Positions 1 through 44,607 of a DNA stretch of 44,607 bases are shown one piece after another. A program made the position numbers and the translations under genes. The notes beneath the pieces are model-generated. The model saw only the letters and a list, made by a program, of their open reading frames with translations, made no database searches and was not told where the DNA came from. How positions within the stretch are numbered: position 1 is the stretch's first letter; every line of letters begins with the position of its first letter. This stretch comes from a virus: IMG/VR virus record IMGVR_UViG_3300020172_001934, positions 1 through 44,607 of that record. The stretch is one strand, 5' to 3'.

Positions 1-441
1 TGAGGTTTCATTATAAGGGGTACCATAACTTATATTTGTTGAACTATCCACATATGCTACGTATCCTGCGCTAATATCAAAAATTTCATTACCCCAAATT
101 GCTCCCCAAAATGATGTTGGATTAAATGAAGCAATCACTTCAACTGTTACAGTAGATGAAATGTTGACTGGATTTGAAGCAATATTGTAAGGAACACTAA
201 TATAATCCGTACCATTTCCATCCTGATTGTTTAGTCTTATGCCACCACCGTTGTTTGACACATACGATGGTGAACCTTGAAGTGTCGCATTACGACCATT
301 GCCACTAGAATCAGTCCATGTTGAACCAGTTGATGGTGCAGTTGCTAAATTAAATTGCAGACCTGAAGTTACAATTCCGCCCCCGCCTCCAGCAGTGTCT
401 TGCAGATTCATTCCCCGTAAGTTGATGCCTTGGATGTTCAT
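1..441 (-). CDS. LamG/concanavalin-like structural protein, 3' end outside window
   Basis: An open frame of 147 codons runs from an ATG at 441 off the left edge, so only the N-terminus is present. After a Gly-rich stretch (residues about 17-21) comes a pattern typical of LamG/concanavalin-like lectin domains of phage tail proteins: GLQFNLA, then a Ser/Thr-rich linker, then WTDSSGNGRNATLQG. The remainder is beta-rich and hydrophilic. The ATG overlaps the stop of the upstream gene by four bases (ATGA), which supports this start and co-transcription. Likely role: tail fibre or other virion surface protein that binds glycans. The family reading comes from motif resemblance; the exact virion location is inference. 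Confidence 0.6.
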   Translation of the reverse strand, partial: MNIQGINLRGMNLQDTAGGGGGIVTSGLQFNLATAPSTGSTWTDSSGNGRNATLQGSPSYVSNNGGGIRLNNQDGNGTDYISVPYNIASNPVNISSTVTVEVIASFNPTSFWGAIWGNEIFDISAGYVAYVDSSTNISYGTPYNETS

Positions 442-2351
442 CTAGGATTGTTTCTAGCTAGATTTGACGCAGCAAATCCTCCGGGCATACGACTCACTGC
501 CTTGGCATAGCCTGCAGGTGTGGCCATGACCCAACCTTCTTGTCCAGGATGCTGTAGATCTAATTGCTGCAAGATATCCATTTTGAGATCATGCAACAAC
601 ATCCACAGGGTAAAGGCAGCGCTCATACCAGTTTGATTTGATGTGGGGCTCTGCAGATATTCCACAATGTTTTTGAATTTGCTGGGAGTCACTGACTCCT
701 GTAACCATTCCAAGAAGCCCGGCAATAAATTATCAAAGCCTTGTCCAGCACGTACTCGTGTGTTGATGTAGTCCACACAGAGCTTGGCCAGGTCAGTGAT
801 TTTCTGTGCTCGCAGTTCCACGGGATTGAACAATGTATTGATGGCTGCACCGTGTTGTGTGATCACTTGTTTGATCTGTTTGACCAATGCTGTGTTGGGC
901 CGCAACGACTTTGCTGAGATAGGTGGAATCAACAACAGTCCCGGCACTGGTTTAAACTTAATACCTGACAGTGGTTGCTTGGCGGATCCTTGATCAGCAT
1001 ACATGGTGTGCATGGCAACGCCAATGTTGCTCTGTGCAATCTGTTTACCAAGATCACTGTTCAAGGGAATACGATACAACACTTCGTTGGGCTGAAACAC
1101 AGCATTGCCGGCTTCCTCTCGCCACTCTTGCTGGGGATAGAACAGCAAATCACCTTTGACATAGCCACGCTGCGTCTTGGGGAACGCTGCTTCCAGGGCA
1201 GGCCACAATGTGGTATAGATAGGTGCCAGTGTCTCCACACGGGTAGCCGCGTTGCCTTTTGCAGCAGCAGCATCATCCCTACGTTGCATGTCTTTGACAA
1301 TGGCTCGGGGACTGGTAAACATACCATCATAGGTCTTGGCATCAAATCCTGATCCATCTGTCAGCACAAACTCACCGGTGTCGGGCTTGCGCCCAAACAC
1401 CACAGCAGGTTTTCCGTCCCACTTGGCAGTGGTGGTGCCAGCAGTGTCTTGGGCAGCGGCTGCAATAATTTGCAAGGCTTCTTGTGCGCCTGTGGTGCCT
1501 TTGCGAAATACCAAATCTTCAATGTGTTCAATACCTTTGGCACGGCCGCCCACAGAGTCAGTTTCACGTATCTGACGATCTTCTATCAAGGCATACATGC
1601 CTTGGTTCACAATTCTATCACGCAGGCGTGCCAGGAAGTTTACTTCATCTTCTTGTACCGTGGTGGGAGGTTGATATCCATCCTTGGCCAGCACAGCTTC
1701 AAAGTCTGCGACCTTGGCCGCACGATCCTGGTCCTTGGCCAGGGCTGTGTAAATGCTTTCAACGTTCTTGAGATTCTCTCTAGTGGCCTTGGGACCTAGC
1801 AACATCCGCGCTGCTTCGTCGGCATCCTGAGTCAACTGTTCGTTGCTGGCACGACTGAACACACCATTACTGCCAACTTTCAATCCCAATTGCTTGGCCA
1901 CTGAACTCATCAAGATGTTTCTGTACATGCCTTTGTAGGAGGAATCCTCGCCGCCGGCATAAAAGAATGTACCCCAGTCCAAGTTAGGGAAGAACATAAA
2001 GTCTGTTTGTACATAGCCTAGATCTGGACGTCCGGTGATGGGAGTACGCAAATGTACCTCGCCACCTTTTTTGACCCACTCTTTGGGATCTAGTTTGTGA
2101 CTCTGTGCCCAGGCAGTGAGTTTGGCAGCCAGTTGTTCTTTGCTGATTTCACTTAGGTCCACTGCCAAGTCTAGATCGCCGGAGTCAGGCTTCCGTCCTG
2201 TGCTGCCCAGCCAACGCTCACGTGGGAATTCCAAGCCAGTGACTTGTTCTATCCACTGCACAGTTGTGGGGATATCGGCTTGCTTAATGCGGCCAGTAAG
2301 TGGATTACCGTCAGCATCTTTGAATACATTGCCACCTTCTAATAATCTCAT
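438..2351 (-). CDS. Protein with nucleotidyltransferase-like and ligase-like motifs
   Basis: A 637-residue protein with two enzyme-like signatures. Near the N-terminus, G49-S50 followed by D59-x-D61 and a later Asp in VQTDF (about residue 117) match the polymerase-beta-type nucleotidyltransferase pattern. In the middle, TAKWDGKPAVVFG (K310-x-D-G) matches motif I of covalent nucleotidyltransferases (ATP-dependent ligases, capping enzymes). YVKGDLLF (about 397-404) and GIKFKP (about 464-469) could be later motifs of that fold. I recall similar KWDG proteins of unknown function in marine T4-like phages. It sits between two structural-type genes with 4-base overlaps at both ends, so it may be late-expressed. 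Function is unknown; RNA/DNA repair or adenylylation of a partner is inference. Confidence 0.6.
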   Translation of the reverse strand: MRLLEGGNVFKDADGNPLTGRIKQADIPTTVQWIEQVTGLEFPRERWLGSTGRKPDSGDLDLAVDLSEISKEQLAAKLTAWAQSHKLDPKEWVKKGGEVHLRTPITGRPDLGYVQTDFMFFPNLDWGTFFYAGGEDSSYKGMYRNILMSSVAKQLGLKVGSNGVFSRASNEQLTQDADEAARMLLGPKATRENLKNVESIYTALAKDQDRAAKVADFEAVLAKDGYQPPTTVQEDEVNFLARLRDRIVNQGMYALIEDRQIRETDSVGGRAKGIEHIEDLVFRKGTTGAQEALQIIAAAAQDTAGTTTAKWDGKPAVVFGRKPDTGEFVLTDGSGFDAKTYDGMFTSPRAIVKDMQRRDDAAAAKGNAATRVETLAPIYTTLWPALEAAFPKTQRGYVKGDLLFYPQQEWREEAGNAVFQPNEVLYRIPLNSDLGKQIAQSNIGVAMHTMYADQGSAKQPLSGIKFKPVPGLLLIPPISAKSLRPNTALVKQIKQVITQHGAAINTLFNPVELRAQKITDLAKLCVDYINTRVRAGQGFDNLLPGFLEWLQESVTPSKFKNIVEYLQSPTSNQTGMSAAFTLWMLLHDLKMDILQQLDLQHPGQEGWVMATPAGYAKAVSRMPGGFAASNLARNNPR

Positions 2352-3061
2352 ATCAACAATCCCATTCCTGACAACAAAGCATTAACAGCTTGATTGCTTG
2401 TAGCCGGTACCCTTGTGGTTTGTCCTGCTGGCCATACCTGTTGTAACTCTCTGATTCCTGGTGCCAGGGTCTGTAAGTGAGCCTGCGCCTGTGGAGTCAA
2501 CTGAGTCGCTTGTTGAGCTGTTGTTTGAATTTGGGTTGCTGCTCCTCGTCCGGTCACTGGCCTGGTTGTTTGTGCATTTTGTATAGCTGTTATCAACGTT
2601 GGCCAATCAGCTGCTAATTGGTCCCATTTTTTCATATCAGCTGGAGTTGATAGAGACCCAAGGCCACTGGTTTTATAAGCAATTTTTCTTATTTGATTAT
2701 CAACTTTTGGGTCAGAAATCTGCTGCCCTCGTAAAAGTCTATTTTGTACATAGTCACGCAACATAGCTTCAATGTCTGTTCTGTTCCAATTTTGTGTGTT
2801 GTACTTGAAGTTAGCCAGGCGAGTCATGACACCTTTGCGCCAGTTTTGATCAGCTTGTTTGGCTGCTTTTGCATAGAGATCGCTTGTAAGCTGATTGGCA
2901 ACAGCTTTTTCCTGTCCCACTGCTGCCACTGGTCCCACACGTTCCTGACCTGGATTCATTATAGCCTGCTTGACCATTCCACCCAAAGCTCCAGGTATTG
3001 CACTGAAGTTGACTTCATCAAGTTTTTGGGCCTTGAGGCGTGTTATTTCATGAATCTCCAT
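2348..3061 (-). CDS. Unknown protein, possible virion component
   Basis: I place the start at the ATG at 3061 (protein beginning MEIHEITRLK), because the longer frame from 3115 would run far into the preceding gene. The 14-base overlap left by the shorter start suits this gene cluster. The product is about 237 residues with no enzyme motif. A Gly/Ala segment (SAIPGALGGMVKQAI) lies near the N-terminus, an alpha-helical charged middle follows, and the C-terminal half is rich in Thr, Gln and Ala. That composition and the position downstream of a late-type promoter fit a minor virion protein. Family not recognised. Confidence 0.6.
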   Translation of the reverse strand: MEIHEITRLKAQKLDEVNFSAIPGALGGMVKQAIMNPGQERVGPVAAVGQEKAVANQLTSDLYAKAAKQADQNWRKGVMTRLANFKYNTQNWNRTDIEAMLRDYVQNRLLRGQQISDPKVDNQIRKIAYKTSGLGSLSTPADMKKWDQLAADWPTLITAIQNAQTTRPVTGRGAATQIQTTAQQATQLTPQAQAHLQTLAPGIRELQQVWPAGQTTRVPATSNQAVNALLSGMGLLI

Positions 3062-3296
3062 CGGTTTTCCTAACTGTACGAGTGAATTTATTGGGGTCAC
3101 GAAACTTGATGGCATTCAAGAACTTGCGCTGTAGATTCTCAGCTTGCTCGGGCTCAAAGTTTTCTTCAATTTGTTCCATGAGACGTATGGCTGATGTAAT
3201 GATATTGTCAGCACGATTTTCCAGCACATGTCGGCGATCACGCTCAACATACATGGAGTTTAATTCTTCTAATATGCTGCGTGTCTTTTTTTGCAT
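3048..3296 (-). CDS. Small conserved-type phage protein, unknown function
   Basis: An 82-residue, highly charged, mostly helical protein starting MQKKTRSILEEL and containing YVERDRRHVLENRADNII. I recall similar short proteins in marine T4-like phages, always without a function. It is the first gene of the leftward cluster that continues to the window edge. A late-type box lies 22 bases upstream of the ATG, and AAGG about 11 bases upstream is a weak ribosome site. No membrane segment or enzyme motif is visible. Confidence 0.65.
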   Translation of the reverse strand: MQKKTRSILEELNSMYVERDRRHVLENRADNIITSAIRLMEQIEENFEPEQAENLQRKFLNAIKFRDPNKFTRTVRKTDGDS

Positions 3297-3318
3297 CAGA
3301 GTATATGACCTTTTGAAT

Positions 3319-3326
3319 TATTTATT
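3319..3326 (-). promoter_or_regulatory. Late-type promoter box AATAAATA
   Basis: The minus-strand octamer AATAAATA matches the NATAAATA late-promoter form of T4-like phages. It is 22 bases upstream of the ATG at 3296 in a non-coding gap, facing the structural-type cluster. The predicted RNA start is near 3313. Confidence 0.55.
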
Positions 3327-3337
3327 GTTAATTTGAT

Positions 3338-3388
3338 TTGTAATATAACTTGAAATTATTTAATATACGTACATTTATCAATTAAATA
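3338..3388 (+). promoter_or_regulatory. Possible promoter region for the plus-strand gene at 3399
   Basis: This AT-rich gap holds two weak candidates on the plus strand. One is TTGTAA (3338-3343) and TAATAT (3361-3366) separated by 17 bases. The other is ATTAAATA (3381-3388), one mismatch from the late box, ten bases before the ATG. Neither is strong and AT-rich sequence makes chance matches likely. No clear ribosome site precedes the ATG. Confidence 0.25.
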
Positions 3389-3398
3389 TCGCATCATT

Positions 3399-4193
3399 AT
3401 GACTGCCCCAACAAAAACTCTCTATCAACTCAATGACGAATTTCTTAACACCATTCGTGATCGCTGGTTCTCGCAGCCGCAGCAGCGAATCAGCAAAGCT
3501 GAATTTGAATCCGCTGCAGCCAAATGGTTTTTGTCCACTAAAATAAACAACATTATTGGCACCGAGCAATTTCCCTGTGTAGATACCATTTTAGGTTGTA
3601 CTCATTTCATTGATTCTTTATTGATCAAACACGGCAAAAATATACAAGTGTTGCCCGGTGACTACAATTATTATAATTTCATGGGCATTGTGCCTACTAC
3701 ACTGGGATCGCTGCGGGAGAATACACCACTGATAGTAAGCTTGCCCAATTGGCAATATGCTGACATACGCCCGGATTGGGCAGCAGTGCTGCAAGAATGC
3801 GAACGAAAAAACATAGACATACATGTGGACATGGCCTGGATTCCAGTGTGCCGTGACATTGAATTAGATCTTGGCCATCCCAATATCAAATCATTTGCCA
3901 TGAGCTTTAGCAAGTACAGCATGGAATGGAATAGAATTGGAATTAGATGGAGTCGTCAACGCACCATGGACTCCATAACTGTGTTCAATCATTATCAGGG
4001 CTATGCCAACGAAGCTACTATTTCTTGTGGTCACTATATTTTAAACAATCTATCAAGGGATTATGCCTGGGAACAGTATGGAAGTAAACATTATGCAGTG
4101 TGTGAGCAGCATGATCTTCGGCCCAGCAAAGTGATTCATGTGGCACACGATCATTCCGGAGTAGTGGGCATTGCAGGATTACTGCTTGGGTAA
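3399..4193 (+). CDS. Reduced PLP-dependent aminotransferase-like protein
   Basis: A 264-residue protein with the landmarks of fold-type I PLP enzymes in order. It has a GDYNYYNF segment (87-94) where the substrate Tyr is expected, IDIHVDMAW (139-147) like the Asp-x-Ala-Tyr cofactor strand, and AMSFSKYS with K172 as candidate Schiff-base lysine. R183 in GIRW lies eleven residues later, as in the SK...RxG motif. Class I/II aminotransferases usually have about 350-400 residues; here the C-terminal small domain is shortened and its substrate Arg is not obvious. It stands alone on the plus strand and overlaps the convergent oxygenase by 15 bases. Possible roles are amino-sugar formation for the glycan island or amino-acid metabolism; both are inference. 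Confidence 0.65.
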   Translation: MTAPTKTLYQLNDEFLNTIRDRWFSQPQQRISKAEFESAAAKWFLSTKINNIIGTEQFPCVDTILGCTHFIDSLLIKHGKNIQVLPGDYNYYNFMGIVPTTLGSLRENTPLIVSLPNWQYADIRPDWAAVLQECERKNIDIHVDMAWIPVCRDIELDLGHPNIKSFAMSFSKYSMEWNRIGIRWSRQRTMDSITVFNHYQGYANEATISCGHYILNNLSRDYAWEQYGSKHYAVCEQHDLRPSKVIHVAHDHSGVVGIAGLLLG

Positions 4194-4775
4194 CTGACTC
4201 CAGTGTGCATAGAAACTGTATCTCAATACTCCTGCGGGCACTGCCATGGTGCTGCAATGCGGCACCGAATGATTCACTGACACATAGCCAGTGTTATGAT
4301 AATGTGGAATTACATAGGTAATTGTGTCGCCGGCTGTGACAAAGAACGTTGTGCCACAATGTGACGGAGCATCAAACAAATAGATTTGCACAGCAACATC
4401 AATAACAGGATTGTCTGTGTGTTCTTGTATTTGGTAACCCGAGGAATCTCGCCAGATCTGTATGCCATGAAAATGCAAGGGCATGCCAAATTTTTGGGAA
4501 ATTAACTGTGTGTTGTTGTCACAGACTTCGTGTAGTTCTTCAATGATCGAATCTGTTTCCCAAGATATTTTGCGTCGTGGTAAATCTTCTTGCCAGGGCA
4601 CTGGCTGCCAAGCTGACTCATCTAGTGTGGCAATATACTGTCTGAGCTTGACCCAAGCTGCTTCATCACAAAAATTCTGTATATGCCAAAGATCGGGTGT
4701 TGGAGTAGGCCACAGTGCTGCAATGGCCTGTGCTGCAGTTTTGGAGTTTTGTTGAATTAGTTGATAGTCAAGCAT
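4179..4775 (-). CDS. 2OG-Fe(II) oxygenase family protein
   Basis: A 198-residue protein with the double-stranded beta-helix iron triad. H119-x-D121 lies in QEHTDNP, a distal His in VNHSVPH (H169 or H173), and R185 in LRYSFYAHW for 2-oxoglutarate binding. Spacing fits the prolyl-hydroxylase-like branch. Phages often carry such oxygenases; known members of the superfamily hydroxylate proteins, nucleic acids or small molecules. The gene begins one base from the end of the gp41 helicase gene (TGATG), so it is probably the last gene of the replication transcript. The substrate cannot be read from sequence. Confidence 0.8.
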   Translation of the reverse strand: MLDYQLIQQNSKTAAQAIAALWPTPTPDLWHIQNFCDEAAWVKLRQYIATLDESAWQPVPWQEDLPRRKISWETDSIIEELHEVCDNNTQLISQKFGMPLHFHGIQIWRDSSGYQIQEHTDNPVIDVAVQIYLFDAPSHCGTTFFVTAGDTITYVIPHYHNTGYVSVNHSVPHCSTMAVPAGVLRYSFYAHWSQLPKQ

Positions 4776-6208
4776 CAGCCGCTTTTGATTTTACCCAGCA
4801 GTTGTTTGAGTTTTGCACTCTGCACGTCGGCATCAATACGTGGTGTATCCACTCGAGGCTGCGCACGAATCATTGGTGGTGGCGATTTAGTTTCTTCGTC
4901 GCTGTCTGTGACTGTGCTACGTGCTTTGATTGAATCCATGATTGCACTGGGCTTGCGGAATGCACTGGCTGCGGCGTCATCAATTCCAGGATCAGTGATG
5001 CGCATGGTTTCAATGTTGTAGTCTAAGTCAATCTTTTGTCCTACACCAGTTGAACTGCGCGACTTCATACATTGTATCTGATACTTGCCACGCTCTTTCA
5101 TTGCACGACTGGTAAAGATACCAAACACATTATCTGCTGTGTTAATCTTAGATATACCACCCGAGATATGGCTATGATCAAATTCAATTTCTTCCACAGC
5201 CGAACGATTCAACTGTGATGCTGTGACCATTAATATACCCAGCTCTTTGGCCAAGTTACGTAGTTCTTCACTCACATACTTGTCCTTGACAAACAAGTCA
5301 TTGGGGCTGACTTTGGCACTCACCGGCATCAGCAAATCCAAATAGTCAATCATCATAAAGTCCACACGTATGCCTGTTTGTATCTGCACTTCTTTGAGAT
5401 AACTGCGTATGTCATTGACATTGCTCTGTGCTGGCATGCCCTTGACTCTATACTGTCCAGACTTTTTACTCACTAGCTTGACTTTGAGTGTTGTGGTGTC
5501 AACGTCCCGGCGTATGTCCTTGGTACTCATGCCAGTCAACATAGCATCAGTTCTCAACGATGTGAGTTCTTCACTAAGTTCCAGCGTAATGTAGACTCCG
5601 CTGAGTCCGGACTGCAACCAGTTCAGCGCAATGTTCATCATCACCAAGCTCTTACCTGATCCTGAACCACCGGCAAAGATGTTTAGTTCACCTCTACTGA
5701 ATCCACCATACAACAAGCGATCCATCTGTGGCCAACCTGTTGATACTTGTCCACCACTGTTGAAATATCTATTGATACGACCTGTGGGATCATCAAAATA
5801 GTCTGTGCCCATGTCCTTGGTCAGGCTAATCTGTACTGCATCCTTGATGAGTTTCTCCACAGGATCATAGTCGCCCTTTTCCAACAAGTCTGCGGCTTTT
5901 AAAATTGCACGTTCCAGTTCCTGACGTCGGGTAAATGCTTCAAACTCCGACATGAACCATTCAAAGTGTCCCTCGTTGAGGTCATCAATGGGCCGGAGTT
6001 GAATGCCTGTTGTGGCTGCTATCTGTGTACGCTCTGGTAGTGTTTTGTGTTGGTCGCTGTGTGCTTTGATAAACTCAGCTGCGGGTCTTAGACTGCGATC
6101 AAAGTTCTGTGGATTATAGATGTTTTGAACGCGAACATAGCTCTGCGCATCCTCCAGCATCATTTCCAAAAACAATTTTTGTACGTCTAGATTATAATCT
6201 TTTATCAT
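4775..6208 (-). CDS. 41: Replicative DNA helicase, T4 gp41-like
   Basis: A 477-residue DnaB/RecA-fold helicase that unwinds DNA ahead of the phage replisome with the primase. The N-terminal domain (about 1-130) is helical. A GGFSRGEL segment leads into Walker A, AGGSGSGKS (about 179-187). VDFMMIDYLDLLMP is the Walker B strand, and the ASQLNRSAVEE stretch is the usual H3-like region of DnaB helicases. Length matches T4 gp41 (475). The C-terminal 60 residues are Ser/Pro/Arg-rich, perhaps a flexible tail. Its ATG overlaps the stop of the radical SAM gene (ATGA), placing that enzyme between helicase and primase in one transcript. Confidence 0.93.
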   Translation of the reverse strand: MIKDYNLDVQKLFLEMMLEDAQSYVRVQNIYNPQNFDRSLRPAAEFIKAHSDQHKTLPERTQIAATTGIQLRPIDDLNEGHFEWFMSEFEAFTRRQELERAILKAADLLEKGDYDPVEKLIKDAVQISLTKDMGTDYFDDPTGRINRYFNSGGQVSTGWPQMDRLLYGGFSRGELNIFAGGSGSGKSLVMMNIALNWLQSGLSGVYITLELSEELTSLRTDAMLTGMSTKDIRRDVDTTTLKVKLVSKKSGQYRVKGMPAQSNVNDIRSYLKEVQIQTGIRVDFMMIDYLDLLMPVSAKVSPNDLFVKDKYVSEELRNLAKELGILMVTASQLNRSAVEEIEFDHSHISGGISKINTADNVFGIFTSRAMKERGKYQIQCMKSRSSTGVGQKIDLDYNIETMRITDPGIDDAAASAFRKPSAIMDSIKARSTVTDSDEETKSPPPMIRAQPRVDTPRIDADVQSAKLKQLLGKIKSG

Positions 6209-8091
6209 AGTGTTGGTATCGCACCCAAGATGTACCTCTGTGCTTGAAAAATCTCCCCTGAGTGTCTATATAGCATGAATAGTTTGATTACGCCATCAAT
6301 GTCCGTGGTCTTTATATTTTTCCGATAGTCATACATTGATAATCCATACCAACTGTGAGTTTGGAAATTGTCGCAGTGTACAGCCAACTTGTCATCTTTT
6401 GCAACTACATTATACGGCACATTGTACTGTGATTGCAACCATCGCATTAGAGGTTGGGTAAATCTACTGTGTTCTGCAAATGCCAAGGCCACAAAGTACC
6501 AACTACCATATATTTTTGATTTGTCTATTTCAAATCCACACATTGTGATGTCATCACTGACAATCTGATCCCATTGTTGCTGCACCTGTTGATAAAATAG
6601 TGTTGTGACAAAAAAGTGTTCGTAAATGGATTGTACAAGACTGCCAAAACTCATGTCATGATGTTGCTGTATCCATTGGAATGTTTGTTGATAATAACCA
6701 CCTTGTACCACCAAGTTGTAAAAACTAGTGCTCAGTAACATCTGTAGATATTGTTTCTGTGTGTAGGAATTAGTTTTGATTACTACTTCATACTCTGCGC
6801 CAGTTTCATCATAGAACCAACCATTTTGCTTGCTGATAGTTTCAATACCAAATTGCCGACGATAGTCTGCAGCATAGGCCGGAGCTTCGGGCAGCAATAA
6901 CCAAGGATACCATTGAATGGAAAGTTTATCTTTGGCAAAAACTGAGAGCTCATGATAAAACTTATCCACTGTAATACCCGGCAATCCTAGAATTATTTCT
7001 CCGTACATGGGAATTTTTCTGTGTTGTGCAATTGGTTCAAATGTCTCAATCTGCTGATTATAGGGAATGTTGATCCTATCTATGTTCTTTAACACCACAG
7101 AATCTAAACTTTGTATGCTGATTTTAATTTCATCATGATGGCTGAGGTGATGTTCTAAATCTATTTCCACAATGCGACGCACATCGTCTAAGCGATTTAC
7201 AGTTTTAGCAAACCCACCGTAGAATACTTTGAAATCAAAATTAGCAATGTATTTGATAATTTCTATGTCGCGTTCTCCATAGATGCCAAAGTTAGCATCA
7301 GCTAGATACAACATGTGTAGATTCAACGAAGCCAGGGCACTGACATCTTGTTTGACTCTGTCTACATTTTTCTTTATCACTGTTGTGGCAATGCCACCGC
7401 CCCAGTCACAGTAAGTGCATCCATACGGACAACCGCGTGTGGTCTCAAGGATGCTCATTAATCTGCTGCGGGGAGATACTTGATTTTTGTATTCAATAAA
7501 CTTGGATATCCCATCGTATTGGCTGGAAAATGCTGCCCAATCATAATCAAAATCTTTTTTCTTGTCGCGTTGCATGGTTCTTGAACTTGCAGCAATCAAA
7601 CGTGATTGCCCACGGGGGTATCGTATATCAGTGACCTGTGCCCAGTCAATTACGCCATTATGATAATTGTCTAACATTTCCTGGAAGCAAAGTTCGCCAT
7701 AACATTCCCCGGGCAAACTGGCATCAATATAAGGGTGCCGACGAAACCACTCAACGTCATGTTTGAAGTTTTGATGCGGTCCTCCAGTTACAACAATACA
7801 CTGGGGCGCAACTTCTTTAATCCAGGCAGCAATGCGCAAACTTAGTCTATAATTCCAAACATACAAGCTCATTGCAAATATGTCAGGCTGATGCTCTAAA
7901 AACAATTCTTTGATACGGGCTTCGTTGTCAACATCATAGATGTCAAAATAAGGTAGTATCCACTGCCATTGATCACAGTGAGCACCATTGCGCTCATAAT
8001 ATGTTTTGGCACTGGCCCAGAGCACCGGTAACCAGATGTCATCGGAGAATCTAGGAAGGTTACAGACCACTATTTTGTGTTTTTGATCCAT
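6205..8091 (-). CDS. Cobalamin-binding-type radical SAM enzyme
   Basis: The protein has an N-terminal Rossmann-like region (about 1-150) with TGGPHQN and the conserved SLPGEC...GE segment of B12-dependent (class B) radical SAM enzymes. The radical SAM core follows, with TTRGCPYGCTYCDWGGG providing the Cx3Cx2C cluster ligands at about residue 223, and a long C-terminal region about 200 residues beyond the barrel. The cobalamin lower-ligand motif DxHxxG is not evident, which is common in this group. I prefer the ATG at 8091 over the TTG at 8097. It overlaps the primase gene by 32 bases and the helicase by four. Such enzymes methylate or rearrange unactivated carbons; the substrate here is unknown. 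Modification of DNA bases or of a glycan are both open. Confidence 0.85.
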   Translation of the reverse strand: MDQKHKIVVCNLPRFSDDIWLPVLWASAKTYYERNGAHCDQWQWILPYFDIYDVDNEARIKELFLEHQPDIFAMSLYVWNYRLSLRIAAWIKEVAPQCIVVTGGPHQNFKHDVEWFRRHPYIDASLPGECYGELCFQEMLDNYHNGVIDWAQVTDIRYPRGQSRLIAASSRTMQRDKKKDFDYDWAAFSSQYDGISKFIEYKNQVSPRSRLMSILETTRGCPYGCTYCDWGGGIATTVIKKNVDRVKQDVSALASLNLHMLYLADANFGIYGERDIEIIKYIANFDFKVFYGGFAKTVNRLDDVRRIVEIDLEHHLSHHDEIKISIQSLDSVVLKNIDRINIPYNQQIETFEPIAQHRKIPMYGEIILGLPGITVDKFYHELSVFAKDKLSIQWYPWLLLPEAPAYAADYRRQFGIETISKQNGWFYDETGAEYEVVIKTNSYTQKQYLQMLLSTSFYNLVVQGGYYQQTFQWIQQHHDMSFGSLVQSIYEHFFVTTLFYQQVQQQWDQIVSDDITMCGFEIDKSKIYGSWYFVALAFAEHSRFTQPLMRWLQSQYNVPYNVVAKDDKLAVHCDNFQTHSWYGLSMYDYRKNIKTTDIDGVIKLFMLYRHSGEIFQAQRYILGAIPTL

Positions 8092-9079
8092 TATCAAATT
8101 TCTTTATTAATTGTTTTTTGCTTAATTCAATTTTAATACGGCTAGTTTGCCGAGCTTGCATTATGGTCATTAACGTAGCAAGACGTCCAAGTTTGATCAC
8201 AGCATCGTTGATATCTTTGACCCCGTCAGGCCAAGTAGGGATACTCACACTCCAGCCCAACTCCATAGCACGATCAATCAATCCAACTCCGGCTTGATCC
8301 TGATCAGGCACTACAATGATTTCTTTGCCAAGGCTTCTAATTAATTGGGCTTGTGCATCATTGATTTCGTTGTGCATCACAGCCAAGCCAGAGATACTCA
8401 GGGCATCAAATATACCTTCACACACTATGGCATACTGCCAGTTGTCTTTTTGCAAGTCTGTGCCAAACACATATCCGGGCTGCATCTTATTGATATACTT
8501 GGGCATGCGATCATCTAAGAATCGTATGGTATACCCCACAATAACATTGTCATAGGTAAATGGAATCACCACACCTGATCTTGTATGATGTTGTTTATTG
8601 GAATCACCATTCCAAATAATCATATAAGGATAATCCAGTGGTGCACGACGGCGCACTAGATATTGATATTCTTCGCAGTCTGGGTTATCTAAAAATTCAC
8701 TGTGCGTGGGCAAATCGGCTTCATCAAATTTAATATCGGCCAACTGTCCATACGCACGTTGTCGATCATTGATTAAACCTTCAACGCTGCGATGTCGGAG
8801 ACTTTCAAGATTTATACGCTCAATTTCTTCTTGGGGGACATTTAACCATGCCAGTAGTCGACGAGCTTTTAAACTAACGTTGCGCCCAAGAATAAAGCTG
8901 GCAGTATATCCACAATTAAAGCAATGATAACTCCAGCCCTGATCAGATAGTTTGATACCGCCTCGCTGTCGACGATCAGCGGTGTTGCCATTGTGCTGGC
9001 AGCACACGGCGTTGAAACTTATCCAACCTGAGGATGTTTGTTTTCGACGTGCGGGCAAATAAGACAATACATCAATCAT
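8060..9079 (-). CDS. 61: DNA primase, T4 gp61-like
   Basis: A 339-residue DnaG-type primase. The N-terminal zinc site is visible as C26-C27-x-H29 and C53-x2-C56 (HCFNCGY). The Toprim domain shows AIVCEGIFDALS (catalytic Glu) and VPDQDQAG (Asp-x-Asp), then a charged C-terminal tail. Size agrees with T4 gp61 (342). It makes RNA primers for lagging-strand synthesis with gp41, encoded two genes downstream. The start overlaps the end of the radical SAM-proximal SGNH gene as ATGA. Confidence is high because both zinc and Toprim motifs are intact. Confidence 0.92.
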   Translation of the reverse strand: MIDVLSYLPARRKQTSSGWISFNAVCCQHNGNTADRRQRGGIKLSDQGWSYHCFNCGYTASFILGRNVSLKARRLLAWLNVPQEEIERINLESLRHRSVEGLINDRQRAYGQLADIKFDEADLPTHSEFLDNPDCEEYQYLVRRRAPLDYPYMIIWNGDSNKQHHTRSGVVIPFTYDNVIVGYTIRFLDDRMPKYINKMQPGYVFGTDLQKDNWQYAIVCEGIFDALSISGLAVMHNEINDAQAQLIRSLGKEIIVVPDQDQAGVGLIDRAMELGWSVSIPTWPDGVKDINDAVIKLGRLATLMTIMQARQTSRIKIELSKKQLIKKFDNGSKTQNSGL

Positions 9080-9765
9080 CCTTGTATTATAGACGATTCT
9101 ATGTGCGAAATCAAGAGATCAGCGATGATCTGGTGACCCTGCTCATTGGGATGTTTTTTGGGTGCCCAACAGTTGTTGTGTTCTGCCAGTATTGATCTAA
9201 GGCTTTGATTGGCCCAAAGCAATGACTTTGGTGCATCAATTGATAAAGTGTTGATGGTATTGAACTGTATGACATTTGGTTGCCCATCAAAGAACAGCAC
9301 CGCCTGTAAATAATTCATCAAATTGGCTTGCCGGCTGCTAGACAATCCAATATTACTTTTGACCATAGCGACCCAATCGTCTGTGTAGCATTCAGGTGCA
9401 TGTATCCATGCACTGTGTACATATCTATTCCAAGGCGGATCATTGGGATAGACAACATGATCAGGATTGTAATAACTCATTCGCCCAGCATCGGTGAGTC
9501 CAACTAAAATTAGAGTTGATTCGTGACTATTGCGATGTTGATGCCACCAAATATAATTCCAAATTGTACTCTGAAGACTGCCACCTGGTATGGCAAAATT
9601 TTCTACTGGAATATTGTAATGTTGTGCAATAATACCAGCAAAGCAATGAGATTCTCTATAACTGGTATTTTCCACAGAATACGGTTTCAAATCAGAGCAG
9701 CTGGGATCAACTAATTCGTCTCCCCACGCCCAACTATCCCCGAACACCGCAATGCGATCAAACAT
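9076..9765 (-). CDS. SGNH/GDSL-type hydrolase
   Basis: A protein of about 229 residues with SGNH hydrolase blocks in order. FGDSWAWGDEL (block I, nucleophile Ser) is at the very N-terminus, then NFAIPGGS (block II), GLTDAGR (block III-like, in place of GxND) and HPNEQGH near the C-terminus (block V His). I choose the ATG at 9765; GTG at 9768 or TTG at 9774 are possible and change only three residues. No signal peptide or membrane segment is seen. SGNH enzymes remove acetyl or acyl groups from sugars and lipids. Its position directly after the tail-type protein suggests action on a host or virion glycan, but it is also co-directional with the primase. Confidence 0.8.
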   Translation of the reverse strand: MFDRIAVFGDSWAWGDELVDPSCSDLKPYSVENTSYRESHCFAGIIAQHYNIPVENFAIPGGSLQSTIWNYIWWHQHRNSHESTLILVGLTDAGRMSYYNPDHVVYPNDPPWNRYVHSAWIHAPECYTDDWVAMVKSNIGLSSSRQANLMNYLQAVLFFDGQPNVIQFNTINTLSIDAPKSLLWANQSLRSILAEHNNCWAPKKHPNEQGHQIIADLLISHIESSIIQG

Positions 9766-9770
9766 CACTG

Positions 9771-10850
9771 TCAACGAAAGGTTATGCTTTCTATCAATCC
9801 AGGAACAATTGTTACTTGAGCTGCAATCTGACTTGGTGGCAGTGGACTATATCCCGAACCACCGTTGGTTACAGTGATGTTGGTGATAGTGCCATTGTTG
9901 TTGATAGTGGCCACTGCAGTTGCCCCGGTGCCTGCTCCAGAAATTACCACCAATGGTTCAGCTAGATACCCTGCGCCTGCATTTTGTAAATTAATGGCAG
10001 TAACAGCGCCACTGACCACTGTGGCGTTGGCCAGTGCTGACGAAGCACCAATGGCGCCGCCATATTGATTTATGGCTACCCGTAAAAGATTGTGATAGCC
10101 CAATGCAGTGATAGCAATATTGCTGCTGTTGGCATAAAAGGACTGACTGTCATTGACATCATACCAAGCACTTTCATAGGTTTGTGCACCTTGTATTTTG
10201 ATGTTACCTGTGAATGTATTAAGATTCAATATGAATGTGCCCACACCTGAATCATTTCCTGTGACATAACTGCTGTAATTTTCAGCGGTTGATATTGGTG
10301 GCGATTGTACTGGCAATGCCCAATCTGGGCGGGACGAGTACGGTTGTTGACTGGGATAGTCAGGTGCGCCGTATATTGAAGGTACTGTCACCAATTGACT
10401 TGGTGTAAATTCAGGGAATGTGGAATCAAGAATTACTGCTTGCCCACGTCCATTTGCCCCCTCATCAACAAAAGCCGCGGTGTGCCGACCACCTGAATAA
10501 CGTTCAATACTATAGCTACAGGGCTGTGCATCAATTTGATCTAAATCTTGAGATTCAATAAGAACTTTGAGTCTACCGTAAGTAGCACTCAATATCTCCG
10601 AATCAGACGACAACATAAGTGTACGGCCGTTTTGACTGATAAGTCTGAATACAAAGGTACTGCCCGTAATGTTTACAGGTTTTTGATCTTGATTAACAAA
10701 CTCAAATAGGAGTACATTGTCAACTCCCTTGTTGAGAGTAATAGGTTTTGAATACACTGGATCCCACCTCGCTGTGAAATAAGCACCACTGGTGTCAATC
10801 AATAAAATCGGGTAACGCTGTTGATATAAATACGCCGTGGTTGAATACAT
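9771..10850 (-). CDS. Tail or baseplate-associated receptor-binding-type protein
   Basis: A beta-rich protein of about 359 residues. The N-terminal part (about 30-130) resembles a BppU-like immunoglobulin-fold domain of phage baseplates, with LLFEFVNQDQKPVNITGSTF and a YSIERY strand. The middle is Pro/Ser/Tyr-rich. The C-terminal third has the AGYLAEPLVVISGAGTGATA and NGGSGYSPLP pattern, a Gly-rich domain repeated in many phage adhesins. The start is the ATG at 10850, preceded by GGAG. The in-frame ATG at 10862 lies inside that ribosome site and at the predicted transcription start, so it is unlikely. Likely virion surface protein contacting the host. Confidence 0.7.
   Translation of the reverse strand: MYSTTAYLYQQRYPILLIDTSGAYFTARWDPVYSKPITLNKGVDNVLLFEFVNQDQKPVNITGSTFVFRLISQNGRTLMLSSDSEILSATYGRLKVLIESQDLDQIDAQPCSYSIERYSGGRHTAAFVDEGANGRGQAVILDSTFPEFTPSQLVTVPSIYGAPDYPSQQPYSSRPDWALPVQSPPISTAENYSSYVTGNDSGVGTFILNLNTFTGNIKIQGAQTYESAWYDVNDSQSFYANSSNIAITALGYHNLLRVAINQYGGAIGASSALANATVVSGAVTAINLQNAGAGYLAEPLVVISGAGTGATAVATINNNGTITNITVTNGGSGYSPLPPSQIAAQVTIVPGLIESITFR
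10825..10832 (+). promoter_or_regulatory. Late promoter TATAAATA
   Basis: An exact match to the T4 late-promoter octamer, pointing right toward the gene at 10872 and lying within the first codons of the opposite-strand tail gene. Predicted RNA start is near 10838, giving a leader of about 34 bases. Confidence 0.6.
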
Positions 10851-10866
10851 AAGAATCTCCAAATAA

Positions 10867-10874
10867 TATTTATG
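10867..10874 (-). promoter_or_regulatory. Late-type promoter CATAAATA
   Basis: A NATAAATA box pointing left to the tail-type gene. It overlaps the start codon of the plus-strand gene at 10872. Predicted RNA start near 10861 places the GGAG ribosome site at the extreme 5' end of the message and the ATG at 10850. Confidence 0.6.
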
Positions 10875-11249
10875 GGCAGTGACTTTTTTACAAAATTAGC
10901 TGAAAAATATCCGTTTATCACGTTGTGCGTGTACGCAAACAACGAGTATGTGGGTATAATTCAAAATCGTGATGATGCTATTACAACCATCTATGACTTT
11001 GGCAGTCTAGCCGACGCTATTCAGAAACAAAAGTTCCTGGATTTGGCCAATGTCTGGTGGTGGGAAAGCAACAGATCTATTCCTATCAATATATTTTTAC
11101 GTGGTGACTGGGACGAGTTCCGTCCCAGTTTGCGTACATTTATCAACAGAGATCTAGAGATTGTTCACGGACCTATCTGCAGTTTAAGTGATATTGCCAA
11201 GAAGAAATCCAAGCGAAAATCAATTACTCTGGTCCGCAAGGTTGATTAG
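10872..11249 (+). CDS. Conserved-type T4-like phage protein, unknown function
   Basis: A 125-residue protein with a compact alpha/beta pattern. Notable are a YVGIIQNRDD segment, VWWWESNRSIPINIFLRGDWDEFRP in the centre, and a basic C-terminus (KKKSKRKSITLVRKV). I recall closely similar short proteins in marine T4-like phages, none with a known role. It is an isolated plus-strand gene with its own exact late promoter. Its 3' end overlaps the convergent DnaE-like gene by 30 bases. No ribosome site is obvious. Confidence 0.75.
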   Translation: MGSDFFTKLAEKYPFITLCVYANNEYVGIIQNRDDAITTIYDFGSLADAIQKQKFLDLANVWWWESNRSIPINIFLRGDWDEFRPSLRTFINRDLEIVHGPICSLSDIAKKKSKRKSITLVRKVD

Positions 11250-11801
11250 ATTCATGTGCAAGGTCACCAATACTGCGTAACTCACAGCATGTGCCTTTTT
11301 GAAACTGTACCCATCAGCAGCAGTATCCCACACTGTGGCTGCAATATCTTGCCAGGTTCTCCCAACCAAGTGTCGCTTTCCTGGACGTATTACCGCCAAG
11401 AACATAGCCATCCTTGGTATGCTGTTTACAGGCTCGGGCATACGCTGTAACAAATCATGATGATTTCCAATATGCACCACACGCTCCACAAACCCTGGAT
11501 CTTGTAGTCTCTCCCAGGGCGGTGCGGTGGCCAACAGTTGATCATAGTGAGCCGGATCACGAATGCCTTGGTACACTGACATGTTTAACAAATCTAACTT
11601 GAAGTACCCACGTTGTTCGGCTTCATGATAATCAATTGCAGCACATTGATTGATCGGATCCCAAGGAATATCAGTGACGTAGACTCCAGAATTGTGACGG
11701 CGAACTTCACCTTGGTGCTGCTGGCGAGCTGCTGTGGATTCTATTAGACGCAGAACATGCAGGCGATCTGCAAAGTCAATGTCAATATCAGGTGTTTTCA
11801 T
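11220..11801 (-). CDS. Miniature DnaE (Pol III alpha)-like protein
   Basis: A 193-residue protein that reads like a condensed DnaE polymerase palm. TPDIDIDFADR at the N-terminus matches the PDxDxDF motif carrying two catalytic aspartates (here D5 and D7). RRHNSGVYV (about 34-41) resembles the HAAGVV segment. GYFKLDLLNMSVY (D70) matches the KFDFLGL motif with the third catalytic aspartate. YSFKKAHAVSYAVL (about 165-178) matches the FNKSHAAAYA fingers motif. The PHP, tau-binding and OB regions of a roughly 1,100-residue DnaE are absent. I recall hypothetical proteins with the same motifs in other marine T4-like phages. Whether it polymerises is unknown. It overlaps neighbouring genes at both ends. 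Confidence 0.65.
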   Translation of the reverse strand: MKTPDIDIDFADRLHVLRLIESTAARQQHQGEVRRHNSGVYVTDIPWDPINQCAAIDYHEAEQRGYFKLDLLNMSVYQGIRDPAHYDQLLATAPPWERLQDPGFVERVVHIGNHHDLLQRMPEPVNSIPRMAMFLAVIRPGKRHLVGRTWQDIAATVWDTAADGYSFKKAHAVSYAVLVTLHMNLINLADQSN

Positions 11802-12903
11802 TGATAATATTATAGAGTTCTCGCCCGGCTTGACTTGATACTAACATACATTGTACTTGATTGTCAATCAACATTGCCCGGGCTTGGTTGGTCTCAAATA
11901 CTTCAGGATTCTCCCACAGCCAGCGAACAGCACGAGCTTGCAGCAAATACCTATCAACATGATTTTCCATGCTGTCAAAATTCTGATGCTGTGATGGTAA
12001 CAAATGCCAGGCTGTTTTGAATCCAAGTTCTGAATACAGCTGATGAGTAAAAGCTCCACTCACTGGCATTGCAAATTTCTGATGCAAAAAGCATTTAAGT
12101 GATTTTTCATTTAAACTAATTTGAAAATTCTGCCAGGGAGTCTCGGGGTAAATGATTGTTTTGTGTTCCCGGAATGCATTGATAAATTGATCTTCAAATA
12201 AAGTTGCACCAGCCCTGCCATTTACCCCGGCTGGCAATGGCGGCCATCTTTGTTCGGGAGGCGTCAAGTTGACAGCGTCAGTGACATATTGTTGATTGAC
12301 TGTTTGTCTAAATTCAGTATCTTCCGGTGATTCATGCCAACATTGATAGGTTTCATTTGTGATGCCACAATGTAGATCATTATGGTGTGGTATTTCCGGC
12401 GCATAGTGTTGTAAAACTTCAGTCCAATATCGCCGGCTAGTGCTGTTGCGACCATTGATAAAAACCATTGAATTCTTTTCACTGCTGCTGTTGAGTTCGT
12501 ATTGTTGTGGAAACTTTGGATCTGTGTAATAACGTCTATGTGTGCCCCACATAATACTGCTGTTGATTACACGAGGTTTCATGATGTGATCATCGGCGAG
12601 TATACTGTTACAGAGCAATCTTGAATGTGGTATAGTGTCCAGAATCTGATATATCGCCGCTGTGCCACGACCAAAAGGTTCATCACCGTTGTCTAACAAC
12701 ACAAAATCATATTGCCCCAAATTTTCAGGCACAGAGGTGGGCATGTGCAAGAATAAAATATTGTAACTGTTGGACTGTGGCTTGGCAAAAACAATAGTAG
12801 GTGTGTGTTGATAGTTACTGACATATTGCCAATACCCCACAAGATAATCAAAGACTTCTAGCCCAAGATAGTCTTGACGGTCAGTGTCAACGCAGATATT
12901 CAT
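11788..12903 (-). CDS. Unknown protein of a glycosyltransferase-like phage family
   Basis: About 371 residues from the ATG at 12903, which forms an ATGA overlap with the upstream stop; the longer frame to 12936 is less likely. The central part has short hydrophobic strands (DFVLLDNGDEP, MVFINGRN). The C-terminal part has FQISLNEKSLKCFLHQKFAM followed by LYSELGFKT. That pattern (NEK, aromatic-rich helix, Pro, Leu-Gly-Phe) recurs in the gene at 34188, where it reads ITEKTFKAFAWHQLPVW and VRELGFDVF. I associate such C-termini with uncharacterised, glycosyltransferase-like phage proteins. Substrate and reaction are unknown. Confidence 0.6.
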   Translation of the reverse strand: MNICVDTDRQDYLGLEVFDYLVGYWQYVSNYQHTPTIVFAKPQSNSYNILFLHMPTSVPENLGQYDFVLLDNGDEPFGRGTAAIYQILDTIPHSRLLCNSILADDHIMKPRVINSSIMWGTHRRYYTDPKFPQQYELNSSSEKNSMVFINGRNSTSRRYWTEVLQHYAPEIPHHNDLHCGITNETYQCWHESPEDTEFRQTVNQQYVTDAVNLTPPEQRWPPLPAGVNGRAGATLFEDQFINAFREHKTIIYPETPWQNFQISLNEKSLKCFLHQKFAMPVSGAFTHQLYSELGFKTAWHLLPSQHQNFDSMENHVDRYLLQARAVRWLWENPEVFETNQARAMLIDNQVQCMLVSSQAGRELYNIINENT

Positions 12904-13592
12904 AGTCCGGCTTCTTTCAATATGTGGCGACACCACTCTACGTCAGCGGGATAATCATGGAAGCGATGGTTCCAATGATCAGGATCAATCCAATTAATAA
13001 CCATACCCAGGTGTTCAGGACCAAGGCCATCAAGCCATTCAACACCACTATCGCAATTGTAAACAATCCAAGGACTAACACGACCGGTGCTAATGTGATG
13101 GCAAATACGATTAGCATTGCCATAGCGAAAATAATCATTATAACTAGCGAGCCCACTATTTCCATCAGCATAGTCTTGCATCTCCTGTAATGCACGTTCC
13201 AGTGCGTCTTGTGGTGCTTCACGTTTTACATATTCCAGCAACCACTCTTCGTAAAAGCTATCTTTGTGCCATTGGTCTAACTTCTTGTTGTTCTTTAGGA
13301 GCCATGCAGTAAAACTGTTGCTATTGATAACGCGAATAGCAACCAAATGTCTACCGTAACGAACGAAAGCCCGATAATAAGGACTGTTAACAAAGTCTGC
13401 ATATGATTTCAGCCTGGCGCTGCCTTGTGTGGTTTCATAAAATTGTAAGTATGCTCTAAGACCAAACTGCACACCTGTTTCTGTTTCTTGCTGCCAACGT
13501 TGTTTTTGCTCACAAAGATGCACTGCAAGAGTTGTTTCCCGACGAAAACTCTTGTTGCAATACTGACATTGATAGGTTACTTCATTTGTCAT
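12900..13592 (-). CDS. C2H2-type zinc-finger phage protein
   Basis: About 230 residues. The N-terminus carries YQCQYCNKSFRRETTLAVHL ending in a Cys, a C2H2/C2HC-type finger (Cx2C, then His x4 Cys). The rest is a larger helical domain with FYETTQGSARLKSYADF, NSPYYRAFVRYG, GRVSPWIVYNCDSG and a final FHDYPADVEWCRHILKEAG. I recall this architecture as a conserved protein of T4-like marine phages with no assigned role. The finger suggests nucleic-acid or protein binding. ATG at 13592 is chosen because it starts just before the finger and leaves an 11-base overlap with the upstream gene. Confidence 0.75.
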   Translation of the reverse strand: MTNEVTYQCQYCNKSFRRETTLAVHLCEQKQRWQQETETGVQFGLRAYLQFYETTQGSARLKSYADFVNSPYYRAFVRYGRHLVAIRVINSNSFTAWLLKNNKKLDQWHKDSFYEEWLLEYVKREAPQDALERALQEMQDYADGNSGLASYNDYFRYGNANRICHHISTGRVSPWIVYNCDSGVEWLDGLGPEHLGMVINWIDPDHWNHRFHDYPADVEWCRHILKEAGL

Positions 13593-14034
13593 TGCCCAGC
13601 TCTCGCTGATACACATCAAGTTCTTTTTGCGTGATCAACTCACTGAGCACGTCAACATCATTGAGTTTCATGTTAGGGTACAAGTTCAATAATTGTTTTT
13701 TCTTGCTGCCGGCACCTGCAGAGGAACCTTCTTTTTTCTTGGGAGCAATCCATTGATGTCGCTGCGCACCTAGTCCTGGACTCACCGCAGTGGCACACAA
13801 CCATTGCAGTTTAGGATGTCGGTTTATGGCAAAGAAGTGGCGATTGAGTCTCTCGTTGGTGGCTATTAAATAAAACTCTTGTATTTCACGAGACCCTTGA
13901 ACTGCACTGCCCCAGCGCAGCATGAGGTAGTTTGAAAACTTTTTGCGTTCTTCGTCGGTGAGCTCATCGTAGAAGTCACGGTTCTTCAAATCAAACTGCT
14001 GCATTTCATTTTGAATTGATAGCTTGTCGCTCAA
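13582..14034 (-). CDS. 62: Probable clamp-loader small subunit, gp62-like
   Basis: A 150-residue protein whose layout resembles the T4 gp62 family: an acidic-aromatic N-terminus (FYDELTDEERKKFSNYLMLRW), a central helical region (FYLIATNERLNRHFFAINRHPKLQW), then HQWIAPKKK and a flexible basic Ser/Gly linker. gp62 bridges the gp44 ATPase ring when loading the sliding clamp. The start is a TTG at 14034, preceded five bases away by GAGGTG and overlapping the upstream stop (TTGA); the first ATG at 14004 has no ribosome site. gp44 and gp45 are not in the window, so the call rests on resemblance alone. T4 gp62 is longer (187). Confidence 0.5.
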   Translation of the reverse strand: MSDKLSIQNEMQQFDLKNRDFYDELTDEERKKFSNYLMLRWGSAVQGSREIQEFYLIATNERLNRHFFAINRHPKLQWLCATAVSPGLGAQRHQWIAPKKKEGSSAGAGSKKKQLLNLYPNMKLNDVDVLSELITQKELDVYQRELGNDK

Positions 14035-14912
14035 ATTGGCACCTCTAAGATTAGTTTAGTCCATGTACGATAATAATGTTCTATGAATTCAATGTCAATC
14101 GTTTCAAGCTCAAATAACTCATAGCAACGTTGTATCACAGGTTTGGTCAACTTCCAATCAAGATACATGTTGCCGTCGAGCCACATTGGAGCATTTTTAT
14201 AGGTGTTTAAAACTGCATTCAACTGTTGGCGACGATGCCGTTCCAAAGATTGAGTAGCCACAGGATGTTGAATAAATCGAAATATTTCTGAATTGAATGT
14301 AGTTGATAGTTCGTGTTGTACTTCTGTAGGCAGGGCACAAAATTCATCCCAGGTTTCAGGAGCAACTGAAGTCCACTGTGGGTCTTGGATATTGCGCCAA
14401 TATGATTGTAACTCTTGCCGAGAATAATTTACTCGTCGTTGTTTTAAAAACTCTTGGCAATTTTCAAACACAACGATTCGGGCGTTGTGCCAGACTCGCA
14501 GTAGTCCTGCAAGATGAGCAGCATCATGTACATCAATAAAAAACTTCTGATTACTATGAGTCAATTCACTGACGCCATCATACCAGGGCCAGTATTGCGC
14601 AGTGGCAGGATCTTCAGTGACATACAATGCTTCATCAACTCCCAGCATTGTAGTTGATCCCATTTCAAGATCGTTCCACTTGTCTGTGACACCAGACAGT
14701 ACATCACGTATAAACTGTTTTTTATTATCCGACGTTACGTTGCCCCGAAGTTGACGTTGCGTCAGCAATATATTTTGCAAACAGGCATTACTGGCCACAC
14801 CCAGACTGTTGATAAGAAACTTTCCACCTGCACCCCAAGGGTACACCACCAATACAACATTTGGTGTGTTGAAATTAATTGCGGGTCTAGGCCATTGATC
14901 TGCAGTTACCAT
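14031..14912 (-). CDS. P-loop-like protein, possibly sulfotransferase-related
   Basis: A 293-residue protein whose N-terminal strand-loop-helix, VVLVVYPWGAGGKFLINSLG (about 20-39), resembles a phosphate-binding loop of sulfotransferase-like proteins. VVFENCQEFLKQRR in the middle is the kind of segment found near the PAPS 3'-phosphate site. Tyr, Trp and Asn are frequent. The gene at 38183 has a related N-terminus (YYPGSMGDTIIAYLLG), so the phage may carry two members of this group. A donor-binding Ser/Arg pair cannot be confirmed by eye. Overlaps with neighbours (4 and 7 bases) place it in the uvsW-kdsA transcript. Confidence 0.5.
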   Translation of the reverse strand: MVTADQWPRPAINFNTPNVVLVVYPWGAGGKFLINSLGVASNACLQNILLTQRQLRGNVTSDNKKQFIRDVLSGVTDKWNDLEMGSTTMLGVDEALYVTEDPATAQYWPWYDGVSELTHSNQKFFIDVHDAAHLAGLLRVWHNARIVVFENCQEFLKQRRVNYSRQELQSYWRNIQDPQWTSVAPETWDEFCALPTEVQHELSTTFNSEIFRFIQHPVATQSLERHRRQQLNAVLNTYKNAPMWLDGNMYLDWKLTKPVIQRCYELFELETIDIEFIEHYYRTWTKLILEVPI

Positions 14913-15406
14913 GCTTTTTGATAATTGACTATTTCACAGTTGCGACTGATGTCTTTGACAAAGTATACACACTGTGGTTCTTTGGCATCTTCAATAGGAA
15001 CTGCCAACATCTGACCATTCTTGAGCTTGGGCGCAAACCAGTTCACGTCGTGATACACATCAACTATTTCTATTTTGGGAAAGCTGGGTCTGAAGCTTGT
15101 TAATGGATTGAATTGAAACACACTGAATCCACGATCGTTAATTGATGTCAATGGCAGCACTTCAAGATCGCCCAAGTCTGGCTCACCAATTAACACTTGC
15201 CAGTCCACAGGCATTTTGAGTTTATAATCACCAATACGCAGCACCAGTGCCGGGCTGTTAAAGCTCTCCAAAAATATCAAAGGAATATAATGATAGTCCG
15301 GATCCGCTGGGTTTGAATTGTCTAAAATTGCAAATCTTAGATCATCTACCTGTTCGGGCAGTGTGTTAAGATCGTAAGGCTCATTGTCTAAAGTTAATAT
15401 TCTCAT
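14906..15406 (-). CDS. Conserved-type phage protein, unknown function
   Basis: About 166 residues starting MRILTLDNEPYDLNTLP at the ATG at 15406; the in-frame ATG at 15442 would intrude 29 bases into kdsA. The protein is beta-rich and acidic, with LIFLESFNSPALVLRIGDYK, DLEVLPLTSINDRGF and a C-terminal PQCVYFVKDISRNCEIV. I recall nearly collinear short proteins in marine T4-like phages, where they lie among replication genes. No catalytic motif or membrane segment is visible. Family conservation suggests a core phage role rather than cargo. Confidence 0.7.
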   Translation of the reverse strand: MRILTLDNEPYDLNTLPEQVDDLRFAILDNSNPADPDYHYIPLIFLESFNSPALVLRIGDYKLKMPVDWQVLIGEPDLGDLEVLPLTSINDRGFSVFQFNPLTSFRPSFPKIEIVDVYHDVNWFAPKLKNGQMLAVPIEDAKEPQCVYFVKDISRNCEIVNYQKAW

Positions 15407-15413
15407 GTGTTGA

Positions 15414-16253
15414 TTATACGATATTACTTGGAAACTTTGCAACCAGTTTGTGAATTTCTCTCAACTGAGTCAGCAGCTCTTTGATGTGTTGTAGTGGAAC
15501 CATGTTGGGCCCGTCGCTAGGTGCTGCATTGGGATTTTCATGAGTTTCAATAAACACCGCATCTACTGTACCGGTGGCTACTGCTGCTCGTGCAAGGTAG
15601 GGTACCATCCCACGATCCCCGCCAGAATGGGTTCCCATTCCTCCAGGCTGTTGGACTGAATGAGTGCAATCAAACACCACTGGATAACCAGTACGCTGCA
15701 TGATAGGCAAGCTGCGCATATCAACCACAAGATTGTTATATCCATGTGTAACTCCTCGTTCACATAATAATATTTGATTGTTGCCTTCACCGGCGACCTT
15801 TTCTGCAGCACGACCAATATCTGCAGGTGCCATGAACTGACCTTTTTTAATGTTCACTACTAGCCCACTAGCACCTGCAGCCATCAACAAGTCAGTTTGA
15901 CGAGATAAAAAAGCCGGTATCTGAACTACATCAACATTATAACGCTTACAGGCCATGGCATGAAACGGCATGTGTATATCAGTCAACGTTGGTACATTGA
16001 TTAGTCGCTTGACGTCTTTTAATATTTCCAATCCATCTTCTAGACCAGGGCCACGTGGGGTTGAACCTGATGTACGATTGGCTTTGTCAAAACTACTTTT
16101 GTAGACAAAGTTAAGCCCGAGGCCTTGACATATTTCTTTTACAGTGCCGGCAATGGCACAGGCATGATCAAGTGATTCAATCTGGCAAGGTCCGGCAATC
16201 ACAGTGAGGGGGTTGCCAGCGCCTATTTCAAAGTCTCTTATTTTTACTGCCAT
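15414..16253 (-). CDS. kdsA: Kdo-8-phosphate synthase (KdsA)
   Basis: A 279-residue, full-length class I aldolase of the KdsA/DAHP-synthase family, condensing phosphoenolpyruvate with arabinose 5-phosphate to Kdo-8-phosphate. Visible signatures are VIAGPCQIES, VYKSSFDKANRTS (the KANRSS motif of KdsA), LTDIHMP, VVQIPAFLSRQTDLL, ILLCERGVTHGYNNLVVDMRS and VFIETHENPNAAPSDGP. The Cys in AGPC replaces the Asn of the E. coli enzyme, so this belongs to the metal-dependent type. The ATG follows a strong GGAG site inside the end of uvsW (10-base overlap). Kdo is a Gram-negative LPS and capsule sugar; no complete Kdo pathway is seen here, so it would add to host supply. Confidence 0.92.
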   Translation of the reverse strand: MAVKIRDFEIGAGNPLTVIAGPCQIESLDHACAIAGTVKEICQGLGLNFVYKSSFDKANRTSGSTPRGPGLEDGLEILKDVKRLINVPTLTDIHMPFHAMACKRYNVDVVQIPAFLSRQTDLLMAAGASGLVVNIKKGQFMAPADIGRAAEKVAGEGNNQILLCERGVTHGYNNLVVDMRSLPIMQRTGYPVVFDCTHSVQQPGGMGTHSGGDRGMVPYLARAAVATGTVDAVFIETHENPNAAPSDGPNMVPLQHIKELLTQLREIHKLVAKFPSNIV

Positions 16254-17704
16254 TGTAATTTCTCCTGTGTAAAAGGATAATGAGCCTCACGATAGAACAC
16301 TTTACGCTTGGTAAGATGCCGCTTGGCAAACTTGCAAGTGCTGGTAATATCCCAAATTTCTACGTGATCTTTATCTTCGGCCTTGCGGATGCCGCGACCT
16401 ATACTTTGAATGACTCGAACAAAGCTCTTGCCAGGCTCAATGAGAACAAGATTAAAAATACGGGGAATATTAATACCCACAGCGGCCACCCCATATGTTG
16501 CGACGATAATTTTGTCTGTTGCCTCTGCCACTTGGTCATATTCATCCTGTCGGTCTTTTGCTTTGGTTGCACCGGACACAAACACAGCACGTTCACCCAG
16601 TCGTTGAACCAATGCTTGGCCAGCTGCCACACGATCTACCAGCACTAGAGTGTTGCCAGTTGAGTTGACTTGTTGAATCAGTTGAGCTATAGCATCTAGT
16701 CTACCTGACTCTTCCAACAAGTATTTAAGTTCGCTTTGATAGTTGCTGTATTCAACATGGTCAACAAGTTGTACAATGTTGACATGACACTGTGCCAACA
16801 CACCGCGCTCTTGTAGCTCTGCTGCAGCCAATCTTGATATCACTGGCCCAAGGCTTACATGTAGAGCTTGAAATTCAAACTGTTCTTTGGGTACCGTGCC
16901 AGTAAGACCCCAACGCATGGGTATATGTGCCATGACTCCTGTGAGCAAGGTCTTGAGTGCATCAGCCTTGGCCATGTGTACTTCATCAACAATCACACAT
17001 ATAACATCTTCCAAGAACTCGCCAATAGTGACATCTGCTTCAGCACTCTTGGTGTTCTTCAACAATATGTTTAGGCTTTGCCAGGTGCATATGGTATGCT
17101 GACGTCCAAACTCTTTGCGGTCACCAAAGTACACTCCTACGTCCAATCCCATGTTACGATAGTCGGCCTCAGTTTGTGTGACAAGACTTTTGTTGGGTAC
17201 AATCACCACACTGCGACCATGCTCGCCCACAGCATCGCTGAGTGCTGCTGTGATCACAGTTTTACCTGCACCTGTAGCCACTTCCTGTATGCTCTGTGGA
17301 TTTTTTAAAAAGTTATTGATGATTTCAACTTGATAGTCACGTAACTCCATGGCATCGCCGGCTCGCGGATGGCCTTTGGGCCACAAGCAATGTTGATAGC
17401 TGTGAGCATTGACTTCAGTGAACTGATAGTTATTACTATAAGTTCGTTGATCATCAAGTTCAATGTCGTACCGCATTTCTTCTAGAATGGGTATGATCTC
17501 GGGCAACAAGTTTACATAAGTGCTGCCGCCAAGTTGGAAATAAGCTACCTTGCCATCCCAGCGTCCTAGCCTCACACTGGGAAGATACCTTGCTCGCGGA
17601 TCTTCATATTTGAATTCGTTTGAGAGTCGGCGTCGTGCATCTAATTCCAAGCCTTCAATTTTGATGTTGACTTCGTCGCGTATTATAATTCGAGCTTGTT
17701 TCAT
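16244..17704 (-). CDS. uvsW: UvsW-type ATP-dependent helicase
   Basis: A 486-residue superfamily 2 helicase, close to T4 UvsW in length and start (a beta-rich N-terminal domain with RLGRWDGKVAYFQLGG). Motif Q/I read LRDYQVEIIN and EVATGAGKTVI. Motif II is IVDEVHMAK, motif III GLTGTVPKE, and motif VI SIGRGIRK. UvsW unwinds R-loops and branched DNA and helps switch T4 from origin to recombination-dependent replication. A sigma70 promoter ends six bases before the ATG and no ribosome site is visible, so the message may be leaderless. kdsA follows with a 10-base overlap. Confidence 0.92.
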   Translation of the reverse strand: MKQARIIIRDEVNIKIEGLELDARRRLSNEFKYEDPRARYLPSVRLGRWDGKVAYFQLGGSTYVNLLPEIIPILEEMRYDIELDDQRTYSNNYQFTEVNAHSYQHCLWPKGHPRAGDAMELRDYQVEIINNFLKNPQSIQEVATGAGKTVITAALSDAVGEHGRSVVIVPNKSLVTQTEADYRNMGLDVGVYFGDRKEFGRQHTICTWQSLNILLKNTKSAEADVTIGEFLEDVICVIVDEVHMAKADALKTLLTGVMAHIPMRWGLTGTVPKEQFEFQALHVSLGPVISRLAAAELQERGVLAQCHVNIVQLVDHVEYSNYQSELKYLLEESGRLDAIAQLIQQVNSTGNTLVLVDRVAAGQALVQRLGERAVFVSGATKAKDRQDEYDQVAEATDKIIVATYGVAAVGINIPRIFNLVLIEPGKSFVRVIQSIGRGIRKAEDKDHVEIWDITSTCKFAKRHLTKRKVFYREAHYPFTQEKLQWQ

Positions 17705-17710
17705 GTTGTA

Positions 17711-17739
17711 AGTATACAGGCTTTATTTACTAAAGTCAA
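17711..17739 (-). promoter_or_regulatory. Sigma70-type promoter for uvsW
   Basis: On the minus strand TTGACT (17739-17734) and TATACT (17716-17711) are separated by exactly 17 bases. The hexamer ends six bases before the uvsW ATG, so transcription is predicted to start at or within a base of the A of ATG. The -35 box begins inside the U-tract of the preceding terminator. Confidence 0.75.
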
Positions 17740-17766
17740 AAAAATAGGCACCCTAAGATGCCTATT
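17738..17766 (-). terminator. Rho-independent terminator after the AAA+ gene
   Basis: Read on the minus strand, AATAGGCA (17766-17759) pairs with TGCCTATT (17750-17743) around an eight-base loop, and a run of T residues follows to 17738. This ends the leftward transcript from 18846. The plus strand has no T-run after the stem, so it works one way. Confidence 0.85.
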
Positions 17767-17770
17767 AAAA

Positions 17771-17816
17771 GAATTGGGCTAGAGCGAATTAGTCCAATTC
17801 TAGGGGCCGAAGCCCC
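17771..17816 (-). other. Two further hairpins before the terminator, one with a UUCG tetraloop
   Basis: In the 3' region of the AAA+ message, GGGGC-TTCG-GCCCC (17816-17803) forms a cUUCGg tetraloop hairpin, the especially stable type common after T4 genes. Next, GAATTGG (17800-17794) pairs with CCAATTC (17777-17771) and is followed by TTTT, itself a weak terminator. With the hairpin at 17743-17766 this gives three stems in a row, probably for message stability plus termination. Confidence 0.75.
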
Positions 17817-17823
17817 GGAGCAA

Positions 17824-18846
17824 TCAAACGTGACGCATCACTGTGTTCTCTGCCAGAGCTTGCCAATTGGGGCTGATCTTGCGCAAGTCTGCAATCTTCA
17901 ATGCCATACGCAAGCTCATCTCACGCAAGCGACCTTTGTTATCGTCCATGAACTGCAAAATCTCTTCGCCTTGCTCAGGAGTCAGATCGTAGTCCTGGAA
18001 CAACTCGCCTTTGCGGAAGATTTGTTTGATACGCAAATACTTGTCACGCATGGTGTTGAGTGTAAGGTCAATAAAGTGACAACGACTCTGCAAAGCTTCC
18101 AGGTGATCTTGTAGCTTCTTGCTTTTGAGATTGTCAAACTTCAGGTTAGTGATAAAGATCACCGAACCTTTGAAGTCAAACTGATCTGGTACGCCTTCAC
18201 GACGCAACATGCTGGAATCTGAGTTCCAATAAATTCTACGCTTCTTGCCTGAATCCAAGGCTGCTTTGAGAATGTTCAGTGCAACGTCGTCCATAAGAAT
18301 TGAGTCACAGTCATCAAACACCAACACATTCTTGGGATCGCTGAAACGATACAGTGTGCAATACAAACCAATAGGAGTCATTGCACCTTTGATGACTTCG
18401 TAACGCATTTTCTTGCCGGAGATCTTGTCAAAGATGCCGGCTTTCTCTAGTTGGTACTCAACGCCATAGCTCTTGCCAACACCTGGAGGACCTACTACAA
18501 TCATAGCACGAACGTCGCCTGAAATAGTGGCCTTGGTCATTTCGTCAAGGATACCAAAACGAGTTTCAATCCGTTGCATGACTTCTTCGTCAGATTCGTG
18601 TGCTGCCACTGCCTTGGGCATTTCAATTACTTTGTTTTGCATGGGTTCTCCCGCAACATACTCAATATCGTCAATCCCGTCAACTCTGATACGTACTACA
18701 TCAAATTCGGGTCCAAATACACCTGCTGATTTTACTGTAACAAAGCCGCCTTTGCGACCTGTTTGGAAACCTTTAACTAACTCAAATGTTGCATTTTGTA
18801 CAACTTGATTGCGATACACGCCGCTGCGCACTAGAATAGTAGACAT
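17824..18846 (-). CDS. AAA+ ATPase, unknown role
   Basis: A 340-residue protein. The N-terminal 80 residues form a separate beta-rich domain. The ATPase core has MIVVGPPGVGKSYGVEY (Walker A, about 115-131), NVLVFDDCDSILMDD (Walker B), VIFITNLKF (sensor 1 Asn) and a C-terminal helical lid with GRLREMSLRMALKIADL. It is not the gp44 clamp loader by motif context and not a helicase. The gene is transcribed alone or nearly so, from a near-consensus promoter to tandem terminators with a stable UUCG hairpin, which suggests high early expression. A remodelling or takeover function is inference. Confidence 0.8.
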   Translation of the reverse strand: MSTILVRSGVYRNQVVQNATFELVKGFQTGRKGGFVTVKSAGVFGPEFDVVRIRVDGIDDIEYVAGEPMQNKVIEMPKAVAAHESDEEVMQRIETRFGILDEMTKATISGDVRAMIVVGPPGVGKSYGVEYQLEKAGIFDKISGKKMRYEVIKGAMTPIGLYCTLYRFSDPKNVLVFDDCDSILMDDVALNILKAALDSGKKRRIYWNSDSSMLRREGVPDQFDFKGSVIFITNLKFDNLKSKKLQDHLEALQSRCHFIDLTLNTMRDKYLRIKQIFRKGELFQDYDLTPEQGEEILQFMDDNKGRLREMSLRMALKIADLRKISPNWQALAENTVMRHV

Positions 18847-18876
18847 TGCTTTGCTCCGTTTTGTTAGTATGTCAGT

Positions 18877-18905
18877 ATTATAGCAAATTGGGTATTATTG
18901 GTCAA
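18877..18905 (-). promoter_or_regulatory. Sigma70-type promoter for the AAA+ gene
   Basis: On the minus strand TTGACC (18905-18900), a 17-base spacer and TATAAT (18882-18877). The box overlaps the last codons of the upstream 61-residue gene. The spacer resembles that of the promoter at 19112-19140, as both share CCCAA and a terminal GC. Predicted RNA start is near 18870, and GGAG precedes the ATG. Confidence 0.8.
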
Positions 18906-19080
18906 CCGGGGCAAACATTCGAGCACCGTCGCGCATGAAATCCCGCAATTCTCTACGGACTTCACTGGGATACAGCTCTTCGCACTCTTTGATGAACATA
19001 ATTGCGTCCAGAATACTGTAGTTAGCCCAGCCCCGGCGAATGTACTCGACCTCAGCCATTAAATTCTGATAGTTGCTCAT
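18895..19080 (-). CDS. Small early-type protein, unknown function
   Basis: A 61-residue, helical, charged protein (MSNYQNLMAEVEYIRRGWANY, then DAIMFIKECEELYPSEVRRELRDFMRDG). No known domain. It has its own near-consensus sigma70 promoter and an AAGGGG site about ten bases before the ATG, the usual setting for small early T4-type proteins that act on host machinery. That role is inference. It precedes the AAA+ ATPase and may be partly co-transcribed with it. Confidence 0.65.
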   Translation of the reverse strand: MSNYQNLMAEVEYIRRGWANYSILDAIMFIKECEELYPSEVRRELRDFMRDGARMFAPVDQ

Positions 19081-19111
19081 TTATTAACCCCTTGTTAATT
19101 ACTATAACTCT

Positions 19112-19140
19112 ATTATAGCGATGTTGGGATTAATGGTCAA
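19112..19140 (-). promoter_or_regulatory. Sigma70-type promoter for the 61-residue gene
   Basis: Minus-strand TTGACC (19140-19135), a 17-base spacer and TATAAT (19117-19112), nearly a duplicate of the promoter 235 bases downstream. Predicted RNA start is near 19105, leaving a leader of about 25 bases. Confidence 0.8.
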
Positions 19141-19160
19141 ATGGGGGAATGTTGCTAGAT

Positions 19161-20048
19161 TTACAACCAAAAGTTGCTGACTGTGGGGTCTGCTGTGAGC
19201 TCGTGCGGTTTGGGGTTACCATGAAATATCATTATTGAAGTTCTATGATCAATGCTAGTACCCGAATTTGGTGATAAATGTTTTCGATTGCGAAAATCCA
19301 TGCCGCCATCAAAGCATTGCCAACGCCAACTGGCCGCAGTCAGTGGAGGGAAATATCTTAGATCTCGCTCGGTCAATAACGAACTGATGTAATCCTGATC
19401 ACCGTGATGTATGCGGGCTAGATGATGAATATCTCTTTTTTGAAATTCTTCCCAAATCCAAGTGTATCGATTGGTGTCCCACCACATCACACTGGAGTTT
19501 ATTCCACTGTGGCTTGCTCTCCATAATTGCCTGAAGTCTTTGGGTGCCCAGAAGTATCTTGTTGACTGGGCTGGTATCCAATCTATATTTTTAACGATTA
19601 CTGTGTCAAGATCAAAATACAACAATGGTCCAGCATGGTGTGCAGGATTGAATATTTGCATTTTGTACCACCAGCCTTTTCTTGGTCCAAAAATATTGGG
19701 CCAATCTACTAGACAATGCTTTATCATTGAATCAGGTACTGATCTTGACTCTTCGGTGTAAACGTGAAATCTCACATTGTGCGATAGATTTCTTGTGACC
19801 ATACTGTACAGACGTTCAACATAGTCCCAACTGTAAGTCGTGCCGTGTATCAAACAAGCAACATCAATGTCACCACTCACTGGTGGAGGCAATGCTGGTT
19901 CTCTATCTATGATTTTTTCCTGTCGTGCTTGTACTTTGGCCAGCCGACGTTGTGCTTTGTGTTCGGCTTGATTGAGTCTATCAAGTTCATATTGTCTTGC
20001 TGCATTTTCTGCAATGCGCCGTTGGCGTTTGGCGTTTTTATCAGCCAT
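19161..20048 (-). CDS. GT-A glycosyltransferase with basic coiled-coil N-terminus
   Basis: A 295-residue protein. Residues about 1-48 are Arg/Lys/Gln/Ala-rich and probably coiled coil, followed by a Pro-rich hinge. The catalytic domain begins DVACLIHGTTYSW and has LLYFDLDTVIVKNI (DxD metal site), HHGDQDYISSLL and IMIFHGNPKPHE, a set typical of GT8-like transferases that act from a nucleotide sugar. The charged N-terminal extension is unusual for the family and could anchor the enzyme to a partner. It is last in a two-gene minus-strand unit (8-base overlap) pointing away from the plus-strand glycan operon. Confidence 0.8.
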   Translation of the reverse strand: MADKNAKRQRRIAENAARQYELDRLNQAEHKAQRRLAKVQARQEKIIDREPALPPPVSGDIDVACLIHGTTYSWDYVERLYSMVTRNLSHNVRFHVYTEESRSVPDSMIKHCLVDWPNIFGPRKGWWYKMQIFNPAHHAGPLLYFDLDTVIVKNIDWIPAQSTRYFWAPKDFRQLWRASHSGINSSVMWWDTNRYTWIWEEFQKRDIHHLARIHHGDQDYISSLLTERDLRYFPPLTAASWRWQCFDGGMDFRNRKHLSPNSGTSIDHRTSIMIFHGNPKPHELTADPTVSNFWL

Positions 20049-20886
20049 GTAATGCCTTTTCTATTCGTGGTACCCATTGTCCTGAAGCCAATTCAGGAAC
20101 TGTGTATTCAGTATGAGCGATCTCAACTAACCATTGTTGACGATCAACTGTGTATGCATCTTCTAATTTATCTAAACTTACAGACACTGGTGCTGCTAAA
20201 CTAGTGGCATCAACTATGGGTCTAGTTCCTGCTAGTGCTGCCTGTGTCCCGGGTCCGGAGTTGTGATTGACCACTGCATGGTATGCTAGATCCATATCAA
20301 AACTATCATAGGTATTGGGCAATTTTTGTGGTACTTGAATTGTAACTCCAGGCCATCGGCCTGTGACTGCACTGCGTGGGTGCGGACGAACAACGATAGG
20401 ACGATTGGTATGCTGTCTTACTTCTCTGATACGGGAGTCAATCCAGGCTTCTTGTGTAGGCCAGTTAGCCATTTGCAAACTCTGTGCATGTTGACTGCAT
20501 ATCAACACAGCCGACGATGTGGGCACAGTGTCCTGAAGTTTGATGCCTAGCTGTGCAGGTCTATTGTAATCTAAATTTTCCTGATGTCCATAATAGCCCT
20601 GCGCAGTGATGTGATTTACTGCCACCTTCCAGGTGTGTCCACGATGCAGTGCGCCAATATCAACAACAATCACAGGCTTGCCGGCGCGGCGATAATGCTC
20701 GTAAATTATCTGGTTGGCTCGCATTCGCCCTGCCCATAACACTGACCAAATTACTGCAGCATCAGCGTCCATTACACCCGGGCGAGCTTCAATACCGTGA
20801 CGCAGCGCACCAGCCAACAAGGCCTGCATGGGTTCCTTGGCGTTTAAAGCACAGCTATTTTGAAACCAGGCTAGAGTACGTACCAC
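20041..20886 (-). CDS. Capsule-type (KpsC/KpsS-like) glycosyltransferase
   Basis: A 281-residue GT-B-like protein with features of the capsule polysaccharide transferase group. It has an N-terminal VIWSVLWAGRM and KPVIVVDIGALHRG, then RPIVVRPHPRS and VVNHNSGPGTQAALAGTRPIVD, where a Ser-Gly-Pro-Gly loop precedes the donor-site helix. The C-terminus (RQQWLVEIAHTEYTVPELASG) is shared with proteins at 21716, 30412 and 31304. The start is GTG at 20886 with AGGGA six bases upstream. It diverges from the plus-strand operon across 11 bases. Sugar specificity is unknown; KpsC/S enzymes use CMP-Kdo, which is notable beside KdsA. Confidence 0.7.
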   Translation of the reverse strand: MVRTLAWFQNSCALNAKEPMQALLAGALRHGIEARPGVMDADAAVIWSVLWAGRMRANQIIYEHYRRAGKPVIVVDIGALHRGHTWKVAVNHITAQGYYGHQENLDYNRPAQLGIKLQDTVPTSSAVLICSQHAQSLQMANWPTQEAWIDSRIREVRQHTNRPIVVRPHPRSAVTGRWPGVTIQVPQKLPNTYDSFDMDLAYHAVVNHNSGPGTQAALAGTRPIVDATSLAAPVSVSLDKLEDAYTVDRQQWLVEIAHTEYTVPELASGQWVPRIEKALHG

Positions 20887-20897
20887 TAAATATCCCT

Positions 20898-21716
20898 GTG
20901 AAATATACTATAATTACCACTTTTAACGAGGCAGGTTATAATCAATACGGTCAACGTATGATTGATACATTTGCTCAAACTTGGCCCACCACTGTGACAC
21001 TGCGAGTTTACGCCGAAGGGTGTAAGCATTTGATCACTTGCACTCAGCCCAATATTGAAGTGTATGACCTTGAAGAGTCATCACCGGGGTTGGTTCAATT
21101 CAAACAGACCTGGGCCGCAGTGCCCCGAGCCAATGGCGATGTCAGTGCAGATCCCGTGAGATCGCGACGCAAGGATGCCGGCAAAGGATTCAAATGGAAC
21201 GCTGTGCGATTCTCGCACAAAGTCTATGCTGTGTTCCATGCTGCTCAAACTGTCACTACACCTTGGTTACTTTGGATGGATGCTGATACTGTGTGCCACA
21301 GCGCGATAACTGAAGAGTTTTTGGATGCAATGTGCCAAGAGCAGCATGACCTTTGCTATCTTGGACGTCGCGGTAAGTTCAGCGAATGTGGCCTATATGC
21401 CATGCAACTGCATACCAAAGGCACCAAGCGATTCTTACGAGAATTTCAGCACATGTACGACGACGCCGAACAAGGTATTTTCTTGTTAGATGAATGGCAT
21501 GACAGTTTTGTGTTTGATGCTGTTCGGCTACGTATAGAAGGCTTGCGTCAGCGAGATTGGGCCGCAGGATTAATTACAGGTGAAGGCCATCCATTAATTA
21601 ACTCGCTCTGGGGTGCATACCTTGATCATCTCAAAGGTGATAGAAAAACCACTGGGAAGAGTTTACAAAGAGATCTCAAGGTACAACGCACAGAGAGTTA
21701 CTGGAGAGCTCAGTAG
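20898..21716 (+). CDS. GT-A glycosyltransferase
   Basis: About 272 residues, read from a GTG at 20898 that gives VKYTIITTFNEAGYN, the usual first beta-strand of GT-A folds. The open frame extends back to 20649 but that part is antisense to the N-terminus of the opposite gene. WLLWMDADTVCH is the DxD metal site, preceded by FKWNAVRFSHKVYAV and followed by FLLDEWHDSFVFD, where the catalytic Asp pair may lie. No ribosome site is present. A degenerate late box (ACTAAATA, 20885-20892) ends five bases before the GTG, so the message may be leaderless. First gene of the rightward glycan operon. Confidence 0.75.
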   Translation: MKYTIITTFNEAGYNQYGQRMIDTFAQTWPTTVTLRVYAEGCKHLITCTQPNIEVYDLEESSPGLVQFKQTWAAVPRANGDVSADPVRSRRKDAGKGFKWNAVRFSHKVYAVFHAAQTVTTPWLLWMDADTVCHSAITEEFLDAMCQEQHDLCYLGRRGKFSECGLYAMQLHTKGTKRFLREFQHMYDDAEQGIFLLDEWHDSFVFDAVRLRIEGLRQRDWAAGLITGEGHPLINSLWGAYLDHLKGDRKTTGKSLQRDLKVQRTESYWRAQ

Positions 21717-22525
21717 TGAAGAATTGGATCTATCTCAGCAAGAATGGCACAGATGAATACATTGAATTATTTGCACAGGGTGCAAAAGTTGCACCCACAC
21801 CATTAGAAACCTGGCGTTACGAAGACAGTCAATCACCATTGGTAATCCGCGGTATTCTCAAACACAAGATTATGAAGCAGTGTTGGGCAGATGGACGTAA
21901 ATTTTTGTACATGGATTCAGGATACATAGGTAATCGCCGCAATACACTTAATCCGCATGGTTTTAAAATTTGGCATAGGGTAGTACCAAACAATTTGCAG
22001 CACGATACGGTTGTGCCAAGACCTGATGATCGCTGGCGACGACTACAGCATCCCATACTACCGTTAAGACAGCGTGGCAGTAAAATTTTATTGGCAGTAC
22101 CTGATGAAAAACCATGCAAGTTTTATGACGTTGATTTAGATACGTGGGTCAGCACCACTGTTGCCTTGATCAAACAGTATACTGATCGTCCCATTGAGAT
22201 ACGTGATCGTAATCCCAACCGTCGTCAACGTTTGGTCAATGACATGGAAACAGCGTTACAAGACGACGTTTGGGCACTGGTTACATTTAATAGTATCGCC
22301 GCCACAGAAGCTGTGTTAGCCGGAGTGCCAGCATTTGTGTTGGCCCCATGTAATGCTGCTCGCCCGGTGGCCAACACTGATATATCGCTGATTGAAACGC
22401 CTTGGTTTCCAACCGAAACACAGAGGCAGGCATGGGCTAATCATCTTGCCTATGGACAATTCAACAACAAAGAACTTGCTGACGGCACAGCACATCATAT
22501 TATAAAGGAAACATTTGATGAATGA
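21716..22525 (+). CDS. Capsule-type glycosyltransferase-like protein
   Basis: A 269-residue protein starting GTG at 21716, one base into the previous stop. It aligns by eye over its whole length with the C-terminal half of the protein at 31304: VIRGILKHK against VLRGVTKRK, FLYMDSGYIGN against FYYIDTGYFGN, LVTFNSIAATEAVLAGVPAF against LVTFSSIAAVEAIMMGKPAI, and HLAYGQF against HLAYCQF. These are KpsC/KpsS-like transferase features. Here the domain is free-standing, while at 31304 it is fused behind a GT-A domain. Downstream genes overlap it. Confidence 0.7.
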   Translation: MKNWIYLSKNGTDEYIELFAQGAKVAPTPLETWRYEDSQSPLVIRGILKHKIMKQCWADGRKFLYMDSGYIGNRRNTLNPHGFKIWHRVVPNNLQHDTVVPRPDDRWRRLQHPILPLRQRGSKILLAVPDEKPCKFYDVDLDTWVSTTVALIKQYTDRPIEIRDRNPNRRQRLVNDMETALQDDVWALVTFNSIAATEAVLAGVPAFVLAPCNAARPVANTDISLIETPWFPTETQRQAWANHLAYGQFNNKELADGTAHHIIKETFDE

Positions 22526-23168
22526 ATTTATGGGCTGGTGGTTCCCCAATGGCGAAACACACTTCCAAAAGATGCTTAACAAGAGCGTCACAAAAGGTGG
22601 GCCCGCACGTTATCAGTATCAAGTACGGGATCGTAGTCTGACCTATGTTAAAAATTTTAGAGTAGCTTTAGACATTGGTGCCAACGTTGGCCTATGGAGT
22701 CGTGACTTGTGTGAAAAGTTTTCATCAGTGATTGCATTTGAACCTGTGGAAATATTTCGTAATTGCTTGACGAAGAATGTCAGTAGCGCAAAGTTACACG
22801 TTGAATCAATTGCCCTAGGCGATCAAGCCACCACTGCTCGTATGAACATTACCATGGACAACATGGGACACACTCACATTGATCCCAACAGTCTAGGTAA
22901 TGGTGACACTGAGGTACGTAGGCTTGACGATTACAATTATGAAAACATTGATTACATTAAAATGGATTGTGAAGGATTTGAGTACCGTATCATACAAGGT
23001 GCCAAAGAAACAATTCAGAGATGTCGCCCTGTTGTGGTCGTAGAACAAAAACCTCACGATGCCTACAGCAATCAGTATGGCCAACACGCTGCTATTGGAC
23101 TGCTGCAGGAATGGGGAATGGTACGATTAGATCAAGTCAAAGATGACTGGATCATGGGCTGGAATTAA
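22518..23168 (+). CDS. FkbM-family methyltransferase
   Basis: A SAM-dependent methyltransferase of 216 residues with VALDIGANVGLWS (SAM loop), VIAFEPVEIFRNCL (acidic ribose-binding position) and YIKMDCEGFEYRIIQGA, the signature of the FkbM family of sugar and antibiotic O-methyltransferases. The ATG at 22518 follows AAAGGA by eight bases; the TTG at 22515 is less likely. It overlaps the previous gene by eight bases. In this setting methylation of a glycan hydroxyl is the best guess. Confidence 0.88.
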   Translation: MNEFMGWWFPNGETHFQKMLNKSVTKGGPARYQYQVRDRSLTYVKNFRVALDIGANVGLWSRDLCEKFSSVIAFEPVEIFRNCLTKNVSSAKLHVESIALGDQATTARMNITMDNMGHTHIDPNSLGNGDTEVRRLDDYNYENIDYIKMDCEGFEYRIIQGAKETIQRCRPVVVVEQKPHDAYSNQYGQHAAIGLLQEWGMVRLDQVKDDWIMGWN

Positions 23169-23178
23169 GGACACCTCA

Positions 23179-23280
23179 ATGCAATGGTTAGCTGACATAT
23201 TTTATAGAATCAAGATGATGTATGAGTTTAGACGCAGACTCAAACAGACACGAGAAGAAGATCCTTATATCTACAAATGA
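23179..23280 (+). CDS. 33-residue conserved-type small protein
   Basis: A short gene with good translation signals: AAGGA ten bases before the ATG, and a stop overlapping the next start as ATGA. The product begins MQWLADIFYRIKMMYEF, then RRRLKQTREEDPYIYK, an amphipathic aromatic helix followed by a basic segment. I recall similar tiny proteins ending DPFIYK or DPYIYK in marine T4-like phages. The amphipathic start could bind membrane or a partner. Function unknown. Confidence 0.65.
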   Translation: MQWLADIFYRIKMMYEFRRRLKQTREEDPYIYK

Positions 23281-23819
23281 CCCACGACCACATACGACAA
23301 GATATCTTAGATTGGGTAATTGGATACATTGAAGTTGATCATAAGTTCTATGATTATAAATTTCCACCGTGTCCCTATGCTCGCGCAGCTAGACTAAAAG
23401 GTTTGCTGGATATACAAGTGTATGAATCAGGCTCTGCAACTAATTTTGTAGAATCAAATGTACAACAAGTCATTGACACAACCTACACTGTGCGAGTGCT
23501 AGTGATGCCGCCAAGATTTAAATATAATTGGTTTTTGAAACACTATATGAAACAACTTAATTCAAGAGTAGTTGCCAATGACTTATACTGTCAATTTGGA
23601 ACTGCATTAAAAACACACAGTCAGTATCCCGGACTGTTTAATCAAGGACCTTATTGTATAGTGATAATCAACAAGCTCAGTGATATACTTGACGGCCATC
23701 GTGCGTTGCTCAAAACAGATTATTATAAACCTTGGGCACAGCATCACTATCAAGCAGTGGTTGAACGTAGACAACACACCCTTGACAATTACAACAAAGT
23801 TAAAAATGATAACAGCTGA
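23277..23819 (+). CDS. Conserved-type phage protein with CPYARAARL motif
   Basis: A 180-residue protein. Near the N-terminus, FPPCPYARAARLKGLLDIQVY is the most distinctive part and resembles uncharacterised marine phage proteins with a PxCPYA motif. The central strand TVRVLVMPPRF and a basic C-terminus (VVERRQHTLDNYNKVK) follow. No catalytic triad is evident; the Pro-Cys-Pro loop could be redox or metal related but a lone Cys does not settle it. It is bound to the tiny upstream gene by ATGA and to the methyltransferase downstream by a 14-base overlap. Confidence 0.65.
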   Translation: MTHDHIRQDILDWVIGYIEVDHKFYDYKFPPCPYARAARLKGLLDIQVYESGSATNFVESNVQQVIDTTYTVRVLVMPPRFKYNWFLKHYMKQLNSRVVANDLYCQFGTALKTHSQYPGLFNQGPYCIVIINKLSDILDGHRALLKTDYYKPWAQHHYQAVVERRQHTLDNYNKVKNDNS

Positions 23820-24438
23820 AAACTATAACATTGAATTGTTTCACAATGCCACGGTGATTGACCGAGGCAGTCGCAACAAACAAAAGTTTCATTTACTCCG
23901 GTCTGCCATTGGTGCAGTGCAAACTGCCGGACTGAACTGTGAGTTTGGAGTACACGAAGGATTCACTATCAATCGTATTGCCCAATATGTTGGTGACGAA
24001 ACTGTGTTTGGGTTTGATAGTTTTGAAGGATTGCCTGAAACTTGGAGCCTAACCAATCACAAGACACTGGAACAAGGACATTTTGCTGTTGAAACCTTAC
24101 CTGAAGTCGCTCCCAATGTTCAATTGGTCCGGGGTTGGTTTGATGCAAGTATTCCCAAGTGGCAAGAGGAACACACTGATACTGTAAAGTTCATTCACAT
24201 TGACTGTGATTTGTATTCCAGTGCCAAGACTGTGCTGTCATTGTTAAACAAACAAATTGTACCTGGTACTGTGATTGTGTTTGATGAATTCTACTACTGG
24301 GCAAGGCCAACAGAGTATACCAACTGGGCTGAACACGAATATTTGGCTCTCAAAGAATGGATCATAGAAAACAATCGAGAGATTGAAATACTGTTTAGAA
24401 ACAATTACTTTCAGTGCGCTATAAGGATCGTCAAATGA
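23806..24438 (+). CDS. TylF/macrocin-type O-methyltransferase
   Basis: About 210 residues from the ATG at 23806 (MITAENYNIEL), since the longer frame lies inside the preceding gene. The SAM-binding part reads CEFGVHEGFTINRIA and VFGFDSFEGLPETW, and FIHIDCDLYSSAKTVL plus VIVFDEFYYW give the Asp residues that bind the metal in TylF/NovP-like sugar O-methyltransferases. It would methylate a deoxy-sugar or other hydroxyl acceptor. A four-base ATGA overlap joins it to the glycosyltransferase downstream. Confidence 0.85.
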   Translation: MITAENYNIELFHNATVIDRGSRNKQKFHLLRSAIGAVQTAGLNCEFGVHEGFTINRIAQYVGDETVFGFDSFEGLPETWSLTNHKTLEQGHFAVETLPEVAPNVQLVRGWFDASIPKWQEEHTDTVKFIHIDCDLYSSAKTVLSLLNKQIVPGTVIVFDEFYYWARPTEYTNWAEHEYLALKEWIIENNREIEILFRNNYFQCAIRIVK

Positions 24439-25379
24439 AGATTGTATTTTTTAGTGGTAGATTCAAAAACAAACGTGCCAGCCATAGACTACGAGGCGAA
24501 CTTATGGCCAACACATTGGCCAACATGGGCTACAATGCCACCTGTGGGCGCAGTCTTGAGGGAGTTGATGCCACAACCACTGTGGTATTCTTAAAAAACT
24601 CGCAGCCCACAGACATACTTGAAGCCAAACGTCTTGGAGCGCATACCATTTATGATCTCTGTGATAACAAGTTTGATGAAAAAGAAGAATACGAACCTTG
24701 CTGTGCTGCAGCCGATGCCATAACAGTCAACAGCGAACAAATGGGCATTAGTGTTCGTCAAACCACTGGACGCAATAGTACAGTGATTCCAGATCCAGCA
24801 GAACGTCCGGTATTGGCACCTTGTTTTGCGCCCAACAGTGACATAAAATTGTTGTGGTTTGGCAGCAGTGCCAGCTTAAAGTTTGTGCCCTGGGTGGAAC
24901 TTTGGCAGCAACTTGAATCACAAATTAAAAATTATCAATTCACCATGGTCACTGCCAAAGCTGATCGACTAAAAAACAAAATGATAGAGCGTCAACGTCG
25001 TGGTGTTTTTTCAGGTGTGAATTTTGATAGATTGCATTTTGTAGAGTGGGACTGGGAGTTGCAAGGGCAACTGTTGGCCAGCACAGACATTGTGTTTATT
25101 CCAGTGATACATACTAATTATAGAACTGATACCAAAAGCGCCAATCGTCTCATTGATGGATTAATGAGTGGTCGATTTGTAGTGACAACGCCGCTGGCCA
25201 GTTATGTGGAATTTGAAGCGTGGACCTGGCAACAGCAAGATCTAATGTTAGGAATTCGTTGGGCACGAGAACATCCGGGCAAAACACTGGCAAAGATTCA
25301 AGCCGGACAACAACACACTATTGAAAATTATAGTCCTGTAGCAATAGCACAACGATGGTTAGGAGTTATGCGTGGGTAG
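24435..25379 (+). CDS. GT-B glycosyltransferase
   Basis: A protein of 314 residues with a GT4-like Rossmann pair. The start, MKIVFFSGRFKNKRASHRLR, is typical of GT-B folds. HTIYDLCDNKFD and AITVNSEQMG lie in the acceptor half. IKLLWFGSSASLKFV opens the donor half, and TDIVFIPVIHT then KSANRLIDGLMSGRFVV form the nucleotide-sugar site. The ATG at 24435 makes an ATGA overlap with the TylF-type gene. Acceptor unknown; the operon context indicates an oligosaccharide. Confidence 0.82.
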   Translation: MKIVFFSGRFKNKRASHRLRGELMANTLANMGYNATCGRSLEGVDATTTVVFLKNSQPTDILEAKRLGAHTIYDLCDNKFDEKEEYEPCCAAADAITVNSEQMGISVRQTTGRNSTVIPDPAERPVLAPCFAPNSDIKLLWFGSSASLKFVPWVELWQQLESQIKNYQFTMVTAKADRLKNKMIERQRRGVFSGVNFDRLHFVEWDWELQGQLLASTDIVFIPVIHTNYRTDTKSANRLIDGLMSGRFVVTTPLASYVEFEAWTWQQQDLMLGIRWAREHPGKTLAKIQAGQQHTIENYSPVAIAQRWLGVMRG

Positions 25380-25965
25380 CCCAAATGATTTGCATTATAT
25401 CAAAGCAGTTTGTCCTGAAGTAACAGGCGCCATATTAGAAATTGGTGCCAGAGAAAATGCCACTGGGTTTCGTGGTTACTTTGCTGCCAATGCCGCAGAA
25501 TATGTTGGCACTGATTTAGTGCCTGGCAACGATGTTGATGTAGTGTGCGATTTAACTGCGCCAGAAAATCCGTTGCCTAAAAATCATTTTGATCTTGTGA
25601 TTTGTTGCAGTGTAATGGAACATGTACCAAACCCTTGGGTCATGGCAGAAAAACTTGCTGAGGTGGTCAAGCCTGGAGGCAAACTCTATATCTGTGTGCC
25701 TTGGGCCTGGCGTTACCATGCCTATCCAGATGACTATTATCGTTTTAGTTTTAGGGCTATAGAATATCTATTTCCTGACTTTGAATGGGATCGCTATGCG
25801 TACTCAACTGAAAATGACGGAGACATTCGTTGGATACATAAAAACGAAGTAGGTAGAGACAACAAGTGGTTGTACATTGAACGAGATGATCAAGGTCAGG
25901 TAATTAAAAAGTATGTGCCTTATCTGTTGATTAATTTAATAGGAACTAAGAAAAATGTTAGCTGA
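25372..25965 (+). CDS. Class I SAM methyltransferase
   Basis: A 197-residue methyltransferase with AILEIGARENATGF (a variant SAM loop lacking the usual GxGxG), YVGTDLVPG (acidic ribose site), FDLVICCSVMEHVPNPW and VVKPGGKLYICVPW. The C-terminal part with DYYRFSFRAIEYLF resembles the methyltransferase-11 group found in polysaccharide clusters. It starts at GTG 25372, eight bases before the previous stop. Acceptor unknown. Confidence 0.82.
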   Translation: MGSPNDLHYIKAVCPEVTGAILEIGARENATGFRGYFAANAAEYVGTDLVPGNDVDVVCDLTAPENPLPKNHFDLVICCSVMEHVPNPWVMAEKLAEVVKPGGKLYICVPWAWRYHAYPDDYYRFSFRAIEYLFPDFEWDRYAYSTENDGDIRWIHKNEVGRDNKWLYIERDDQGQVIKKYVPYLLINLIGTKKNVS

Positions 25966-26512
25966 TGTAGTAACAACTGTTAAATCTTCTGGGCAAGCAG
26001 TTCGCTTACACCTTGGCTGTGGCACGGTAAAACTCGCAGGATGGATCAACGTAGATGGCGAGTACATGCAGCATGATCCAGATGTTGTGATCCAAGATAT
26101 CACCAAGACATTTGCACTGGCAGACAACACCGTAGATGAAATACTCACTGTACATGTAGTGGAGCATCTCAGTCGGCAGTATGTGATGCCCATGTTTCGT
26201 GAGTTTTATAGAATATGTCGTCCTGGAGGATCTGTTGCCATGGAATGGCCGGACCTACTAAAAATGTGCCAGGAAGTGGTAAAATATCCTGATTGCTTTT
26301 GGACCACTGACAAGCGGCTGACCAAACGCACAGTGTCTGGGATCTACGGTGATTCGGCACGTTATCCTGATCCCACAATGCTACACAAATGGGGATACAG
26401 CGCCGAATCAATGTGTCGCATGTTTCAAGAAGCAGGTTTTTCTCGCACAGAGATACAACCTAACCAATACGGTAAAAGCGGCATTGACTCAAGAGTGGTG
26501 GCAACAAAATAA
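25955..26512 (+). CDS. Class I SAM methyltransferase
   Basis: A 185-residue methyltransferase with RLHLGCGTVKLAGWINVD (SAM loop and Asp) and VDEILTVHVVEHLS, then FYRICRPGGSVAMEWPD. It belongs to the same broad class as its neighbour but is not a close copy, so the two probably act at different positions or on different substrates. It overlaps the upstream gene by 11 bases and the kinase by one (TAATG), indicating tight translational coupling. Confidence 0.84.
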   Translation: MLADVVTTVKSSGQAVRLHLGCGTVKLAGWINVDGEYMQHDPDVVIQDITKTFALADNTVDEILTVHVVEHLSRQYVMPMFREFYRICRPGGSVAMEWPDLLKMCQEVVKYPDCFWTTDKRLTKRTVSGIYGDSARYPDPTMLHKWGYSAESMCRMFQEAGFSRTEIQPNQYGKSGIDSRVVATK

Positions 26513-27264
26513 TGGCAGCACGTATTGTACAGCAATTTCACGGACATAGCGGCAGCAAGATTTTCTTGATGACCAAACACGGCCGTTTGTTTGTACGCAA
26601 ACAAGGCAACATCGCCAGGAACCTTGACAGGTACACTGTATTATCAAAACAAATTCCGTCAGTGCCAATGCCAGAAATATATCATGTGTTTGATGATACC
26701 ATAGACATGGAATACATTGATGGTGTTGACATGCGTACATATTTGCTTGATAATGACCCTGAGCCTTTGCTGAATTTTTTGACGTTGGTTCTAACAAAAT
26801 TTACTATGTGTATTGAAACCGTTAACTATCAATTCACAGCAGAAGACTTCTTGGATATGATTGATCTTGACGGCATGCCATTCACTGCTGCGGAAATTTT
26901 ACAATCTATACCCACTAAACTACCCAAGAGTCCTTATCACGGCGACTTAACACTTGAAAACATACTGTGGCATCCCACCAAAGGCTTTTATCTAATTGAT
27001 GCGCAGAATGGTATCTGGGATAGTTATATTTTTGACATTTGCAAACTCAGACAAGATATTGAGTGTGGTTGGTTCTTGAGAAACAATCCAGCAGAGCTTG
27101 ATCAAAAATTACAATACCTACAGCAAGGCTTGCTGACTCAATGGCCTGATGCTGCTAATCCTGCCTTGTTGACTTTGATGCTGTTGCGTGTTTATCGTTA
27201 TTGTGATGCACACAGCGAAGAACAAAAATTTATTGTAGAGGCCATTGAAAATTTATGGAAATAA
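26512..27264 (+). CDS. Aminoglycoside/choline-kinase-fold phosphotransferase
   Basis: A 250-residue small-molecule kinase of the APH/choline kinase fold. RLFVRKQGN carries the ATP-binding Lys, IDMEYIDGVDMR is the hinge, YHGDLTLENILW the catalytic loop (D145, N150), and FYLIDAQNG the metal-binding Asp (D163). It is immediately followed, with a 10-base overlap, by a sugar-type nucleotidyltransferase. A kinase then a nucleotidyltransferase is the usual order for activating a small alcohol or sugar (as in LicA/LicC for choline), so it probably makes the phosphate that the next enzyme activates. The actual substrate is unknown. Confidence 0.8.
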   Translation: MAARIVQQFHGHSGSKIFLMTKHGRLFVRKQGNIARNLDRYTVLSKQIPSVPMPEIYHVFDDTIDMEYIDGVDMRTYLLDNDPEPLLNFLTLVLTKFTMCIETVNYQFTAEDFLDMIDLDGMPFTAAEILQSIPTKLPKSPYHGDLTLENILWHPTKGFYLIDAQNGIWDSYIFDICKLRQDIECGWFLRNNPAELDQKLQYLQQGLLTQWPDAANPALLTLMLLRVYRYCDAHSEEQKFIVEAIENLWK

Positions 27265-28277
27265 TTGTACCAGCTGCTGGTCTAAGCACTCGCTTTCCGG
27301 GCATGAGACCAAAATACACACTGACTGATCACAGTGGATTCATGATGATTGAACGTGCCATTGAGCAATACGTGGGACGACATCGTGTTACAATTGGCGT
27401 ACTTAGAGAGCATGTAGAGTCATACCCAGTGTTGCGATATCTCAAAGAAAAATATGGCGATCACGTCAATCCTGTGATCTTAGAACACCCCACAACCGGA
27501 CCAGCACACACAGTTCGCGAGATAATTGCACGAGCCAACATTGACCTAGGCAGCGAAATCCTAATCAAAGATTGTGATAGCTTCTTCTCCCATGACAATC
27601 CACCTGGCAACTACGTGTGTGTCAGTGACATTGCCCAACATGAAGTTTTGAAACGGCTGTCCAGCAAGAGTTTTGTACGTATTGATGAGCACGATGTTAT
27701 TACTGACATTGCAGAAAAACAAATTATTGGCGATATGTTTTGTGTAGGCGGATACAAATTTTCCAGTGCTGCGACATTTGTCAACGCCTATGATGAATTA
27801 AGCCATCGCAATGGTGAAGTGTTTGTCAGTCATGTCATACAACACTGTTTGTCACAAGGTCATATGTTTTTTGCAGAGGCGGTTGATCAATATGTTGATG
27901 TTGGCACTGCTGAAGAATGGCATGCCTATAATGATTTGGCTGTGATTTTTTGTGACATTGATGGAACCATCGTACATGCGCAAGCCAGAGAAGAATTTGG
28001 CGAGTCACCTGTGCCCTTGGTTAAAAATATCAAATTAGTACAAGACATGGTTGCACAAGGTTCACAACTGGTGTTTACCACAGCAAGGCCCACAGAGCGA
28101 TATGATGAAATCTACACCATGCTTGAAACATTGGGGTTCAAAGATTTTACTTTAATCACTGGATTGAAGAATGTCAAACGTATATTAATTAACGATTACA
28201 ACACAGCCAATCCTTATCCACGAGCCATAGCCGTGAACATACCACGAGACAGCGACACTATAGGAGACTTTTTGTGA
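27255..28277 (+). CDS. Nucleotidyltransferase-HAD phosphatase fusion
   Basis: A 340-residue two-domain enzyme. Residues 1-225 form a sugar-nucleotidyltransferase fold: IVPAAGLSTRFPGMRPK is the nucleotide loop with its Lys, KDCDSFF (D106, D108) binds metal, and YVDVGTAEEW closes the domain. Residues about 229-340 are a HAD-type domain with FCDIDGTIV (nucleophile D234, D236), VFTTARPTERYD (motif II Thr) and VKRILINDYNTANPYPRA (motif III Lys, motif IV Asp). The fusion suggests consecutive steps in making an activated sugar or similar group. The N-terminus looks closer to RfbA/GlmU-type than KdsB-type enzymes. Confidence 0.82.
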   Translation: MEIIVPAAGLSTRFPGMRPKYTLTDHSGFMMIERAIEQYVGRHRVTIGVLREHVESYPVLRYLKEKYGDHVNPVILEHPTTGPAHTVREIIARANIDLGSEILIKDCDSFFSHDNPPGNYVCVSDIAQHEVLKRLSSKSFVRIDEHDVITDIAEKQIIGDMFCVGGYKFSSAATFVNAYDELSHRNGEVFVSHVIQHCLSQGHMFFAEAVDQYVDVGTAEEWHAYNDLAVIFCDIDGTIVHAQAREEFGESPVPLVKNIKLVQDMVAQGSQLVFTTARPTERYDEIYTMLETLGFKDFTLITGLKNVKRILINDYNTANPYPRAIAVNIPRDSDTIGDFL

Positions 28278-29131
28278 TAGCAGTATTTTACACAGGCGAT
28301 GTTCGTCACAATCAAAACATAGCCACAGCTAACCACAAACTATTGATTGATCGGTTGCGTGAGTTAGGTGAAGTCAACGTATATAGATTTACTAGAGATG
28401 ACCCTGATCGTGGTGAATGTCCGTATGATCCTCCACTGGATATTGATGACCCGGATGTTGTATATCGTCGAGGACAGGGCGGAGCTGTACAAGTCTGGGA
28501 TTTTATGCGCGGAGTTCAACGTACTCAAGAACCCATTGTGATTAGATTGAGAACTGATCTATGGTTTACTCCCTCTAGCATAGAGGTTGTTGTTGACGAA
28601 GTCCGAGCATTGATAGACAATGATTACGGTATTGCATACTTTGGTAGTGATTGGGTCAACGATACTATTGGGGCAGAAAATTTGAAATTAAATGTTGACA
28701 TCAACTATGATCCGCATGTACAAGATTTTGTTGTAGCAGCTCGCAGGGATAGTTTAAAAAGTTTTGAAGATGTAGTGAAAAAGCTAGACGAAATTAATCC
28801 CAACAAACGTCGCAGCGGCAATAAAACGTTTAGATTCATTGTGCCTTATAAACAAATTGGTAAAAATGCCCAGGAGCAGACCGTCAAGACTTATAGAATA
28901 CTGTGCCAAGTCTATCTGATACGGCAAGATTACCGTGAGTACCCCGACGATACACTAGTATGTCGCGATTACATACAGAGTTATATTGTAGATGACAAAG
29001 CCAAACTAGGAAAGAAAAATTTAACAATTCCGCATCCCATGCAGGATGCTGCAAACTGGTGGCGAGCGCAACAGGGATGGGAACCCAAAGATATTAAAAT
29101 TAAACAATGGTGGGATTGGCAAACATTATGA
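28274..29131 (+). CDS. RTD-motif glycosyltransferase-like protein, copy 1
   Basis: A 285-residue protein starting GTG at 28274 (GTGA overlap). VFYTGDVRHNQNIATANH opens it, then VQVWDFMRG, IVIRLRTDLWF (a candidate DxD-equivalent), IAYFGSD and VQDFVVAARR. The pattern resembles LPS-synthesis proteins of the WavE type, in which an Arg-x-Asp motif sits after a beta-strand. The next gene is a shorter paralogue with the same motifs in the same order. A long insert (about residues 165-240) is found only here. Acceptor and donor are unknown. Confidence 0.65.
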   Translation: MIAVFYTGDVRHNQNIATANHKLLIDRLRELGEVNVYRFTRDDPDRGECPYDPPLDIDDPDVVYRRGQGGAVQVWDFMRGVQRTQEPIVIRLRTDLWFTPSSIEVVVDEVRALIDNDYGIAYFGSDWVNDTIGAENLKLNVDINYDPHVQDFVVAARRDSLKSFEDVVKKLDEINPNKRRSGNKTFRFIVPYKQIGKNAQEQTVKTYRILCQVYLIRQDYREYPDDTLVCRDYIQSYIVDDKAKLGKKNLTIPHPMQDAANWWRAQQGWEPKDIKIKQWWDWQTL

Positions 29132-29811
29132 TAGGTATATTTTATATTGGTGAACCAAGATTCGCCGACATTGGTCGTGCCAACCATGAAAAATTATGGA
29201 ACAAATTAAGAGAGAACTGGCCCATACAAATCTATGATTACACCTGGAACCAGGCATGGCCAAGAAATTGTCCCAGTGATCTAGCTGGTGTTGTTCAAGT
29301 CTGGGATTTTTACAAAGCATTGTCACTGACGCCTGAAAAGTACATCATCAAAATGCGCACCGATGTATGGTTAAGCGACGCTGCAGTTGATGTTATTTTC
29401 AAAGAACTTTCAATAATTGTCAATGATGAAAATGATCTCGCATACATTGGTATGGAGTTGGTCACAGACTTTGGGGAAACTTATAATCGTATTCCAGCTC
29501 AAGGATTTCCCAAAGTACAAGACTTTGTAATATGTGCCAACCGAGAAAAAATACCCCCAACAGATGCACCACTGTGGGCGGGGCAAAATATCAAAAAACT
29601 CAAAAGTGGAAATAGAACTTTTAGATTGTTGATGTTACCTGACACTCGTGCTTACACAGTGCGAACTCATATGCCATTGATAAGGAACAATTATCAACAT
29701 CCTGATGAATGGCAAATTACCTATGACTTTGTATCACAGTACCATAAAGTCACTGCAGCAGTGGCCTGGTGGGCCTTAAAAAATCCAAAAAATGCCCAGC
29801 GAATATTATAA
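29128..29811 (+). CDS. RTD-motif glycosyltransferase-like protein, copy 2
   Basis: About 227 residues from the ATG at 29128 (ATGA overlap), paralogous to the gene just upstream: IFYIGEPRFADIGRANHEKL, VVQVWDFYKAL, YIIKMRTDVWLSD, LAYIGMEL and VQDFVICANREK align one by one with copy 1, and both end in a WW-containing segment. A tandem duplication followed by divergence explains the pair, which may add two successive sugars. The start at 29107 would extend into the previous gene and is not preferred. Confidence 0.68.
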   Translation: MIGIFYIGEPRFADIGRANHEKLWNKLRENWPIQIYDYTWNQAWPRNCPSDLAGVVQVWDFYKALSLTPEKYIIKMRTDVWLSDAAVDVIFKELSIIVNDENDLAYIGMELVTDFGETYNRIPAQGFPKVQDFVICANREKIPPTDAPLWAGQNIKKLKSGNRTFRLLMLPDTRAYTVRTHMPLIRNNYQHPDEWQITYDFVSQYHKVTAAVAWWALKNPKNAQRIL

Positions 29812-30418
29812 TACAAGTATTGAACAAGGCAAAAGTTATCAGCTTCTCAAAAAAGGGTGGGGAGGCAATGACAGCAAAAAATATGCCTTGCACATTGCCG
29901 ATCTAGTTGCTAAGTATCAAGCTCAAACCATGCTTGATTATGGCAGCGGCCGTGGTGATCAGTATACTATTCCAGTAACGTGGCCAACACCTGAATTCAA
30001 TGTGTTTACTGATGCGATGACATTAGATCAGCGCATTGGTATTGAATCTTATTTCATGTACGATCCTTGTGTGCCCGGGATTGATCAGCTGCCTGCGCCA
30101 GGATCAAAGTTTGATTGTGTAATTTGCACACAGGTAGTAGGCAGTATTCCTGATGATGATATGCCTTGGGTGGCGGAGTTGCTGATGAGTTATGCAACTA
30201 AATTTTGTTTTGTTGGTTTATTGGATCCTACAATACCAGTTAAAAGCAAAAAACAAGGGTTGTACGACAAACAATTTTTTTCAGCGCAACGTACACAACA
30301 ATGGTATTGGGATCAGTTCAAAGACTGGCGTGGGTCAGACTTGTATATCTATTTCAAAGGTCCTACTTCATACCAAGAAGATTGGCATGTGGACAACGCC
30401 TATCAGTTTGATTATTGA
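29792..30418 (+). CDS. SAM methyltransferase-like protein
   Basis: A 208-residue protein with MLDYGSGRGDQYTIP (SAM loop), MYDPCVPGIDQLPAP, FDCVICTQVVGSIPDDDM and FCFVGLLDP, which follow the strand order of class I methyltransferases although the motif after strand 4 is atypical. The C-terminal WYWDQFKDWRGSDLYIYF is rich in aromatic residues. It is the last gene of the rightward operon, overlaps the previous gene by 20 bases and meets a convergent gene with a seven-base overlap. No terminator hairpin is visible at the junction. Confidence 0.68.
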   Translation: MPSEYYNTSIEQGKSYQLLKKGWGGNDSKKYALHIADLVAKYQAQTMLDYGSGRGDQYTIPVTWPTPEFNVFTDAMTLDQRIGIESYFMYDPCVPGIDQLPAPGSKFDCVICTQVVGSIPDDDMPWVAELLMSYATKFCFVGLLDPTIPVKSKKQGLYDKQFFSAQRTQQWYWDQFKDWRGSDLYIYFKGPTSYQEDWHVDNAYQFDY

Positions 30419-31314
30419 ATAAACGGCAGAAACTTTTGATACACTAGGCCCTGGCGACTTTCTTCGTCGCTCCAGTGACATGCTGCCAAATCATAAATCC
30501 ACTGCTCTCTTTCAAAAAATTCTGGTTCCCTAATACGAGCGACATCATGATGAGAAACGGCCCAGCACACCGAACTCCGATCGTCAACCACCAACGGTAC
30601 TCCGGCTAAGATTGGTGCTACACCCGAACTAGAATTAAACACACAGGCCGACTGCGCATCTGACAGATCGTCATACAAGGAGCGTTGTTTGCTGGGACTG
30701 AGCATGACATTAAATTGAGACAGTTGTGATAGGTCAATATGCTTTCCAGGATGTGGTCTCACCAATATAGGTAGATCTGTTACTGCCCTAACTTCATGAA
30801 TTTTATGTTGAACCCATTCAATTGGATTCATGCCTTTCATTGACCAGCCACCATCACGCTGCATCAACAACAAAATATAGCTGCCGCGATTGCGCCAAGG
30901 TTGCATTTGTAAATTTAAATCTTGGCTAATAATATTCCAACGAGAACTATCACTGTTTTTGTTGGCGTACTCTGCAGTGTCATAAAACACACCATTGAGA
31001 CTATATCTTAGATATTTTCCATTGGGATCATGAAATTTAAACGTTGACGCATCAATGGCCATGACATGATTGTTATGGCGTTTTTGTTCTTTGACCACTG
31101 CTTGTCGTAGACGTATGTTGGGACCGTCTTGCAACGGACTAGGCCAACCCAATATCACAGACAAACGAGCTGGCTTTACGTTATAACTGGTTTCAACATG
31201 CACTGATGCACCTTGTGATCGTGCGCCATCGGCAAAGGCCTGTAAAACATCAATTTTTCTACTGGCAGTTTGCTTTTGTAGACTACTGAAATAAACTACT
31301 ACGTCATGCATCAT
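30412..31314 (-). CDS. Capsule-type glycosyltransferase-like protein
   Basis: A 300-residue member of the same group as the genes at 20041 and 21716. LSVILGWPSPLQDGPN is the N-terminal domain strand. LPILVRPHPGKH (like RPHPRS at 20041), ACVFNSSSGVAPILAGVPLVVDD and a final FEREQWIYDLAACHW complete the GT-B donor half. ATG codons at 31314 and 31311 are both possible. It overlaps the two-domain transferase upstream by 11 bases, so the two are made together. Donor sugar unknown; the KpsC/KpsS resemblance hints at Kdo or a related acid sugar. Confidence 0.7.
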   Translation of the reverse strand: MMHDVVVYFSSLQKQTASRKIDVLQAFADGARSQGASVHVETSYNVKPARLSVILGWPSPLQDGPNIRLRQAVVKEQKRHNNHVMAIDASTFKFHDPNGKYLRYSLNGVFYDTAEYANKNSDSSRWNIISQDLNLQMQPWRNRGSYILLLMQRDGGWSMKGMNPIEWVQHKIHEVRAVTDLPILVRPHPGKHIDLSQLSQFNVMLSPSKQRSLYDDLSDAQSACVFNSSSGVAPILAGVPLVVDDRSSVCWAVSHHDVARIREPEFFEREQWIYDLAACHWSDEESRQGLVYQKFLPFIQ

Positions 31315-32956
31315 CGTTTAATATACGCCAAGCAGTGCCATCACGCATTTCTAACTCTGTGAACTGGCAATAGGCCAAATGTGCTGCCCACTCTTCAACT
31401 TCGTCTAATGTAGGGATATGCGGATTTTCAATGTCCTTGAGATCACGGGATGTAATTGGATTGGCAGCACTTGGTCCCAGGGTAATTGCTGGCTTGCCCA
31501 TCATGATTGCTTCTACTGCTGCAATACTTGAAAAGGTAACCAAGCAATGAATGTTGCGTTCTAACGCCATTTCCATGGTATCCGAACTCTGACGCACCGA
31601 ACGACTTTGCTTGTTGCGTACTATGACTTCACGATCACTCCACAATCTAATAGTGGCTATGGTTTCTTCCAACCACTTGTCTAAATCAATGCCATAGCAC
31701 ATCAATAGTTTTTGGCTAGGTGGTGCCAATAAAATATTTGCACCAGGTCTAAACTTTCTTGAGGCAAATCCCGTAGCTGATAGGCGATCTCTTGAGCGGT
31801 GCTTGACTTCGCCAAGATATTGCATGTCGTTTTTTGTGATGCGGTGATAAGTTTTCTTACGTCCATTACCAAAGTATCCGGTATCAATGTAATAAAAATC
31901 TCTCCCAGCAGCGCGACAAGCATCCATGTGTTTGCGCTTGGTCACACCGCGCAATACCATGGGAGTTTTATCTTCGGCTGTTTTGTCCCAGACTGAAATT
32001 TGTCCACCGGATCCTAAAATAAAACTCTTTAGGAATGGATCATAATTTTGTCCTTTGGCTTCAAGTTTGTCACTGGCTTCTTCAACAGTGTCGGCTTCAA
32101 CGGCCACCGCAGCCTTGTTATTAAGCATGGCTAAATCCTTTATTATTTGCTCGTAATCCGACTCTGAATAGTACTGTGCCGCAGGATCTACGCGATAAGA
32201 AATTATTTTTTCAAATAACTCTATCATCTTCGGGGGAATATTTTCAAACTGATGTGGCACTGGGGGGACCTGAAGACTTTTCTGCCAACTCTGATAGGCT
32301 TCGGCGTAATGCCAGCCGTACTCGCAGTGACGATAGTTTTCAAACCAAGGGCCACCTTCGGTATAGTGAATGGCTTTGGGAGTTCCATCTTTGGGTTCTT
32401 TGTACCAGTTGACCAGCCAATTCCATTCAGGGCCAATACCACCAATTTCAAGACTGTCGGTGACCCATTCAAATCTATGTAAGTATTGTCCGGATTTTGT
32501 GTTCACTACTTCAGGTGTGAGATTCTTGCAACTGGCATGACCACAGTTAAACAGCATCATACTGCTCCAGTTTTTACGTGGATATGGGTGTTGTTCCTTA
32601 CCATCCATTTTAACTGTATTGGTAGGCTGATATTTGTGTTTGACTACTTGAACTGCAAACTTTGATTCCATGTGCTGAAACAGTTCTCGTATATCACCGG
32701 TAAACACAAAATCACAATCAACAAACACTGCCCATCCAGAGTAACCCATAAGATGAGGTACTAAGAATCTTGTAAAGGTAAATTCTGTGCTAGAAGTGGG
32801 GTCAACATCTCGCCAATAGTGTTTTTGATCACGCAGCACTGATTGCTTCAAAAACTCAACTTGCACCGGCATTGTGCTGTGTTTCAGGATACTATGGCGA
32901 CAGACTTCTGCAGCTTCTGCTTCGCGCGGATCCCATCCTATGAATACTTTAAACAT
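31304..32956 (-). CDS. Two-domain glycosyltransferase (GT8-like + capsule-type)
   Basis: A 550-residue fusion. Residues about 1-230 are a GT-A domain starting FKVFIGWDPREAEAAEV, with WAVFVDCDFVFTGDI (DxD) and IHYTEGGPWFENY near its end. A linker with a predicted helix follows (about 250-300). Residues about 310-550 match the free-standing protein at 21716 throughout (see that entry). The two halves could add two different sugars in sequence, as in dual-domain capsule polymerases. A GATAAATA late-type box lies 34 bases upstream of the ATG. It is the promoter-proximal gene of this minus-strand pair. Confidence 0.78.
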   Translation of the reverse strand: MFKVFIGWDPREAEAAEVCRHSILKHSTMPVQVEFLKQSVLRDQKHYWRDVDPTSSTEFTFTRFLVPHLMGYSGWAVFVDCDFVFTGDIRELFQHMESKFAVQVVKHKYQPTNTVKMDGKEQHPYPRKNWSSMMLFNCGHASCKNLTPEVVNTKSGQYLHRFEWVTDSLEIGGIGPEWNWLVNWYKEPKDGTPKAIHYTEGGPWFENYRHCEYGWHYAEAYQSWQKSLQVPPVPHQFENIPPKMIELFEKIISYRVDPAAQYYSESDYEQIIKDLAMLNNKAAVAVEADTVEEASDKLEAKGQNYDPFLKSFILGSGGQISVWDKTAEDKTPMVLRGVTKRKHMDACRAAGRDFYYIDTGYFGNGRKKTYHRITKNDMQYLGEVKHRSRDRLSATGFASRKFRPGANILLAPPSQKLLMCYGIDLDKWLEETIATIRLWSDREVIVRNKQSRSVRQSSDTMEMALERNIHCLVTFSSIAAVEAIMMGKPAITLGPSAANPITSRDLKDIENPHIPTLDEVEEWAAHLAYCQFTELEMRDGTAWRILNDDA

Positions 32957-32990
32957 TGATTTTTCTCTCTACCCCATTGGTTGTATAGGA

Positions 32991-32998
32991 TATTTATC
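32991..32998 (-). promoter_or_regulatory. Late-type promoter box GATAAATA
   Basis: A NATAAATA match on the minus strand in a 61-base gap, 34 bases before the ATG of the two-domain glycosyltransferase. If used, glycan genes here would be late-expressed, in step with virion genes. Confidence 0.5.
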
Positions 32999-33017
32999 TG
33001 CGTATATTACAGCAGAT

Positions 33018-33848
33018 TTAGATTTTGAGTAAATCTTCTATACTGTATAAAGTTGGAAGATAATCTGACGGCTCGTCCAGTACACTGCGTTCTAGATCTC
33101 CAGCCCTGCGAGGACCAAAACTAATATCAAAGTCAACATCATTTACTTGCTTGAATAATTCAACCATTTTGAGCACAGAACTGCCATGGCCATGGCCAAG
33201 ATTCTCAGTACAATTAGCCGGATGCTCTATGGCCTTTATCAAGGCCTGGCAAATTTCATTGACATGTACATAGTCTCTGACGGCAGTGCCATCGGCGGTG
33301 TTGTAGTCATTACCAAAAATAGTAAATTTACCGGTCTTGGGAGCCCTTATTAGATTCAGCATCAGTCCATCAGGATTAGTGGGTGCTATTCCATCACTGC
33401 CTATTACATTGTAAAATCTAAATATAGTGTGGGGGATTGATTCTTCTTGGCAGCACTGATACACTACCTGTTCGGCTGCACGTTTGCTAATACCATAAGG
33501 GCTGGCACACCCCACTGCTGCTCCGGTGCTGGCAAAGATAAAATTTTTATATTTTATTTTACTCAACACATTTTCAGTGCCTGTAATATTGGTACGATAA
33601 TAACTGATTGGATCACGCACACTTTCACCAACATTAACCAACGCAGCCAAATGTATCACTGTATCAAACTCTACAAAATCAATCCTGGGTATAGTTCTAA
33701 TGTCGGCATTTAGGTGATCATAAACTTCAACTTGTGGTGTGTTGTAGTCAAGACCCCAAACCTGATATTTTTTATTTTGCCGAAGTATGTTGGTCAGGTG
33801 ACTGCCAATATACCCAGCATTGCCAGTGACCAATACTTTTTTACTCAT
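33018..33848 (-). CDS. NAD-dependent sugar epimerase, GalE-like
   Basis: About 276 residues from the ATG at 33848, where the Rossmann fold starts directly (KVLVTGNAGYIGSHL, GxxGxxG). VIHLAALVNVGESVRDP, FASTGAAVGCASPYGISKRAA (Thr/Ser with the Tyr-x3-Lys pair) and VRDYVHVNEICQALIKAI are typical of extended short-chain dehydrogenases that epimerise UDP-sugars. It is shorter than E. coli GalE (338). It overlaps the cupin gene by eight bases. It probably supplies UDP-galactose or a related sugar for the island. Confidence 0.85.
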   Translation of the reverse strand: MSKKVLVTGNAGYIGSHLTNILRQNKKYQVWGLDYNTPQVEVYDHLNADIRTIPRIDFVEFDTVIHLAALVNVGESVRDPISYYRTNITGTENVLSKIKYKNFIFASTGAAVGCASPYGISKRAAEQVVYQCCQEESIPHTIFRFYNVIGSDGIAPTNPDGLMLNLIRAPKTGKFTIFGNDYNTADGTAVRDYVHVNEICQALIKAIEHPANCTENLGHGHGSSVLKMVELFKQVNDVDFDISFGPRRAGDLERSVLDEPSDYLPTLYSIEDLLKI

Positions 33849-34191
33849 CCTTGGCAAATCCCACTGTTTCTCTTTCAATGTCGGTGTGATCAAATTCTGC
33901 CCAGTATAACTCGAAGGCCACAGTGTCTTCCAGGGCTTCAAATTGATGATACTCACCTGGTGCAACCTTGGTATAATCTCCGGCGTTTAAAATAGTTTCA
34001 TCAACTAAATCATAGTTGTTTTTCCAAACACGAATCAACAGTTGACCTTGTTGAACGAAGAATCCATTCCACTTGTATTTGTGTTTGTGTTTGCTACAAA
34101 CACCACCTTTGATAGCTTCAATACGATGAAATTCCAAAACACCGTTGGCTTCAAGAAGTTCAGTAACTCCCCAGACTTTTCCTGCTTTCAT
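33841..34191 (-). CDS. Cupin-fold protein, sugar-isomerase-like
   Basis: A 116-residue single cupin. CSKHKHKYKWNGFFVQQGQLLI holds the two metal-binding His of motif 1 and VAPGEYHQFEAL gives the motif 2 His. Such small cupins resemble the C-terminal domain of mannose-6-phosphate isomerase/GDP-mannose pyrophosphorylase and sugar epimerases. Next to GalE it most likely acts on a sugar phosphate or nucleotide sugar. A standalone binding or regulatory role is possible. Confidence 0.75.
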   Translation of the reverse strand: MKAGKVWGVTELLEANGVLEFHRIEAIKGGVCSKHKHKYKWNGFFVQQGQLLIRVWKNNYDLVDETILNAGDYTKVAPGEYHQFEALEDTVAFELYWAEFDHTDIERETVGFAKDE

Positions 34192-35222
34192 AGTTGTCCT
34201 TTCAACTGTAATCTTTTGAGACCTTGATCAAAATCTGCAATCGTGCGTCTCCGGCATCGATTCAGTACAACATCATTTTCAACAAATCTTGGCATAAGTG
34301 TTTGATGTGCTTGTTGTATTCCAGTGCTTTGAATATGCTGAACTAAATCTTTTGCAGCGTTCAAACACTGGGATATTCTAACATCATAATCATCAATTAA
34401 ATCGTAACTATGATCTACCCAGTCATCAAATACATCAAACCCTAACTCACGAACTCGTTGCACTGTCCCTGGAACCGCAACCCACACAGGTAGTTGATGC
34501 CAGGCAAATGCCTTGAAAGTTTTTTCAGTTATAAACTGAGAGGCATATCCTACATCAGCATTATTATAAATTTGATCGCTGGTTTCTGCTACCAAATTGA
34601 CCAAACACTCAAAAGCTCTGGGGTCTGACATGAGATGATACGCATCTCCATTGTTTGTATTTCCGTCAAGCAAAATTGGTAAGTCAACGTTGGCAATATC
34701 ATCAAAATACGGGGATGGTATTGCCGAGCCATATGATAGCACATAATCTTCAGGATTAAAAGTATTAAGAATGTACTTACATATTTGACTACGGGTTGCA
34801 GTGGGTCTGCGCATTAGACACAATAAGATGTGTGTGCGATCTAATCCATTCCAATCAATCTTTTGATTGCGTACATGATCCAAGAAGCCACAGTGGTTTA
34901 CCATTCTTGCAGGTAGACTCACTGTGCTGTGATCATTGCAATCAAATACATTATTGATCCAACCGCAATGTTTTGAGTACCAATAATATTCGGCAAGATT
35001 CTGTTGAGCCAGATCGTAATCATCGCGATTATGCCCTTCATACATGCTGTCAAACAATAGTATCTGACCCTGGATCAGTGATTCAATGCCAGGATCTTGT
35101 CTGACCTGTGTGCCAATATCTTCAGCCAACTCATTGTTTTTGAGTTGTTGCCGATTATATCGCCTAAGATTAATCCAAACGAAACTATCATCAATCTTAA
35201 AGATTGGATCAGACGGCAACAT
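34188..35222 (-). CDS. Unknown protein of a glycosyltransferase-like phage family
   Basis: A 344-residue protein. The N-terminal half has short motifs SFVWINLRRYNR and ILLFDSMYEGHN. The middle reads THILLCLMRRPTATRSQI and EDYVLSYGS. The C-terminal half has QFITEKTFKAFAWHQLPVWV, then VRELGFDVFDDWVDHSYD. The same Glu-Lys-x2-Lys, Pro, Leu-Gly-Phe order appears in the gene at 11788, marking two divergent family members. I associate such C-termini with uncharacterised proteins in phage sugar clusters. It overlaps the cupin gene (ATGA) and the UvsY-like gene (14 bases), joining the glycan and recombination groups. Confidence 0.6.
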   Translation of the reverse strand: MLPSDPIFKIDDSFVWINLRRYNRQQLKNNELAEDIGTQVRQDPGIESLIQGQILLFDSMYEGHNRDDYDLAQQNLAEYYWYSKHCGWINNVFDCNDHSTVSLPARMVNHCGFLDHVRNQKIDWNGLDRTHILLCLMRRPTATRSQICKYILNTFNPEDYVLSYGSAIPSPYFDDIANVDLPILLDGNTNNGDAYHLMSDPRAFECLVNLVAETSDQIYNNADVGYASQFITEKTFKAFAWHQLPVWVAVPGTVQRVRELGFDVFDDWVDHSYDLIDDYDVRISQCLNAAKDLVQHIQSTGIQQAHQTLMPRFVENDVVLNRCRRRTIADFDQGLKRLQLKGQL

Positions 35223-35661
35223 CTTCCATGCCAGCGGTACGTAATCTTACTACATGTCCGGTCATCCATTGTTTGGAATCTAGACCTTTCATTATGCCCA
35301 ACCACTTGTTTCTAAGCAAGGCAACTTCGTTTATGATTGTTTCAAAATCAACAACCTCATCTTCACCGTCTACATACTTTTCAGCATCACGACTTGACAA
35401 TGCCCGAGCGTATCCTTCAAGATATTTTTGAAAGTGTCGTCTACGAATTTTACGCAGTTGAATGTTGAGATAGTTGAGCACCGCTTCAATCTCCTGTAAT
35501 TGATTAAAGCGGTGTTCGGTGATGCCTGGTAACGCAGTGATATTTTTTTCTACAACACCTGAGATACGGCAATCATTTTTGGCCAAGGCCAATTCTGACT
35601 CATAGTGATCTATAAAATCAGGAATCGCGCTGATATCAGCAACTATGCGGCTATACCACAT
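35209..35661 (-). CDS. uvsY: UvsY-like recombination mediator
   Basis: A 150-residue, helical, charged protein. Residues about 70-115 (LRKIRRRHFQKYLEGYARAL, then VDFETIINEVALLRNKWLGIM) follow the T4 UvsY plan of a long basic helix, an acidic segment, and a C-terminal oligomerisation helix, and the overall length fits (T4 UvsY is 137). UvsY loads UvsX recombinase onto gp32-coated DNA; all three partners are encoded in this window. The gene lies one small gene downstream of uvsX, and its ATG overlaps the upstream stop by one base (TGATG). Sequence identity to T4 is low, so position adds much of the support. Confidence 0.65.
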   Translation of the reverse strand: MWYSRIVADISAIPDFIDHYESELALAKNDCRISGVVEKNITALPGITEHRFNQLQEIEAVLNYLNIQLRKIRRRHFQKYLEGYARALSSRDAEKYVDGEDEVVDFETIINEVALLRNKWLGIMKGLDSKQWMTGHVVRLRTAGMEDVAV

Positions 35662-35900
35662 CAGTATTCTTCTTCATCCTCAAGATCATCATATTCTTCT
35701 TCAGGTTCTTCTTCTTCAAGATAGGGCAGTAGTGCCCGTTTGATATCTGAATCTCCGCGGAAGGCTGTTTTGATTTCATTTATGTGAATGTCGTTGTCAA
35801 CTAACGTACTGACATAGACTTCTGCTGCTTCGTTACGATCAATCTCATTGACATAACGTTTGATTTCGCCCCAAAGTTCACTTGCTAGTTCTGCTGACAT
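35661..35900 (-). CDS. Small acidic-tail protein between uvsX and uvsY
   Basis: A 79-residue protein. The first 60 residues are helical (LASELWGEIKRYVNEIDRNEA, then FRGDSDIKRALLPYL); the last 20 are almost all Glu, Asp and Tyr. I recall the same architecture and position in marine T4-like phages, without a known role. An acidic tail beside recombinase genes suggests a DNA-mimic or a protein-docking tail like that of gp32; this is inference. A strong GAGGAG site lies within the end of uvsX. Confidence 0.75.
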   Translation of the reverse strand: MSAELASELWGEIKRYVNEIDRNEAAEVYVSTLVDNDIHINEIKTAFRGDSDIKRALLPYLEEEEPEEEYDDLEDEEEY

Positions 35901-35904
35901 ATTA

Positions 35905-36963
35905 TTACTCCTCTGAATTATTGTCAGTGATACTTACCTCTTCTTTGTGATTTTGAAAGTCTAACATAACTTTATCTAAACACCCGGCTTCGTTGCTTTC
36001 CCAGGCTTTGCGAAACTGTTTGATTATTTCTCCATCGCTGGTAGTAAAAGCAAGTCTGTTGCCATCTTTCTTTAACATGCCTTTCTTTTCCGCCAAGTCA
36101 ACAAGACCTGAGTAAGGGTTCATACCTGTTTCATAAGGAATCTTAATTTGTACGCCTTCAAATGGTTTGGCATAGCGTGTTTTCATAACTTTACATGCAG
36201 CGCGAATGCCCATGACATCTGAAATCTTGTTGCCGTCTTCATCTTCTTTGAGTTTGAGTTTTTTCATGGCAACTACAATGCTTGATGCATAGATAAACCC
36301 TTGCCCACCTGAAATCTTGTCGTCAGGATCAAACATGTCTTGTGATGCATAGGTATGGTTGGTACATACCAGTCCCACATTGTAACTACCAAACATGTTT
36401 ACACAGTTACGCACAAGTGATGTCAGTGCTTTGGGTTTACGGCCCAGGTCACCCTTCATTTCACCTGCATCAAATTGATTGACATCTGTTGGTGTCAACA
36501 GCATGCCTAAACTGTCAATTACAAACATTACCTTGAGACGTTCACCATCTGGCAGAGCTTTGTAGTCACTCATAAATGTTGAGATAGTTTTGGCCACATC
36601 GTCAATCATAGCCATGCTCAATTTAAGCAATTTACTTTCGCTGGTGTCAACCCCCAGTGCTTTGAGCCAATTTTCATCCAAGGCGTTTTCACTGTCAATT
36701 AGCACAACAAAGATACCTTGTTCTTGTGCATTTTTAATGATATTGCCACTGCAGATATATGATTTGCCTGCGCCTGATTCACCGGCAAACACAGTGACTT
36801 TGCCCAGTGGAATGCCTCTATGAAAGTCTCCGCTGATAAGGTAGTTCAAAGCATAGTTGCCTGTGCTGATCCAATCAGTGGGATCATTGAAGCCAATTGA
36901 TAATCCATCAATTGACTTGGTTATCTCTTTGCGAAACTTGCTTATGTCAAATGGTTTAGGCAT
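35905..36963 (-). CDS. uvsX: UvsX/RecA-family recombinase
   Basis: A 352-residue RecA-type strand-exchange protein. VFAGESGAGKSYICS is Walker A (about 59-73), VMFVIDSLGMLLTP Walker B, and GLVCTNHTYAS then DKISGGQGFIYASS cover the L2 DNA-binding region. The C-terminus is acidic. It drives recombination-dependent replication and repair with the UvsY-like protein and gp32. It is promoter-proximal in its unit, with a 51-base AT-rich leader. Length and motifs leave little doubt. Confidence 0.93.
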   Translation of the reverse strand: MPKPFDISKFRKEITKSIDGLSIGFNDPTDWISTGNYALNYLISGDFHRGIPLGKVTVFAGESGAGKSYICSGNIIKNAQEQGIFVVLIDSENALDENWLKALGVDTSESKLLKLSMAMIDDVAKTISTFMSDYKALPDGERLKVMFVIDSLGMLLTPTDVNQFDAGEMKGDLGRKPKALTSLVRNCVNMFGSYNVGLVCTNHTYASQDMFDPDDKISGGQGFIYASSIVVAMKKLKLKEDEDGNKISDVMGIRAACKVMKTRYAKPFEGVQIKIPYETGMNPYSGLVDLAEKKGMLKKDGNRLAFTTSDGEIIKQFRKAWESNEAGCLDKVMLDFQNHKEEVSITDNNSEE

Positions 36964-36979
36964 GTTTGTTCACTTTCAA

Positions 36980-36995
36980 ATAAAATATATTTTAT
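36980..36995. promoter_or_regulatory. 16-bp AT palindrome in the uvsX leader
   Basis: ATAAAATATATTTTAT is a perfect palindrome located 17 bases before the uvsX ATG. It may be part of the uvsX promoter (a TATAAA-like string overlaps it on the minus strand) or a small operator. No good -35 box at the right distance is seen, so the promoter itself is not assigned. Confidence 0.35.
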
Positions 36996-37014
36996 AACAA
37001 TTAACAGGCAATGT

Positions 37015-37653
37015 CTACGATTGTCGTTGAAAAACCAACTTAACTTGCCCATTGATATAATCTTTTGGATTATATACTTGTAGTTTTAACTCAATTCCGT
37101 GTTGGTCATTGAGTTGTTGTGCTTCTCGTTTGATAAAATCTAGCAACGTTTCTTTAAATCTATTAAACGCAAAAAATTCTTGGCCCACACTCCAAAATAT
37201 CTTGGCATCAGGTGTCAACCAACTTATCAAACTTGGAGTCTGCCCTGATCTAGTAGATTGTGACACTGCCAAATAATCCACCATACTGTTGCAGAGTTTG
37301 CAGCTGAGTGGTCGGTATAAGATCAAGTTTGCCACTTTGTTTTGCAACTGTTGATCAACATCAGCGTTGAGCAATGTCACATACGGCTCAACAATTTTTG
37401 GAGCGTCATTTTCAACAATATCAACACTGTCAATTAATCGTTTCCATACCAATGCCTGTGAATCATATACTACAGTATGGCCAGGATTCATTGTACGTAA
37501 AATATATTGATCCCAAATGTCAATTGTAGGAGTTCCGCGTCGTGATTTGACCCACTGTGCATACTTGTCACGATTGTATCGCCAAAATTTGTAATACCCA
37601 TAATTTCCAAAGTTCCACTGGCAGTCAAAGTGATGATTAATTACTCTTTCCAT
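37015..37653 (-). CDS. Unknown protein downstream of the gp32 operon
   Basis: About 212 residues from the ATG at 37653, preferred over the TTG at 37659. No family recognised. It is rich in Tyr, Trp, Asn and Gln (YYKFWRYNRDKYAQW, FWSVGQEFFAF) and carries CKLCNS in the middle (a Cx2C pair, possibly metal-binding). With its two upstream neighbours it forms a coupled three-gene unit after gp32 (13- and 4-base overlaps). The aromatic, Asn-rich composition resembles the unknown proteins of the glycan island. Confidence 0.55.
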   Translation of the reverse strand: MERVINHHFDCQWNFGNYGYYKFWRYNRDKYAQWVKSRRGTPTIDIWDQYILRTMNPGHTVVYDSQALVWKRLIDSVDIVENDAPKIVEPYVTLLNADVDQQLQNKVANLILYRPLSCKLCNSMVDYLAVSQSTRSGQTPSLISWLTPDAKIFWSVGQEFFAFNRFKETLLDFIKREAQQLNDQHGIELKLQVYNPKDYINGQVKLVFQRQS

Positions 37654-38186
37654 AACCAAAACCTTATATTTCCATGAGTATACATAAAATCAGATCCGGC
37701 CAGTAATCTTCCGTCAGCTGTGAAGTTTTTCAGTGGATCTGATATTTTCAAACTCTTATTGGTATAAGAGTTCACACCAATATAACGTTCAACCCACTCA
37801 ACCGCCGCACGATCCATGTTGTCATCAAGATCAGCACGGCAACATTCTGATTGATTGTTCCAGTTCAAGAAATAACTTTGCACTGAAAAATACCCGCCAT
37901 GCCGACTTCTATTATAGAGATCTTTTATAATATGTTCTAGTTCGAGCAAATTTAGTTTGCCAAACTCCATATCGTTGATTATAAAAAAATCAAAATCTTG
38001 ATTGTTGACCATGTTGTGTTGTTCTGCGTAAGATTTTAAATCTCCGCTGGCATATTCAACATGAACTTGCCAATCAGGATATTGCTGTATGTGTACCTTT
38101 AGCTCATAGTCACAGACAATATCGTCAGCATCCAGAAATCGCAGTTGATGTCTTTTCCAATTGGTTGATGCTGTGTAAGATTTCAT
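37641..38186 (-). CDS. Unknown protein, faintly methyltransferase-like
   Basis: A 181-residue protein. DFDFFIINDMEFGKLNLLELE followed by LYNRSRHGGYFSVQSYF resembles the strand 4 to strand 5 part of class I SAM methyltransferases, but the upstream SAM loop GxGxG is not visible, so it may be an inactive relative or unrelated. The ATG overlaps the previous stop (ATGA). Genes on both sides are also unassigned. Confidence 0.5.
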   Translation of the reverse strand: MKSYTASTNWKRHQLRFLDADDIVCDYELKVHIQQYPDWQVHVEYASGDLKSYAEQHNMVNNQDFDFFIINDMEFGKLNLLELEHIIKDLYNRSRHGGYFSVQSYFLNWNNQSECCRADLDDNMDRAAVEWVERYIGVNSYTNKSLKISDPLKNFTADGRLLAGSDFMYTHGNIRFWLWKE

Positions 38187-38749
38187 TTGCTAACTTTGAA
38201 TTGATCAACACAAGAATTATCTTGTAAAAACTCAGTTAAACTAACAACACTATCTGATGGCAAAATGTTGCGTTCAGCCCACTGAGTAATCTTTTTTTGA
38301 GCAAACTTTATTCTCAACTCACTGCTGGGCCCGTATCTTTCTGCAATAGCGGTGTCAAGAGTTTGATCCATGGCATGGTAATACCCAGTTTCTGATTGCA
38401 CTTTGTTGAGAAACATTTTGGCAACTTGATCCAAACAACATCTAGGATCTATGCTCAGCACTTGAATGTCATTGTCAAGTTCTCTAAAATCAAACTGTTC
38501 AAATCTGTGTGCCCCAATGATACTACAATCGTCAAGCCAGGGTTTTATAATGTCAATAAAAATGTTGGCCTTGGATTCAATTGGTAATTGATAAAAGCCA
38601 ACATCTTTGAAGTTCCAAGGATATTCATGACGAACACGGCCCAAATAATCACGTTGATAATCAACCCCCAGGAGATAAGCAATTATAGTATCGCCCATGC
38701 TCCCGGGATAGTAGTTTACCAATAACGGATTATTGCTTTTGCCTTGCAC
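38183..38749 (-). CDS. P-loop-like protein, possibly sulfotransferase-related
   Basis: A 188-residue protein beginning at GTG 38749, 20 bases inside the end of gp32. LVNYYPGSMGDTIIAYLLG (about 9-27) is a strand-loop-helix like the N-terminus of the gene at 14031 (VVYPWGAGGKFLINSLG), suggesting a second member. IQVLSIDPRCCLDQVAKMFL in the middle may be the second phosphate-contact region. No enzyme can be named with confidence. Coupling to gp32 means early or middle expression. Confidence 0.45.
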   Translation of the reverse strand: MQGKSNNPLLVNYYPGSMGDTIIAYLLGVDYQRDYLGRVRHEYPWNFKDVGFYQLPIESKANIFIDIIKPWLDDCSIIGAHRFEQFDFRELDNDIQVLSIDPRCCLDQVAKMFLNKVQSETGYYHAMDQTLDTAIAERYGPSSELRIKFAQKKITQWAERNILPSDSVVSLTEFLQDNSCVDQFKVSK

Positions 38750-39719
38750 GAATCATTGCAAGAATGTCTTCGGCTTTGTTTGACGCTGCAGGTGTAGCAA
38801 CCGGAGCCGAGGCCACTGCTGCTGCCGCTTCAGGTTCATCGTCGGCTTCGACTACACGAGCTGCTGCTGGTGATGGCTTTGCTGCTGGTGCTGGAGCAAA
38901 TTCTTCAGCATCGGCTGCTGCGCCTGCGGGTGCTGCTGCACCAGCTGGACGATAGTATTGGCCCCAACGTTCCATGTCAAATGGTTGACCATCCACTGAT
39001 GCTTCAAACATTTCTTTGATGACTTTGAGTTCAACGTCGCCGGGTTTCTTGGGCAAGAAGCTGGCCAAATCATACAAGCCATGTTTTTCAATTGCCGCAG
39101 CTTCGTCGGCTGTGAGTGCTGATTCTTTACGTGCCCACTTTGAAGTGTTGTAGTCAGCATAACCACCTTTGGTAGTTTTTGTCACACGGAAGTCAAGTCC
39201 GGCTGCGTAGTCAGTTGGCATCTCAGTGAGATCTGGATCCATCAATGCTGACTTGATCAGTGTAAAGATCTGAGGACCAATGATGAATCTACGGATTGGG
39301 TTCTCTGGGGTCTTGTCGTCAGTGAGCGGATTCTCACGTACAAAGCCTTGGAAAATATAACTGCGCTTCTTCCAATACTTACGACCCATTTCTTCCAGTG
39401 CCTTGTCTTTGAACCAACCACGTACTTCAGCTAGAACTGGGCAAGCTTCGCCCCACATTTCTACGCATGGCACTTGTACATAAGTCATCTTTGACTCAGA
39501 TTCGCCTTTGATGCCATTGAATGGCAAACGAATCATTGCACGTTCAACCCAGAAGAATGTGTTCTTTGAGTTACCGTCAGGTAAGAAGCGCAGGTTTGCA
39601 CTTGATCCTTCGGGCATGTTCCAGTGTGGGTAAATTGCGTTGTCGCCGCCTTGGGATTGACCGCCTTTGTTCGACTCTGCGGCTGCGAGTCGTGCGCGGA
39701 TTTCTGCTAATGAGGCCAT
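38730..39719 (-). CDS. 32: Single-stranded DNA-binding protein, gp32-like
   Basis: A 329-residue T4 gp32-type SSB. The basic N-terminus (LAEIRARLAAAES) corresponds to the cooperativity domain. The core has the pattern IYPHWNMPEG, ANLRFLPDG, FFWVERAMIRLPF, VPCVEMWGEACPV (likely zinc ligands with a nearby His) and IIGPQIFTLIK. From about 255 on, the protein becomes Ala/Pro/Glu-rich and low complexity, then ends in AEDILAMIRARQKQ rather than the purely acidic T4 tail. It coats ssDNA in replication and recombination. It has a strong AGGAG site, its own sigma70 promoter and a structured leader. Confidence 0.9.
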   Translation of the reverse strand: MASLAEIRARLAAAESNKGGQSQGGDNAIYPHWNMPEGSSANLRFLPDGNSKNTFFWVERAMIRLPFNGIKGESESKMTYVQVPCVEMWGEACPVLAEVRGWFKDKALEEMGRKYWKKRSYIFQGFVRENPLTDDKTPENPIRRFIIGPQIFTLIKSALMDPDLTEMPTDYAAGLDFRVTKTTKGGYADYNTSKWARKESALTADEAAAIEKHGLYDLASFLPKKPGDVELKVIKEMFEASVDGQPFDMERWGQYYRPAGAAAPAGAAADAEEFAPAPAAKPSPAAARVVEADDEPEAAAAVASAPVATPAASNKAEDILAMIRARQKQ

Positions 39720-39737
39720 AAAGTTTTCTCCTATAAA

Positions 39738-39779
39738 TGCCTAAGTGTGCCTAATATGTCTTGCGACATGATGCCTATA
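39738..39779 (-). promoter_or_regulatory. Structured gp32 leader with GNRA hairpin and AGGCA repeats
   Basis: In the gp32 message leader, ATGTC-GCAA-GACAT (39769-39756) forms a five-pair stem capped by a GNRA tetraloop. Around it, three copies of TAGGCAY occur (minus strand at about 39778, 39753 and 39744), the last just before the ribosome site. T4 gp32 represses its own translation by binding a structured leader, so this is a candidate autoregulatory operator. The hairpin is seen; regulation is inferred. Confidence 0.5.
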
Positions 39780-39787
39780 CACGTCAA

Positions 39788-39822
39788 TAAAAAAGCGCAT
39801 ACACACGGAGTATATGCGCTTT
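39788..39822 (-). terminator. Rho-independent terminator upstream of gp32
   Basis: On the minus strand AAAGCGCATA (39822-39813) pairs with TATGCGCTTT (39801-39792) around an 11-base loop, followed by a T-run to 39788 interrupted once. It would end leftward transcripts coming from the packaging/structural genes. The -10 box of the gp32 promoter lies inside the upstream arm and loop. Confidence 0.8.
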
Positions 39823-39837
39823 CTGTCTCTGTGTCAA
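39809..39837 (-). promoter_or_regulatory. Sigma70-type promoter for gp32
   Basis: Minus-strand TTGACA (39837-39832), a spacer of exactly 17 bases and TATACT (39814-39809). TTGACA is a perfect -35 box. Predicted RNA start is near 39802, in the loop or start of the second arm of the overlapping terminator, so the new message lacks the first arm and cannot fold the terminator. Confidence 0.8.
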
Positions 39838-39848
39838 ATTTATTTATC

Positions 39849-41345
39849 TCAGATCTTGCCTATTAACTGTTTTAATCTTGCCAAATCCTCTTCAGATTCG
39901 TGCAAGGACGATTCATACATTCCACATTCTTCTAGGCCATGTGTTGGACATTCTTCGCCTTCGGCAGTCATATTGCAGCCAGCCGCTTCAAACGTTGCCA
40001 AGTTGTCGGCTTCAGATGTAGGTTGTTGCTGTGGTTGTTGCTGTGGTTGTTGCTGTTGTTGGGGTGCTTGTTCAGGGCGTATGACTTGTGCCATGACTCT
40101 GGCAACACCTGGATCTGCTTTGAGTTCTTCTAGACGTGCCAGGATAATGGATTTGGCATCAGCATCGGCGTCAACATTGGCCAAGTCTTGCAGTTGATCA
40201 TACAACTCGTCATCACCAATGATATCATAGAGCTGTGCAGTTAGGTCTTCGGCATCAGGGCCAACTGGTAATGTGGGCTGATTCAACAGGTCAACAAGAG
40301 TTTGTTGTGCTTCAGGTGTGTCCGGTAATGCCCAGGTTCCTTCTACTACCTTTTGAATATGTGCTTCAAATTCGTGTGTTTCTTTCATGGCATCGGTCCT
40401 TTGTAGTCTTGCCAGCACAGGCAAGGCCTGTTCAATTCTTGTGTCTAAAGTCTGTTCAATAAACAACTGTTTGAGTTCTTCTACTAGGGTATCTTCTTCA
40501 CGAAGATCCAGGGGCTGCCAGGATTCAAAATATGAGTTGTAACCACGATGCGTTGAAAGACCTTTGATTGTTTTGCGTAGACTTTCAAAATAATGGTTGC
40601 TGCGGTCAACCAAGTCACCGGCATGGCCTTCAAACACACGATTATGGTGTGCTTTTCTAAAACGGTTCAGCACGGCGAGTTCTTCTACAATTGAACTGAT
40701 GTGTGTGCCACGTGGGTCATAAGGACGTCCACCGCTGCGAACATGTTCAAGCATGGCACGGCCACCGGCTAGATTACGGAACGGCAGTTTAAACCGCTCA
40801 CCATTGGTAGTTTCAATAAACAAAGATTCAACATAACGGAATCTTGCATCACCTTCGGCCAGATCACGATTGTGTCGGATCATCAATCTAGCTTCAGTGG
40901 GAGCACCAGAATAGCTGACTTTACGATTACCGTAGTAACTTTCTAAAATGCTTTCTTTCACTGCACTCATTGAGCGCAATGCATGTTTGAATTTAGAGAT
41001 ATTGCCTGGGGCAAAGTTTAGCCAATTTCTAGTGGCAAAGTTCTTTAACTGTTCCATGAACGCATACCACTCGTTCTTGTCCTCAGGATCCATGCCACGA
41101 CCAAGATTGTCGCCGTAGTATAGGTTAAGGGTGCCTTCACCATCAATGAAAATTTCAGCAGTGCCGTAGTTTTTACCAGAACTTGCTTCCCAGTCAAAAA
41201 CAAATAGGTCGCCTTCGCCAATGTTTAAATCCCCGGTCTCGGGGTCAACAGGTGGATTACCAGTTTTGGTGTCAAGAACCTCTACTTCAAAGTCTCTTGA
41301 AGAGAGTAAATCATATAGTCTGCTAGCGGGAGTTTGTGTGGCCAT
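39849..41345 (-). CDS. Large unknown protein next to terminase
   Basis: About 498 residues from the ATG at 41345 (MATQTPASRLYDLLSSRDFEV); the ATG at 41390 is an alternative that overlaps terminase further. Neither has a ribosome site. The N-terminal part is acidic and beta-rich (GDLFVFDWEASSG, AEIFIDGEGTLNLYYGD), the middle is basic (ESILESYYGNRKVSYSG) and helical, and the C-terminus has a Gln/Pro repeat then a Cys/His-containing NMTAEGEECPTHGLEECG that could bind metal. Position and size suggest a structural or packaging-linked protein. Family not recognised, though I recall similar proteins near gp17 in marine T4-like phages. Confidence 0.7.
   Translation of the reverse strand: MATQTPASRLYDLLSSRDFEVEVLDTKTGNPPVDPETGDLNIGEGDLFVFDWEASSGKNYGTAEIFIDGEGTLNLYYGDNLGRGMDPEDKNEWYAFMEQLKNFATRNWLNFAPGNISKFKHALRSMSAVKESILESYYGNRKVSYSGAPTEARLMIRHNRDLAEGDARFRYVESLFIETTNGERFKLPFRNLAGGRAMLEHVRSGGRPYDPRGTHISSIVEELAVLNRFRKAHHNRVFEGHAGDLVDRSNHYFESLRKTIKGLSTHRGYNSYFESWQPLDLREEDTLVEELKQLFIEQTLDTRIEQALPVLARLQRTDAMKETHEFEAHIQKVVEGTWALPDTPEAQQTLVDLLNQPTLPVGPDAEDLTAQLYDIIGDDELYDQLQDLANVDADADAKSIILARLEELKADPGVARVMAQVIRPEQAPQQQQQPQQQPQQQPTSEADNLATFEAAGCNMTAEGEECPTHGLEECGMYESSLHESEEDLARLKQLIGKI
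40021..40056. repeat. Three perfect 12-bp tandem repeats encoding Gln/Pro
   Basis: GGTTGTTGCTGT occurs three times in a row. On the coding (minus) strand it gives a Gln-rich segment with regular Pro, a likely flexible linker before the Cys-containing C-terminus of the gene. Perfect DNA copies suggest recent slippage, so its length may vary between relatives. Confidence 0.9.
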
Positions 41346-41352
41346 AGTGTTG

Positions 41353-41360
41353 TATTTATC
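41353..41360 (-). promoter_or_regulatory. Late-type promoter box GATAAATA
   Basis: A NATAAATA match that overlaps the terminase stop codon and ends seven bases before the ATG at 41345. If used, the message would have a leader of about two bases. The match could be chance because TAA is the required stop; the absence of a ribosome site nearby gives it some weight. Confidence 0.35.
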
Positions 41361-42921
41361 GGCCCATTGATATAAAGGGCATGGGTTCAATTATTGTGTC
41401 GCCGTGATCGCGTATTTGAGCATCAAGTTCGGTATGGTAACTCTGCAATTGCTGCAGCATACGCACGGTTAAGATAGTGGCCATGACTAAGTCATCAGTT
41501 TCGCCCATTTTGGCCTTGTAACTTGGGCCGTTGGCCACAAAGGTTTTTAATTCTGACACCAAGTTCCGACTGTTGATTTTCATACGCCCAGATTCCACTA
41601 GATTCTTGAGTTTGGCGCAGGCTGCTAGTTTGGTTTTGTTTGAGGTATTGAACCCTTTGCGCATTTTACGAGATCCTGCACTGCTGTTATCACTCAAAAA
41701 GTATCCCTTGATACGCTCTTCGCCCCATTCAGCAATGCTGATCAATGCTGCTTCGCCAATGGCATTATTCTCAACACTGTAATAGATACTTTGTTCGTTC
41801 TTAACTACATCATGGATGATGTCAATTATGTCGGCCATGATACGTATCTGCGTTGGGATGTCGGTTTGATTGTGTCGCCATTCGGCAACTTGATCTGTGG
41901 TGTTGGCTTCAAACACTTGAATGGCAGCAGGATCGCCCCCAGTACCTACGCTGGGATCTAAAGCCACCACGTAGATGTTATTGGGGTTGATCTCTTTGTA
42001 CCAACGCACTTGCCCAGTTTTACGCATGGGGTCACGCCCTTCTAGATCCAACAGTTTGATGGCAGAGATCAAGGTTTCATCATCTATGACAAATTCACAT
42101 TCCATCTCTCGTCGGAAACGTTCTTCGCCCAAGGCAGCTCGTTGTTGTGCGGCCCACTTTTCATCGCGATCAGGATGCTCTTGCCACTTTGCTCTAAATG
42201 CCTTGAATCCATTGATACCAATTTCAGTGGGATTGCCATACTCATCTTCACACTTGTTGGCGCCTTTCCACAGATATGCAAACTGATCTTCATCTGAGTT
42301 AGGTGTTGATGTAATGATGGCTTTACCACCAGTGGCCAAGGTGGGGCTGATAGAAGTCCAGAACTCTTTGGCTATAGTGGGACGCACAAACGCAAATTCG
42401 TCAGCGTACAACAAGGATATGGACATACCACGACCAGTGTTTTCTGTTGTGGTTTGCGATGCTATACGTGACCCGTTGTCAAAATCAATTGATCCTTTGT
42501 TGTAACTCACTACCCCGGCTCTGATGTGATCTGGGCAGGATTCATATCCATAACGAACACGCTGCATGATTTCCTGTGCGCCCAGATACTTGTGAGCTGC
42601 TACTAGGATAGTTGAATCAGGAATAAACATTGCATACCAAAGCAAATATCCAGCAGCCACAGTGCTCTTACCAGTTTGTCTGGGCATTAATGATATTGAA
42701 AAACGATTGTTGTGGTAAGTGTCAATCAGTCTGAGTTGATACTCAAACGGATGCAACAACATTCTACCACGGGTGGGATGCTGTATGTAAAAGAAGTTGT
42801 CTAGAAAATATGCTGGACCAGTAACAGGGTCGGCGCACCGCATGAATTCTTCAATTTGTTGCTCACTGAAGATTGTGGGCGTGTGCGCCTTTTTGACCAG
42901 TACTGATTCTAATGTGCTCAT
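41356..42921 (-). CDS. 17: Terminase large subunit, gp17-like
   Basis: A 521-residue DNA-packaging motor. The ATPase domain shows SISLMPRQTGKSTVAAGY (Walker A, about 76-93), STTENTGRGMSIS region, SLLYADEFAFV (Walker B with catalytic Glu) and AIITSTPNS (coupling motif). The nuclease domain begins VVALDPSVGTGGDPAA (first catalytic Asp) with VENNAIGEA and GETDDLVMAT contributing later acidic residues. It cuts concatemeric DNA and pumps it into the prohead. The small subunit gp16 is not identified upstream; the preceding gene is a membrane-type protein. Confidence 0.95.
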   Translation of the reverse strand: MSTLESVLVKKAHTPTIFSEQQIEEFMRCADPVTGPAYFLDNFFYIQHPTRGRMLLHPFEYQLRLIDTYHNNRFSISLMPRQTGKSTVAAGYLLWYAMFIPDSTILVAAHKYLGAQEIMQRVRYGYESCPDHIRAGVVSYNKGSIDFDNGSRIASQTTTENTGRGMSISLLYADEFAFVRPTIAKEFWTSISPTLATGGKAIITSTPNSDEDQFAYLWKGANKCEDEYGNPTEIGINGFKAFRAKWQEHPDRDEKWAAQQRAALGEERFRREMECEFVIDDETLISAIKLLDLEGRDPMRKTGQVRWYKEINPNNIYVVALDPSVGTGGDPAAIQVFEANTTDQVAEWRHNQTDIPTQIRIMADIIDIIHDVVKNEQSIYYSVENNAIGEAALISIAEWGEERIKGYFLSDNSSAGSRKMRKGFNTSNKTKLAACAKLKNLVESGRMKINSRNLVSELKTFVANGPSYKAKMGETDDLVMATILTVRMLQQLQSYHTELDAQIRDHGDTIIEPMPFISMGR

Positions 42922-42927
42922 ATGAGC

Positions 42928-42955
42928 TATTTACTTAGATTAGTAGTGATCTAAG
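42928..42955 (-). promoter_or_regulatory. Hairpin and degenerate late box before terminase
   Basis: In the 44-base gap CTTAGAT and ATCTAAG (42955-42949 with 42940-42934) form a seven-pair hairpin with an eight-base loop; it lacks a T-run on the minus strand, so it is not a clear terminator. Overlapping its last arm, AGTAAATA (42935-42928) is one mismatch from the late box and ends six bases before the ATG. No ribosome site is visible. Confidence 0.3.
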
Positions 42956-42965
42956 TTTAATTTGA

Positions 42966-43496
42966 TTATCTATTAAAATTATTAATTTTTCTGTTCAACT
43001 GTTGTTTTTGATCCGGGTTGGTGGCAGTTTGTAGATCTTTGTGTGCTTGATATTCGCCTTTGAGGTCACCTATGCTACCGGCCAGTCCGGCTAAACTCAT
43101 TAACAATACGCCGCCTATAGTGCCCGCTGACGAATAGGCGCCACCAGATAGTGCTGCTGCTGTACCAGCCGCCATACCACCAAGGAATCCTAGCTGAACC
43201 AATTTGGTTTTAGCTGTGTCCCAGGCTGCACGTAGATTGATCTCATCTAACTGCTGTTCTGTTATGCCACCTTTTAATGCTTTTTCAAAAGCTGGGCCAT
43301 ACATTTGTGCTTCTTGTGGGGTAAGTTGTTCAAGTGGCTTCCCAACCATTTTTTCTGCCATTGCTATCAATGCTTTCTGTTCTGCTGGCTTCAATTTTGC
43401 TTGAATGGTTTGTGCCACTTGTTGTGGGTTGGGCACCGGAGCTTGTTCAGCTTCGTTGATAATATCCATGTATTTTCTAAAAAATGTTGAGTCCAT
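42966..43496 (-). CDS. Glycine-rich membrane-type phage protein
   Basis: A 176-residue protein. The first 85 residues are hydrophilic and helical (FFRKYMDIINEAEQ, then QQVAQTIQAKLKPAEQK). Residues about 97-142 hold two Gly/Ala-rich hydrophobic stretches (LGFLGGMAAGTAAALSGGA and TIGGVLLMSLAGLAGSIG), likely a transmembrane hairpin, and the C-terminus is basic. It resembles small virion or tape-associated proteins rather than a holin, because the hydrophilic head is long; a holin role cannot be excluded. A late-type box and a strong AAGGAG site precede it. Confidence 0.65.
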   Translation of the reverse strand: MDSTFFRKYMDIINEAEQAPVPNPQQVAQTIQAKLKPAEQKALIAMAEKMVGKPLEQLTPQEAQMYGPAFEKALKGGITEQQLDEINLRAAWDTAKTKLVQLGFLGGMAAGTAAALSGGAYSSAGTIGGVLLMSLAGLAGSIGDLKGEYQAHKDLQTATNPDQKQQLNRKINNFNR

Positions 43497-43516
43497 TGTA
43501 ATCTTCTCCTTGTAAT

Positions 43517-43524
43517 TATTTATT
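43517..43524 (-). promoter_or_regulatory. Late-type promoter box AATAAATA
   Basis: A NATAAATA match on the minus strand, 20 bases before the ATG at 43496, with AAGGAG between. Predicted RNA start is near 43511. It overlaps the last base of the upstream nuclease gene. Confidence 0.6.
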
Positions 43525-44330
43525 TAATCAGCTGCGTTCTTGCACTTCTGTCTTTTGGCGTTGGTTAATGCACCAAAGTCTACTTTCCATTCGCCGCCCA
43601 CTGGCAATTCCTGTGCTCCTGCTGGGAAAGCAAAAGCGACACCAGCTTTTTGTTGTATCTGTGCAATGCTGGCACGTACCCGGGTCAAGTCGTTGCCCTG
43701 CCCACCTTCGTGTTTAAAGTACCATCCGGCCATTTGCCGTGTATTTTGGTTGATGACAATCTTGTAGAACGCCGTGGGAACCACAACGCCGTTGCCAATC
43801 TTCTTGTCTGTTGTGGTGTTGTAGATGGCACCAACATAGATGTTGTAGGTGTTGTTTGTTTGCACTGCCCAACCACGTATAGATGTTTCCAACAGTTTCC
43901 AAATGCCACGATTCAGTCCACCCAGTTGTGGATACATGTTGGTCATTAGGAATGATTCATATTCTACTTGTTGATCCCATGATAGATCACCGTCGGGTGC
44001 AGCATGTCCTTTGTCATAGCCTGTGCCAGCGTAATCATCTGGACGAGCTCCGCCTTTCACGCTTTGGTCTGCAACAAAGGCATTGGTACGTGGCCAGCAG
44101 CCTAGTGCGTTTTGTGGTGTCAATGTGTATGTGACATACACGGGAATCTTGGCAGCAGCATCATAGGCCACAAAATATGCTCTGCGGCAAATAGCTGTAA
44201 CAGGCTTTGTGGTTTGCGCCCAACCGTGTGGATTGTGAACTTGGCAACGTTCCGTGGGCAAGGGAGGGGTTTGATCCCAGGCCAAGGCCGAAGATGACGC
44301 AAATAACAGTGTCAATAATATTTTTTTCAT
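43524..44330 (-). CDS. Secreted NUC1-type DNA/RNA non-specific endonuclease
   Basis: A 268-residue protein with a typical Sec signal peptide (MKKILLTLLFASSSALA, cleavage after ALA) and a beta-beta-alpha-metal nuclease domain. DKGHAAPDGD (about 109-118) corresponds to the DRGH motif with catalytic His, and FLMTNMYPQLGGLNRGIWKLLE carries the metal-binding Asn and following helix of the Serratia/NucA family. Arg of DRGH is Lys here. Several Cys suggest disulphides. An exported nuclease is unusual for a phage; it could degrade DNA in the periplasm or outside, excluding rivals or recovering nucleotides. It lies between structural-type genes. Confidence 0.87.
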   Translation of the reverse strand: MKKILLTLLFASSSALAWDQTPPLPTERCQVHNPHGWAQTTKPVTAICRRAYFVAYDAAAKIPVYVTYTLTPQNALGCWPRTNAFVADQSVKGGARPDDYAGTGYDKGHAAPDGDLSWDQQVEYESFLMTNMYPQLGGLNRGIWKLLETSIRGWAVQTNNTYNIYVGAIYNTTTDKKIGNGVVVPTAFYKIVINQNTRQMAGWYFKHEGGQGNDLTRVRASIAQIQQKAGVAFAFPAGAQELPVGGEWKVDFGALTNAKRQKCKNAAD

Positions 44331-44339
44331 TTTATTTGG

Positions 44340-44607
44340 TTAGTTTGTGAGTTCTTCCCAGCCCAGTTTCCACAGCAGGTCAGCGTTGTTGGCTGTGTAG
44401 GCCACTGCCAGAGTCAAAGTGCTGGGTGTTCCGGCTGCTGTTCTCCATAGTTGCAGACGACGTTTGATATCTTCGCTGATCTCCACTTCGTCTCGGCTGC
44501 TGGACAGGCCCGCATAGACCACAGTACCGTCAGTGATCACATTGCTGTGTATGGCTGTTTGAACAACTGATCCAGCCACGTTGCTGAAACTGGCAGTGAA
44601 GGTGGCA
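44340..44607 (-). CDS. Structural-type protein, 5' end outside window
   Basis: The frame is open from the right edge to a stop at 44340, so at least 88 C-terminal residues are present; a GTG at 44579 could be an internal codon. It reads ATFTASFSNVAGSVVQTA, then VVYAGLSSSRDEVEISEDIKRRLQLWR and TLTLAVAYTANNADLLWKLGWEEL, a beta-rich, Ser/Thr-rich pattern fitting a neck, tail or head-decoration protein. Family not recognised. Only nine bases separate it from the nuclease gene. Confidence 0.55.
   Translation of the reverse strand, partial: ATFTASFSNVAGSVVQTAIHSNVITDGTVVYAGLSSSRDEVEISEDIKRRLQLWRTAAGTPSTLTLAVAYTANNADLLWKLGWEELTN

Follow-up and report, generated by a model that had tools for sequence, protein, structure and literature searches.

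The window analysed here, a 44,607-nucleotide stretch of DNA from a T4-like uncultivated phage, carries a block of sugar-chain-building genes between gp44 and uvsX, with open reading frames at the coordinates given below. The original prediction had placed a 16-kb glycan island amid core T4-like genes at 19161-35222, and the flanks bore this out. On one side lie UvsW (16244-17704) and a gp44-like clamp-loader AAA ATPase (17824..18846, minus strand; Pfam AAA, conserved position), and on the other n21 (35209..35661, minus strand), a small conserved gene adjoining uvsX that marks the island edge, and UvsX (35905-36963). We refer to I01, I02, I03, I04, I05, I16 and I17 as the kernel of the island and to I08-I15 as a swappable cassette.

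Domain, profile and fold searches confirmed most of the transferases. The predicted count of at least nine glycosyltransferase-like proteins was about right: eight are supported (nine domains) with I08 as a weak addition, while I20 found no support. I01 (19161..20048, minus strand) is a GT8-like (GT-A) glycosyltransferase with an invariant DLD that matched a PHROG glycosyltransferase (7e-22) and, as its best PDB profile match, a GT8 enzyme (E 0.016); GT8 was detected in 3 of 18 relatives, and the gene was present in 14/14 spanning islands. I03 (20898..21716, plus strand) is a GT2 glycosyltransferase over the cut-off of Pfam PF00535, its start being corrected from 20649 to near 20898 (GTG) on the basis of ortholog lengths. 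I17 (31304..32956, minus strand) is a fusion of an N-terminal GT8 half, over the Pfam cut-off, with an I04-like KpsC-fold C-terminal half, and in many relatives the two halves are encoded by separate genes. I14 (29107..29811, plus strand) is a GT-A-fold transferase whose AF2 model (pLDDT 92.4) matched GT-A enzymes in Foldseek, including the PBCV-1 capsid glycosyltransferase. Its paralogue I13 (28274..29131, plus strand; 27% to I14) gave no match in Pfam, NCBIfam and PHROG scans and was assigned to GT-A from the family fold. I08 (24414..25379, plus strand), kept with I09-I15, may be a GT-B (GT4-like) glycosyltransferase, with a weak Glyco_trans_1_2 match (E 0.026; 0.0064 in one relative). The variable gene I20 (34188..35222, minus strand) resembles a glycosyltransferase by eye alone, from a TEKTxKxFA block in the alignment; Pfam, NCBIfam, PHROG and further family searches gave no match.

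The other predicted activities were also recovered. The five methyltransferases, all on the plus strand, are the kernel protein I05 (22515..23168; FkbM-type, over Pfam and NCBIfam cut-offs), I07 (23797..24438; TylF-like, with an approximate start in an open reading frame from 23680) and the SAM methyltransferases I09 (25372..25965) and I10 (25955..26512), these three over Pfam cut-offs, together with the methyltransferase-like I15 (29792..30418), found by PHROG (3e-7) and sub-threshold in Pfam. I06 (23277..23819, plus strand), which few relatives have, matched PHROG 28122 (unknown). The GalE-like NAD-dependent sugar epimerase/dehydratase I18 (33018..33851, minus strand) exceeded the Pfam Epimerase cut-off and was sub-threshold for the galE model (168.6 of 262.3). 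Its start was revised to near 33851, and its open reading frame is overlapped by that of the cupin I19 (33841..34191, minus strand; over the Pfam Cupin_2 cut-off, WbuC weak). The small-molecule kinase is I11 (26512..27264, plus strand), an APH/choline-kinase-fold protein over the Pfam APH cut-off with its catalytic residues, HGD...N and ID...D, invariant across 16 relatives. Always adjoining it is the nucleotidyltransferase-HAD phosphatase fusion I12 (27255..28277, plus strand; profile match 4evw, 2.2e-7), with conserved DxDGT and GxSxR..PK motifs. Heptose activation uses a kinase, a HAD phosphatase and a nucleotidyltransferase, e.g. HddA, GmhB and HddC, three activities that I11 and I12 match in logic. 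The phage pair differs in that its kinase has the APH fold, its nucleotidyltransferase and HAD parts are fused and no isomerase was identified. A pattern scan covering 84,980 bacterial and archaeal species yielded no I12 relative, though its pre-filter could miss distant ones. The pair, phage-only in this survey, points to an unfamiliar activated building block.

We then compared the site among 16 relatives' contigs that were retrieved by uvsX and that all spanned it. Six had no kernel and ten carried an island of 8-14 kb, in nine of which I01, I02, I16 and I17 occurred together. The genes were thus not scattered but present or absent as a whole block, with the kernel at a fixed site from n21 to gp44. 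The gene order was common to dozens of contigs and dN/dS was about 0.02-0.16 for each island gene, indicating purifying selection throughout; given both, the island is a syntenic block beyond chance. The cultivated Pelagibacter phage Mosig carries the greater part of the kernel, with I01, I03, I05, the N-terminal half of I17 and two KpsC-fold genes in one cluster. This cluster, the block-wise presence or absence, the I17 fusion and the purifying selection led us to treat the island as one functional unit.

Identities inside the island were mosaic, I09 being 66% identical to its counterpart in the relative L199 and the adjoining genes 91-92%. Separate auxiliary genes gained independently at an insertion hotspot, with kdsA merely supporting host LPS synthesis, could leave such a mosaic and could explain why kdsA is confined to a sub-clade. 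We regard this as quite unlikely given the shared block and gene order, the I17 fusion, the adjacency of I11 and I12 also in unrelated phages and the position of kdsA within the kernel in a second phage group.

The original prediction, sound on the transferases and the block, had overlooked both KdsA and the relationship of I02, I04, I16 and the C-terminal half of I17 (I17C). These four form one paralogous family, whose predicted fold is that of the retaining beta-Kdo transferases KpsC, WbbB and KrkA. For I16 (30412..31314, minus strand), the AF2 model (pLDDT 95.3) retrieved beta-Kdo transferases at all of ranks 1-25 in a Foldseek search of the PDB (best 6mgd, E 2.6e-8), with modest TM-scores to the crystal structures (0.39-0.57). 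In an independent profile-profile comparison with bacterial KpsC modules, the combined family profile (A1) matched at p 2.3e-5, both the Q and the HP motif aligning in register, against 0.67 for a GT-A control. An I16-only profile (A11) performed weakly (6.6% probability, p 0.0055), so the profile evidence for KpsC likeness is that of A1. Searched against the PDB, the family sequence profile reached WbbB at E 0.17, a lead only. Direct Pfam, NCBIfam and PHROG scans of I02 and I16 gave no match, and Pfam Capsule_synth was not detected in the proteins of this family.

Of the I16 and I02 sequences, 29/29 kept (K/R)xHP, the motif that binds CMP, together with the Gln of QxxxD, while the nucleophilic Asp of QxxxD was Gly or Ser in all I16 and I02 sequences of A1. 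In the window, the kernel proteins I02 (20041..20886, minus strand) and I16 retain RPHP and have QxxxS and QRDGG, respectively, in place of QxxxD, and both motifs are lost from I04 (21716..22525, plus strand; 38.7% to I17C) and I17C. A simple motif scan of the Asp position in 298 family proteins from the retrieved loci counted S 84, G 62 and D 3, and a phage podovirus relative (L372) retained both QxxxD and RPHP. The family thus shares with KpsC (GT107), the WbbB N-domain (GT99) and KrkA (GT140) the overall fold and, in I02 and I16, the CMP-binding motif and the Gln, but not the Asp, which each of the three characterised enzymes requires (PMC9587256, PMC10148158, PMC12887879). With the Asp absent, membership of GT99, GT107 or GT140 was rejected for I02, I04, I16 and I17C. 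As the nucleophile is Gly or Ser, the known covalent double-displacement route is closed to I02 and I16, and Kdo transfer by known chemistry is, judging from their sequences, excluded for these copies. They may instead be virus-expanded CMP-ulosonic-acid transferases that kept the CMP site, dropped the nucleophile and adopted a chemistry new to the fold (e.g. inverting) to make a methylated, phage-specific Kdo-type glycan of the virion tail, although we consider this full combination unlikely. With the Asp gone from almost every phage copy and retained in a few phage relatives, the family offers a natural experiment on the mechanism and evolution of retaining Kdo transferases.

KdsA, the 3-deoxy-8-phosphooctulonate (Kdo-8-P) synthase, is encoded outside 19161-35222 (15414..16253, minus strand). 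Against equivalog models it scored 381 bits for NCBIfam NF003543 (cut-off 242) and 354 for TIGR01362 (cut-off 314), the catalytic motifs KANR, KKGQF, DxTHSVQ, ETHExP and PSDGPNM were conserved in the phage copies, and kdsA dN/dS was 0.05-0.09; the phage KdsA is predicted to be an intact enzyme. In the second phage group (L180, L185, L190-L193), kdsA is flanked by an I17-like gene and an I16 gene, and I02 comes next. In unrelated phages, an I01-like gene directly follows kdsA, and by eye L137 and L169 have tail-like genes and then kdsA with an I01-like gene. The intact KdsA and these neighbourhoods link the island to Kdo, a sugar of the bacterial outer membrane, and KdsA together with the KpsC/WbbB fold of four proteins gives it a chemical direction, towards Kdo or another CMP-linked ulosonic acid. 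Such a direction is recognisable here, whereas glycosyltransferase clusters in phages are as a rule recorded as 'LPS genes' without an explanation.

Among the 20 records of the first search, many of them fragments, kdsA occurred in one, itself retrieved by I12, and it was absent from 9/9 I12-bearing relatives whose contig includes uvsW. Because the gene is this rare, a phage-borne Kdo supply would be optional at best. CMP-Kdo synthetase (PF02348), by which we judged whether the phages encode a complete Kdo pathway, was found neither in the window nor in seven island-clade relatives, records that may be fragments. An inference of the host from kdsA was dropped: the nearest bacterial copies, from a sample biased by the search patterns used, were 59% alphaproteobacterial, yet the phage copies mostly grouped among themselves.

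In both the window and Mosig, the island genes sit amid replication genes, not late genes. Phage glycosyltransferases often act on DNA, and with this location one might suppose that, as in T4, modified bases receive sugars from the transferases, methylated sugars shielding the genome. Hydroxymethyl bases require a thymidylate-synthase-family gene. PF00303 was absent from the window and seven relatives, including records of 156, 152 and 182 kb, and most of the island enzymes belong to types known from surface-glycan synthesis; T4-type DNA glycosylation is thus disfavoured and DNA hypermodification very improbable. The T4 late promoter TATAAATA occurred once, matching chance, and gives no evidence on timing.

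The predicted absence of a flippase held: Wzx-type PF01943 was absent from the window and the seven relatives, and scans of the island proteins for membrane segments gave none that was convincing. A Wzx/Wzy capsule or O-antigen cluster was rejected on these two results. Bacteria attach LPS core sugars at the cytoplasmic face, and host MsbA then exports them, so a missing flippase does not argue against a host lipid-linked acceptor. The phage might therefore remodel the host surface, extending or capping LPS core or capsule early on the cytoplasmic face for export by MsbA and so blocking superinfection or concealing receptors from sister phages. KdsA, the KpsC fold, GT8 and FkbM are typical LPS and capsule enzyme types, the genes lie amid replication genes and the LPS core route requires no flippase. 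The island, however, has neither a membrane protein nor a lipid-carrier enzyme, and Caulobacter jumbo phages carry a mini version of it beside tail and lysis genes, an odd place for an early role. In CcrColossus, a tail gene and the lysis cassette enclose gp126-gp129, which encode a sialyltransferase-like protein, two KpsC-fold proteins and a GT8. In favour of host remodelling, O-chain modification has been inferred for pelagimyophages with GT8-rich glycosyltransferase sets (PMC7029224). On balance we hold host remodelling to be a plausible but doubtful account.

The island probably decorates the virus particle or the host surface. We favour, still tentatively, a soluble assembly line that makes a methylated glycan, probably with an ulosonic acid in it, and has the virion tail or fibre or the host LPS core as acceptor; the product may be the predicted 'custom decorated oligosaccharide'. 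In such a line, the kernel would build a short oligosaccharide, to which the cassette I08-I15 would add residues and methyl groups. KdsA, in the window phage and near relatives, would raise the Kdo-8-P pool, which host KdsC and KdsB could convert to CMP-Kdo. I02 and I16 would bind a CMP-linked ulosonic acid, presumably Kdo or similar, via (K/R)xHP and transfer it, acting by a mechanism other than double displacement or on another sugar. From their domains, I11 would phosphorylate and I12 activate and dephosphorylate a second building block, the GT8, GT2 and GT-A enzymes would extend the chain and the five methyltransferases would cap or decorate it, in a presumed order. The glycan would be placed on a cytoplasmic acceptor, for which a virion tail or fibre protein seems slightly likelier than the host LPS core. 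The tail link comes from CcrColossus gp126-gp129 and the kdsA genes of L137 and L169, which adjoin tail or tail-like genes, and is weakened by the position amid replication genes in the window and Mosig.

Among published systems, the hypervariable-region clusters of pelagimyophages and cyanomyophages resemble the island as GT8-rich sets of T4-like aquatic phages (PMC7029224). The island differs in its fixed-site, all-or-none kernel, KpsC-fold paralogues, kdsA and kinase/nucleotidyltransferase-HAD pair, features that our literature search did not find described. Soluble glycosyltransferases of mycobacteriophages, as cited within PMC12619734, possibly act on virion proteins; the island, with a putative acceptor, encodes many more enzymes, among them methyltransferases and those of precursor synthesis. 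A marine viral genome with Gmd, WcaG, ManC, NeuA, KdsA and WaaG shares the theme of kdsA among LPS and capsule genes, with a different gene set and, in the passage concerned, no mention of a KpsC-fold family or a syntenic kernel (PMC5332604). Besides uncultivated T4-like phages, the kernel occurs in Caulobacter jumbo phages and in a Pelagibacter phage in culture, so that its product and acceptor can be tested in laboratory strains.

Besides kdsA, a second gene outside 19161-35222 probably shares the theme of the island. This hypervariable gene (11788..12936, minus strand), for which a family search gave no match, is by eye alone a possible outlying transferase; it is 53-59% identical to its relatives, the core neighbours of which are mostly 90-99% identical.

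Family searches against Pfam, NCBIfam and PHROGs bore out the enzyme types that the original prediction had named in the island between gp44 and uvsX (19161-35222; genes I01 to I20 in order), namely five methyltransferases (I15 being sub-threshold in Pfam), a small-molecule kinase (I11, an APH kinase), an epimerase (I18) and a cupin (I19). I12 is a nucleotidyltransferase joined to a HAD phosphatase; its motifs were invariant across eleven relatives and its profile matched a solved pyrophosphorylase at 2.2e-7. I03 and the N-terminal half of I17 were assigned by the same databases to GT2 and GT8, respectively, I01 was GT8-like, I08 gave a weak match only and I20 no family, while database family searches returned no match for I13 and I14. 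An AF2 model of I14 (39 sequences, pLDDT 92.4) matched GT-A enzymes, the PBCV-1 capsid glycosyltransferase among them. Flippase-dependent export was not encoded in the window or in seven relatives. Our results concern enzyme types, fold, motifs, synteny and selection, and we infer that the island encodes soluble enzymes that together assemble a methylated glycan, of which an ulosonic acid is probably part.

I02, I04, I16 and the C-terminal half of I17 were paralogues. A search of all solved structures with an I16 model from AF2 (34 sequences, pLDDT 95.3) placed entries of the retaining beta-Kdo transferases KpsC, WbbB and KrkA at ranks 1-25, with modest TM-scores of 0.39-0.57. As an independent check, the family was compared profile to profile with bacterial KpsC modules from alphaproteobacterial genomes, giving a p of 2.3e-5 against 0.67 for a GT-A control; a profile of I16 alone gave a weaker result (p 0.0055). 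Among viral predicted structures, the best matches included Tetraselmis virus 1 proteins named 'capsule' and an entry from Caulobacter phage CcrColossus. At least four proteins of Tetraselmis virus 1, a giant virus that infects a green alga, have this KpsC-like fold (BFVD matches A0A2P0VP54, A0A2P0VNK4, A0A2P0VP74 and A0A2P0VP72); the thecae of Tetraselmis contain abundant Kdo and methylated Kdo.

Characterised retaining beta-Kdo transferases share QxxxD, the Asp of which is the site of the covalent Kdo adduct, and a CMP-binding (K/R)xHP, from which KrkA departs at the first residue only (PMC12887879, PMC9587256, PMC10148158). The Gln and the HP motif were kept in all 29 I16 and I02 sequences but, unlike in the characterised enzymes, the Asp was replaced by Gly or Ser; I04 and the I17 C-half had lost both motifs. 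A simple motif scan of the 298 family proteins in all fetched loci, in which the pattern misplaced a minority of assignments, gave Ser in 84, Gly in 62 and Asp in three, the last in podovirus MW202713 and the uvsX-set loci L064 and L067. The family is thus related to the Kdo transferases, but by their catalytic motifs the window's own copies do not belong among the characterised retaining beta-Kdo transferases. Aquatic T4-like phages with glycosyltransferase sets (PMC7029224) and a viral kdsA (PMC5332604) are already known; a non-exhaustive search of the open-access literature found no description of the nucleophile-less family, the fixed kernel (I01-I05, I16 and I17) or the I11-I12 pair.

A kdsA gene encoding Kdo-8-P synthase was located outside the island (15414-16253), scored over the equivalog cut-off and kept all catalytic motifs. 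CMP-Kdo synthetase was not found in the window or seven relatives, and host enzymes would have to supply the remaining Kdo-pathway steps. In a second phage group (L180, L185, L190-L193), kdsA lay between I17-like and I16 genes with I02 near, and the KpsC-fold copies likewise had no Asp; in unrelated phages, kdsA was followed by an I01-like gene. Most phage kdsA clustered separately from the sampled bacterial copies. Counting against Kdo supply by the phage, kdsA occurred in just one of the 20 records searched first, itself fetched by I12, and in none of nine relatives bearing I12 and uvsW. By eye, four loci of unrelated phages (L137, L169, L182 and L187) carried, at around 7-11.5 kb in the locus, consecutive tail-like, GNGxSR (sialyltransferase-like), QueD-like, kdsA and I01-like genes, in that order, possibly a separate tail-decoration cassette.

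Relatives were fetched by UvsX, blind to island content. Twenty unique contigs, 16 via UvsX and four via I12, spanned gp44 to n21, a small conserved gene beside uvsX. Six of the 16 had no kernel (0.2-2.8 kb) and ten carried an island of 8-14 kb, with I01 in all ten and I02, I16 and I17 in nine; the kernel was present in all four I12-fetched contigs. The cassette I08-I15 kept its order in ~50 contigs (not dereplicated), I11 immediately preceded I12 in every case where the contig extended that far, unrelated phages included, and I17 was split into two genes in many relatives. All island genes were under purifying selection (dN/dS about 0.02-0.16). Single genes have been exchanged, as in I09, which was 66% identical to L199 amid neighbours at 91-92%, and 97% identical to L203. 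By eye, another phage group (L255-L257) joins I11-I14 and a KpsC-fold/GT8-like set to genes resembling those of aminotransferases, oxidoreductases and formyltransferases, which suggests a more elaborate form of the pathway involving amino sugars.

T4-like core genes of the 44,607-base IMG/VR virus record include gp41, gp61, UvsW, gp44, UvsX, gp32 and terminase; the closest deposited phages reached just 55% in the terminase comparison, and megablast of 15000-36000 gave no match. In Pelagibacter phage Mosig, a single cluster adjoining replication genes comprised I01, I03, two I05, the I17 N-half and two KpsC-fold genes, together with one gene of sulfotransferase type. Placement of the island among replication genes in T4-like phages, along with a published inference (PMC7029224), argues for host LPS as the acceptor of the glycan, but the Caulobacter phage CcrColossus, in which two KpsC-fold genes, accompanied by one sialyltransferase-like and one GT8 gene, are flanked by a giant tail gene on one side and the lysis cassette on the other, favours virion tails. 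We tentatively rank the virion slightly ahead of host LPS; DNA modification by the island enzymes is disfavoured, as the window and seven relatives contained no gene of the thymidylate synthase family.

Elsewhere in the window, 14031-14912, with a P-loop and a sulfotransferase-like start by eye, and 11788-12936 were 49% and 57% identical to L120 beside core genes at 94-99%, and look like swapped cassettes. Between gp61 and gp41 lay a radical-SAM protein with a B12-binding domain (6205-8097), a 48% homologue of which adjoins an I11-I12 pair in an unrelated phage (L253). At 9076-10862, inside the replication region, an SGNH-hydrolase-like gene (by eye) lies beside a tail-like gene that weakly matches BppU_N. 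An ORF running against the direction of its neighbours (3399-4193) was pyridoxal-phosphate-enzyme-like by eye, with no Pfam match and a 38% homologue in L172.
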